A stretch of 64,000 nt of DNA. Origin: Chiridota heheva (Eukaryota; Echinodermata; Holothuroidea; Apodida; Chiridotidae). The position numbers were made by a program, and so were the translations under genes. Below, one piece after another: positions 1 to 64,000 of the stretch (the first letter of the stretch is position 1; each line of letters starts with the position of its first letter). Below the pieces are notes generated by a model. The model was not told the origin of the DNA. It was given only the letters and a program-made list of their open reading frames with translations, and ran no database searches. Location: the NCBI GenBank assembly GCA_020152595.1, contig JAIGNY010001912.1, forward strand, positions 1,244,501-1,308,500. Reading direction: 5' to 3'.

Positions 1-3000
1 TAAGTGAAGAATGCAACCACATGCCTCAAGTAATGATCAGATGTATCAGCAATTAGAAATGAGTGTCATAACAAAGCCACTCCTTGCTAGACAATTCTGT
101 AACTTATTCTCATGTTTCAATCTAGCTCTCAGCAGCTAACAGATGATATTTTTCAGCCTACAGTATTTATGACTCTCAGTTATGAACTTTAACCATTTGT
201 ATCCCAAATTGGGTCCCCTCCTGGTACATCACTGTATCTGGTTCTCATTCTTCAGCATGGTCTGCAATTCATAAGAAACATCTTTTTCTAAACATACACA
301 TATTCATAAATGGAAAAAAAGCAAATTTCACTTAAACAGCTTATTGGTCAAGCACATTAAGTATTTAAATACTGAAGTATGCACGAAGAAAGAGTTTGAG
401 TATATTTTCATCCAGGCCTGAAATTCAAAGGGTAAATATATTAATATACATGGTAAATAAGCTATGTATGTGCAGGGATAAACACCTCTGTATGCAAATG
501 TATGTGCCAGCAAACCAAAGCACAGACTAAAATATGATCAATCTATTACAAAAAGCATACTTTTCTATTTACAAAGCTTTGTTTGTTTGTTTGTTTGATG
601 ATGGCTTAGCGGCACCATGACAGTGAGGGTCAAATTGTGCCTGAGAGGTTAGATCATTCCAGAGGTAGAAAGGAAAGAAAATAGGTGGAGATTGAGAGAA
701 ACACTGGAAGTAAAAGCCAGATAGCTGGGATCAAGAGAGGAAGTGCATGGGTGAAAAAAGGGGCAAAAGTAGATGGAGGGGTTGGGAGAGGAGGACTAAA
801 TATGGTTGTAGAGAGAAGCATGATGAAGGAGGAGGAGGAGATCATTTTATTCAGACGGTTTTTCTGGAAGAGCTCGGCTATTAAATTATGGGGAGCTAGG
901 GAAGCTCTGGGAAAGTTGTACAGGGGGCAAGCAAGGAGGATGTGGTGGACTGTGAGGGAGCAATGGCAATTGGTGCAGAGGGGTGGGAAGCCAATAATGA
1001 GGTGGGAATGAGTGAGGTGGGTGTGACCTATTCTAAGGCGGGTAATGTGGACGTTGTAGGCACGGGAGAGATTGTGGATGGTGGGTTTGATCAGAATGGT
1101 GGGTTGGATGAAATTTCAGGTTGGTGATGTGTTGTTTGTAGGAGAGCTTGGGGTCTAGGGTTAACCCAGGAACTTAGTGTGGTCAACTTTAGGGATGCGA
1201 TTGACATTGAGCATGAAGTTTGGATTGGGGTGGAGGTTGTTGAAATGACAGAATTGCATGCAGACTGTCTTGTCTTTGGAGAATTTAAAACCAGTTATTG
1301 TAACACCAGTCTTGCAGCTGGATGAGGCTGAGTTGGAGCCCATTTTTGAAAAGAGGAAAGCTAGGAGAGGAGTAGAAGACAGTGAAGTCCTCCACGTAGA
1401 TGGCACATTTAATGTTGGGGCCAAGGTTGTCCGCAATGTCGTTAATGCTCAGGTTAAAAAGAGTGGGGGAGAGGATGCTGCCTTGGGGAACGTCTTCTTC
1501 TTGGGGGTATGGGTTGGATAGGGTTTGGCCAATACGAACATGGAACTGCCTGGGTGAGAGGAAGTTTTGTATAAAGATGGAGAGGTGGTGTCTCAGGCAG
1601 ATAGTGTCAAGTTTGTGGGTAATGCCATATATCCAAGTAGTGTCAAAAGCTTTCTCGAGGTCAAAAAAAATGGCAATAAGGTGTTCCTTTCTACAAAGGA
1701 TCCACGAATAGCGGTGTCGAGCATAATTAACTGGTCCAGGGTATGACGATGTTTCCTGAAGCCGCTTTGGTGAGGGGAGAGGATTCTGTTGGTTTCAAGG
1801 AACCAGTTTAGCCTTTGATTAAAGATCCTTTCCATAACTTTACAGAGACAGCAGGTGAGGGCGATGGGCTGGTAGCTGGAGGGGTCAGTACTGTCCTTCC
1901 CTGGTTTGGGGAAGGGGTAATGATAGTTGTACTCCAGATAGGGAGAAAGGAGTGTGAGGACCAAATGTGGTTGAGGATGATGAGTAGGGTAGTGGTGCCT
2001 TGTCGAGGAAGTGTTTCAGGAACTGGTAGGGGATGTTATCTGGGCCCCTGGAGATACAGCCAGCATCATAAATGGGTTGGTTTAATTCAGAAAGGGTGAG
2101 AGAGGTGTTGTAGTTCTCGGTGTTGTTGGAGGGAAAGGTGATACTCCAGGCTTCATCGCGAGCTTTTTTGGCTTTGAAAGCATTGGGGTGGATGGCCAAG
2201 GACGAGATGTTGCTGAAAGAGACAGTGAGGTGGTTAGCATGTCCTTTTTCGCGGTGAGAAAATTACCATTCCAGGAGAGATGGGAGATTTGCCCATCCTG
2301 CCGTGGAAGCTGTTCTCCATTCTCCAAATCTTCTTAGTGGGGGTGTTGGTGGTGAGAGAAAAGATGGAAGTTGTTTTAAGTGTTGGTTTTACTGTCCTTG
2401 ATAGTGTGCCTGGCTTTGGCATAGCTGATGCGAAAGAGGTTGAGGATGGTCGGGTTAGTTTTAAAGTTCCTGAGGGCCCTTTTTCTGTTCTTGATGGCGG
2501 TTTTGCAGTCATCACTAAACCAGGGGTTGGGGGAGGGTGGTTAGGGGGTTTGGAGGTTTTGGGAATGGAGCAGGTGGCGGTGTTGATAAGAATGTTACTG
2601 AAGTTTGACATGGAATCTTCACCCTGGAGTAGATTGGGGAGAGGTGAGAGTCGCAGTTTCGAAAATGGACAAATCGGCCTTCTTCAGGTTCCAATTGGGG
2701 GTGTGGTCAGTTGGGGTTTGAAAATTGGAATAATGGTAATGGTCACTACTACAGAGATCAGCAGTGACTTTCCAGCTAAAATCAAGGAGGTTGGGGAAAC
2801 AGATAGACAGGTCACTACAGGTAGGGAGCCTGTGGCAGGGTGAAGGAAGGTCGGGAGTTAGTGTTGAGTAAGGAGAGGCTGTGCTGTGAGTGTTTTCGAT
2901 GAGCTTGCCTCTGGGGTAATGGCTTTGAAACAAATTATATAAGCAAGACCTGAAGAGTTGACATCGTTGATGAAAATCCTGATTTAATATGTGTTCTGAC

Positions 3001-3537
3001 ACTTTTTGAAGGCCACAAATGCATCTTCCCCTACTACCTAAGAGGACGTGAAAAATTGCATTTATTTTACAACAAACAAAGCTTGACTCTTTTCTGCAAA
3101 AAACCATGCTCAATGAAACAAACAAAATTAATGGATATATCATGCACAAAACAAGTTCAAGAGTATGGAAAAGATGCATTCCATATTCAAATGGCCTTGA
3201 ATTAAATCAAGTATTGACTCTTTACTATTGAGAATTCAAATTTAAGGCAATGGATCTAACACTTGTCATTGTCAGATTGCAACAACTCGAGTTCAATATT
3301 CAGAGTCATAAAGATTTGAGATGCATACTTTACAATGTATTCTCTTCTTTGATTGGAAATGATCACACATAAGTGTTCTTATAATGGGAATACAATATTC
3401 CAGCAAGCTAGAGCCATTTTGAGACTTTCAAGTATGGAGCATTACATCTTTCTCACTGCTGTGATTCATAGAACTCTCCTCAACCCCCTTTCCATGCCTT
3501 TGTTAAATAAAAGATAATGGCTCAAAAGTAAGCCTAC
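1..3537 (-). other. Partial WNK intron downstream of exon B
   Basis: Begins with the GTAGGC donor at 3532-3537 and runs off the window. Apart from the I-type retrotransposon at about 578-2930, I see nothing in 1-577 or 2931-3531: both are AT-rich and without a recognisable exon or RNA gene. The next WNK exon, which should continue the PF2-like domain after EM, was not found here. Confidence 0.7.
578..2930 (-). mobile_element. I-type non-LTR retrotransposon copy A (EN-RT remnant, internally deleted)
   Basis: On the minus strand the pieces run in the order endonuclease C-terminus (DLSICFP...SSDHYHY, near 2730-2860), linker, and reverse transcriptase (KPGKDSTDPSSYQPIAL near 1880; NRILSPHQSGFRKH near 1770). 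The 3' end is a (CAAA)n tail, seen as TTTG repeats at 578-597. The RT active site near 1387-1398 reads YVED instead of YxDD, and reading frames are broken several times. At about 1111 the sequence jumps from the RNase H region to the RT region, losing roughly 1.08 kb that copies C and D retain. It is 5'-truncated, near 2930. The EN-RT-RNase H order of the intact copies and the simple-repeat tail fit the I superfamily (I/Nimb/Ingi-like). Dead copy. Confidence 0.82.
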
Positions 3538-3748
3538 CATTTCAGCTGCGACCTCCTCCGGTACATCTGTGTTGAGGTTAAAGTCAAACTGCAAGGCCTC
3601 ATTATCTCGGTGCTTGTCTCTTCTCTTCTTGGGGTCTTCCACCCTCAGCTGAAGCTTGATGATTTCTGGATTGGCATCCTCAACCAGCTCCACCCGGAAC
3701 CCAGTGTCCTCAAAAAACTCATGCCTCAGAAGTTGCTGAATGGAAAAT
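3538..3748 (-). CDS. WNK: WNK kinase exon: end of kinase domain and start of PF2/OSR1-C-like domain
   Basis: This internal exon of 211 nt encodes 70 codons plus the last base of a split arginine codon. The first residues ([12 protein letters not shown]) match the last helix of the WNK kinase domain. The following [17 protein letters not shown] and [19 protein letters not shown] match the autoinhibitory PF2/OSR1-C-like domain, which binds RFxV-type peptides. WNK kinases phosphorylate OSR1/SPAK to control cation-chloride cotransport and cell volume. On the minus strand the acceptor is TTTTCACACAG|ATTTTCC. The donor is GAAATG|GTAGGC, so the exon ends in phase 0 after Met; reading past it gives unrelated sequence and a stop. 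The intron on the 5' side joins it to the exon at 62605-62693. The next exon downstream is not in the window. WNK assignment is from recognition of conserved residues; paralogue is not assigned. Confidence 0.93.
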
Positions 3749-3843
3749 CTGTGTGAAAATAAATACAAGAATTTCTGATTTGGACTTATGCAATCATATA
3801 TTCAACATAAATCACTGGAGCTATTACTCTAAAAGGACTTAAG

Positions 3844-3992
3844 CAGGGTCGTAATTCTCCTTTAAAAATGGGGAAGGGGACATGGGGCCATAATTTTCCG
3901 CCAAAAGGCAGGGGGGCAGTGTTTTTCAAAACCATATGTTTTTTTTTTGCTTTCTGATTCTGCTGAAAAGCGGGGCAGAAATTACAACCCTA
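3844..3992. mobile_element. Short hAT-like MITE (149 bp)
   Basis: Terminal inverted repeats AGGGTCGTAATT (left) and AATTACAACCCT (right) match at 11 of 12 positions. The flanks GACTTAAG (3836-3843) and GACTAAAG (3993-4000) look like an 8-bp target duplication with one mismatch, as expected of hAT elements. No coding capacity. It lies about 95 bp upstream, in transcript direction, of the exon B acceptor. Confidence 0.65.
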
Positions 3993-5967
3993 GACTAAAG
4001 GTTGCCAATAAATGCTTAAAAAAATAATATGAATGGGTATCACATTTGACACTGCTTTTAAGTCAACTTATAAACAAAGAAGAATCTTTATCATAAGTTC
4101 TGGAAGAGTAAACCCTTCCTAGTGAAGGGCTTTTCTTCACTAAGGAGGTTTGTCACCTCTGAGCTTCCTTCACTCCTTCCTGCTGTCTGAGGATCTAACT
4201 CCTTGAAAAGAGCGGGTTAAGGCAGAGTTAGTGTGCACATGGGTAAAAAGGTGATGGTGGATGTGTTACTTCCAGCTGCACCATTACTGGTAGTTAAGAG
4301 GGTAGGGGTATGGCCTTACTATAGTAATAGGTGAACAAGTGTTGTAGAAGATGTATCTATGATATGTATTATTCCAATAAGAGTAATATCTGTAAATGTT
4401 GCCTACAGATATGGAGTTGTATATCACAGAAACTCACACAGCCACTTACACTTGTTTAAATAAAATTCTGTTGCACTTATCTGTTAAGCATACCCAGCTG
4501 TTTGAAGCTCCCAAACTAAGAAAATACATTTCGAAAGGAATTTATGAGGAATGTTTGATTGTATGAAGTCACTTCTAGTCTGATACCATACATTTCTATA
4601 CAACTCTGTTAGAACATTAAGTTGGTTATCTCCTTTACACAATAAGATTTTCTGCTGATCGACTTCATCATTTTGCTCCTTTGATTGTACTCTTCATTAC
4701 ATCGGATGAAGGTGCTTGCCCATTTTACTTATCCCTTTTATGACATCAGATTCTTTAGGAAAAAAGGTGTCTTGAAATTTTCTTACAAGAATTTATACCC
4801 TGAGAAAAAGATCTTACACACTGCACCAAGGTAGATATTTTTCTATATTGTTGTGATTAAGGTTTTAAAAGCTTTACAGCGGGGATTCATAAAAGGCGGC
4901 CCGCGGGGCAGACAATCCAATCTGGCCCGTGAACAATACTCATTATAGAATGCATTGCATGCATGTAAGATCAATCCAACTGAGATCGGTAAAATTTGCA
5001 AAATACTCATTTTTCTATATTTTTTTTTCCTAGACAGATCAGCTCACCAAAACATCGCTGCTTATTAAATAAAATGTTATCTTTAATTCTGCTATAAATT
5101 GGGCTCACAGCTTGTCAAAAGGAAGGCGGATAAGGGAATCGCCGACATCTGGCGTGCATCCTTCTAATCACGCACGCTCTCAACTTGTTTGTATTCAGGG
5201 ATTGTTTTGACCGGTTTTGTTTGTCACATGATGTTGGTTTAGCCATGCGATTGGCCCACAGCCTAAAGCTGTTGTGCAATGTTGGCCCTTGGACAAATTT
5301 AAAGAAGCCTTGCTTTACAATATTCAGACATTTCATTTTATGGCAGCTTTAGACTTGTCAAGGACTTCATACATCTGTTTCATAAGCCATTTCCTACAAA
5401 TGTTTAAGGGAATGAAATCATTTCACAAGCACAATCACACACAAGTATAAATATGGGTAATATTCTTCAATGTGGCGTTTCCTTTCTTAAATTCTAAAGA
5501 AGAAAAAATAGTTAAAAATTAATTCGTTTCAAGTTATCACAAAAAAATTAGCTTGTCATGAATGCTTAACAGTTCTCAATCAAATACAACCCACAGATTC
5601 CCCTAGAAGACACAGGTGCTGGGGTCTTTAATTGATTGCTTACATCCGTTACAGATGCAATAATATACAAAGCCATCTTCAAGCTTAGTATATACTTAGG
5701 TGCTGACACCTAGATTTGATTTGATGACAAAATCGGCAAACAACAGGAAAATATTTAATTATTCGCTGTTAATGACTTCCTTTGACGAGACAGTCACCAA
5801 ATAAGACACTACACATCCGATGTTCATAAAAAACAATCTTACGCTGATGATATTCTAACCGACGGTTGAGGATGTGATAGAAAATTTGAACAAATTCATT
5901 AAAAAGTGAAGCTTGAGGTGACATTCTTCCCAAAGGCATACACATACACACAAACGTGTCTCAGTTT
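3993..5967. other. Intronic sequence, no gene recognised
   Basis: AT-rich. A short hairpin (arms CCTAGTGAAG and CTTCACTAAGG) lies at 4118-4145. A GC-rich patch near 4880-4935 (GGCGGCCCGCGGGGC, then TCTGGCCCGTG) resembles the termini of some hAT elements, but no matching second end was found. Nothing else stands out. Confidence 0.4.
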
Positions 5968-6447
5968 AGGTAGCACGAAACTAATAAGGTATCATTCCGC
6001 CATCCAAAAATGAGGACCCTCAGAGAAAAAGCTAATAAAAATATTTTTGAGAGGTCCCATGTCATGGGACAGGAAGCTAAAAACTTGAAACTTACAGAAA
6101 TGGTAGAGAAAGGATAGGTCTTGAGTATGCATATCCAAACTTGACGAGATTTTTTTCAGTAAAAGTTTCATGGGGAACTATTCTACCATAGACCCATACC
6201 AAAATTTGAGTGATTTGGCGAGGGTGTATAACACCTCTTCACTTCAGCCGAAAAAGAAAAAAAAAGGGGCCAAAACCTCTGGTGACCCCTATTGAAAGTA
6301 CACTCATCCAAGAGATATTAGATGGTATTTTTTGGAAAACATTACAAAAGATCCCAAATCTATAACATTCTGGTAGAAAAAGGACCCCAAACTTAGACTC
6401 TTTCATCATAGGCTTCAATGGGACAAATAATCAGTTCCGTGCTACCT
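5968..6447. mobile_element. MITE family AGGTAGCAC, copy 1 (480 bp)
   Basis: Begins AGGTAGCACGAAACT and ends AGTTCCGTGCTACCT, an imperfect terminal inverted repeat of about 15 bp. The whole element aligns along its length with 33313-33750, including the interior string CTGGTGACCCC. No ORF. No convincing target duplication, so the superfamily is left open. Confidence 0.75.
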
Positions 6448-6929
6448 GTACTCCTTGCTTCATGTGCCTTCCCTAACAATTAAGATGTGTATTTCATTGG
6501 TTCAAGAATATATTTGAATTTTGAATGAACATTTCCTTACTGTTCAGAAATGTACACATCTGAGATAATTACTATCAAAACAATTCCGCATGTTGACAAA
6601 ATTACAGGGATAAACAAAACACTTTCCAAAAGGATCTATAACGAATAAATGGTCATACTTTACAATAAAACAATATTTTCTCGTAAAACAGTCAATCTAT
6701 GATCAATCTTGCTGTGTTTGTAAACAGTCTATCAAAAATTACACCCTACAAATAACCATAAAAGTTACACCCTACAAATAACCATACATATATAACCAGA
6801 AAACCAAATGTTTTGAGGCTCCAACGTGTAATATGGATTACAATTTTTTTTAACCACTTGTATAATAAATCTAATAACGACAACAAAATAACTCACAGTA
6901 TTCAAAAGAATAGAATTTCACACTTACTT
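6448..6929. other. Intronic sequence with a short tandem duplication
   Basis: A segment containing TTACACCCTACAAATAACC occurs twice in tandem at about 6739-6786. Otherwise AT-rich sequence with nothing recognised. Confidence 0.5.
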
Positions 6930-9231
6930 AATTTCAACCATTTTTACACCATAAACTTGAACACACTTGCTAACAACATACTTATTCCAAATATAAAACA
7001 AAACAGACACATTAAGAAAATATGTGAATTTAAAGATTTTAAAATAAAGATGCGCCTACTCATTAATATGCATGATATCGCCACCAAAGTCTATAGGGCA
7101 CATCTGCAGTCAGTGGGTTATTTGTGTAACACTTATGATCAAAATCCCATGCATCATTCTTGAGATACTGTGTGTTTACAAGCTCTTTTCAACAAAATCA
7201 TGTTAAACCCTGGCCACTATGCATATTAATGAAATTTAACAATTTTGTGTCATGAACACGTACACACTAGCTAACAATATCATTAAACCAAATATAAAAC
7301 AAAACAGACATGTGGTTGTTAGAAGTATTTTCAGATTTCAACATTGCTTGTTTGTTTGTTGTTTGTTTGTTTGATGAGGGCTTAACTGAACAACGACAGC
7401 AAGGGCCTGAGAGGTTAGATCATTTCAGAGGTAGGAAGAAAAGAAAATAGGGGGAGATTAAGAGAAACACGGGAACTAAAAGCCAGAAAGCTGGAATCAA
7501 GAGAGGAAGTGCATGGGTGAAAAAAACAATGTAGAGAGAAGGGGGTGGGAGAGGACTAAATATGGTTGTAGAGGGAAGCATGATGAAGGAAGGAGATAAT
7601 TTTATCCGGAGGGTTTTTCTGGCAGAGCCCGGCTATTGAGTTGTGGGGAGCAAGGGAAGCTCAGGGAAAGTTGTACAGGGGGCAAGCAAGGAGAACTTGA
7701 TGAACTGTGAGGGTGCAATGGCAATTGTTGCAGAGGGGTTGAGGGAACCAATAAGATGCGAGTGAGTGAGGTGGGTGTGACCTATTCTAAGACGGGTAAT
7801 GTGAACGTTGTCAACACAGGAGAAGTTGTTGATGGTGGGTTTGATCGGAATGGTGGGTTGCATGATGTGGAGTTTGTTATCAATTTGGGAGCCGCATGAG
7901 GTTTCCTACCGGTCACGAACAAGGGGAGCAATAAGCGGTTCAATGTCAGAAAGAGTTTTGGGAAATGGAGTAGGGGGGAGGTCGAGGGCAAGCTTAGCTG
8001 CTGCATCAGCCCTGTCATTGCCAGAGATGCCAACATGGCTGGGTATCCAGAAAAAAAGAATACTTTTCCTGCAGAGGGTGGGCGAAAGGAGTTTATGGAG
8101 GAGATGAGATGTGGGGTTATCCCATTTAAAATTGAGTAAAGAAGGACAGCTTTAAGCCCTGCCTACTCATTAATTCATTAATAAGCATGACATCACCATA
8201 AACCAGAACCAAAAGGTTTTGTGGTTGCGATGCTTTTTTTTGTTCATAAGTTGATTGATTTGCAAGTTTTGTATTAACTGTCATGTCATTGCAAATCATG
8301 AAATATTTGTTCCATATTTATTCATAAGCAACACCCACCATACGATCAATAAAAGATTAGCATTTGTACAATAATTAACATTATCATAGCAAGTATGATG
8401 CAAAAACTGTTGCTCATTTATCTTATTTCAAGAATTTGTCAGTATGCTCTGCCTATTCTTTAATATGCATGACATCATTACAACATTAGAACATATGTAC
8501 AGACCATGACCCATGTGTGTACACATATAACATAAATCTGATATATCGTTTATGGTGTTTACATCATTTAAGACTTTCATATTAAGCCTCGCCTACCATG
8601 CATATTAATGACATCTGTTGATAACATAAGCATTTACACAATAACCACTATTAGGCCCAGTATAACGCAAAACGGACAAACAGTTGCTCATTTAATCACA
8701 TTTTCAAAAAATTTACTTTAAACCCTGTCCACTTTTTAATGTGCATAAAATCACGACCAAAAACAATAGGATTTATCTACAGACCATGGGCTACCTGTGT
8801 ACTAAATATGACATTAATCTATTTTACCATTCTTGAGATACTGTGCTTACAAGCTCTTTTCAGCAAAATCCTATTAAGCCCCGCCCACTATGCATATTAA
8901 TACAATTCTACGTTTTTACACAGTGAACATGCACACCAGCTAACATCATAACTATACCACATATGAAACAAAACAGACATGCAATTGTTAAAATATGAGC
9001 ATTTCAAGATTTTTACATTAGGCCTTGTTCACTCATTAATATGCTTGACATCACCGTCAAAAACAATAGGGCACATCTACGGACCATGGGTTATCTGTGT
9101 ACCAAATATGACATGAATCCAGTGTATTCTTCTTGAGATATCATGCTTTAATACGAGCTTGCGGTACATACATACATAAACACACTCCAGCATGACCACA
9201 TAGGTTTCTGATGCTATCGCATTGGAACCAA
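6930..9231. repeat. Degenerate ~295-bp tandem satellite block 1, split by a retrotransposon
   Basis: Two alternating half-units recur: one with ACTCATTAATATGCATGACATCA and one with CACTATGCATATTAATG, each near a 'CCCTGCCCAC' string. The landmark CAAAACAGACA is at about 7001 and 7300, and again at 8670 and 8968, giving a period near 298 bp. The block ends with TACATACATA and a GGTTTC...GGAACC motif near 9205-9231. It aligns with 34876-35817. The I-type copy B is inserted at 7347-8152 and separates two parts of the array. Confidence 0.75.
7347..8152 (-). mobile_element. I-type non-LTR retrotransposon copy B (3' fragment)
   Basis: Has the same 3' end as the other copies, with a TTTG-rich tail (minus strand CAAA) at 7347-7371. 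Translation fragments of the RNase H-domain C-terminus run through 7600-8030. It is 5'-truncated at about 8152, where the sequence returns to satellite (TTTAAGCCCTGCCTACTC). The insertion therefore post-dates the satellite block. Confidence 0.8.
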
Positions 9232-11084
9232 AAAGACTACAATACAATTTCAGAAAGAAAAAAAAAAAAAATGGGATCTGTTTCAACAATCTGCATCTGT
9301 AACAGTGCCTCTAAAAACAGATGAATAAAATGTTCTCAATGATCAACAGGCCTGTAACATACTTTCTGATATTTTTCTCTTATTTTGCATTATGTGCTGT
9401 GGATTGATTTAAAATTTCATGCTTCCCTTTAAGAAGAAATTGAATTACATAATAGCTGATTCTACAAAGAGCAGGTCAATAGCTAAAAAAGAAACTATTC
9501 TTTGCATGAACCTTACACTTTTACTGATCATCAAATACAAAATCTACAAACCAAGAAACAGCTTGAATATCTTGAAGAGAAAGCCAGGCAATGACCACAT
9601 ACTGTACCTATGTTCACTCAAGGACTACAACCAGACCTCACAAAAGGGGTATTTTAAGGCTTAGAAAGGGGTATTTTTCTTCAAATCCTTACAAATTAGG
9701 TCTGTTATATTCACTAGCAATTGTCATTATTGACAAAGACATTTCAAAGGGCTGCTAAAATCTTCCCTGGAATGTGAATTGGGCAAAATAAGAAGAAGCT
9801 TTCGGACTTGTGTAATAGGTTCTCCTGCCTGAGAGTGTTGAACAATCATGTAATCATCACAGGATATAAACTATAAACCAAACAAGCAAGGAGACAACTT
9901 TCAAATTGAAATTCACAATATGATTAGATTCTTGTTGTTTTGTAGTAAATGGATGAGGGGGAGGATGTTATTTTTTGTAAATGAGGTTAACTAATATCTG
10001 TAGTTATAAGAATTTTGAGTTATGATTGTGTTCACATTTACTGTAATATCAACTGCATTCTCTCAATTGTTATAGCATGAAACTTCTATGTTGTTAATCA
10101 ATAATCATGTGCTGTGTGAGTCATGGTCCGATGTCCCTGTTTACCAATAAAGTTGAAAGAGCTTTAAGTTGTAGGGGAAATGTTTTCAATTAATTTATGG
10201 GGCAATTACAATTTCTAAAATGAAAGGAAATATTCTGTAAAAATACTTATGCCATGGAGATTGAAGACTATCTTCATCATTGAGCATGATCATTTTTTTT
10301 TTTTTTTTTTTCCATTTTTACCGATAAGGATTTGTCATAATTTGAGATGTGTTTAGTTAGAGCCAGAGGTTAGGGCATTGTTAATTTTATCTGTCCATAC
10401 ATCTTACCAACATGAAGAAAACATTTCTTGATCTAAATATAATATGAAAGAAACTTCTTTTGGTTAACATATACCACAACCAAATCTACTCAAGATGAAC
10501 ATGCCATGTAGGTCTAATCTGATATTTTGAAGTCAAAATGAGTGTCGCTATTCAGCTTACAAGTAATGAAAATGAAGATCAACAAATACGATTTTGCTGA
10601 GGGGGAGTCAAATGGGAATGGGGTTGACATATCCTAGAAGGTATGTGGGAGGTGAGTGGTCACGAAGTGCAGTTTAAACAGAAAGTAAACTGCAGCAAGA
10701 GAAGAGACTTAAGGCACACAGATAAAACAAAAACTTCTTTATAATGTTTTACATTCTAATCTTTATCATAAATATCTGTTAATACCTCATTTGTCATTAA
10801 CTTCTGTAACATGAAATCATTCACATCCAATAGGCTGCACAATCTGGGCAAACCACAACCCCAAAATTAATTTAATTTGCCATTAATAAATCAAACCGCT
10901 TTCATAACAGATTACAGTCTATATTCTACTCCTGATACCCACCAGATATTGCAAATTTTCCAATTCAAATTAATAACAGTGTCAAACAGTCATACATATA
11001 ATTCTCTAAGACATCCTTATTTTCTCCTCCGGCAAAATACAAGGGAGTAAAAACTCTCTCCAACACATAACTGACTTATCTGCA
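9232..11084. other. Intronic sequence, no gene recognised
   Basis: AT-rich with a poly-T run near 10291-10312. The string GGGGTATTTT appears twice near 9646-9676. No exon, RNA gene or transposon end was recognised. Confidence 0.4.
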
Positions 11085-11088
11085 TTAA

Positions 11089-12806
11089 GGCAAGGTATTC
11101 ACTCAATTTTGGTCAAAAAGGGTCAAAAATCCATTTTTTTCTTTTTAATTTTATTTGAAAGTATGATATCTCTTCTTTTAATTTATATAGGTTGTGATAG
11201 TCAACTCCTCTTAGAAATGTATAAAAATTAGAGTCAAAAAAGGAAAAAGAAACTCCGAAAATACATTTTTCACCAAATTTTGCGACATTTTTACACTCAA
11301 AATACATAAAATTGAATATTTCCACTTTTACTCAACCAATTTTCATCATCTAAACACCAACATACAGCTTTAAATACAAGGAAAAAGCCTCTGTTTTCAC
11401 AGTTATTTCTCCTGGACCTATACCAATGATATTAAATGACAACTCCCTGGTCAAAGCAAGGATTTATACATGCATCAATCTTTATTTTTAGCCACATCCT
11501 GTCTAGTTTGGATCAAAGATAATTGAGTGACAGTAGAGGATTTTGTTTGTTTATTTTATAGTAGAAACACTCTCTCACATCAGCTGTTATCTCATTTGTA
11601 ATTGTGACTAACTGCATCATAAGTATTGTTTAGTATTAAAATAAGTAAAGTTATTTTTTTGCTAAAATGCCCAGGAAAAGGAAGAGAAAGTTTTTTGGAA
11701 ATAGGTTTTACAGGACCAATAAAAGTAAGGAAAACAGAAGATAGTGGGGAGAATCCCAGCACTGGGGCCAAATCAACAGACTCTAAAGCTTCAACTGAAA
11801 CTGAAACTTCTGGTATTTCAACATCTTTTGAAAAGATAAGAAAGTCCAAGTTAGATTCAGAAAGCCCAACATTTGCAGAAATAACAGGGAATAGGATTGT
11901 GGATGTTGAACTTTTTAATTCTTTTGTTAGTTCATTTCCATGTCCTTTATGTTATGGAAGGAAAGGATTTCTTTCAACGATGGTGACTTGGCTAAAGTTC
12001 AAGTTTTTTCTAAAATGGGAATTGAACCGGGATTTCATACTCGAAAGTTTTTGAAAAATTGCGATGATCGTCGGATAAAAAAGGCAGAAAAACAGTCTTC
12101 TACAAAGCAAAAAGAGGAGAGAAAAGCTAAATCTATCAAGAAAAAGGCAACAGAACAAGCACTGGCTGTACAGGAAGGCAATTTGTATGAAGCAGGGGCA
12201 TTTTAACAGGGAATTTTGTGACGGAAAGGATGTAAATGTGACATGCAACTTTTTTGACTTACGTGTGCACAACGTTTTTGCCGTTTTCTCGGAATTGAAT
12301 TTTCATTGGAAAGACAATCTTTGAAAATAAACTACTCCCTCATTTTTCATCCAATTAGCATGAAATTTGGCATACATCTTTAATTTCCATATCTAAACAT
12401 CCTCCGCTACAATTAAGGTACCCCTATACTTACTTTTTGAGAAAAATGGTCCTGAATATTTAATGAGGTACAAATGTTTTACATTTTTTATGATTACGAA
12501 ACAAAATTATCCATAACTTAAAATATCTGTCATGTTTGTACACCATTGTAGTCTAATTCATTTATACAGCTTTCTTTTATATCTGTAGCAAATTTCATGG
12601 ACCTACCCCTTGTACTTTTTGAGTTATATGAATTTGAAATAATGCACTTTTGGAATAATGGCCATTTTGATTGACCTCATTAATATGCATGAATGAGGTC
12701 AATGTCATTATAAAAAAAATTCTTTTTGCATAACCTTTCTAGTATCCAAATATCATCTTTGTGGATGCTTTAGTTCAGAATATAGAAATTGAGTGGATAC
12801 CTTGCC
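11089..12806 (+). mobile_element. Kolobok-type DNA transposon derivative with TTAA target duplication (1,718 bp)
   Basis: The termini GGCAAGGTATTCACTCAAT and its complement (at 12788-12806) match at 18 of 19 positions. They are flanked by TTAA on both sides (11085-11088 and 12807-12810). Inside is a broken reading frame with N- and C-terminal features of the Mutator-like transposase domain found in Kolobok elements, and Kolobok duplicates TTAA. The catalytic middle is missing, so the copy is non-autonomous. A hairpin (arms TTGACCTCATT and AATGAGGTCAA, 12671-12702) lies near the right end. piggyBac also uses TTAA, but the protein remnant favours Kolobok. Confidence 0.75.
11667..12206 (+). pseudogene. 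Internally deleted Kolobok transposase remnant
   Basis: The start codon at 11667 opens a basic leader MPRKRKRKFFGNRF. The frame shifts by one base near 11705-11710. It continues through a Ser/Thr/Glu-rich stretch to NRIVDVELFNSFVSSFPCPLC, the typical N-terminal motif of the Mutator-like/Kolobok transposase domain. Near 11955 the frame changes again and resumes as FNDGDLAKVQVFSKMGIEPG, then DDRRIKKAEK, a lysine-rich stretch and EGNLYEAGAF followed by a stop. That corresponds to the C-terminus of the family. A normal protein would be several hundred residues, and the central acidic catalytic region is absent. This suggests deletion of the core with the ends kept, as in a typical non-autonomous derivative. 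Confidence 0.7.
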
Positions 12807-13055
12807 TTAAGGTTCCTTGTTAGACCTGAGTATAGTGGATAGATTGATGTGCTTTTGCAAAGCCGATCCCTCTGGGTTTGACTTGCTTAATTGAGCACAG
12901 TAGTTGGTCAGTTAAGCGTTGGCTTATGATGTGAAAGGTCTGTGTTAATTCACCAGAGTATCAAATCACATGATGTAGGGCAAATGGCTTTATTGAAAAA
13001 TTTGATTATATATCAAAATATCTATATTTAGTCTTTTTATGGCAGTAACTTTTAA

Positions 13056-13618
13056 GGAATATTCGCTGGATTTTCATTTTTTCATATATGACAAAAAATT
13101 TGTAGAAACAAAGTAGTGAAAAAACTATGTTAACATCTTATTCCGTGTTATAACAATTTAAAGAGTAGAAAATGTTCTTAAAAACACTTCGTACAGTATA
13201 TGTCCTTCGGCTTGATGATGACATCAAAGCAATTCCAGCACAGTTCTTATGTATTTCTTATCAATCTAATTACATTTTTTTTACATTATCAAACAGCAAT
13301 TTTGGTTTGTTATAGAGATAGGGTGAAATATATAATTTACAAGAAAACATTTTGTTTTTTCTTGGTGTACATCACATTTACAATGGGAAGGGGAAAAAAT
13401 ACAAATCATTTTTAGAAAAATACAAAAGATGTGTTGTTGAAATTGTCTTTATGACATCACAGATGTTGTCAATCAAGTCACTGTTTTCCAAATTCAAAAA
13501 CACTTTAAAATTTTGTAACTTCTACATAGAATAAAATATTAAACAGTTTTTACCACTTTGCTTCTAAAAATTTCCTCTATCATATATCAAAAAAATGAAA
13601 ATCCATGGGAATATTCTT
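13056..13618. mobile_element. Foldback MITE 1, TTAA-flanked
   Basis: Left end TTAA|GGAATATTCGCTGG (13052) and right end CCATGGGAATATTCTT|TTAA (13619-13622). The two halves are approximate reverse complements over most of their length, for example TCATATATGAC against TCATATATC and the matching poly-purine tracts. Each arm holds TGACATCA (13219-13226 and 13452-13459). No coding sequence. Confidence 0.75.
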
Positions 13619-13622
13619 TTAA

Positions 13623-14661
13623 CTTATTTCAGTCCTAGGAATAACTTTGTAGCAAGTACTCAGTTATTCATGTTATCGCTGGACCCTTTTACATTAGTAG
13701 AAGACTACTTTACTATAAATCTTTTATCTTTATAATGTTTCCAACCATTGCAGTAAATGATCATATCATCATAATTCATCTCAGTATGTAACACAATACA
13801 GATATCAGTACTTGGGTATACCTCACACCATTGTAAACTCAGGTAAAGACTCTACATATGCCCTTCCTATAGTATAAAAGAATGTAATCACTTTTCCTAC
13901 AGTCTCCTTTGACTTTTATCACCCTCCATAACTTACGGGTAATTAATGACACTTTTTGTACTATGTAATAAAGTGCTATGAGCAGTCCATGGAATGTACC
14001 ACTACTTTAATGGGGTTCTTGGAATTTTATAGGTTGAGATGAATCATGCAAATGGGCACATACAGTTTATGGCAATGTTCCCTGACAAGTACATGAAACT
14101 GTTTAGGTTTTGTAGCATCTGATTAGCATTATACTTATTTCATATAAGATACTTCTTTTAATTAAACAAAGATTTAAAAAAAATGTAATTCTTATTATTT
14201 CTTTAAATAAAACTTGAGTTGCTCATGAGAAATTTCATGCAATGTGTGAAATGCATAATTGTTAACTAGAAGGAAATCTTGACTTTTTGAAGAAAGAATG
14301 AATTGATCAATATATCCATGCCTTCAAATACATCATTGTGTATAGTATTACAGAATGAGTTCTCCGCTTCTGATTTATGAAATAATACTGAATAAAATCT
14401 TTCTTCAAAAACAATAAATGAAACATGTTCTTTAGCACATAGGAACTATGAAATCAAAAGGAAGCTTTGATCAGTATCACATTTCCTTATGAGCTATTAT
14501 TATTACAAAACATCTTGCAACACAGCATTATGAAACAAGGAAAGAAACAAGTTTGATCTAGTAGTAAATACAAATGCAAGGGCTACTTTTAGGTTGCATG
14601 CTGATACTAAAAACTCTGCAGTTCTTTCTGCCAAGTCTAAGCCAAAATACTAAATAATTAA
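13623..14661. other. Intronic sequence, no gene recognised
   Basis: AT-rich, no repeat or exon recognised. Confidence 0.4.
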
Positions 14662-17140
14662 TTTGTTTGTTTGTTTGATGAGGTCTTAACGACACCACGA
14701 CAACGAAGGTCAAATTGTGCCTGAGAGGTCAGATCATTTTAGAGGTAGTAAGGAAAGAGACCAGGGGAAGAATGAGAGAAACTCAAGAACAAAAGCCAGA
14801 AAGCTGTGATCGAGAGAGGAGGTGCATGGGTAAAACTAAAAACAAAGCAGAGAGGGGGTGGAAGAGGAGGATCAAATATGGTCGTAGAGGGATGCATGCT
14901 GAAGGAAGGAGACTATTTTATCTGGAGGATTTTTCTGGAAGAACTCAGCAATTGAGTTGTGGGGAGCGAGAGAAGCTCTGGGAAGGTTGTACAGGGGCAA
15001 GCAAGGAGAACGTGTTGGATTGTAAGGATGCAGTGGCAATTGTTACAGAGGGTTGGGGGAACCAATAAGGAGGTGGGAGTGAGTGAGGTGGGTGTGACCA
15101 ATTCTAAGACGGGTAATATGAAGCGTTGTCGATACTGAGAAAGGTTGTTGATGGTGGATTTGATCGGGATTGTGGGCTGGATAACATGGAGTTTGTTATC
15201 AATTTGGAAGTTCCATAAGGTTTGCCAGCGGTCACGAACAAGAGAAGCGATAAGCGGCTTGATGTCAGAGAGGGTTTTGGGAAAAGGGAAGGGAGGAGGT
15301 TAAGGGCAAGCTTAGCGGCTGTATCAGCCCTGTCATTGCCAGGGATGCCAACATGGCTGGGTATCCAGAAGAAAAGAACACTTTTCCTGCAGAGGGTGGG
15401 AGAAAAGAGTTTCCGGAGGAGGAGGTGGCAGGTGAGGTTATCCCATTTAAGATTGAGTAATGAAGTAAGAACAGCCTTTGAGTCAGAGAAAATGGCAAAG
15501 TGACTAAGAGGAGAGTACTCAATAAAGTTGAGGGCGAGGAGAATGGCCTTAGCCTCGGCTGAAAAGATGGATGAGTGGTCAGGAAGTCTGCTACTGAGGG
15601 TGATGTCTTGGATGATGGCAGCAGCAGCTGTCTTGTTGCCTTCCTTGGAGCCATCAGTATAGATGGAGGTGTAATTTGAGAGTTGGTCTTTGATTTGGTT
15701 GTGGAGATTGATGAAGAGATTAGGTGAGTTTGAGTTTTGTTATAAGTGGAGAGGTCTAGGTGGACAGAAGGAAGGGGTGGCCCAAGGCGGAAAAGTGGGC
15801 CAGGAATAGGTGCCGAGAGTGGCGGGGTTGATGCCAAGTTGAAAGAGGTCTGATTTAATGCGTAAGCTGAAGGGGCGATAGGGTTTTAGTCCTATCAAAG
15901 AGGAGGAGAAATTGGGGTACCTAATGAGGTTGTAAACAGGGTTCTGGGTGTTGGTGAGGACTCTAAAAGCATAGGAGAGGCTAAGCTTTTTACATCTAAG
16001 TAGAAAGGGGTTCGTTGGCTTCAACATGAAGGCTAGTGATTGGGGAGGTCCTGTAGGCTCTAGACAAAGCCTGAGGGCTTCATTTTGGATGGTGTTAATG
16101 TGGTTGAGGTATGAGTTGTGAGCGACACAGTAAACAATATTGCCATAGTCAAGCTTGGCACTAATGGTGAGCCTGAAAATTTTGAGGAGAGCATAGCGGT
16201 TCGCTCCCAAGTAGTGTTGAGAGCAGTCGGAGGAGGTTGGGAGCTATTGCATTTTAGTTTCAGGTTGGTGATGTGTGGCTTGTAGGTGAGCTTGGGGTCT
16301 AGAGTTAGACCAAGGAACTTTGTGTTTTCAACTTTAGGGATGCGATTCCCATTGAGCACAAAGTTCGGGTTGGGGTGGAGGTTGTTGAAATGACAAAAGT
16401 GCATGCAGACTGTCTTGTCTTTGGAGAATCTAAAACCGTTATTGTTGCTCCAGACTTGCAGCTGATTGAGGCTGGTTTGAAGCCTATTTTCAACAATAGG
16501 AAAGCTAGGGGAGGAGTAGAAGATGGTGAAGTCATCCACGAGAGGGTACGCGTTTGATGCTGGGGCCAAGGTCATTCCCGATGTCATTAATGCTCAGGTT
16601 GAAAAGAGTGGGGAGAGGATGCTGCCTTGGGGGACGCCCTCTTCTTGGGGTACGGCTTGGAGAGGGTGTGGCCAATACGAACTTGGAACTGCCTGGGTGA
16701 GAGGAAGTTTTTAATAAAGATGGGAGGTGGCCTCTGAGGCCAATGGTGTGAAGTTTCGGGTAATGCCGTATTTCCAAGTAGTGTCGAAAGCTTTCTCGAG
16801 GTCAAAAAATATGGCAATGAGGTGTTCCTTTTTGCAAAGGATTCCCGGATAGCGGTGTCGGCGTAATTAACTGGTCTAGGTATTGCGGCGTTTTGGAAGC
16901 CGCTTTGGTGAGGAGAGAGGATTCTGTTGGTCTCGAGGAACCAGTTTAGTCTCTGATTAATGATCTTTTCCATAATTTTACAGAGACAGCAAGTAAGGGC
17001 GATGGGTCGGTAGCTGGTGGGGTCGGTGCTATCCTTCCCCGGTTTAAGGACGGGGATGACAATAGCTGTCCTCCAGATAGGGGGAAAGGAGTGTGAGGAC
17101 CAAATGTGGTTGAAGATGGTGAGTAGGGTAGTGGTGGCTT
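14662..17140 (-). mobile_element. I-type non-LTR retrotransposon copy C (RT + RNase H)
   Basis: 3' tail of TTTG repeats at 14662-14677 (minus strand CAAA). On the minus strand, from 5' to 3', it carries RT motifs (LKPGKDSTDPTSYRPIAL near 17040, NRILSPHQSGF near 16900) and an RT active site LVDD at 16531-16542. Beyond the RT comes GNIVYCVAHNSYLNHI near 16130, then an RNase H domain near 15300-15700. Several frameshifts break the ORF into overlapping pieces. It is 5'-truncated near 17140, where similarity to copy A stops. This copy retains the ~1.08 kb segment deleted from copy A. Confidence 0.85.
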
Positions 17141-17543
17141 TGATGACCAAACGTTATACTCCTAATACATAAAAAGAAAAATGATGAATTCAGACGGAAT
17201 TATTTTAAATGCTGAACTACCCTTGATTTATCAAGGATAGCTTTAGTGTTCATGGGCTATAAATAGGTATAGACAACATTTATCTACATAATTTTTTATT
17301 TAAGACAGAAATTGAAAGAATCATAAAAAGATCTGTAGGTGTCATAACAATAAATCCTCAAAATTTCATCAACAACAACTTGAAGAAGTACTGATAATCT
17401 ACCAAGGAGATGGGACATGCAGTTATTATCCCTTATTTTATCTCTTGTATGTTTTGTCCTGGAAAGGGGGCATAAGCTTCTCTCAATTTCATTCCAATAA
17501 TACAGTAGTTGACAGTATCTCATCTATCTCTCTCCTTCTCTCT

Positions 17544-18125
17544 CTAGGTGCCGAGTCTGAAACAGACATTGGCGATCATAGCCTTCCAGTCACTTCTGTT
17601 TAGGGCAAAGCGCATAAACTTATTGTTACTTAGGATGTTGTTGGTTTCCCAGTTGTTTAAGCTTTGGACATATTTGACTCGCTGCCTTCCTTGGCTTCTT
17701 TTGCTCTCAATTTTTTCATATACTGCAAGCTGTTCCAATCCACCCTCCCGATAAACAAGCCCAAAATATTTCATCTGTCTCCTTCTAATGGTATTGAGTA
17801 GGGAGGGACCTGTCCATGCCTGAAGCTATCAGGACATCATCATTTGTTTTCTTTTCTCCTAATGAACATTTCTGTTGCTTCTAATCTTTTCTTGACGTCA
17901 CTGGTAATTGTCCAGCATTCACAGCCATAGAGAAGAGTAGATCATCCATATGCCTTCAAGAAACAGACTTTTGTATCCATTCCAATATTTCTATTTTTCA
18001 GAATTGGATTCATTTTTGTAAACATGTCTTTGGCAATTGCAATGCGTTTTCCTAACTGCGTTAATGCACCGACTATCTGATGTTAATGTGTAGCTCAAGT
18101 ACTTAAACTGTTTAAGTCTAATACA
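17544..18125 (-). mobile_element. C-terminal tail of a second LINE family (RTE/CR1-like)
   Basis: The frame ending at 17544 reads KYFGLVYREGGLEQLAVYEK, then GRQRVKYVQSL and ends WKAMIANVCFRLGT, a typical C-terminus of endonuclease-reverse transcriptase ORFs. Further upstream on the minus strand, broken frames give YGCECWTI and KYLSYTLTSD, also standard for that region. A GA/GATA-rich simple repeat at 17519-17547 abuts the stop and may be the 3' tail. The rest of the element is missing. I cannot place the clade with certainty. Confidence 0.7.
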
Positions 18126-18929
18126 GCTTAAGTCTAATTAAATAAACAGAGAAAGCACAATCATTTGAAATGAAAGCTTCCAACGAGACTTTTATCCTTA
18201 ATCTTCAGCTATAAATAACTTGTGCAACAACATCAAAAAAAGGGGAAAGACGTGCAAGTTAAGAGGAAAGATGAATCAAAAGAGAGTTATCGTCTTTGAA
18301 ACCTGTTTCAAAATAGGTTGATGATTATCAATGCTTGCTGTGGAGAAACTTCAGTTTCAAGAAACAAATACTAACATACTGCATATAACTTCTTGATAAA
18401 CACATAAAGAAATCTAGAAAATCACAACAAATTCAGAAAATGATCAACATAATAAAGTACTTCTTTGCATCAATTGTATTTTGAGTTGTTCAACTTTTAT
18501 ACACAACTGTCAAAATTAAACAGAAGAAAAATAATACATAGCATTAATGAAAAATAGACACATGAAAAGTTATAAGGGAAAAGATTTAATCAAAGGCAAA
18601 CTCAAATTTCTGAGAAATAAATCTCTTTTTTAAGCGATAGCAATTCCTTTAAGAGCATCGTCTTTGCAATCTTGAGAGCAGAATCAATATCATTAATTGT
18701 AATCAGGGGCATAGTGAGGAGGCTTCCAATAGAGGTGCAAGCTTTCATTTGCCGACAGGTACTACTAATTTGCCGAAAAATTGTCAATTATGTTCAGCAG
18801 CGGTATTTGACATGGGGGGCAGATTTAATTTATGTCCCAAAATACTAACAAAAATGTATAAGTCTCTTATTATGGTATAACTATTTGTAAAGGGAGGGGG
18901 AAGGTGTGGGGTGGTAAATCTAATGGAAA

Positions 18930-19580
18930 TTTAGGTAAAATTTCAAGAAAATGGACTAAGGACTTTTAACGGAAATTTCTCCAAAATTGATGAAAATTTT
19001 CCCAAAATTAATAAAAATTAACCCAAAATGAAGGTTTCACAAACATTTAAGGGAATTTCCTAAAAATTGAAGCAAATTTTATAAGAATTGATGTAAATTT
19101 CCCGAAAATGAAAGAAGAAAAAAAATCCGAAAATGAAGGACATTTCACAAAAATTGAAGCAAATTTCCTGAAAATGAAGACAAACTTTCGAAATAAAGGA
19201 CATTTCTTGAAAATTGATGAAAATTTCTGAAAATTGTTGCAAATTTCCCGAAAATTGATGCAATTTCCCCCCAAATTGATGCAAATTTTCCGAAAATTGA
19301 AGCAGATTTTCGGAAATTAAAAAAATCCTGGGAAAATCTTTTTTTTTGAAGGACATTTCCTAAAAATTGATGCAAATTTTACGAAAATGAAGACATTTTC
19401 AATTATGAGAATTGATGCAAATCTCCCGAAAATGAAGAAGATATCCTGAAGGAAATTTCCTGAAAATTGAAGCAAATTTCATAAAAACTGAAAGTAAATT
19501 CCTGAAAATGAAGAAAAGTTTTTAAAAATTGAAGCAAATTGAACAAAAATTGAAGAATTCTCGAAAATTGAAGATTTCTG
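18930..19580. repeat. Degenerate AAATTGAxGCAAATTTCC minisatellite
   Basis: Variants of AAAATTGATGCAAATTTCC recur roughly every 18-37 bp in an irregular array of well over 15 units. Open frames on the minus strand here (Phe/Ile/Ser-rich) are by-products of the repeat. Confidence 0.7.
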
Positions 19581-19812
19581 GAAGAAAAGATGCTATGATG
19601 GAATCTTGCCTCTTCAAAATCAATTCATAAGACCTTCATTATGGAGGGGGGAAGGGGTGGGGGTGGGGGTAATGGTACTTGGCCCCCAACCAAATTATTG
19701 GAAGCCCTGACCTCCTGTTCCTACGTCATTAAAGTTATATTAAAAAGGAAGCAAGAAATGGTCAACCTTGAAAATGTAAGGGTTTATGCTTAATTTTGCA
19801 TTAAACTTTCAA

Positions 19813-19922
19813 TTTATTTACACCCATAAGCCAACAAAGTTTCCAAATTTGTCGATGACCACCCCCCTTTATTTACACCCATAAGCCAACAAAGTTTCCA
19901 AATTTGTCGATGACCACCCCCC
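19813..19922. repeat. Two-copy 55-bp tandem duplication
   Basis: The unit starting TTTATTTACACCCATAAGCC occurs twice with identical sequence apart from the run of C at its end. Near-identity suggests a recent event. Confidence 0.85.
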
Positions 19923-20363
19923 TCCCCCACCCTTGGCTACGCCCCTGCTGGAAAATATTCATTGGTTCAGAAGGAAATGGTTGGAAGGAAATCGATGTTT
20001 AGACTTTTGTCGGAATTTAATCTTCTTTGTTGGGAAATGCGATGTTTAGAATTGAAGTGACAGAAGAAGAAAAAACTAATCCACCGTTTGTCGGAAAATC
20101 TGATCTCTTGTCGTAAAATACAATGTACCAGTACTGTACTGACTACTCCGTCTCTTCGTCAGGCCCAAAAACATAGTTAACCACTTTCTTCTACTCCTTC
20201 TTTTTTGCTTTCCTTCTTTCTTTTTTCCTCATTCTTCCTTTCTTTCCTTTTTTCCTCTTTCTTCTTTTTCTTCTCCCTTTTTCTTTTTGCCGACAAGCAT
20301 GTTCAATTTGCCGGCAACCTCAAGTTGGTGGGGGTGTGGCACCCCTGTTTGGCTATGCCCCTG

Positions 20364-21651
20364 ATTTATAATGTCTTAATTGTTTCTTAAGTGTTCACTG
20401 AAACAGAATAAACATGTCTGGAATGATAACAGGAAGCTGATTTACATCTCCTAGCTCCTAAATTCTAGATAGTGATGGTAAATTTAACAACATTGAGAAA
20501 CAATATTCTACACTTTAATACAGTTTTGCATATCTGGATTCTAGAGTATCTATGGAGACCTGACATTTTCAAATGGTGAAGTTCAACAGTATTGTAGTTG
20601 AATGTTTTGTTACCCTTTGTCCCTGAACACTTCCAGAAACCTTCACATTCTTAAGTCTTCCCAAGATGATAAACAGGCCAGAAAAAAATTAGGTTAATCA
20701 AAGGGAAAATGAATACAAAGGGAAGGTATATGTTCAGCTGGCAAAGAACATAGGAGCTTTCATGTCATATATATATTCTATTTACATTATCTAGGAAGTT
20801 AAAATGTCTGCTGATGCAAAATATATATTTTTTTTTAATGTTACATTCAAACTGAATATGTTCTTTTCAAATAAAAATAGTTTTAAATTAATGTGTAACA
20901 TCATGACATAATTGTATTATGGTTCATGAAAGACAACATGGTCAAAGCCTGAAAAGGGGTTCATAGGAATAAAATGGGGGTATAAAGGTTTTTTTCCACA
21001 TTGGAAAATATTTGGAATTGAATTTAACAGCTAGCTTGGGTTGAATTTGAACAAACAACTAAACTAAAAATTCAACTATTATCATCTACCAGCAAATACT
21101 TGGGTTCAAGCTCATCTTCATGATTTGTCCCCTTCCCCCCATACAACCATTTTTTTCTCCAACCACCAAGATTGCTTTCATTTTCTAGTCCCCCTGTATT
21201 TTCTAAATTGAATCCCCCTGTTTCAATAATCCCCATTTTGCATGAAGAAAAACAAAATGTTCATCAAATTTCTTTAGTTGAAACATTAGATCAGAAAAAC
21301 ATTATTGTAAAATAAGTTACCAGAGCTGTATATTGAGATTACATAATTAACTGTCACTCCTAATTCAGACTCTTTAAGTACTGTGCAACACTGAAGTCAC
21401 TGCTAAATTGTTAACCCTACGTTTGGTTTTGGGTTTTTTTTATGAAAGAAGACAGTTCTATTTCTATAAGATATTCACCAATGCAAACATAGTCTTAATG
21501 GTCAACAAAAATATATTCAACAAATTTATTTGCATCAATACATTTTACAAAACAATTACAAAAAGTCCACATATTTTCAGACCTAATTTGTTTTCAAAAA
21601 TCCATCCATAAACATGAAAACACTTGCAGGAATGATGAAAAGAAAATCTTT
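20364..21651. other. Intronic sequence, no gene recognised
   Basis: AT-rich, with a run of T at about 20829-20837 and a C-rich patch near 21130-21230. No exon or RNA gene seen. Confidence 0.4.
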
Positions 21652-21655
21652 TTAA

Positions 21656-22258
21656 AGACATGATAATACAATCATTATTTCATACGATAGAGGATTAAAT
21701 CTTAACCAACTGGCAAACACAGCTAGTCAAAATCTTATTCCTATCTCAAGTTTGAAATTGACACATGGGAGCTGCCATTTTGTTCAATCGTATATTGAAA
21801 TATTGTGCGTGATGACATAATTTCCCCCCAATAGGGACATAAGGATTATAGTGTATTTCTTGATAAATGTGATTTTATCTTAATTTATTCAAAAAAGTTT
21901 TTATTCCAAAATGATGTGACATGAAGTTTTAACACGTTTTGATAATTTCATGTGTACACAAAAATTTCCTTGACTCTTACAAAAGAAAAACAATTTTTCA
22001 TCAGCTAGAAATTTTTAGGTAGATTTTAAAGAAATACAAAGCATTCCAACATCCTGCTGGGCTGATGACATCATAATCTGCATGCTTTGAAATCAAAATG
22101 GCAGCTCCCATAGTACTATTATGTAGTAGCATAAAAGTTTTTAATAATTACAAAAAAATGTGTAAGATTGTTTCAGGAGTTATGAATCTTGGTCAGAAAA
22201 TTTGTTACTTTTAATTCTATCACATGAAATAAAGATTATGTCAGACTTTATGTCTCCT
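21656..22258. mobile_element. Foldback MITE 6, TTAA-flanked
   Basis: TTAA at 21652-21655 and 22259-22262. The arms contain the exact inverted pair GGGAGCTGCCATTTTG / CAAAATGGCAGCTCCC (about 21767 and 22097). The outer parts pair more loosely (TTTCATACGATAG against CTATCACATGAAA). TGACATCA occurs at 22066-22073. Confidence 0.7.
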
Positions 22259-22262
22259 TTAA

Positions 22263-23274
22263 AAATAAGAAACTTTGATTCAAGGCTACACAAATATAAA
22301 GTGTATGAACCATACCATGAAAAAAAAGTGAAGAGATGGAATTTAATGTACATAAAAGATGTAAGATTTACAATACATTTTGGAATCAAGGTATAAGGCG
22401 GCAAATTTGATGGATTACCAGAATTAGTACTCATGCTCTGCAAAAAATGCATTAATTTCAACCCAAAATTTATGTTCATGTATCTAGGCATGTATTCATC
22501 TGTGCTGCAAATGTTTTACTGTTCTTCGATAATCAATGTTAATAAATGTTTAACGCCAGATATCATGTAACATGGACAGTAATATACAATCAAAGTCAAC
22601 CTTTCTGATTGGTCAGATACAAATACCGACAACCAATCAATAATCGACACGGAAGTAATATAACACTGTACATACACACAATGCATACAGTTCTTATTAA
22701 ATTATAAATGATCCACAATCGGATGTGACGTGAAAGATATAATCATCACAATTTTATTAATTTTACTGAGACAAGATTTCCTCTTTAAACAATGTTAAAA
22801 AAAAAATGACTGGACATTTGCTTTCATTATAAAATATTTCATTAAAAAATTAAAAGCTAGAAATCTTTCTTTCTAAATACTATCAAAGGCCTTGCACAAA
22901 CCAGGTAATATGTTATCCCTGTACAGACAATCAACCGCCCTGGGGTTTGTTCCTCGCTTCATTAATACTGTGCATGTAGTCAACTCGTGACGAAACAACA
23001 ATACAGTCGTGATTAGACAATGTCATAGCGATACCAAGAAGGTACCTCTCCGAATAAACCCAGAATGGAATGAGCTTGTTATCTACCGGTGTATAGAATG
23101 TATGTCACTATTTGACACATAATTCAATGTTGTTTGAAGCAGTTGCAACTCTTGTATTTAGAATAATTTTGGATGCAGAGTGGATAAGTTTTTTTCAAAT
23201 CAATTTCAGAATATAGTCGAAATGAGGATGCAACGTTTGGTTATTTCACTTTGTCTCTCACCAAAATGACAAGG
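22263..23274. other. Intronic sequence, no gene recognised
   Basis: No exon or RNA gene seen; AT-rich with scattered short ORFs lacking any recognisable motif. Confidence 0.4.
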
Positions 23275-23278
23275 TTGA

Positions 23279-23835
23279 AAGGAATATTCCCATGGACTTT
23301 CATTTTAATATATTTGATAGAGGACAATAAAGGAAATAGATCGGTGAAAAAACCATTCAATATTTCATTCCTTCAGAAAGTTATTGAATCTTAAAGATTT
23401 TTCTTGTCTGCATTAAAGAGATTGTTGGTCTAAGTCATCATTATGATGTCATCACAGCACTTCTATACTATTCTTTATGTATTTGTTTGAAAATTATTTT
23501 CGTTTTTCTAAATGATTAAGAGAAAAAATTCTTCAAAAATTCTTAAGAATAAATTTACAATGATGTTTTCCAATCTGTTCTTGTAACTTATATTTGAATT
23601 ATGAAAAATTGGCAATCAAAGAAATACATAAAAATTAGTACAAAAAGTACTGTGATGACTTCATAATGATGACTTAGACTCAGCATCAAAGTCATTTTTA
23701 TGAGGGTAAGAAAAATCTTCAAAGTTTAATAACTTCTTCAAGGAATGCGATATCAAAATGTTTTTTTTTTACCAATCTGTTTCTTATTTTTTCTTTATCA
23801 AATACATCAAAATGAAATTCCATAGAATTATTCCT
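23279..23835. mobile_element. Foldback MITE 2
   Basis: Left end TTGA|AAGGAATATTCCCATGG (the TTAA looks mutated to TTGA) and right end CCATAGAATTATTCC before TTTAA (23835-23839). The arms pair over long stretches: ATTGTTGGTCTAAGTCATCA in the left half faces ATGATGACTTAGACTCAGCA in the right. TGATGTCA lies at 23444-23451. Its termini resemble foldback MITE 1. Confidence 0.75.
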
Positions 23836-23839
23836 TTAA

Positions 23840-26171
23840 ATGTGGAATATAATCTGCTTTACTATCAGCATGTAATGTAATCAAATTATTCTCCAAAACA
23901 AAGTCAGCATACCCTCAGCAGATGTCTGCCAGATTACTAATCAATACCTCAACACAATACAGAGATAAACAGACAAACTCTATTCATAATAGTTCTGGAA
24001 TTCTGGGTTTTATAATTTCACACAATTTTGATATTTGATGATATTTTCATAGTGTCCTGCTATTTTGATAGTTAATAAACTTAGCACAAGAGAATTGCTC
24101 CTCAAGAGTCCATTTCAACACCTCAATATTATTTTGACCTTTAAATACAATCTTGAGTATTTAAACTGCCTGCGAAAGTGGGTCATAATCTGCTTTACCT
24201 GAATACGTAGAGTGAACTAATTTTGCGTTCCCCATGTAGTCTGTTTGGTCTCCTTCCTGTACTCTTTCTTCATCAAGTATTTGAAGCATCCAACTCTTGG
24301 ATAGGCAACCCAGATTTCAGCGTTTAATAAAGAAAATTGATCAATATGATATCTATTCTGGTACAGTGTATTAAAATAACAGATCTGTCAGATGACAGCT
24401 TATGTAATTCAGGCGTAATGCTTGAAAAGATAAAGCAAGAAGAAATGGATAAAACAAGAATGTTATTGGGAGAAAACAACAATGACCTGAGATGCTGATG
24501 TTGAACATGAAAGAGACATTACAAAGCAGAGGTTTAGTTGGTGTGCAATTATATATTCATATCAGTGAGATTTTCTGTATCAGTAAGTGAATGAGCACAA
24601 ATATTGAGACTTAGAGTTTGCTGTCCTCACTCTTTGCTCGAGTGGTCCCATCATAATATGTAGGAAGCATGAATGAATTTGACTGGGACTGAACAAAGAT
24701 TTGAAATCAATTTTCAGGTAGGTGATAAGCTTATTATCGGCCCTTTAAGAACAAAAATTAGGTATGCTTTAGCTAGCCTAGCTTTGTTCAGGTTCCCGTT
24801 AGTCACTCAAATCCCAGTATCCTGATCCCGGTATTACGCAATCCCGACAACATGAGGATTCGTAAGTACTACCAAAAATCCTGGGAGTGGTTAAAAAGTC
24901 TTAAAAAAAGCAATCTTTCCCGATTTAAAAAAAAAAAAAAAACTTGAGTATATGAATGTCAAAAAATCATATTTTGTGTTTTCCTTTCTTAATTTCTCAT
25001 GCAAAAATAACTTATTCCAGCAAAATTCAAGTCAATTTTGGCATAAAGCAAATACCCACGTCTGTTATCCCTGGATCATTCATGAACAACTTTCAGCAAG
25101 GGATGGTAAAGAAGACCCAAGTTTCATGGAGTTCTTAGATGCCAACTTAAAACATTTTCGTGTATCTGCATAAGTTGTCATGTATAGGTTGGACACATTC
25201 CTTTTAGTCATTCAACAATCAAAACCCTTAAATAATTGAGTAACTTCATTTTGGCTTTTTGATGCCACAAGCAAGTTTACAAATCAGCATCAACACACTC
25301 AATACACATTGATAGTTGTAACACTAGGCTAGAGTTCATAAACAAGAATTCACATGGTATGTAATGCCTCTCAAAATGTTTCAAAAATACCTCAGGTCAA
25401 TAAAAATTGGGAACATTGGGAGTTCCATCTTTATTTCTTCACAATAAAATTGCCTGAAAAATAACCCAAAAGGGTGTCAACTGTCCACAATCGCAAAGTC
25501 AAGTATTCAAGATGACGTCGCAATACCGTGCGTAAATCTGAAGTTTGCCGGTGAAAACAAAGCATTTTACCATAACAGCCAGTGTAAAATCAGTCACCTT
25601 TAGAAGCCTAAATCTCTACGTTCGCTTTGGTAATTTTGCAGGAAATAGTTGCAAATGTGGAGGAAATATCGTAGAAAAGAACATTTCCAAGTTTGAAATA
25701 TCTGTATTGTGCATGCGTAGAATAAAGCGTGGTGTTCACTTGTGCACAAATCATAGCATGTTTTCACTGACAAAGAGTCTCAGATGTTCAAAATGCCCGG
25801 ATGACCGAATACTCAAATGCAAAGTTACGCGATCGATCTAAGCAAAATGGCACCATTTGGAAACTTCCAGAAAAGAACAATTTTATGAAATAGAAGGGGT
25901 ACTTGGGAAATAATTTTAAAGTAGCAAATAAAGATGATCTGGCATGCTGACTGTATGAAGCACAGTAAGTTAAGGAAATTTTTCCGGTAGAAAATAGCAT
26001 TTCATAGGCATTTTAAAGAATTTTCATATATATTATGTTATTTATTAGGGTGTTTATCAAGGCATTTTACTTCATGTTAACATGTGAATTTGGCCTAGTG
26101 TACTGAGATACAATGTAAGTGGGAGTGCATTAAGTGATCACTGTATGTTTGTATCACATTGGGGAAATCCA
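23840..26171. other. Intronic sequence, no gene recognised
   Basis: A 98-codon ORF at 25545-25841 (plus strand) is Cys- and Lys-rich but shows no family motif. Nothing else was recognised. Confidence 0.4.
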
Positions 26172-26262
26172 GGTAGTGGCAACACTACCGGTAGTGATGA
26201 AACAGCACCACAGGTAGTGATGAAGCAGCACTTTGTTAGTGACAAAGCAGCACTACCGGTAG
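26172..26262. repeat. 23-bp tandem repeat with ACTACCGGTAGT palindromes
   Basis: Units of the form GGTAGTGATGAAGCAGCAC begin at 26190, 26213 and 26236 (23-bp period). The 12-bp palindrome ACTACCGGTAGT occurs at each end of the block. Confidence 0.75.
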
Positions 26263-27130
26263 TACACAAACGTGACTACCACACAACGCAAGCATGCTTC
26301 AATTGCTCAAGTGATGAGGCGACCTCCACAATTCTTAAAAAAAAGTGGAAATTATTCAAATAGATCAACAATCCTACCAGCTCCATGAATACGTAGCAAA
26401 CTTGTCAAACATTTCATTTAGAGTTGCAAATTCAATAACTGATATATTACTTTCATTTCAGCCACTTCAGAAGTTTTATTATATGAATTTCCAAAGCAAT
26501 CTAGGTTAAAGATAGTTATAAAGTGTGAAAACTATACTGGATGGTGACATCATCTTTGTGTTCACATTGCATTAACACCTATGTTTCTAAATAGTCACTT
26601 CCATCTGCATATAAACCAAACATGCACCTAAAACAATAGTTAATTCCCTTGATGACTATACACTCCTTCTATTTCTTATCTCATTAAGATGCAAGTTTGT
26701 TACCTTTTCATCTTTCACAATTCTCTATCTTCCAGCAGAAGTCAAAGATTCTGAACATTTACCACCCAGAAAATAAATGTCTTGACAATTCTTTAAATCA
26801 GAACATGGGACATTCAATGGTATATTTTCTTTTTTTTGCTTTCAGACCAAAAAAGTAGATTTTTAATCTATTTATGGAACTCCTATAAAATGTATCCACC
26901 ATTTATACACCATATTGCTCACTAACCCAGAAGTTCCTCTTCAATATTTCAAATGAACAGTCATGAAAGAATGATCTAAATACAAAAAGGATCAGCAGCA
27001 GACTATCACACCTAGTGACAACCTGGATTATAGGAATCTCTGCTTTCTTGGATGAAAGTAGAAGTTGTAGGGCATTAGTCTAGATGATATTCAGCTGGAA
27101 CTCAAACATGAAAGATGTCACACTGACTTT

Positions 27131-27801
27131 AAATAGCCAAGAAGATTAATTCTTATCTTGTAATGTTTCCCAGAAAGAATGTGAAAAAGACACATGACAG
27201 GATGACAAACAAGTAGGAGTAGGCTCAAATAGCCAAGAAGATTAATTCTTATCTTGTAATGTTTCCCAGAAAGAATGTGAAAAAGACACATGACAGGATG
27301 ACAAACAAGTAGGAGTAGGCTCAAATAGCCAAGAAGATTAATTCTTATCTTGTAATGTTTTCCAGAAAGAATGTGAAAAAGACACATGACAGGATGACAA
27401 ACAAGTAGGAGTAGGCTCAAATAGCCAAGAAGATTAATTCTTATCTTGTAATGTTTCCCAGAAAGAATGTGAAAAGACACATGACAGGATGACAAACAAG
27501 TAGGAGTAGGCTCAAATAGCCAAGAAGATTAATTCTTATCTTGTAATGTTTCCCAGAAAGAATGTGAAAAAGACACATGACAGGATGACAAACAAGTAGG
27601 AGTAGGCTCAAATAGCCAAGAAGATTAATTCTTATCTTGTAATGTTTCCCAGAAAGAATGTGAAAAAGACACATGACAGGATGACAAACAAGTAGGAGTA
27701 GGCTCAAATAGCCAAGAAGATTAATTCTTATCTTGTAATGTTTTCCAGAAAGAATGTGAAAAAGACACATGACAGGATGACAAACAAGTAGGAGTAGGCT
27801 A
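27131..27801. repeat. Seven-copy 96-bp tandem array
   Basis: Units begin AAATAGCCAAGAAGATTAAT at 27131, 27227, 27323, 27419, 27514, 27610 and 27706. Six are 96 bp and the fourth is 95 bp, having lost one A in GAAAAAGAC. Units are almost identical; the third and seventh share TTTTCC where the others have TTTCCC. The period is a multiple of three, which produces long repetitive open frames on the minus strand. The single-base loss in unit four splits these frames, so they are not constrained as coding sequence. Confidence 0.95.
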
Positions 27802-28544
27802 CTAATGAATCTGATCTGAACTTGGGACATTCAATATATCCATCTTACTTTGTAACTTCAAGAAGGAAACTCGTTCCCCCGCTTCAAGAAATCTTTGAGC
27901 ATTCACTGATATACTGCTTTCAATGCTGCATTAATGCAACCCGTCAACAATTAAATGGATTTAAGGACTGCAGTTACCAAATATTTACACCAAATAATAT
28001 CTCCTTATTTATGGACCATAACAGCAAAATATTTTTTTTTCCTTCTGTTATTATAAAATTATTATTATGAAATACAACGAGATATTGACAAAAGTGACAT
28101 CATAATTCCTGAATCATGCAGAAAATTATGATTAACTAGCCACTTTAAATGACTGACTGACTCACCAAATAAAAATCCTAATTTGCCCATCTACATCAAC
28201 TGACTTGACTGACTGACCTACAGTATTATATCATATGAATTGACATCAGTAAAACATAGGTGACAATTCTTGGATTAGATTTCTGCATTAAAGTATGAAA
28301 AATGTACTTAAATGGAGAGACAAGTCAATGTTTGTTCAGAATGATCAAGAGACAATGGTAAAGTTGAGGCCTTCTTGGGGACATGCTCTCTAATTAGGTT
28401 GAAAGTCCTGTGACTGCTATTTCACAGCCAGATTTTCATAAATGATAATAAAAAAACATAAACAAATTTTACGTGAATTTGTTGTCATCAACAGAATGGG
28501 GAGAGGATTTGGAAGGTTTCATCATAATGTACTTGGCAATTGTG

Positions 28545-28808
28545 TGACTCACCCCTACACCCCCAGACAAGGTGAGTCATTGCACCAAAGTGTGTGGACA
28601 AAACATGTACAATTGATGCACCCCTCAGGTGACTGCCATTAGTTGTGAAATGACTTACCCAAAATCAATCACCTCTGTACAACATTAATGGATCTGAAGC
28701 AGAGTCATTCTGGTGACTGCCAATTTGGTACAATGACACACATGTGAGTCATTATTTCATATGTAAATGACTCACCTTTACTGCCAGGGGTATAGTAGTG
28801 GTGAGTCA
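28545..28808. promoter_or_regulatory. Cluster of AP-1-type TGA(C/G)TCA sites
   Basis: TGACTCA or TGAGTCA occurs at 28545, 28573, 28745, 28768 and 28802, with another at 28158. Two pairs form hairpins with arms TGACTCACC and GGTGAGTCA (28545/28571 and 28768/28800). Such sites are expected about once in 8 kb by chance. They match the binding site of bZIP AP-1 proteins, but the hairpin pairing could also come from a decayed repeat. Function is inferred only. Confidence 0.4.
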
Positions 28809-31800
28809 TACAACTGACAGGTGCATAACAACCAAAACGAAAAAGACTTTACCGGACAAATGTTTGGAATGAAAAATTACCAGATAATTATTTGTATATG
28901 GTGAGGGCAAGCAATGAAAAGCTTAAAAAAGATGCTTCCTCTATCAGAGACATCAACATACTATAAAACAGAGAACAAATTTTATTTAGATTTAACAGTG
29001 TTTTCCATTTGTTAAATATATCAGTTTCTCAACAATTTTGACATTTAATCATTCCAAGTCATTATAAAGTCATTCTACATGTAAGTCATTATTACTAAAT
29101 AGATATTTACTCTCACCTCAAGTAAAAACACAAGTGAAAATTTGATCTTTTCAGACCAGTCTTCTTGTACAATAATTGAAATACTTTGAATTTTTAATAA
29201 AACTAGAAATACTCTTTTATCTGTGACAGATAAAATCCAGACATTGCCTCGTGTTGTCCCCCTCATAAAATTTGTTTTAAAGGCCACCTTTACAGCTAAG
29301 TTAATCCCATTTCACTTTCCAAAAAAAGAGGGTAATTATTTTCCCTTTATATTCCACTGGACTTGAAATCTTTCACTGTACCTTTATTTTCGACACATTA
29401 TACTCCTCTTTCCAGAAGTCATATCCAAAAAGATCAAATTAGCAATCTTTTTCTATACCATCATTTTTGCAAGACTAATGATATTATCAGCTTACACAAA
29501 CAAACACCTACAAAGAATTGCTAATTACTTATCAAAAGAAGATGGACCATTAACTACTAATTAATTCAGACAATTGATCAAACTTTTTCCTTAGCTCATG
29601 AAACTTGAAAAACATGACAATGCGGCCTCTGCGGTCACATCTCCAATACAGATGTGCTATACTTCACACAGTATTATTCATGCACTAATTCTTTGACCAA
29701 TAGACATTATGCTCATCTTATTTCCATCAGTCTTGGTCAAAAATAGCAACTTTGCTCCACATTCTACAATTCCATCTCAAATGTAATAAATACATTAGTC
29801 TTCTTTTCAGAAGGCAAATAATCAGACAATGCAATTTGAATCACAATCTTACCTATCCTCCATGATATGTGAATTTGTGAAGAGGCACAGTATATGGTGC
29901 ATTGTAAGTCATGTGACATGCTTTTATCTGGTATCCCCGATATAAAGCGCACTTTCTTCAAGGAAAGCTGAAGAATATATCAGTACATAGGTGCAACAAA
30001 AAAAGAACGGCACAGGGAGGGAAAATGACAACCCTGTAAAAATTACTGCCTCTGCAAATAAAAAAATTGCTTAAAACATGACAAATACATCAAATGAAAG
30101 TACTTTATTTTATTGCTTGATAAGAGCTAGAGTTTCCTTGAAGCAGTCAAATTTGGGGATTTTGTTGTTGTGAGGAGCAATCAGGCTTCATGGAGAGTAA
30201 TCTTGCATGGTTTTGCCCTGATGTAAAACCGGTCGGCTTCCAAAACAAAAACTAGTTTTAACTGGAAAAACAAGTTTTCACCCGTAATGTAAACTATTTG
30301 AACACTTCAACAAAGTACATACAGTAACTGCACTGTTATATGATCGCAGCTAACAATATTTGTATCACAGTATTTTCTGTAAGTTTTAACACACATGCCA
30401 TGCACCCAAGCAAAAGCAATTCTTCCGCACTCTGAACTTAGATAAGATTTAGTTCAACATTGATTTGAAACATTTAACCTTGATAAGCAATATTTTTGAT
30501 CATTCAGAATTGTTTAAAATGGCAAAAAATATATGTAATTGAAGAATCTTTTTGTACTTTAGAAACGATATGCAAGAGTGGGATGCAGAGATAATATTAT
30601 TCATGATGAATGACTCTGGCTATAAATTTTCAGTCCAATGCATCCAAACTCACCAGAGTGATGAAAATATCCTTTTAAAAGTTAAAATGAATCCTCAGCC
30701 CCACATTACACGCATGACTTGGCCCTGCAGGAACCAAATCCACAATACCTGGCTCTTACAATAGGTTTCATTGTGTGCATATAGATGATTGGAAGTGTAA
30801 TTACTGATGCATAAAATCACTGTGGTGGGTTTCTTAGTTGCTTCTAGCAGTCTAAAAGTCGTACCCACCGAAATTGAAGTTATTGCGGGTGATAAGACTG
30901 AAAATTTGTAGCAAGGATTTGGTCTAATGTAATTTATGCATGTCAACAGGCTATCACCTAGAGCGTCCGCAAAAAATATATTTAAACTCGCTTCACTTCG
31001 CATCAATGAAATTATTTGAGCTTGTACTCCCAAGCGAAACACACGTGCCTTGGGTCAATTACATACAACACGTGATTGGAACGAAAGATTCCATCGCTAG
31101 TACTATTATGAATAAACATAATTACAGGGGAACGGAAGAAATTTTTAAAACAAAATGCATGAAATCTTTCGTTCTTTTAAATCTGAACAATTTTGACCAG
31201 GGCTGTTGTTCGGAAGTATATTTTACACATGAAAATGAGATCGGGGGAAGGAATACAAACTTTTTGAGGGCATGAATGGTCATTTTCTCTTGCAATCACA
31301 TATGAATCATACCAGCTCTCTAGTAAGTGATACTGATAGCATGGGGATACTTTATCTTCGTTTTGCATTGTGTTATTCCACAACGATCATGCAATTCTCT
31401 CCTCTAAACCATGTTATTTTTAGCGACTTTTTTTTTGCCAGCAAAAAGCTAGATATAAACTCAAAAAACTTTTGAAAGTTAATAAAGTGTTGAAATATGA
31501 TACACAACACTCATGAAAACCCATTCATTAATCATGTTACTATGACAACACATGAACCCAGGGCCATGCGTAGAAGTTTGATTTGTATCCAGGGGCCATT
31601 AAGTGCAGAGCATGGACAACATTGTGTTGTAACTTGTATTATAGCGAAGTAAAGTCTGTACAGGTATCGGGCCAGGCAGTAAGTAGGGTTGGTTGTGAAT
31701 GAACGATCTCGTACTACTTTGCTATATTTCTATCTAGATTTATAATGGATGCCCCAGTATTTGAAAAAACCAAAAGGACTGGGAGAGAGTGGTCATGACT

Positions 31801-33312
31801 TCAAATAAAAGGAAAGGAAGGTACAGTTTGTTGTGATCAAAAAAGAAGACGTAAAGACATCATCGTTATGACTATTTATTTTTTTACATTTTTAGTCGTA
31901 TCTATTGCTTGAATCTGCATAAATATCACATATTTTCAGTAATATCAAACGATACTACAAAATATATGTTGACGCAAAGCATGAACTTTTTTATAATTAA
32001 ATGAAACCGAGTTTTACCATCTTTGGGAATTTTTTTACAGTAATTTTTGTTTTTTTCTTCGGTACTTTGATTTTTCGTTTTTTATTTTATTTTATAAAGT
32101 ATGAATTTGTTTCGTGGAACTGGTTTGAGTTACAAAACCAGTAGACCACGCCAGCTTAATGAAAGGTGATGATAATGCACTGTACTGCAAAAAAACTTAT
32201 CTAGAGAATCATTTTATGATAGAATGAAATATTTTGAATGTTTCTGTGAAACTTATGTTAATTGTTTGTATGTCCTCATGCCACGTCTAACAGGTTAATT
32301 CTGGATAGTGGCTATATAAGGCATAGTCTTACCAATATGTTTTACTTTTGGTAACATACAAGTACAAACTTAACCAATATAAGAAGGATGTTCTTTATTT
32401 TTACAACCAAAACCATATATAATTATAATAATTCCTGCTAAGTTGTCATGGCTACACTTTGCAGACAATTAGTGATGTAATGGTTTATTGCACATGGTAT
32501 TAATTCATTTAAGGTATAGGTTTGAATTCTGAACAGAATAGCGTCAAATAGTTCTGGCTTATCACCTAAAGTATACTGCTATTCTATAGAAACATTTTTG
32601 ATAATAATAATGCAAATTGAAGAAACGAAGCAAAGAGTTTAGAGAGGGCTAGAGCAGAAAATGTGTCAAATCGTGGGAACTGAACAGTTTGCACAGGTTC
32701 ATTTTCATGTAAGTTTTCCTTCATGAAGTACTCATTAACTTTCACCACTTCCTGTGTAGCAAAACAATCTCTGTCATTTCCCTGTCAATAATCTAATAGA
32801 GGAACTGAATGTTTCCACAACTTGAATTTTGCTTTGAAGTCATATACATCCTGAACAGAGATATAAAGTGTGCCAAAGTACAAACAGATTTTTCTTTTGG
32901 ATCTTATTCAAAAGGATCAAAGTTTGTTTATAGCAAAAATGTATTTCAATCCTTCCAATCATAACATTTTCAACAAATTTGGTGACTCTTTCCAAGAATA
33001 GGCTCAAAAACACTTGAATTGCAGGGAGTAAAAAGTTGCTATTTTGCAGGAAGCTCACAAATGGAACCTTGGAGCTATGATTGAGTTCCACCACAGCAAA
33101 ACAATCTCCTAATTGCTCATCCATTAAATTGCATAGCTTATAATAAACCCACATCACTTCATAACAAGCTCACAACTACTCATCAAAAGAATATGACATC
33201 TCATAACAACCTCCATATGAGCTAACATCAGCTCATCAGAAGAGCACCCTCACATGGTCTCAACATAAGCCCACTAAAAGCCCATTGCAAGTCCAGTATC
33301 ACAATTCACTAC
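28809..33312. other. Intronic sequence, no gene recognised
   Basis: About 4.5 kb with no recognised exon, RNA gene or transposon. A 111-codon ORF at 30940-31275 has no recognisable motif. A hairpin at 32113-32150 has arms CGTGG/CCACG and ACTGGTTT/AAACCAGT. CACGTG occurs twice near 31040-31075. Around 33170-33310 a CTCA/AACAA-rich degenerate tract begins and resumes after the next MITE. Confidence 0.4.
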
Positions 33313-33750
33313 AGGTAGCACAGAACTGATTAGGTATTACTACGCCAGCCCAAAATGAAACCCTCAAAGAAAAGGCTAATAAAAATATTTTCAAGAGTAA
33401 GTTTAAAATTTCAGGAATGGTAGATAAAGGATAGGTCTTGACTATATCCAAACTTGACGAGATTTGTTTCAGTAAGTTTCATGGGGAATTATTTTACCAT
33501 GGGCCCACACCAAAATTTGAGTGATTTGGTAAGGGTGTATAACACCTCTTCACTTCAGCCTAAAGAAAAGAGCAAAAACCTCTGGTGACCCCCTATTGAA
33601 AGTACCCTCATCAGAGAAATATTAGATGGCACTTTTTGGAAAACATCACAAAAGATCCAAAATTAATAGCACCCTGGTACAAAAAGGACCCCGAATTTGA
33701 CTCTTTCATCATAGGCTTCCATGGGGCAAATAAATAGTTCCGTGCTACCT
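33313..33750. mobile_element. MITE family AGGTAGCAC, copy 2 (438 bp)
   Basis: Begins AGGTAGCACAGAACTGAT and ends AGTTCCGTGCTACCT. Collinear with 5968-6447, about 40 bp shorter mainly through a loss near 33395. It interrupts a CTCATAACAA-rich degenerate tract that continues on the other side. Confidence 0.78.
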
Positions 33751-34875
33751 AAAAGCCCACCCCATCTCACAACAAGGTCACCTCAGCTGAACAATCTCAC
33801 ATCACCTAATGGAAAGCTTACATTTCAATAATCGACACACACTGTGACTGAAAAACACTAACCCAAGCCTTCAATGCTAGACATATTACAGTTTTCAAAT
33901 TCACCAGTCGCAGCTGAATAAGCAAATACATCTTCCTCAGATGTACTCAATTACAGAAGCAAGTCAGTGCTATCCTGATGACCCGAATATTTAATTGCAA
34001 ATCTTATAGGTACTCCTCAAGGTGTGTTCTGATGTATGACCAACAAGTTATTACATCACGCAATAGTAATTATCCTACATATACTTCCCACATATCAACC
34101 TAACTGCAAATATAAATTTGTAATTCTTTTTTTTTAAAGGAGGCAACCCTTCAAGTATCAACTTACATAATGTCCCCCATGACATTTTCTTCTTGCATTC
34201 TTTCATCCTTTGCACACTTGACATAAATCAATCTTTCTGTTGCTCCCCTTTATTTCTGTGTAGAATATTTCCCCAGGGATTAATTTACAAACTTAACTAC
34301 ATCCCTACACAACAATTGTGTGGCGATTATTTCACAAAGTTATGTAGATCAAAAATATTGTTAAGAAGCTCATTTTTATCATTTGTTTTTCCCTGGAAAC
34401 AAAATTTATTTTGAAAATTGCATGATGGTTGTTGCACTGTTGCAGATTCCTTTGGTCAAGCAATTAAGCCCTTTAATAAAATGAAGCAGGACACTAATAT
34501 ACTACAAGAACAACTTTCCTTTCATTACTTCCTTCACTGATAACCAGCCATTAACAGACCATCAGTAATTAAATGGATATTACTTTCATCCACATTTGGT
34601 TTGTTTCAATTCATCACACTGAATGAACATAGCACGGCCTCTTACTTCTATAGTGCACTTGCAAAATTACAGGATACAAACAGAGAAGTACTGACAATGT
34701 TGCAGTATAAATAATCCTGAGTAACACTAATGATGAACCTTTTGGGTGGGTATCTAGGCCACAAAACCCTTCTGGTGCCCTTGAAAGTGAAAACATTTAA
34801 AATAAATATTCATGACCACACTCAGATGTCATAAATGAGGATAGAATGGGAAAGAACTAAGGTTTCTCCATAATA
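33751..34875. other. Intronic sequence, no gene recognised
   Basis: No exon or RNA gene seen. Confidence 0.4.
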
Positions 34876-35817
34876 TTTATTCATAAACCACATCCACCAT
34901 GCAGATCAATAAAAATGTTGACAATATTAGCATTTGCACAATAATTAACATCATCAAAGTATGATGCAAAACGATTGCTCATTTATCCTATTTCAAGAAT
35001 TTGTCAGTAAGCCCCATACTCATTAGCATTCATAACATCACTACCACAACATTAGAACATACGTAGAGACCATGACCCATCTGTGTACCACATATAGCAT
35101 AAATCTGATATATCGTTTATGTTGTTTAAATTACATCATTTAGCACTTTTACTTTAAGCCATGCCCACCATGCATACCAATGATATCTGTTGATAAGATA
35201 AACATGTACACAATAACCAACAAAATTTTCAAGCCCAATATGACACAAAACGGACATACAGTTGCTAATTTATCACTATCTTAAAAATTTCACTTTAAGC
35301 CCTGCCCACTTATTAATATGCATGAAATCACTACCACAAATATTAGGTCACATTTGCAGACTGAGCTAACAGTGTACCAAACATGTTAATCCAGTTCATA
35401 GTTTTGAAGATATTGTGTTTACTTGTGTTTTTTGATTACAAAATCATATTAAGCCCCCACCCACTATGCATATTAATGGCTTTCACCGTTTTCATACACT
35501 GAAAATGTACACACTAGGTAACATCATTACTATAACAAATATTAAATAAAACAGACATGTGATTGTAAAAAAAAGAGCATTAATTATTTTGGCATTAAAC
35601 CCTGCCTACTCATTTATATGCATGACATCATCAAAAACAATAGGGCACATCTACTGACCATGGGCTATCTGTGTACCACATTAACATAAATCCACTGTAT
35701 TGTTTTTGAGATATCGTGGTTACAATCTGGCTGTCACAAACACACACACACACACATACTGTACATACACACACCATCATGACTGCATAGGTTCCTGATG
35801 CCAACACATCGGAACCA
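34876..35817. repeat. Degenerate ~295-bp satellite block 2
   Basis: Collinear with the right half of the block at 8300-9231. Half-unit landmarks at about 34893, 35016, 35158, 35300, 35456 and 35606 are spaced 123-156 bp. The block ends in a CA repeat (35739-35760), ACATACACACACC and a GGTTCC...GGAACC inverted pair (35791-35817). A shared defined end in both copies suggests a dispersed element made of internal tandem units rather than a simple local array. Confidence 0.75.
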
Positions 35818-37206
35818 AAAATGTAATAACAAATGAAGCATTTTGTATATCAAGATCACAGTAGGCATTTACCACAGAGAGACCAGCAAAAAGATACCAG
35901 CGATGACGTCAACATTGTCTCAGCTTTACTAAAAAGGAAGCATCAGGTGCATGTATGGGATGTCCAACTTAATGAGTTTTTAAAGTATTTTGTGACGTAA
36001 TTTAATTTAACAACTATAATTATGATAACAATTGTAAAGATGTATACAGATCAGCTTCAAAATTACCATTGAAACTCAAAACCATGTTTCTATCGTGCAC
36101 ATCACAATAGGTTAGGGATATATTTATGATATAGTTATTAAAATATAGAGTTTTCGTTTTATAATGTATTTTATAGGTATTTATTTAGTTTTAACAAGTT
36201 CTGATAAATGATCTTCAGCAGAAAAAAATGATGCAAAAGTGTTCGCACAATTTCTGTAGTTTGGGTGCATGAAAACAATTTTGTACCGATTTGTTAAGTT
36301 GACATACATCATCTGTTAGGTTGCTCTAGATGACCAAACTTAATATGCAAGGAGGCCAACATTGCACTGTTTGCTGGTGACATAATCTAATCAAAAAATC
36401 TAAACTGCATCTGCAGTTGTCAATACCTTAATGCAAATGTTTGTTTTTTTTTAATACATACTTCTACATACAACCCTCAGGAAATGAAATGCTTACATTT
36501 TGTCCGCAAAAATTTATGTTGCCATTGTTTTAAAACATACAATATCACTTTTTGATGCTAGAATTTTTGGGACTTTGGTTCTAAATGCATCATGTGTCAC
36601 ATGACATACTACTCCCAGCAATGTTCTTTCCAATATACTAACAGGCATTCCTTCTTAAGCTTCAAGCAATCTCATTTTTTTACTTGTAACTGATAAAGGC
36701 TATTTTCAAAGTTTAAGGTCAAAATTTCAATTTCTGAACACCCAAAGCTTGAAGAAGAAAAAATCTTGACAAAATATTTTTTGATGAAATACAAGTTTCA
36801 ACACCAAATACAAATTGATACAAATTTGACACTGAATCACCTGGTGCCAATCCAATATGAAATAATTACCTTACATCCTTGTATCATTTTACCAATATTT
36901 TCCAATTTTGACAAAAAGAAAAAAAAGTTCAAGATTTACCTACTCTAAAATGAGAAGCTGAAAATGACAAATGTTTTTACAACGATGAGAATGAAAAAGA
37001 ACCTTAAAATATGATATTGCGATACCAAGTGATGCGTCAGTAATATCCTTCAAAATTTAAAGATTGTTGCCAGAATCTCTGTAATTTCCTGTCTGTTACA
37101 ATTCACTTCCTATGAATTCAAACACCAGCACCACAATTCATCAAGGAATACAAAATCAGGCAAACACCAAAACAAAATTGTTAACAGCCAACTTTCCAAT
37201 AACATT
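35818..37206. other. Intronic sequence, no gene recognised
   Basis: AT-rich; a short Lys-rich ORF near 36766 lacks any family motif. Confidence 0.4.
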
Positions 37207-39298
37207 AATTGATTGATGATGGCTTAAAAAGCACCAAGACAGCGAGGATCAAAGTGTGCCTGAGAGGTTAGATCATTCCAGAGGTAGGAAGGAAAGAAAA
37301 AGAACAGGGATATTGAGAGAAACACAAGAACTAAAAGCCAGGAAGATGGGATCAAGAGAGGAGGTGCATGCGGAAAAACAAAACAAAGTAGAGATGGGGG
37401 GAGGAAGGGGTGTGGGAGAAGAGGACTAAATATGGTTATAGAGGGAAGCATGATAAAGAAAGGAGATAATTTTATCCGTGTGGTTTTTCTGGAAGAGCTT
37501 GGCTATTGAGTTGTGGGGAGTGAGGGAAGATCTGGGAAGGTTGTACAGGGGACAAGCAAGGAGAACGCGATGCACTGTAAGGGTGCAATGGCAATTGCTG
37601 CAGAGAAGTGGGGAGGGGGAGCCAATAAGGTGGGAAGTGAGTGAGGTGGGTGTGACCTATTCTAAGGCGGGTAATGTGAACGTTGTCGACATGGTAAAGG
37701 TTGTGGATGGTGGGTTTGCTAGGAATGGTGGGCTGGATAATGTGGAGTTTGTTGTCAATTTGGGGGCCCCATGAGGTTTGCCAGCGGTTAAGAAAAACGG
37801 AAGCGATAAGTGGTTTAATGTCAAAAAGGGTTTTGGGAAATGGGGTAGGGGGTAGGTTGAGGGCAAGCTTAGCAGCTGCATCAGCCCTGTCATTGCCAGG
37901 GATGACAACATGGCTGGGTATCCACAAGAAAAGAATACTTTTCCTGCAGAGGGGGAGGGGGGGAGGGGAGGCAAAAAGAGTTTAAAGGAGGAGTGATTAT
38001 CCCATTTAAGATTGAGTGAAGAAGTGAGGACAGCCTTTGAGTAAAAGAAGATGGCAAAGTGGCTGAGTGGGGAGTACTCAATGAAGTTGGGGGCAAGGAG
38101 GATGGCTTTGGCCGAGAAGATGGACGAGTAAGTCGGGAAGCCTGCGACTGAGGATGATGGCAGCAGCAGCTGTCTTGTGGCCTTCCTTGGAGCCATCGGT
38201 ATAGATTGAAGTGTAATTTGAGAGTTGGTCTTTGATTTGGTTGTGGAGATTGATGAAGAGGTTAGGGTGGGTTTGAGTTTTGTGATGAGTAGAGAGGCCC
38301 AGGTGGATAGAAGAGACAGGGTGTCCCAGGGAGGAAAATTGGGCCAGGAAAAGGTGCCAAGAGTGGCAGGGTTGATGCCGAGATGTTGGAGGTTTGATTT
38401 GATGCATAACCTGAAGGGAGGGGATAGGGTTTTAGTCCTATCAAAGAGGGTGGAAAAATTGGAGTACCTAATGATGTTGTAAACAGAGTTCTGGATGTTG
38501 GTGAGGGTTCTAAAAGCATAGGAGAGGCTAAGCTTTCTACACCTTAGTAGAAAGAGGGGTTCGTTGGCTTTAACATGAAGACTGGTAATTGGGGAGGTCC
38601 TGTAGGCACCCAGACAAAGCCTGAGGGCTTCATTTTGTATGATGTTGATGTGATTGAGGTAAGAGTTGTGAGCGACACAGAAGACAATATTGCCGTAGTC
38701 AAACTTGGCACAAATGGTGAGCCTGAAGATTTTGAGGAGAGCATGGCGGTTCGCACCCCAAGTGGTGTTAGTTAGAGAGGAAGCGGAGAATGTTGAGGGA
38801 GCTATTGCATTTCTCTTTCAGGTTGGTGATGTGTTGCTTGTAGGAGAGCATGGGGTTTAGAGTTAAACCCAAGAACTTAGTGCGGTCAACTTTAGGAATG
38901 CAATTGCCATTAAGCACGAGGTTCGGGTTGGGGTGGAGGTTGTTGAAATCACAGAAGTGCATGCAGACTGTCTTGTCTTTGGAGAATTTAAAACCGTTAT
39001 TGTTGCACCAGTCTTGCAGCCGGTTAAGGCTGAGTTGGAGCCTATTTTCGACAAGAGGAATCTAGGGGAGTAGTAGAAGATGGTAAAGTCGTCCATGTAG
39101 AGGGCACGTTTGATGTTGAGGCCAAGGTAGTCCACAATGTCATTAATGCTCAGGTAGAAGAGAGTGGGGGAGAGGATGCTGCATTGGGGGATGCCCTCTT
39201 CATGGGGGTAGGGGTTGGAAAAGGTGTGGCCAATAGGAACTTGGAACTGCCTGGGTGGTAGGAAGTTTTGAATAAAGATGGGAAGGTGGCCTCTGAGA
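37207..39298 (-). mobile_element. I-type non-LTR retrotransposon copy D (RT + RNase H)
   Basis: Minus-strand RT active site YMDD at 39088-39099, followed by a post-RT region (38540-38760). The RNase H domain shows YTDGSK near 38193, FSAKA and SKAVL near 38030-38120, and IPSHVVIPGNDRADAAAK near 37870-37920. These are the Asp, Glu, Asp and His/Asp motifs of RNase HI in order. The tail is only a short ATTGATTG. It is 5'-truncated near 39298. Frameshifts are present but the domains are better preserved than in copies A and B. Confidence 0.87.
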
Positions 39299-39439
39299 CA
39301 TTCACCAAAGTTTATAATATGATAATATTGAATGTTTAATCATTTTAACAAACAATACTTGCTACAATCTCCCTGAAAGTTATAGGAAAATCAAAATGAA
39401 CACAGTAAAATGGTTAAATCATTATATCTTTTTCATCTT

Positions 39440-39966
39440 CAAAACAAAATATTTCATTTTTCAGATATATGATAGAGTATGAAAGAAAGGATTGGTGTAA
39501 AATCATGTTGATAATATTTTTTATTTAGAAGTTATTGCATTTCAAAGAATGTGTGAGTGTGTTGAAAAGTGACCTCACAGTATACAATGTGATGTTATAA
39601 TTTAGTTAAATTCAAGACAAGTTTTGTGTATTTCTTTGAAAAATATTTTTTTGTTTATTAATTGAGATGAGGCATAACATGCATTTTATAAGAACATGCT
39701 TTGACAATCTGCTCATAAACCTTACACCCTACCTGAGTAAAAGAAAAAGATTCTTTTGTTTTGTAGAAATACATAAGAATTGTCTTTGATCTGCCTCTAT
39801 GACAACACATTTTACACTGCGAGGTCACTTTTCAACACACTTACCCAATCTTTGAAATGCATTAACTCCTAAATGGAAAAAGATATCAAGATGATTTCTA
39901 CATCAAATTGTTTCTATAATAATTCTCTATCATTTATATAAAACAGAAAATTCACCGGAATATTCC
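39440..39966. mobile_element. Foldback MITE 3
   Basis: The right end GGAATATTCC|TTAA (39967-39970) matches the termini of MITEs 1 and 2. The halves pair closely: GTGTGTTGAAAAGTGACCTC on the left (39558) has its complement at 39821-39840. TGCATTTCAAAGA likewise faces TCTTTGAAATGCA. The left end is diverged and its position is approximate. Confidence 0.72.
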
Positions 39967-39970
39967 TTAA

Positions 39971-42262
39971 AGCTCATATGGCACATATGATGTTAGAACT
40001 CATGTAAAAAGCTATTAACTGCAGTCAAGTTCACCTTAACAATCTTTACCTTCCTAATAAATAACTGGATGACTCTAAATTTCAAACCCAAAGGCTTTAT
40101 TAATGTCACAAATAAAATAGAGCACCCTGGCACTCATTCATAAACCGGAAAATTTACAATCCCATTGGAGAACAAAATGACTGATTTGTTAGGTAATAAA
40201 CATATTGCTTTCAATGAAATAACAAGTACTGTTGGTATTGTGACAAAGGATGTGTCCTTTACCAGAAGGAGAAAAGAATGCTTTAAATTCCAGAGTGAAT
40301 CCTAAACTTCATAATTTGATGGGAGGAATAAGGATTCTCTGCAGGTAATGATAAAATATTAAATTGTGCGATGTTCTAGAAGAATCAACTTTTTTCTTTA
40401 AAATATATCCTTTTACTGAAAGGGTTATGAATGTAAGAATTGAACATTTTGCATGTAGGTACTGAAAGAAAAGATGACCAAAAAGGATGTGTATGAATTA
40501 ACTCTTGAGTCTCTGACTGCTCTGACATCAGAGAAGAAGAAATTATTTTATTCATAATGATTAAAGAGGTAATCTTGTATCAAAAAAAATTGCTTGACAA
40601 GTGACCAGTGAATCTGGTATGTCTGGTATATACTTCCTAGGCAGTTATTGATGGATTTTCAGTATTTGTGTAAATATTTTGATCAATCAGAAACATTGAA
40701 TTGTATTGTATATTTACCTCTACTTTAACACAACAACTGACCTTTAAAAATACACTATTTCTAAGATGGACATAGCTTGTGGAGAAGATTGTAAAAACCA
40801 CAGATGAGTACAAACAAAAATACATACATTATATACAAGTCTAAACTTATAGGCAAAATCCTGCTGCAAAGTACAAACCCATGTATGACAGGAAATTATA
40901 CAGACATCCTATCCAAGATTCATTCATCTTCATAAGATGAAGTAGTTTATTTCATGAAAAAATGTTTACCACGAATGATTCCGCCATGACAAAAAATGAT
41001 TCATTATGAAAAGAAAATTTGCATGCTCAAAAAACCGCCTAAATAAAAACATCATCAACATGGAGATAGTCCTACACTACATTCAACACCCCAGACATAT
41101 TTCATCCGCGGCTCAAAAGGTCTATCTGCATCACTGTCAGTTATGCAAAGATGTGTAAAACTGTCCCCGAGGCCAAAACGAATCTCAGATTCCATTCCCA
41201 GACACCTGTATTGTTTTTAGCCGCCCTATATCATGAACAGACTTCTCTCTTCCAATACAGACAGCCAAGACAAAAGTGAATAAGTCTCAGTCAAGTCAGT
41301 CATGATGCAAAGAATGCTTTTAGTAATAATTAATTTCAAATTTTGCAGCAACTCAGTTCCATGAACACTTACTCAAGGATTACATAACATATATCACCAA
41401 AATGAGGAATATGTTGTCGTCTAATTTTGTGAAACAAATGCTTAAATTGACTCTAGAGTTATCCATCAAGTCTGCTACAATGTTTAGGAATTACAATGTA
41501 ACAGACTTCAAGCTTTCTGAACCAATGCGAAAAATTCACAGAATTCAACTATACAAATTCTGAGGAAACACATTTTTCATAGTTCATACACTTCCATGAA
41601 AATAGATTGCTGCAAACTCAGCAACTCAAATTGATATTTTTCTCAATCTGATTTTTTATCATTTTTTATTATGAAGTACTGTTAAACTACATATTATGTA
41701 ATGCTTCACTAAGTCTAAAATTGATGATACTCCTCCCCACTCCCCATTAAACAATAGTTTTGACTATTTTGACACAAACAACATTCCTATCAAAAACATG
41801 TCCTCCACTTCAAAGCAATATGAACAAGAAGAGGTAACATTGGTTACATTCATTTAAAATCCACTCAAAAACATAAAGAGAAAAAAATCTTCAAAATCTG
41901 TTAAAATTTGGCCATTTTAAAGTTTTTGTACAAATATGAACATTTTTGTGTTACTTTTGCTGTATGAACGGTCTCTATTTTCTTATGTAAATATATTGTT
42001 TTTAACCCTCTGGGAAGGTATTTTGAACATTTTAAGGTCTGAAATGAAGTGAAGAAATATAAAGCAAACAAAAGTATTCTGATTGCATTTTTCTGTTCAA
42101 TTTTTTTAATAACTTAAAAACCACACATGCTATTTTCAAAATGAAAAGATTATTATATTCATAATTTAATTATTTTTTAGGTTGTCCAGAGACCTTTAAA
42201 TAATCTAACTAATTTTGTAATGATTTACTCCAAATTTGGAACAATATTACACCAATAACAAT
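39971..42262. other. Intronic sequence, no gene recognised
   Basis: AT-rich with no exon, RNA gene or clear transposon end. Confidence 0.4.
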
Positions 42263-42313
42263 CACTTACAACTACACCTCACTTACAACTACACTTCACT
42301 TACAACTACACTT
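42263..42313. repeat. Three-copy 17-bp tandem repeat
   Basis: CACTTACAACTACAC(C/T)T is repeated three times with one substitution. Confidence 0.9.
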
Positions 42314-44340
42314 TAAAATAAATCTTGGCTTATTTTATATCTGTGAGTGTGGAATTGTGTATTTCAAACTCACATTTGGCTTCCAGTTGTTAATCATTGT
42401 GGGGTAAGTTGAAGTATCTAACCTTTACCTTAAACTTACCGACGACGACGACAGGAAATAAAACTTATTTAGAACCAAAACATCTTTGGAAACGGATTTT
42501 TACTTTCCTATGGAGATAACAGGCAATCAGATTTCACTTTGTGGCAAATGATCTGTTATTAACAACATTGATTTCTATTTCCCCACCTTTTAAAGGTGGA
42601 TGGGCATGGTCATAAATTCTCTAAATAATTTCTCCCTTGACATTTAAAAAGTAGAATTTCAAAAAAGCTGGATCTTGGTGACCCCATGGGAAATGTAGAC
42701 TTTAAAGGTGCTTCATTTCATTCCACTTATTTGAGGGCTTTCAGAATAATACAAATAACATTATTAAATTTTGTTTTCTCTTTCAAACTTGGCCAAAACA
42801 TCAGCTAGATTGCTCTTTCAAGGGCTTAAAACAATAATTTACAACAAAGATTTCGGTTACAGCAAATCAAGAAGTTTTAATCTGATTTTCATTCCTAAAA
42901 TGTTCCTCAATATTAATAAATGATAGTATAATTAACACTTTTTTACCTTAAAAGTTAGGAATACATTATCTTCAAAAGCAGAATAAGAGATGGAAAAAAA
43001 TAATCAAGACACTTAAATGAAAAAGTTTTGGGAAATGATGAAATCCTTTTACAAGTACATACAGAGACCATTACAATAACAACATGGCACACAGGAAATA
43101 ATTGGTAAACCATTAAATGTTATTCGATAAATCACTTTTCAAGGTTCTATGGTGTCAAATTTCTGAAAAGCTGTCTTGAGCTCTGTAATGTGTTTGAATG
43201 AATTTCATCTTTATGAAAACACAACAGTACTTAGAATATCATGTTAATCTTGCTCAACATGTGTAAATTGATTTCAAGAGTAACATTGGGTGATCATCTT
43301 GTATACTCAACATTAACTTTAGATCAAAAATGCAGTAGGCCCTTACTTAAACATTAATATTAGATTGAAAATATTTTAATGGTTAACAAAGCAAATAATA
43401 TGTATCAAACACATACTACAAACCAATCCTACAGCAGTAAAGCTCATAATGAATTTAAAAAGAATAAGCCTGGAAATCACACAATAAAAGCCAATTTTTA
43501 ACTTCCACTAATTGAGGGTACTTTTATTGATGACTGCTGATTGCTCTTACAGCAAATTTGCAAATGTTCATTCTTAGTACCCACATGCCTTTAATACCAG
43601 GCAACACTTCCTATGTCATACAGTAATTTCTTGGTTAGACAGATCGAATCAGGAGACAACACACCAAATTAATCCATTATGCATGATGAGAATACAGACT
43701 GTACAAACACCCGGGCCAAAAATGTTGAATGCGAAACCACTAACACACACAAAATGTTTTATTGACGCATGTTTGAAGAAGATTTCCATGTTGGTTATTA
43801 TGCTGCAGCAATTCATGTCATTTTTATTCTTAACATTAATGTCCTACAATTCTTAATAACCTACTGAGTTTATCAACAAATGAGTTTACGAACATAATTT
43901 GCTTGCTTCTAGATATTGCTTTTACAGAAAGTGTTTGAAAAGCTGCATGCCTTCAAGTAATGTAGATGAAATACTAAGATAGGTAGAAAACTGTACTAAA
44001 GGCAGATCAGTGAAAGTGTTTTGCCTCTATATATGAGATTTTATCTTTTTTCAAAGAGGAACAAACAGCTATACAACCATCATAATCACAAATAAATACA
44101 AAGAATCTGATTTAAGAAATAATATTAATTAGTCCTATCTAGTCTTCATGGTAAACACTCAAATGTATATGCATGCACCATGAGCAGATACAGACACAAT
44201 AAATAATAATCTGTACAAAAATAGGGCTTATTTGGAGGAAAAATGCACTTTAGAAAATCTCTTTAATAACTAGAATGGTAAATACTGTCATGGTTCACAT
44301 TGACACCCATATCATATGCCCCAGCCAATTATAAAAATGT
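42314..44340. other. Intronic sequence, no gene recognised
   Basis: A near-perfect palindrome CCACCTTTTAAAGGTGG at about 42584-42600 contains TTAA and resembles the ends of two TTAA elements back to back, but partner ends were not found. Otherwise nothing recognised. Confidence 0.4.
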
Positions 44341-44347
44341 CATCTCA

Positions 44348-44780
44348 CCCATGTTCCATCCCATGTTCCATCCCACGTTCCATCCCACGTTCCATCCCAC
44401 GTTCCATCCCACGTTCCATCCCACGTTCCATCCCACGTTCCATCCCACGTTCCATCCCCCGTTCCATCCCACGTTCCATCCCACGTTCCATCCCATGTTC
44501 CACATGACATCTCAACCCATCCCATCCTAACCCATCCCATCCTAACCCATCCCATGTTCCATCCCATGTTCCATCCCATGTTCCAACCCATGTTCCATCC
44601 CATGTTCCATCCCATGTTCCATCCCATGTTCCATCCCATGTTCCATCCCATGTTCCATCCCATGTTCCATCCCATGTTCCATCCCATGTTCCATCCCATG
44701 TTCCATCCCATGTTCCATCCCATGTTCCACATGACATCTCAACCCATCCGATCCTAACCCATCCCATCCTAACCCATCCC
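44348..44780. repeat. 12-bp minisatellite in a two-step higher-order array
   Basis: The first block (44348-44505) repeats CCATCCCACGTT, the second (44548-44730) repeats CCATCCCATGTT. After each block comes the same spacer (CACATGACATCTCAACCC, then repeats of ATCCTAACCC). Each block with its spacer therefore looks like a duplicated unit whose C/T variant was later homogenised. Six-frame ORFs here (FHPT, FHPM and WDGT repeats) are artefacts of the 12-bp period. Confidence 0.92.
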
Positions 44781-45612
44781 TTGTCCCACATGGCATTTCA
44801 TAAAATCTTCCACATGCCATCCCACCCCATGTCCCACATGATTTTCCATCCCATCCCTTGTCCTACATGGCATTTCATTATATGTCCCACAGGACATTCG
44901 ATCCTATGACCCACATGGCATTTCACCTTATGTCCCACATCCCATGTCCCAAATGACATCCCACCTCATGTTCCACATGACATCCCATCCCATGCCCCAC
45001 ATGGCACTCTACCATATCTCCCACATGTCATTCTACTATACAGTATGTCTCACATGGCATTCTACCATATGTCCCACATGACATCCCACCCTATGACCCA
45101 CATGGCATCCCACCCTATGTCCCACATGGAACCTATCCTACATGTATGTCCTGCATTAATCCAACCATATGTACCATATGTCATCCCTCCCTATGTCCCA
45201 CATGGCATCCCTCCCTGTGTCCTGCATCAGTGGCTTTGCACCTGATGTCCCACATGGCATCCCACCTTATGTCCCACCATATATTCCACATGGTAAGCCT
45301 CCCAACATCCCAATGGCATCCTTCTTTATGTCCCACATGGCATTACATCCCATGTCCCCATGGCCTCCAACCCTTTGTCCCACATAGCCTCCTACCCTGT
45401 CACACATGGCATCCTTACCGTGTCACACGTGGCATCTCACCCTATGTCACACATGATATCCCAACCTGTTATACTCTTGTGCTACTCGTGGCATCCCACA
45501 ATCCCACATGGCATTCCACCCTGTTCAACATGGCATTTCACCCTGTTCCACATGGCATCCGACCCCATATCCCACATGGCATCCCACACCATGTCCCACA
45601 TGACATCCATAG
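44781..45612. repeat. Degenerate extension of the minisatellite
   Basis: Irregular repeats of CCCACATGGCATCCCACC and variants, roughly every 20-40 bp. The words CCCA, CATGT and CACATG are shared with the 12-bp array, so this looks like an older, diverged part of the same expansion. ORFs with His/Pro/Met-rich repeats are by-products. Confidence 0.75.
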
Positions 45613-48426
45613 GCTCCATAAGAAGTCTCATACTAGCTATCAGTCCCTAATTGAGCATACTGTGTATGAAAGTGTCAGTTCATATAATAGCTTAAATGCA
45701 AATGACTTGTTGAATAAGAAGAAAAGGCAGAGTCAAATAATTATGCCTGATATAGCCCTTGGTGTATACCACATGGTATATATTATATCATATGTCCTGC
45801 ATGAAGAACACAATAATAAAGATAGAATTTAATAATCATGCCTAATACAATAATAAAGATAAAGTTTAATACTCAAATATTTTGCTCAAAATTTTGAAAG
45901 GATTTTAAATCTCAGTGCTACAAGAGATGCTTGAGGATCTCTGAAGAATATTGGAAAATTATAACATTTTAGAGTTATCTTCTAAGGAAATATCAAATGT
46001 TTTGTAAACTTTTTATAGAAACTAGTCTTCAATCTGTCTTAAGTGTCTCTGAAAAACTTTTAACATTTTGTAATGAAACTCTAACCTTCCATAAGGATAT
46101 CTGAAGAAACTAACTTTTTCTGAGGAACTCTAAAAGAACCTTAACATTTCCTGAGGAATTCTAAAAAAACTTTCTGTGGCCAACCGGCCAGACGAAATCG
46201 CCATTACATACATGTAGGTTCGCATTATACTTCGCATGCTCACCAAAAACGGAAATGAAATATAAATCCAAATAAAGAAAATGTTTTTGCAGGAAACTAC
46301 TGAATTTAGATTCCACTGAAATCAAATTTGTTTTTGAGAAAGATAGAAATGTAAGTTTGATACACTTATCTAGAAAGGATTTAAGGCACAGGGAGGATGA
46401 AGGAAATTATTTTTCATTCATACATGAAAATATGGCATCTCTCTTAAACATGAAGTATTTACCTAAAAGCAAAATCAACTTTGGGAGCTTAAGATGTAAA
46501 TTAAGGACTGTAAATTCGCAAACAACAGCTGTCTGAGCATGAAATATTTCATCTTGAATTTGAGTTAAAACAACTCTTGAGGCTCCTACCATTTCCATAT
46601 GATTGCAAAGATTATAAAAAATGTCATCACTGCCCCAAAATACAGAAAGTAAGATGAGGTTTATTACTTTTTTCTACAATGGAAACCTGTGATAAATGCT
46701 GGAATCAAATTACAATGCATGAATGAGTTCGCAATTTAATTTTAACAATACCACAAACTGACAATGAAGTGGTCATGTTAGAATGTGACATCATAATTTT
46801 ACATCCTGGAAGACTGCATTCTAAACTTTTGACTGTCTGACCTCTAACTACCCTTTCTGCAATGTTGAAAAGTACATTATGTTTTTACAAGTATGACAAC
46901 CTGAAAAGTGAGTGTAAGAACAAATCTATTATTTCAATTGCTAAGCCTATAATATTCAAAACCGGATATTCTTTTTGCCATCACACATCAGACTGCACAA
47001 ATCTCCCATGCGCCATCTGTTATAAGTGAAAAAATTCATTCAAACAAAAATACTGTGTGTATTTTACAATACATTAAAGCTTTGTAATTATGTTCTTGGG
47101 AAACAGTGTAACTATTTTCCAGAACATAATGTGATCTTACTGAAGATCTGAGTTATGTGACTGCTTCCTTTGGCCAAGCATAACTCGAGTTGGACTTAAC
47201 AATTAACGTTCTATTTAATAAATGATAATATTTTAGGATCCAGGTGAAATCTTTTGAAATTATTCAAAGGTTTCTTTACAAAAATTTAGTTTGCAATCAA
47301 ATCAAACGACTTGGTAAGTACAACTAATGGTGTAAGTTGATGATTGATTCTAGGTCAGGTCAGGTCACACCACCAGGTACTTCCAGCTACCTGCTGTCCA
47401 GCATGTCATCCAGGGACCTCCAGCTATCTGTTGTCCAAGGACCAGGATTTTGATTACTTCTGACTTCTGTGTTCAAAATTATTGTTACAAGTAAGTTGGC
47501 TTTGAATTTTTGTATGTATGTGTGTGTGTTCTGCTGAAGAGACCTTACTAGTTGGATGGGATAGTTAGGCCCTAGTTCACTTTTAAATTCATTTCCAAAA
47601 TTTCCAAACTTTGTACGCCCACCAAGATTATGAATGATTTTTTGTGTTTTTATAGCCCAAGCTTATAAGCACTACTGTAGCTAACAACACTTATTAATAT
47701 GCATGAGATCGCCGTTTTCTTTCACTCACACCAGTCACATTTAATATCACCATTCAGCTTTCCATATCTGGCTCTTTTTATATCTTTTCAGGAGATTATT
47801 CCTTCCAAGTGCATTCTACGACGAATCTAAAATCTCCAAGAAGGGCGAACACGCAAGAATATTTTGAACTTTTTTTTCTTTCTTACTAAAAGGAGCTACT
47901 CATCTGAATTCATTTTCAATGAAGAATCTATGCAAGACAAAATAGAAATAGACCTATATGTAGGCCTATAGCAAATGATATAAAAATTGCACCATTAATT
48001 CTATGGAAACACACTATTCGAAAGACTAAATGGTCTGAAACGGGCATACACGCTACCAGCACACCCCTTGCATCGCGCCTGGCATCAACTCCCTGGGCAG
48101 CTTCTATTTCATGGGTAGCTCCACTGATATATTTGAGGGAAACTGTTTAGTCTCTGCCACATAGTCAAACCCTGGCATTCATGACACAACCCAAGAACAC
48201 ATTTCTAGTTAGCACGGTAGATTTCTCAAATTACAGCATTTTAACACTGTCTGAGGTATTCACGTTTTGCATGGATTGCAAATGTATCAAAGGTAGAGAG
48301 CATTCTTGTGCATTTGTGAATCACTTAACCCAATTGTTTCTCTCTTTTCCTGTCAAGTAGCAGTAACTGGTGTTTTGTACCCAGAGAAAATCACCCTCTT
48401 TGGTCTGCTCTGCTCTAAATTATTAT
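45613..48426. other. Intronic sequence, no gene recognised
   Basis: A weak repeat (CTGAGGAA(C/T)TCTAAAA and variants) spans about 45940-46175. A CAGGTCAGGTCA stretch with two CCAGCTA(C/T)CTG motifs lies at about 47354-47430. TGACATCA occurs near 46786. No exon recognised. Confidence 0.4.
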
Positions 48427-48430
48427 TTAG

Positions 48431-48694
48431 AGGAAAGTTACCCTCCAATATGTTCTGAAGTGAGCGCTGCCGTGCTTGTAACGTCACTTCTGGTATTCAA
48501 TTTACCTTATTTTTAGCAAAAAATTTGCAGTGTTATTGATCATACATCCACCGGACCGAGCATAGGGGCCTATATGTGAGATCGAAAACATCACAATCTT
48601 TTTGCGATCAATGAGGAAATTGAAAACCTGAAGTTACGTTACCAGCACAGACGGCATTCACTTCTGAATCTATTTATGGGACGACATCTTCCCT
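48431..48694. mobile_element. Foldback MITE 7 (264 bp)
   Basis: Left end TTAG|AGGAAAGTTACCC and right end CATCTTCCCT|TTAA (48695-48698). The arms pair at about 70-75 percent by eye: GAAGTGAGCGCTGCCGTGC faces the complement of the CAGACGGCATTCACTTC stretch. Shorter and more GC-rich than the other foldback copies. Confidence 0.65.
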
Positions 48695-48698
48695 TTAA

Positions 48699-49136
48699 GT
48701 AAACAAGGAAAATGTGCTTCACATTTCAAATTCTTAGTTCAAGACATCTTCAACGATGAAATTGCTTTACATTTTCCATGGTAATTGGTATGCGGAACAC
48801 AGATACAGATCAAATTAGACTGGAGCAAGACTGTTGTTTTGATCAGTAATAAAGCACTTCTGTAATCATAACCCTGTCCCTCATCATTTCCAACAGTAAA
48901 AATGCTTTTTTGTGTGCATATTTCACAAAAATCACAAAGGTAATCGACATGAAGGAAATGAAAAAGCTTTATTGAATTTTTTTCAAAGACACTTATTCTA
49001 GATTAGAGTTCTATTCTTGACAAGAAGGCAAAACTTAACCTTAAAGCAATAATTTGTATGCAGAGTACTTTTTCTCTATGTCAAGATGAGAATTGAAAAA
49101 CATGATACTTTCACAATTTATAAGGCATCAAGGCAC
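48699..49136. other. Intronic sequence, nothing recognised
   Basis: No gene or repeat seen. Confidence 0.4.
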
Positions 49137-49245
49137 TTTGAAGGCACTTGAAATGTAGTGGGAGTAATCAATACAACAAGCAGTGTCCCAGCATCTTTTT
49201 TATTTTTGTAACTGTAATCAGAATGGAAAGAAGTTTACAATAATA
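49137..49245. repeat. Dispersed duplicate pair, member 1
   Basis: Shares GGGAGTAATCAAT, ACAACAAGCAGTGTCCCAGC and ATCAGAATGGAAAGAAG in the same order with 50093-50200, about 950 bp away in the same orientation. Confidence 0.8.
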
Positions 49246-50092
49246 TTTCAAAATGGCATTTTTTCCCTTCTCATTTGTCAGAAAAAAACCAGGAACCAAG
49301 AATGATGACAACTAAAATACTAAGTAACAGAAGTTTCACACTCACTTCTTGGGTCAAAGTTTAATAGCTTGTCACCAGCAGAGATATTATTGGAAATTAA
49401 CCAACTTAACACCAAGCATGACATCAGAAATTCAAAACCGGTGGTATCCAAATCAAATAAAAAAACCACCAATATAATCATATAGTATTTGACCTGAATC
49501 ACATTTGCTAATTCTACAAAATATTGAAAACAATATGGATTCTTTTTTTCAGGAAAGAACATTAAAATATGACATTGAGATATTTACAGAGAAACTATGT
49601 AACATTCATGACTTGTGGGTCAGTTGCAAAATTGGCTCGAGTCTTCTGAAGAACTTTGAAAGGTCATCTGTATGTTGTTAAATCCATTCTGCAAACTATT
49701 TGATACATTTCGTATTGGAATATTTATGGGACACTTATGACATTTATAATTCCCACACAAATTGTAGATCTGTAGATAATTTTGTGTTTAATTCATGACA
49801 ATATAAACACAAAATATTATTTATTAAGAAGAAGAACATGCTCTAAAGAAATTAATTTGCTATTAAATGACATTTTCAACACAGGATACATGACAATGAT
49901 TCCCTACAAACAATTAACCACAAGGAAGTGTGAGAGGGGAATATTCAATAGTTTGTAAAGAGTAACTGAACGATGTGTCATCATTTTTTTATAAACCATA
50001 TACTGTTCACCCATTATTTTCATCAATTGTTACATGCACCCAGTCATATCCCAAGCTTAATAGGGGCAGATTTTACTGACCAAAAGGCAAAT

Positions 50093-50200
50093 TTTAAAGG
50101 TACTTAAAATGTAAAGGGAGTAATCAATAATACAACAAGCAGTGTCCCAGCATCTTTTTTATATTGGGAATTGTTATCAGAATGGAAAGAAGGCAAAATG
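50093..50200. repeat. Dispersed duplicate pair, member 2
   Basis: Direct repeat partner of 49137-49245. A segmental duplication or two copies of a short element; no termini are visible. Confidence 0.8.
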
Positions 50201-51971
50201 GTTCTCAAAAGTATGTTTTTAAAAACAAAATGTAGATTGCATAGTGAAAAGTGGCAGAGTGGAGGCAATGAGGGGCAGGTAGGAGCATCTCCTTGAAAAA
50301 GTAAAACTAGGGGCCTGATCTATGGATTGCAAAAATCAAAACAGACTCTTCAATAAACTGTAAATTTATTACAAGCCTTTTAAAACTTTCTAAATTCTTG
50401 AGCTATTTCCAAAAATTCATTATTAGTTGAAGAATTTCTTGCCTTCGATTCAAACACTATTATTAGAAATGACAACAAAAGGCTTAAGCAAGAAGACAAT
50501 CTGTAAAAGAATGAATCTTTAATTCTTATTTTCCTCTGAGAAAAAGAATGACAAATAGAAGAATCTTCGCCTCATGAATGAATAATGAACTTAAACCTTG
50601 GTGACATAGTAAATAAGGGAAACAAATGAACAAGCCACGTCACATGAAGCCTCACATTGAGCTGTATACAAGCAAGAATTTAAACAATTCATGAAAATCC
50701 ATTATGAGATTTTTCCCTTAAGACCAAGACAAATTATTCGCAGGTGTAGCAAAGCTAAGAAATTAAGGAGACTGAATGGTGGCAATGTAGGGTAGGGTCC
50801 ATTAGCCTGCAATACAAAGGGGTGTTCATTCACAAATGGTTTGTTTGTTTGTGTGAGGTGTTCACTGCCTGAGAGGTCAAATGGAAAAATAAAAAAAAAC
50901 CTTCTCGCTCTTAATTTGTATGTAAGGTTTCTTTTCTTTGTTTTCAAGTACATTTAGAAGAAATATATATACTTTTTAACAAATTATAGCAATCTCCATC
51001 GCACAATGACTTCTCTTAACTATGTAACAGATATAAGGAATTTCTCCTTTTATGTTATAACAAAAATTTATAATTAAAGACAGAAGGTGCCAGGACAACA
51101 TTTTTTGTGAAGTAACAACCAGTATTAGATAATCATGGTCTTGCATTTCAACCATTTAAAAAAAGGAAAAAAACTCCAGGGCACTTGTTTCCCATGTAAA
51201 TGAAGGACACACTTTCCCCTTGCCCCCATACGTAATAAGGACAAGTGGAAATCCCCTCCATTTATGCCGTGGTGCAGGCATTCTTGAGTATGCTATATTT
51301 ACCTACAGTTAATACTGTATGGAAGTTAAAGCAGAAAATCACTTTTGAGACCAAAAACATAAAATTCTCAATTTTTCTTACTCTGCATTAGCAAAGTCTG
51401 TAAAACAATACAAAACATGATAAACAAACATCTGCAAACACATAAAGAAGCACAGACACAAGTCAACCATCTTAAACTAATAGCATTGTTTACATTAAAT
51501 CACACCTCCAATCAATTTGAAGCAACACAGGGCACACAATAATCTTAATTTCTCTTTTGACCACAGAAAGAACTGACAGACATAAATCTATAATGCTCAT
51601 AAACACATACATAATCCGGTTTGCTCATTCACATTCATGCTAAACTGTCGGAATAGATCTTTGCACTTGTGTATATTACATTTCATTTGGGGGTGAGGAG
51701 CCTTAAAGAAATTTTCCTTTCTAGAACTAAGACATGAATCATTAAATCTCCATTTACAACATGCATTAGTCATCATCATCATTATCAGTTCCTTGGGACA
51801 ACTTCTGAGAATACAGAACTCACTCATACAAAAGAATGTAGGTAATGGACATACGGATGTGATCAATAGTGCAAGATTTAATGAGCAGCCTGGACAGTTG
51901 TTGAGGAAGCTGTCAATGAATGCAGCAGTTTAAGTCTGCTGACAGCTAATGCATTTCTTGTTTTTTAAGTT
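50201..51971. other. Intronic sequence, no gene recognised
   Basis: AT-rich with no exon or RNA gene seen. Confidence 0.4.
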
Positions 51972-51975
51972 TTAA

Positions 51976-52490
51976 AGGATTAGTTTAGTGGTCAAGCATG
52001 TTCATCTTATATGAAAAAGGATTTCAAAAGAAACAATATGGTGAAGAAAGCATTCAAAAATCTTATTCCGTTAAGGAGACATTTAAGTTAAAAGTTTGGT
52101 ATCATTTGTTTAAAACGACTGAAATCAGACTAGTTGTGATGTCATAGCCTGAGATTCATTAAAGTCTTTATGTATTCTATCATATTTTGTCCTGCGATTT
52201 TTGTGGTTATAAACGATGGGATATGTCAAAAAAGTAGTAAGACTGAATCTAGGAAGGGTATTTACAATATACCACCTGAAGAAAGTTAAAGAAAAATAAT
52301 TTAAATAGCAAAAAAATTAAATAAACTTTCTTTAAAATATATACAGACTGAAGAATCTGAGGCTGTGACGTCACAACATACCAAACTCTCCTTAACAGAA
52401 TAAGATTTTTGAATGCTTTCTTCACTATTTTGTTTCTTTTGAAGTCCTCTTTCACATTAGATAAACATGTTTGACCACTGAACTAATCCT
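51976..52490. mobile_element. Foldback MITE 4, perfect TTAA flanks
   Basis: TTAA|AGGATTAGTTTAGTGGTC on the left (51972) and CCACTGAACTAATCCT|TTAA on the right (52491-52494). The inverted arms extend far inward, including GAAGAAAGCATTCAAAAATC against GATTTTTGAATGCTTTCTTC. TGATGTCA lies at 52137-52144 and a perfect CRE-like TGACGTCA at 52366-52373. Very similar to MITE 5. Confidence 0.88.
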
Positions 52491-52494
52491 TTAA

Positions 52495-53518
52495 GCAAAT
52501 TAAACACTAGCCTTTATCCACTGTTTTCATATATAAAGGATGATTGAGACAGAAATCTTATAAGTTGTAGATATCTACTTTCTAATGGATGTTATTAATT
52601 CTTTTTCTTAAAAAAATTAGATTCTGAAAATTGAGTGTGTTGAGTTTAGAAACACAATAAGAGTATATACAAACTACATTTTGATTTGTCTGACCAAAAG
52701 CACACCTGTGCAAGTAGTTGAAAAAGAAGGAGATTTATTGTACAAATTCTGAAACCAAAATGCAAAGCTGCATTGAGGTGTCGATACCCCAAAATAGATA
52801 AAAGCACAGCATCGTCTTGCAAGTTCTATTTTCTGGGGTGGGTAAAAAAACTGGTTATTGGACATTGAAAATGTTATGTCAACGCCGTGCCTGTGTTCTA
52901 TGTTTGAATAGGATTTTGTACCTGTTTTGCCAGTGCCAGAATCACTAATTCTGTACAACTATGCATCCTTATCTTTCAAATAATCTCTTTCTTATCTGTC
53001 TCACATTCCATCACATTCAACCAAATGTCGTCGACGAAGACGAGTGAACACACAATTACAATGACGGGGTCGTCACCTGCGTATTCTGTTATGATTGTAA
53101 TAATGCAAAACACGAAACGCCTAATACGACCTGGAACAAGAACACAGGTACAACATACGGACAGACATAACATCGACAACCAAGTCAATGTCCACAGCCT
53201 TTGATAACCAGTTGTGGTGCACTGGCGTGTCTCGTGGTCTGTAGACAGGTATGATAACCGCTACACCACAGTTAGTAGTCAACCAAATGTCAAGTTTTAC
53301 ATCATTATAGAAAAAGATTCCTTCATCAATAAGCAAAGTTCAATAGTGCCACAGGCTATAGCTAACTACATCTCATTAGTATCCATCCATGCATGCACTG
53401 GACAAATGGAAAGATAATGTATCTGTGAAATAATCAATACGTGACAACACATAAAGAATATGTATCAGAAAGCTTTATACCCTTGCAGACATGAAAACTG
53501 GCTGCCTATTTAAATAAT
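52495..53518. other. Intronic sequence, no gene recognised
   Basis: Contains a possible tRNA-like fragment near 53216-53270 (minus), noted separately. Otherwise nothing recognised. Confidence 0.4.
53216..53270 (-). repeat. Possible tRNA-derived (SINE-like) fragment
   Basis: The minus strand reads TGGTGTAGCGGTTATCAT, which fits a tRNA A-box region, followed by CCTGTCTACAGACCACG resembling an anticodon arm. No good B box follows. Could be a decayed SINE head or chance. Confidence 0.3.
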
Positions 53519-53828
53519 GATTAGCTATAATAACACTTATTTCTGCACAAGAATATGTCAAGAAATGTAACAATGAGATCAACAACCATCTTTAATTACC
53601 ACCTTAGCAAAAAGAAAGAAGAAGAAAAAACGTGAAAAAAACGGTATATGAGTGGATAGGATAGATGTGCCCTAATAGCATGATTAACTATGATAAGATT
53701 TGTTTCTGCACAAGAATATGTCAAGTAATGTAATAATAAGATCAACAACCATCTTTAATTACCACCGTAGATAGAAATATCAAAACCAGGATATATGAGT
53801 GGATAGGATAGATGCCCTAATAGCATGA
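53519..53828. repeat. Two-copy tandem duplication of ~150-165 bp
   Basis: TTTCTGCACAAGAATATGTC, ATCAACAACCATCTTTAATT and GAGTGGATAGGATAGATG occur in the same order in both halves. The first copy has an extra A-rich insert near 53608-53640. Confidence 0.88.
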
Positions 53829-54103
53829 CACAACAATTGCTAGCAAAGTTCTGGAACAGAGCTCATAGGCCATGAAATGTTTCTCCTTCTCTTTTAAATA
53901 ATCATTATGCCCAGAATGTAAATGGATTCAGATTTTTTTTGGTCACTTAGCCATGCAAAAGTAAACGAAGTTCAATGTTTTAATTTCTAACAGTAACACT
54001 TCTTGTTTAAAGAATCTTACCTATTTTGTTTCTTTTTTTTGTTTCTAGCTTCTTCACTCAATATACAACCTATCCAGTTAACATTCAGAACATATTTATT
54101 TAA

Positions 54104-54592
54104 AGGAGTTGGTAGCCCAAAAGTGAAGGCGTATTTAAGTTGAGTCTCGCATTAAATCAAATACCTTTCTTGCACCCAGCGGTACAGAATATTATTAATG
54201 CTACTAAATCCCAAGCCGAGTACATTTGCATGTGTTTTCCCATTAACTTTTGGGGATTTGTTCACGTGTGTGCGCTATGTGAACATTTCTATAAAAACGG
54301 ACCGTGTGATGCAATTTCTATGTCATCAGGTCCTGATGTCATTGTTTGGTTCTTCTCTTGAGTTGTTTCCCATCTTTATGTTTGTTTGTCTGTGTGTATT
54401 TTATCATCCTCAGTAGTGTTTAGCAGAACCCGGCAGTCACCTCTGGTGGCTGATGGAAAAATGCAGGTAACTACCGCGTCTGTCCGTTAATGTTGTGTAT
54501 TCAATTGTTGTTGTTGTTGCAATTTCTATCGCTTAAAATCGACATAAATTGACAAAAACTAACGCCCTCACTTTTCAACCGCCAGCTCCCCA
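54104..54592. mobile_element. Foldback MITE 8, TTAA-flanked
   Basis: TTAA at 54100-54103 and 54593-54596. The left arm AGGAGTTGGTAGCCC...AAAAGTGAAGGCG faces the right arm complement GGGGAGCTGGCGG...AAAAGTGAGGGCG. TGATGTCA lies at 54334-54341. ORFs of about 72 codons inside have no recognisable motif. Confidence 0.7.
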
Positions 54593-54596
54593 TTAA

Positions 54597-55736
54597 GATT
54601 GGTAGATAATACAAGTTTGTTTATGTGCATTACAGAAAACAAACTTGTATATAAATCAAAAGAAAAGGTTGAGGATACTCTTAAATACAAATCTTGTAGG
54701 TTTTGTTAGCTTGTTTGAAAGCATTCTGGCAAATGGTAGTACAATTGGATTTAAATCACTTCATTTTTTATCCTACTTTTTTGCATCACTTGAAAGAGAT
54801 AAAAAGTTCATGTTTCCATATCTGTATCTGCACACTTAAAAAATTAATATGCCACTGCAGAGGATTAAAACACCATAAAAACAATTCAAATCTGTTTCAA
54901 TGAATCATAAGATCATTTCTTTCAATCAATAGAATATGTATAGCATCAGCATTTTGAATTCAACTATTCATTAGAGTATAACAAAATGCATTTCCCAAGG
55001 TCACATCCCAACCTCCACAACCACCCAAACAGGAGCCTCACTCAGCTAAATAATGCAGTACACTATACGACACACCAATAAACTATTTATTTATGAGTAC
55101 TCAAACCAATCTCATCAGAAAAAGAAAAAAAAACTCACTTATTTCTTAAACAACAATACATTTTTGGGTCAGATTTCAAAAATAGCTGATATTACAGAAT
55201 GACTACATGAATCACAAATTACACTGGAGATAATTAAGATGGTGATTACTTCAAAAAATGGGGGGACAGCTGTGACATAATTGATGGATTGTGATTCTAA
55301 GAAACCATTCTTCCGGGTAGCAAAAATGAAACGCTTGGGAAATTTATCAAATCAAGCCTACAGGTAACATACTGCTTACAACTTAAGAAATTACCAAATT
55401 TCAAGCTAATTTATGATTTTACTTCTGTTTTTTGTGTATGAATTCAACATATACAAACCTTATGTGAATATTTTATCTCTCAACATGGGAGTTACAAAGT
55501 GTTGCTCTACTCAAGGGATGTGCAAATAAATACAAGTGCAATTTTTAATGATGGGTGGGTGGCATAGGTCTGTGACTTTTTTTTCCAATCAAATAAGTTC
55601 ACATTTTTACTATGTCATTCTGTATCAATTCAATCCAACATTTTACCCTTGACTGATAACATATCCCAACATCAGTAGCAGTGCCAGGATTTTGGTCATG
55701 GGGAAGGGGGAGAGGGGCAAAGTTATCTCATGGCAA
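54597..55736. other. Intronic sequence, no gene recognised
   Basis: AT-rich with no exon, RNA gene or transposon end seen. Confidence 0.4.
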
Positions 55737-56090
55737 ATTTTGCTTGATTGAGGGTGGAGCTTTCTGCTAAATTTTACTTGATTGAGGATTAAGCTTTCTG
55801 CTAAATTTTACTTGATTGAGGGTTGAGCTTTCTGCTAAATTTTGCTTGATTGAGGGTTAAGCTTTCTGCTAAATTTTGCTTGATTGAGGCTTGAGCTTTC
55901 TGCTAAATTTTGCTGGATTGAGGGTTGAGCTTTCTGCTAAATTTTGCTTGATTGAGGGTTGAGCTTTCTGCTAAATTTTGCTTGATTGATGATTGAGCTT
56001 TCTGCTGAATCTTGCTTGATTGAGGGTTGAGCTTTCTGCTAAATTTTACTTGATTGAGGGTTGAACATTCTGCTAAATTTTGCTTGAGGA
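55737..56090. repeat. Ten-copy 34-bp minisatellite
   Basis: The landmark GCTTTCTG recurs exactly every 34 bp at 55759, 55793, 55827, 55861, 55895, 55929, 55963, 55997 and 56031, with a diverged tenth unit at 56065. The unit continues CTAAATTTTGCTTGATTG. Units differ by a few substitutions and no indels. Confidence 0.95.
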
Positions 56091-56999
56091 TATGATGGAG
56101 TTTTAAAACCCCTTTGTCATGTTCAACTGCTTCCATAACACTAATGTTGTTGAAGCATAAAAAAAAAAAAAAAAAAAAAATCAACATAAGGAAAATCATA
56201 GATTTTTCGTTGTGATGTCACAAAATATATATAAAAAAAATTGCACTGGGCACTCTTTATGTCGAAAACAGTAATATTTTGTTTCGAATTGACATAAATT
56301 TTTTATATCTAAACATTGAACAAACATAAAGACATCACAGTATAGAATATAATATTAAATAGCTATTTGAAAATAAGTTCAATATCAACCTGTATGCCAA
56401 GGCTTGATTTATCCAAACATTGCCTATCAACTATATCAAATGCTTTTGTTCTTTTTTCAAAGAACAAATGACAGATATCATAAGAAATACCTTTCATTGA
56501 TGACAATGATAATGAAACCTAAATAACGGTGAAATCTTTGGGAATTTATCTGTACAATAGTCTCCTCACAGTGTGTCCTTGAAGCATTAGCTGCCTCATA
56601 TGTTAATGGCAATGGCAGGTGCTGTACAGTAATGAAAATTTAAAGTACCTTGCAAGAAATTGGACTTTATCCCAAAAAACTGTGGAAATCACAATCAAAT
56701 TCAAGGTGAATTGCAATTTCTAGATGAAAAGTTCAAACCCTGGGAGAATATTTTAGTGTCGGCAAAAGGTTAACCTATATGGAACTCAAAATAAAGTCTT
56801 TCAGCCACATAAAAGTATGATGCATCTTGTGTCATCTGAATGAATTTTAAAACCATAATATTTTGCATCCAGACAAAAAACAAATTGTGTACCAGACCAT
56901 TAATTATCTTCATGCATTCATACTCTCAAAGCCAATACTAGATAAACCGTTTCATGTATTTGCAGTATACTTATTATCTTGCTTACTGTAATAAGTAGC
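56091..56999. other. Intronic sequence, no gene recognised
   Basis: A-run of 22 at about 56159-56180. A TGATGTCA near 56213 and GACATCACAG near 56330 face each other and may mark a decayed foldback element. Confidence 0.4.
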
Positions 57000-57003
57000 T
57001 TAA

Positions 57004-57567
57004 AGGATTAGTTCAGGGGTCAAGCATGTTTATCTTATATGAAAGAGGACTTCAAAAAAAACAAAATGGTGAAGAAAGCATTCAAAAATCTTATTCCATT
57101 AAGGAGATAATTAAGTTTAAAATTTGGTATCATTTGTGTAGAAACAACTGAAATCAGACTAGTTGTGATGTCATAGCCTTAGATTCCTCCAAGTCTTTAT
57201 GTATTCTAACATATTTTGTCCTGTAGTTTTGTGGCTTAAAAACCATGGGATATGTCAAAAAAGTAGTAAAACTGAATCTAGGAATGGTATTTATAATATA
57301 CCACCTGAAGAAAATTTGAGGAAAAATGATTTAAATAGTGAAAAAATCAAATAAACTTTCTTTAAAATACATTAAGATTTTGAAGAATCTGAGACTGTGA
57401 CATCACAACTACTCTGATTTCAGTCATTTCTACAGAAATGATACCAAACTTTGAACTTTAATATCTCCTTAATGGAATTGGATTTTGCAATGCTTTTTTC
57501 ACCATTTTGTTTCCTTTGAAGTCCTCTTTCATATAATATGGACATGCTTGACCACTGAACTAATCCT
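57004..57567. mobile_element. Foldback MITE 5
   Basis: Left TTAA (57000-57003) then AGGATTAGTTCAGGGGTCAA. The right end is CCACTGAACTAATCCT followed by CTAA, a mutated TTAA. Collinear with MITE 4 and clearly the same subfamily. TGATGTCA at 57166-57173 and TGACATCA at 57398-57405. Confidence 0.88.
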
Positions 57568-57571
57568 CTAA

Positions 57572-58510
57572 ACCTTACTCTACCACACGGCGATATTATC
57601 GCCGTTTTCATTTCATATTACAGATTTTTAAGAAAAAGTAGCTTGAAAATGGGTGAAACTAAAAAATTGCTTAAAAGACAAATTTCGTATTTATATTTTG
57701 AATCTTACAATAACTTCAAGATCACATTTTTGCTTCAAAATCAAACATCAAAGTCCTGAGACATGATATTATTGATTTCTGGTCTAATTCTTATAATCCC
57801 AACCTGCAATCTTTTGTTCTGGAGAAATTTCTTCACAATTTCATAAATTTCTAGCATTTTTTGACCCTATTTTTTTCCAAAAATAGTGCACCAAAATGGT
57901 ACATTGCACAGCTTCGTTAAACCGCCGTTTGAAACTGCTTGCAATTTTCTTTCGTTTGATATATAAATAAAGGCATACCCCCTCTACTTGGTTCCTCTCC
58001 TATAATAATTATATTTCTCTACAGCATTTTCAAGAACTATGTAGTGTAGTGGATATGAAAGTGACTAGCCACGCAAGCACTCGAGTCCCACTAAGACTAA
58101 TAATTCTTCTGTTGCGGTTTTCAGGGGTCATTCAACTAAAATAATTTTTGGTGTTTTTTCATCTTTCCCTTCATGCTAAAACTCGTAGATTACCATCTTG
58201 TAAACAAAAATTTTATAAAGATTCTAAATATATAACACAAATCTCTGTGTTCAATATTCACAAGAAATTATACTTGAGCAAAGATTGACCAATTTGTTTA
58301 CCAAATTTAGCCAAAAATTGCTTAAATTGCATATTTTCGTCCAATGTTTCCTAATTTGGCTTGCAATACTCAAAAGATCAATATATTAGCTTCCATTCAA
58401 ACCAAACTTGTAATAAACGAAATTGAAAGGAAAGTTGTTAAAAATGAATATGAAAAAAAGTTACGAAAAAAATTGGGCTTGCAATTTTCAAACCCCTGAT
58501 AGAGTAAGGG
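57572..58510. mobile_element. TTAA-type DNA element abutting foldback MITE 5
   Basis: Left end ACCTTACTCTACCAC and right end GATAGAGTAAGGG|TTAA (58511-58514) form an inverted repeat of about 11 bp (CCTTACTCTA). The left flank is the CTAA that also ends MITE 5, so both elements share one target tetranucleotide. Ends of the CCCTT type with TTAA are seen in piggyBac-like elements, but no transposase is present to confirm this. Confidence 0.6.
58034..58096 (+). repeat. tRNA-like fragment (possible tRNA-derived SINE or pseudogene)
   Basis: TAGTGTAGTGG (58042-58052) fits the Pol III A box and is like the start of tRNA-Val. CACTCGAGTCCC (58079-58090) is a diverged B box. The spacing is too short for a functional tRNA and the arms do not fold fully. 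It lies inside the TTAA element at 57572-58510. Confidence 0.35.
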
Positions 58511-58514
58511 TTAA

Positions 58515-58892
58515 AAGATAAATAAAAGCATCTTAAACATCTCTCATACAAGCTGTGTCCTTGAATCCTAAAGTGGGTCTACAGTTATCCTTGCATGCCA
58601 ACCTCTTACTTTACAGATTACCCATACACATTCTAATGCAGGCCAATGTGTTTCCTTATTCATAACCCTGTGACCATCCCTGGCATGAAATAGTGACAAT
58701 CTTTTCAGCAAAGATCATGAAATGCTTTTTAGTCCCTACAAAGCATGTCAGAGCAGGAAGGTACCAATTTGTCAACTCTTATTGATCAAAATGATTAAAA
58801 CCAGATTCATTACATTGGACTTTCCTATTGCCTCTCTAGTGTGGTATGTGAATAAAAAGTTTGAAAGATATCAGTTGAAAAGATTGCCAGCA
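58515..58892. other. Intronic sequence, nothing recognised
   Basis: No gene or repeat seen. Confidence 0.4.
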
Positions 58893-60545
58893 TATATCTA
58901 TTATTACTATTATTGCACTTATTTAAATACCACCTCTCCCGTGGATCGAAGCGCTTCACAATAAAATTGATAATACATGCAAAAAAACTCCTAATATACA
59001 ATATCAAAAAGTAAAAGAATTGCAGGACAATATACAAGCATAAAAGAATTGGTAAAAATCCCAAAACAAGATGACAAAACAAGATGACAAAACAAGATGA
59101 CAAAACAAGAAGATAAATATCATAGACAGCATCAAACTTATTCAGCAGGAAAAAGATGAGTCTTCTTAAAAGTATAAACAGTTGGAGCCTGGCAGATTGC
59201 AATAGATAGATTATTCCACAAACTAGGCTTGGGCGATATATCGATATTTCGATATATTTCGATATTGACCTATATCGATATGGCCGATATTGAGTTCAAG
59301 GGTCATATCGATATATCGATATTATGTTTTTTTAAATACACAATACATGAATTATTAAAAAGCTAAACATGACTATCAAACATCCAAGTATTTTTTTATT
59401 AAACAGCCACAAAAAGTTAATGAATTTCATTTATATCAAAGTTTCAGGCACTCAGTTATGATAAAACTTATTAAAACATTAATATTGTGATAACAATAAC
59501 CCCAAAATCCTTCCATGAACAAAAACCACTTGACTCATGGAGCACAGAGGCATTGCGCAATACTTCAATTTTATACTTGATGGCTTACGATATTCGGACA
59601 ACAAAAATCATAAGTTGTTGAATCCTCAAACATCGTGTTAAATTTCCTCAAAAGGAATACTGAATCTGAATTTTTATATCAAACAATCATTAATTGACAA
59701 ATTACTGACAAAACTATGAGGTTTTTCTCACTATTTTGTTCGTTCTCAGAAAGTTTAAAGTAAAAGTTACAGACTGGTCTTACCAGATCGATCAGATAAT
59801 GTACAGTGCATTAATTACATACACTTAGTATCACTGTACAGTCTATGTACACACATACCATCTAGGCTATCACTGTTTCTTCCGAGTGACAACACTCGTG
59901 CGATGATTGAAGCAGACTAGAAATTGATAATACGATCATCATATAGACTTCTGAATGTCTAGAAGTCCATATAATGCTACCAAAATAATGCCTTTTCAGT
60001 ACAACTTTCATAAGAAGTAAGTGAGTTATAAAATTTTAGGAAGAATTCGAGCCGATTTTCGTAAGGCATACAGTGTAGGCCTAATACCAGTTCCACAACA
60101 TTTTTTTTTTTTTAGAATATGCTGAGGTCTTAACTTTTTCAAAGTTTCTGTGATTGATCTTTTGAGATAGAAACCATGTAAAGAACATTTTAAAACACAA
60201 TGGGTGTTTATTTGAAGATGATATGTTTATATTTTGCTGTGATTTCTGTTAATTTGTACAAAAAGTTTTACTTAACTTTTTTTTGAGCCGAGGCGAGATT
60301 ACCTTGCCCAGAACAGTACATACGACTTACGTATGACGTCCCATAATTTGCATATCGATATTTCGATATTATCGATATTTTACAGGCGATATATCGATAT
60401 TGCATTATGTTCAATATCGCCCAAGCCTACCACAAACGTGGAATCAAGACAGAAAAGGTGCAGTCCCACTGATGCGATTAGTTCTTGGCACCACAAGTAG
60501 AGTGACATCCTTGTTGGATCTTAGACCAATGCGTCCAGGCTCATA
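58893..60545 (-). mobile_element. L2-like LINE 3' fragment, interrupted by a hAT element
   Basis: On the minus strand, 60545-60438 encodes LLVVPRTNRISGTAPF and, after a one-base loss, SVLIPRLWNN. On the other side of the hAT element this continues as NLSIAICQAPTVYTFKK and THLFPAE then a stop. This is the standard C-terminus of L2/CR1-type reverse transcriptase ORFs. The 3' UTR contains AAGCGCTTCGATCCACGGG and ends in an ATA/ATT-rich repeat near 58893-58915, again typical of L2-type elements. A 13-bp repeat (GATGACAAAACAA, about 59062-59110) lies in the UTR. Confidence 0.78.
59224..60429. mobile_element. Non-autonomous hAT element with perfect 8-bp target duplication (1,206 bp)
   Basis: The termini TAGGCTTGGGCGATAT and ATATCGCCCAAGCCTA are exact inverted repeats of 16 bp. 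CCACAAAC flanks both sides (59216-59223 and 60430-60437). Both ends carry arrays of the subterminal words TATCGATAT and TTTCGATAT. No transposase. It inserted into the L2-like fragment, so it is younger than that element; intact ends suggest it is among the most recent arrivals in the window. Confidence 0.92.
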
Positions 60546-61289
60546 AAAAACTCTATATCACAGAGAGCAACAAATACTACTCTGCATAAAGCATCTATTT
60601 TCTAAATTCTACCAAAGTTGTTCACTGCTTGAGACATCTGAAAAAACAGCCAAGTCTCCTCAAACATTAATTGTCTCCTTCTTTCCCCCCATACCTGATA
60701 AAATTCAATAAAAATATTGACTGTTTTGCTTAAAAACATTCTTGTGGATAAGATTTTCCAGACTGAAAAGGTGACGCAAACATGTTTTTTTTTTATTTGC
60801 CAAGTGACTAAAAGTTGAACATAAATCAAATCTGTTATCTAATGCCAACAGTCGTTGTCGTGTACACATTTGCCATTCATGTATTTAAAAAGAAAATCTT
60901 CAAAAGCTCTGGGGGAACAAATCAAATATGCTAATCTACATTAAGATATTTAAACAACTTCAAATTAAAACTAACTCTTCATGGGGAAACAAGTCAACTT
61001 TGTGCAGTTGTGATTGGCTTTCACAGCAGAATGAATGCACTCTTACACTCCAAAATGAGATAAAACATCCACAATTCATCATCTCTGAATACCTCATGCA
61101 TGACCTATGTTCTTGAAGAATTTGAACAAACATGGTAATGTAATCAAATAAGTATGTGTCTCTTGTATATCAAAAGAATCTTCTCCTGCCTCTTTGAACC
61201 TGGGAGATAAGAAGAGGCACAACAGGTTCAATCAACTAATCAACACAACAGGTTCAGCAGTTAACGGATCACATAGTTGCAGCTTGGAG
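60546..61289. other. Intronic sequence, no gene recognised
   Basis: No exon or RNA gene seen. Confidence 0.4.
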
Positions 61290-61872
61290 ATTAAAGTCTT
61301 TGGATTATTTAAGTCAGCTATTTGGGATTATTATGGTAGAGAGATTGTTCTTAATTTGTAAAAGCAGTCAGGCCTCACCTTGCGTTGAGTATGCTATTCA
61401 GGCTTGCAGTCCCTTTTATGAAGAGAATAAGTTAATTTTGGAGCGGATTCAGAGAAGAGCCACTAAGAATCTTGCAAATTCTTGGTTTGACCACGCTTGA
61501 GTTGAGAAGAGTACGTGGCGATATAATTCAGGTTTTGAAATTCCTATCTGGTAGTGATGCTTTGACTTTCTGTTATTTCTTGCATGTTTCAGCTAATAAT
61601 ACTTATGTGACACATGGTAACGGTTTGAAGTTGACCAAAGAGTTCTCACGTTTTAGCTTTCGCTAAGAGTTGTTAATGAATAGAATGGTTTGCCTGAGTG
61701 GGTAGTTAGCTCCAATTCTGTTCACAATGTTAAAGTCAACATTGATAAGTTTTTCACTTACTCTGGGCGTCTTTAGTATTCTTTTTATATTTTTTTTTTG
61801 GGTGGTGGTGTTAGTTTGGGGTTTTTATGGGGTGACTAACCGTTCTTAGCCCATCGTTATGTTATGTTATTT
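61290..61872 (+). mobile_element. CR1-like LINE 3' fragment
   Basis: The plus strand encodes VEYAIQACSPFYEENKLILE and RIQRRATKNL, then in a shifted frame LGLTTLELRRVRGDIIQVLK and HGNGLKLTKEFSR. After a stop there is an out-of-frame segment equivalent to NIDKFFTYSG. These are the conserved post-palm motifs of CR1-type reverse transcriptases. The 3' end is a (GTTAT)n tail at 61856-61870. It is the only LINE fragment here in antisense orientation to WNK. Confidence 0.85.
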
Positions 61873-62300
61873 CAATCAGACAATCAACCACTGATATTTA
61901 AATGTGTCAAAATCAAGAAAAAGCTTTGATCTAAGGGGTAAGTCAAGTGAACAAACAGTAATTTTGGGTATGTTTGTCAAAACAGGTATAGCATCCTTTT
62001 AACTGTTTCTTGAGTACTTTAACTGTCACTATGCTGAAAATCAAAATAAGGAAAGTCAACCTCAGCAAATAAGGAAATTATTTCAGCCTCACCTTTAATA
62101 ACAGAGAATGTACCTATAAAAATGAAGGTAGTAAGAAAAGGGACATTCCCCAGTGTACTGCACTAATGACCAAAACAGAAAGCCAAGTGACTAAATTACT
62201 CCAACAAAAGCTTGTACAAGACTTCATAAAGCAAACCTTGGTCCCTTATACTACTACAGATCACATCCTAAAATAGTTTTACTCACGTGAATTAAACACT
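61873..62300. other. Intronic sequence, nothing recognised
   Basis: No gene or repeat seen. Confidence 0.4.
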
Positions 62301-62596
62301 TTCTTGTAACCCACTGGAAACACGTTTCTTATAACACAGAGGAGAGTAACAATATCTTATACTGCAGAGTTAAGTTTTGTATAATCATGAACAGCAAAAT
62401 GTTTTTTTTTTTTTTCTTCTCAGTGTTTCTTGTAACCAGAGGAAAGCATTTCTTGAAACCTACAATTGTTTTTTTCTTGTAATCCAGAGGAAAACATTTG
62501 AACTTTGTAACCCAAATGAAAACTTTTAGTGTAACCCAGACTAAAGTATTTATTGTAACCCCCAAGAAAGCATTCTTGTAAGTAAGCCAGAGGACA
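62301..62596. repeat. Degenerate minisatellite beside the WNK exon A donor
   Basis: Variants of TTCTTGTAACCCAGAGGAAA recur about eight times at 24-40 bp spacing, with the last unit (CTTGTAAGTAAGCCAGAGGA) ending only a few bases from the GTAAGT donor at 62599-62604. Minus-strand ORFs with CFPLGYK-like repeats are by-products. Confidence 0.78.
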
Positions 62597-62604
62597 TAAC
62601 TTAC

Positions 62605-62693
62605 CTGTCATCCTTTGTCCTTCGTATACAGCCATCAATGATTTCTTTGATCTTGGGGTCATTGATCTTCTCGAAACTGGCAGGTCTTACACC
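62605..62693 (-). CDS. WNK: WNK kinase exon: C-terminal lobe of the kinase domain (subdomain XI)
   Basis: An 89-nt exon too short to stand out as an ORF. Translated on the minus strand it gives 29 residues, beginning [11 protein letters not shown] and ending GCIRRTKDD, followed by AG of a split Arg codon. This matches the WNK segment that precedes the conserved Arg of kinase subdomain XI (GVKPASF...EIIEGCI in the family). The acceptor is TCTGTTTTCAG|GGTGTAAG behind a T-rich tract, and the donor is GATGACAG|GTAAGT, close to consensus. Joining to 3748 restores R-FSIQQLL in frame (phase 2), which is strong evidence that the two exons are neighbours in the mRNA. The upstream exons with the catalytic loop and activation segment lie beyond 64000. 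Confidence 0.92.
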
Positions 62694-64000
62694 CTGAAAA
62701 CAGACAAAAATGCACAATCATCAAACTCTGTGGTTAATGTTTTAACCAAGACTATTTTTGGAGGTGATGCAAACCTAAAAACCCTTTTTAATGGTCTAGA
62801 CAAGAGTTTCTATTATCCAAATAAAAACTTGTGGGAAATCAAAAAATAGTCCCAAAATATGTTACTTAATAACATATTGAAAACAATACTGCAATTTAAC
62901 ACTGGCCTGCATGTCACATCTGTTCTGCCGACTTTAAGTATATAATCCTAAAATTATTAAAATGTCTCTAACAAGATTAATTTCCACTTTTTTGATATCT
63001 GACAAACCAATGATGTGTTACTCATAAACTTCTTATTTCATAATCACTTCATAACAATCACTCTCAAGTTCAATAAACTTTGAGGTGAACAGCCACAAGA
63101 CAACATCGGTGAAAATTTCATAACCTTACATCACAACATAAAAGAAGCTTTTTCACAAATAATGCAAAATGTGATACAAAAGAATAAATCCATTGATGCA
63201 GTCTCCATATTCAAAACAAGTGCCATAAAGCATTTCTAGGCCATTCTCTGGCTGGTCACACACGTAAGGTAACAGAGAATGGCCCCAGTGGAACCTTGGG
63301 GTCTTACAGGAATCCACTGGTGCCATTCTCTGGCTGGTCACACACGTAACATAAAGAAAATGGGACCCCTAGTGTCTCCTAGGGATCCACTGGGGTCATT
63401 TTCTAGCTGGTCACACATGTAATATAACAGAGAATGACCCTCTAAGTCATCCATATAATCAACATGTACCAATAAGTATTCAAAAGACCACCGAAAAAGG
63501 CTTCTCTGAGAAGATTTCTTACTTTACCTTAATTTCCGACCTGACTTACAATCTGGTTACCTCATTAAATAAATAATATGCGGTCTTATCAATAATGCAT
63601 GACCATGAAACAATCTACTGACCATCTTCTTAAGCATTTGGAAAAGACTCACAACCAAAAGAAACAGAAGCTACATGTATCTATGTCCTCATTTCCTTGC
63701 AGTTTCCTTCCTCAATAATCAATTAATTATAAATAAAAAAACCAAAATAGAAACTGTTTGAAAAAACAAAAACAGTTTCAGTCTATCACCAGACGGGAAA
63801 CGCTCACTAATGATGAGAAAAAGAGGCAATGTACTGAAAAGAATGACTGCTACCTTTAAACCAAAATAATCTCTTTATCAACTGCTAGATAGGAAAGTGC
63901 CCATCATCATTTTCACAGCAAGGATATGACATTTTTGTTGCTATTTTTGTGCAGATTAAACTGTACAATTATCATTATGATTATGAATTACCCATGTTGA
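62694..64000 (-). other. Partial WNK intron upstream of exon A
   Basis: Begins with the acceptor TCTGTTTTCAG. Contains the hairpin repeats at 63241-63437. No further kinase exon was recognised before the window ends. Confidence 0.65.
63241..63437. repeat. Three tandem hairpin units
   Basis: Each unit has CCATTCTCTG or a variant, then GCTGGTCACACACGTAA, then CAGAGAATGG or a variant, so each can fold with a 10-bp stem. Units start at about 63241, 63323 and 63397 (spacing 82 and 74 bp). Spacers share GGGGTC and ATCCACTGG words. Confidence 0.8.

Follow-up and report, generated by a model that had tools for sequence, protein, structure and literature searches.

Kolobok transposons have TTAA-specific 4-bp target site duplications and 5'-RR and YY-3' termini, which are contrasted with those of piggyBac (PMC9587614). 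The T2-MITE of Xenopus has a TTAA target and a terminal AGGRR, is reported to show long-lived activity and is presumed to be a non-autonomous Kolobok (PMC6004289). The elements described here share with T2-MITE, in described features, a putative TTAA target, an AGG-type purine-rich terminus, the lack of coding sequence and several divergent subfamilies. They differ in that two long arms make up most of the element and in that two of them, F and H, end in AGGAT and so miss AGGRR. With the Kolobok superfamily (PMC9587614) they have in common TTAA and 5'-RR and YY-3' ends; they differ in having no transposase. KolobokP is built differently, with long terminal repeats in direct orientation (~450 or ~660 bp) and inverted ends of 11-18 bp. 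FB-like elements, such as Tm1 of root-knot nematodes, also have long inverted fold-back arms; those of Tm1 consist of 13-15 bp tandem units, and its target duplications are of 8-10 bp and without consensus (PMC3169594). The repeat analysis reported no tandem arrays inside the elements described here. No account of this family was found in the titles and abstract openings of open-licence literature. Long-armed MITEs are common.

Foldback elements in the WNK intron

The window, that is, the whole 64-kb stretch of DNA that was analysed, showed WNK kinase similarity at 62604-62693(-) and 3535-3801(-) in a tblastn search whose query was a human WNK1 kinase sequence. An OSR1_C Pfam domain lies within 3535-3801(-), and the PDB matches were WNK3, WNK1 and WNK2. 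Reading of the splice sites (donor GACAG/GTAAGT, acceptor CACACAG/ATTTTCC) placed the exon boundaries at positions 62605 and 3748. All the elements lie in the single intron between them (3749..62604, 58.9 kb, gene on the minus strand), in agreement with the preliminary description, which had placed them in one WNK intron. No tRNA gene was detected in the window, nor any Rfam family that reached gathering scores.

At least eight foldbacks of one architecture had been proposed in this intron. The arms of all eight listed copies were aligned against each other, with 300 dinucleotide shuffles per copy. Seven of the eight were reverse-complementary above chance, as had been claimed (z 5.7-59): A at 13051..13622 (z 19), B at 21652..22262 (5.7), C at 23275..23840 (39), D at 39440..39971 (32), E at 48423..48702 (29), F at 51970..52497 (38) and H at 57000..57571 (59). 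The best preserved is H, with two 210-bp arms that are 87% complementary and a 152-bp centre; the palindrome of C spans nearly its full length, F has deletions in its right arm, and D is degraded at its 5' end. The eighth copy, candidate G at 54100..54596, was not supported as a foldback (z 2.5), its arm score of 14.0 being lower than the shuffle maximum of 17.5, and the count of supported foldbacks stands at seven.

A TTAA-blind foldback scan over the whole window (634 positions; null maximum 78 from 1,268 shuffles) recovered six of the eight listed copies with scores of 121-686, at starts that differ by 4-12 bases from those given originally. B and G were absent from it, and the remaining matches scored 74 or less, under the null maximum. 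The elements are 280-611 bp long, and the arms of A, C, D, F and H align over ~165-270 bp. Of the 71 ORFs of at least 90 aa, counted from stop to stop, none is wholly contained in an element, which bears out the proposed absence of coding sequence; one 111-aa ORF (22180-22515, minus strand) extends into B. The elements are MITE-like in being short and non-coding, with inverted arms in seven copies.

Family membership was examined with a 12-arm nhmmer profile built from A, B, C, D, F and H. The profile recovered all 12 source arms in the window; its best E value was 1.8 on the reversed window and 0.13 over five shuffled windows. Each element was then omitted in turn, with F and H omitted together. 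Both arms were still found for A (1.9e-22 and 1.1e-16), C (1.2e-25 and 1.7e-18), D (1.8e-20 and 1.8e-7), F (7.4e-16 and 6.8e-7) and H (1.7e-16 and 2.2e-17), and those of B, the most divergent member, were found weakly (0.0015 and 0.011). These six elements form one family, to which B belongs weakly. The 280-bp foldback E gave no match to the arm profile and no blastn match to the other elements, and is a second palindromic family with the same TTAA/AGG-type ends. The single architecture suggested for all copies accordingly gives way to two families, with G standing apart. The mixed divergence that had been noted among the copies was confirmed. However, the pair named as near-identical, the fourth and fifth copies (39440 and 48431 when the copies are counted in order), was not; the close pair is F and H, with 81.5% identity over 573 columns (blastn). 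In viral contigs, two sequence patterns gave no match, and the only match to a third showed nothing of the arm apart from the pattern itself (5.3 bits). A LINE RNase H query gave no confirmed viral locus and, among the 120 of 148 matches listed, RNase H-type proteins.

The profile also detected a solo arm at ~4519-4734(-), which is an addition to the copies originally listed (E 2.9e-8; 9.1e-8 to 1.1e-11 when A, B, C or D was omitted). It was not found once F and H were omitted from the profile, and is a relative of the F/H subfamily; no second arm was seen by reading. Six family members and this arm thus occur within 64 kb.

Termini and the relation to Kolobok

The flanks had been described as TTAA or a one-base variant. 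This holds by reading for the seven foldbacks, in which 10 of 14 ends have exact TTAA and 4 of 14 have one change, the left TTAA of D being alignment-dependent since that end is degraded. Across the window, exact TTAA has a background of 0.9%, and TTAA with at most one change one of 9.4%. TTAA is the putative duplicated target site. Inside it the ends read TTAA/AGGAAT, AGGATT, AGGAGA and AGGGAA. The 5'-RR...YY-3' termini were present, by reading, as AG...CT in B, C, E, F and H. In A and D the base adjoining TTAA is lost or changed, and the ends are still purines where TTAA is exact. The AGGRR terminus is fitted by C (AGGAA), the right end of B (AGGAG) and E (AGGAA and AGGGA), and is not fitted by F and H, in which AGGAT misses the last purine, by the left end of B (AGACA) or by the altered ends of A and D.

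These TTAA/AGG-type ends, judged from sequence, fit non-autonomous Kolobok or T2-MITE-like elements, not piggyBac. PiggyBac-type MITEs also duplicate TTAA, which is present at most ends here. Against such an origin, the termini inside TTAA are 5'-AG...CT-3' in most elements, which is the Kolobok pattern and is set against piggyBac in PMC9587614; we regard a piggyBac origin as very unlikely. A KolobokP solo LTDR (~450 or ~660 bp unit, 11-18 bp inverted ends) was also rejected, the aligned arms of A, C, D, F and H being ~165-270 bp. The elements might further be no transposons at all, but host DNA duplicated locally in inverted orientation, as the evidence comes from a single window and the TTAA flank is a putative duplication. 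Six loci nevertheless share one arm, one end type and a similar block spacing, and their boundaries coincide with TTAA-type sites, so that this explanation appears extremely improbable. The ends of piggyBac elements begin with CC.

We consider it probable that A, B, C, D, F, H and the solo arm go back to old insertions by a single long-armed TTAA/AGG MITE family, most likely mobilised in trans by Kolobok, that E represents a second family, that F and H come from a near-perfect founder, that founders were renewed and that the copies are neutral. The elements themselves encode no transposase. The transposase that mobilised them would most likely be of the Kolobok superfamily, with its gene at another place in the genome, and may recognise the terminus and perhaps internal blocks. 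Against this reading stand the four ends without exact TTAA, AGGAT in F and H, AGACA at the left end of B, and the arms of A, which are not sisters in the tree. Each successful founder would be a renewed palindrome in which one arm had been copied onto the other, possibly by gap repair or hairpin-mediated conversion, and the inserted copies would then persist as neutral intron filler.

Decay and renewal of the arms

The arms of F and H were compared over 162 ungapped columns, a comparison that omits 50 gapped columns, most of them F deletions. Among these, 128 were constant, 28 were singletons, 2 were shared by side, 1 by element and 1 crosswise, and 2 were multiple. Arms-only identities were 90.9% (F5-H5), 86.4% (F3-H3), 88.9% (F5-F3) and 86.7% (H5-H3), which is close to a star. 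A first identity matrix had placed same-side arms of F and H closer than partner arms; this was not upheld when the comparison was restricted to the arms, the apparent closeness arising mostly because the non-palindromic centre was included. These results show that F and H descend from one near-perfect palindromic founder and that their later decay was mostly independent in each arm. They are a clean pair in which such a founder and simple decay can be followed.

Trees and topology tests used 240-bp arms, which include part of the non-palindromic F/H centre, and the arms are ~50-60% alike, so that alignment is uncertain. Partner arms track each other in F/H (SH-aLRT/UFBoot 99.8/100), C (95/82) and D (81.6/77); support for B was 89.9/73, and the arms of A were not sisters. 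A single old palindrome common to C and D was rejected (AU p 0.0060 and 0.0064), as was one common to F/H and each of A, B, C and D (AU p 0.0051 or less). A shared old palindrome was not rejected for A-B, A-D, B-C and B-D, and A-C gave p 0.029 in one orientation and 0.067 in the other.

Descent of all arms from one ancient palindrome, followed by plain decay and with no renewal, is consistent with most pairs that include A or B, with the SH test, which does not reject a palindrome shared by B and F/H (p 0.33), and with the age and poor alignment of the arms. It is opposed by the AU rejections for C-D and for F/H with A, B, C and D, by the nearly perfect founder of F/H and by the rejection of all 16 whole-set versions, though the last is driven by F/H. 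We think such a history unlikely. The preferred reading, inferred from these tests, is that transposition preserves or restores the palindrome and that copies decay neutrally once inserted. The elements are ordinary in kind, and the emergence of a new subfamily seems to leave their two arms matched. How MITE arms stay matched over long times can seldom be tested; this intron contains subfamilies of differing divergence, several of them with arms that track each other. Should consensuses from the whole genome bear this out, the family would offer a test case for how arms are homogenised in the course of transposition.

Internal blocks and predicted hairpins

Conservation within the arms is highest in three internal blocks, which keep their order and lie ~36, 165 and 197 bp in from the ends. 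On the plus strand, in the left arm of H, block 1 (TTATATGAAAGAGGA) lies at 57035..57049, 36 bp from the end, block 2 (TGATGTCA) at 57166..57173, 167 bp from the end, and block 3 (beginning TTATGTATT) at 57197..57208, 198 bp from the end. The conservation test permuted the columns of a MAFFT alignment, and the blocks may owe something to aligner anchoring; the arms of F and H counted at half weight, and 238 columns were used after removal of those in which gaps exceeded 3 weight units. An element-specific excess of the CRE-like block was rejected, as TGACATCA (15 sites, 2.4 expected) and TGATGTCA (6 sites, 2.1 expected) are also frequent elsewhere in the window. A two-block pattern matched the window 31 times (mean of 20 shuffles 15.2, sd 2.9, maximum 21); 18 of these matches fell within the solo arm or the listed elements, though some of them overlap or lie away from the block position, and the other 13 were elsewhere. 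The blocks are therefore diagnostic only by their place within the arms. A fuller model, which we put forward tentatively and hold to be doubtful, is that this TTAA/AGG-ended family spreads by renewal, every subfamily starting from a newly homogenised, near-perfect palindrome in which one arm was copied onto the other via gap repair or a hairpin, and that a three-block arm code (~36, 165 and 197 bp, with CRE-like TGATGTCA) is held constant since the transposase or a host bZIP must read both arms.

Long hairpins had been anticipated in the WNK pre-mRNA, and energy modelling agrees: a 572-nt copy has a predicted energy of -282.7 kcal/mol compared to -106.9 for the mean of its shuffles. For the transcribed strand, the predicted folds of H and C had z values of -30 and -20. 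Selection of the inverted repeats as RNA hairpins (for editing, splicing or as small RNA precursors) could draw on these very stable predicted folds and on the location of all elements in one intron of one gene. However, 28 of 34 variable F/H columns are unpaired singletons in one arm, and a paired change within an element occurs in 1 of 162 columns, no more than the 1 cross and 2 side columns; a compensatory signal was thus absent in the one pair compared. The arms of A and B also pair more weakly, no Rfam match reached gathering scores, and palindromic MITEs give hairpins wherever they are inserted. We judge such selection highly improbable. According to the modelling, the WNK pre-mRNA can fold the elements into long hairpins as a by-product, and for WNK the elements look like neutral intron filler.

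Candidate G begins with TTAAAGG and has an inverted end match of ~28 bp. None of 5,000 shuffles of its two ends reached this 28-bp match; among 3,203 pairs of TTAA sites spaced by 200-800 bp its score is 13, and a chance-like pair at 53894-54103 scores 14. Since the predicted fold of its minus strand is better than those of shuffled sequences (z -5.8), G is possibly a short-ended transposon.

Palindromic elements in a WNK intron

The region 3749-62604 is a single WNK intron of about 58.9 kb, bounded on the minus strand by an upstream WNK kinase exon (62605-62693) and an exon with an OSR1_C (PF2-like) domain (3535-3748, its 3' end placed only as far as the match extends). By reading, the donor GACAG/GTAAGT and acceptor CACACAG/ATTTTCC are both canonical, and their junction restores the reading frame over a split arginine codon. 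The preliminary description listed eight TTAA-flanked foldback MITEs here. For all eight, one half was compared with the reverse complement of the other half against 300 dinucleotide shuffles each. Seven were foldbacks: A (13051-13622, z 19), B (21652-22262, z 5.7), C (23275-23840, z 39), D (39440-39971, z 32), E (48423-48702, z 29), F (51970-52497, z 38), and H (57000-57571, z 59). The candidate at 54100, G, reached only z 2.5 in the same test and was not upheld. Scanning the entire window without regard to TTAA brought six elements (A, C, D, E, F, and H) above all shuffles (null maximum 78); B and G were missed, and other matches scored 68-74. Overall, the foldbacks are a real set of old palindromic MITEs, mostly seen correctly from the sequence; the set is ordinary in kind, and its pattern of arm renewal is moderately interesting.

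The twelve arms (halves of the inverted repeats) of A, B, C, D, F, and H, the main family, were aligned and shared blocks in the same order. Circularity was controlled with leave-one-out profiles, in which the closest pair, F and H, was omitted jointly. For A, C, D, F, and H, the two arms were each recovered at E 7e-7 to 1e-25; those of B were recovered only weakly (E 0.0015 and 0.011). Against the full arm profile, the reversed window gave a best E of 1.8 and five shuffled windows one of 0.13. This profile also matched a minus-strand solo arm (about 4519-4734), which was lost once F and H were left out and was therefore placed near the F/H subfamily. Neither E nor G matched the arm profile in the window search, which makes E a second, separate palindromic family. 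The reported copies include one family, with B a weak member, but do not make up one set. The reported near-identity of the fourth and fifth copies failed, E being outside the main family by profile; only F and H can be the near-identical pair.

Element ends and conserved arm blocks

The seven foldbacks have 14 ends; flanking TTAA was exact at 10 of these and differed by one base at the other four. Exact TTAA occupies 0.9% of window positions. The AGGA-type ends described earlier were borne out in part: AGGA or AGGG lies just inside TTAA in C, E, F, H, and at the right end of B, whereas AGACA stands at the left end of B, and A and D have changes in their first bases. Kolobok elements have TTAA duplications with 5'-RR and YY-3' ends, unlike piggyBac (PMC9587614), and the T2-MITE family is defined by TTAA plus terminal AGGRR (PMC6004289). 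The ends here match these well, if incompletely, the termini of F and H being AGGAT and TTAA a putative duplication.

Conservation within the arms was examined in 9-base windows. The arms of F and H counted half, and the threshold was the 95% level from permuting alignment columns, with aligner anchoring uncorrected. Windows above this level lay in three blocks: block 1 (TATATGATAGA, about 36 bases from the element end), block 2 (TGATGTCAT, about 165 bases), and block 3 (TTATGTATTTCT, about 197 bases). Within mismatch limits, block 1 was present in 11 of 12 arms (the exception being the 3' arm of B) and blocks 2 and 3 in all 12, the best-scoring site lying off the aligned position in the 5' arm of D for block 2 and in the 3' arm of F for block 3. 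The two-block pattern was not uncommon elsewhere, 13 of its 31 window matches falling outside elements. The deep blocks were at least as conserved as the element tips, which suggests that they may be read by a transposase or host factor.

Arm evolution and predicted hairpins

Site patterns of F and H were analyzed over 162 gap-free columns of the arms only. There were 128 constant sites and 28 singletons; two columns split by side, one by element, and one crosswise, and two were multiple. This pattern is close to a star, with a founder that was an almost perfect palindrome and arms that then decayed independently. Arm trees and topology tests used 240-bp arms, including part of the F/H center. 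Partner arms were nearest neighbors in C and F/H and, with modest support, in B and D, but not in A. One old palindrome common to C and D was rejected (AU, p ~0.006), as was one common to F/H and A, B, C, or D (AU, p <= 0.0051); for B with F/H, the SH test did not reject it (0.33). The AU test gave no rejection for A-B, A-D, B-C, or B-D, and rejected A-C in a single orientation (p 0.029; the other, 0.067). In the whole-set test, 16 of 16 arrangements were rejected, a result driven by F/H. We read this as renewal or homogenization of palindromes in the active lineage, which might have occurred via gap repair or hairpin conversion.

The transcribed strand was folded for H, C, and B. The expectation of long hairpins agreed with the predicted folds of H (-282.7 kcal/mol, z -30), C (-200.3 kcal/mol, z -20), and B (z -5.4, 20 shuffles). 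Since a compensatory-type paired pattern occurred in 1 of the 162 F/H columns, no hairpin selection was visible as compensatory change in this pair.

Other repeats in the window

LINE-like retrotransposon fragments, 81-86% similar, lie at 578-2001, 7355-8144, 14662-17140, and 37209-39300; three of the four minus-strand frames tested carry reverse transcriptase or RNase H domains (RVT_1, RNase_H, RVT_3). Two direct repeats, each about 0.95 kb long and containing sub-repeats (8314-9234 and 34873-35821), are 77% similar. A 96-bp unit repeated seven times in tandem with 99% matches (27131-27800) is a young satellite-like array inside the intron, and a 34-bp unit occurs in about 10 tandem copies at 55735-56087 (92% matches). 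A long minisatellite at 44335-45832 consists of CCCATGTTCCAT-like and longer units, and its several open frames probably arise from the repetition itself.
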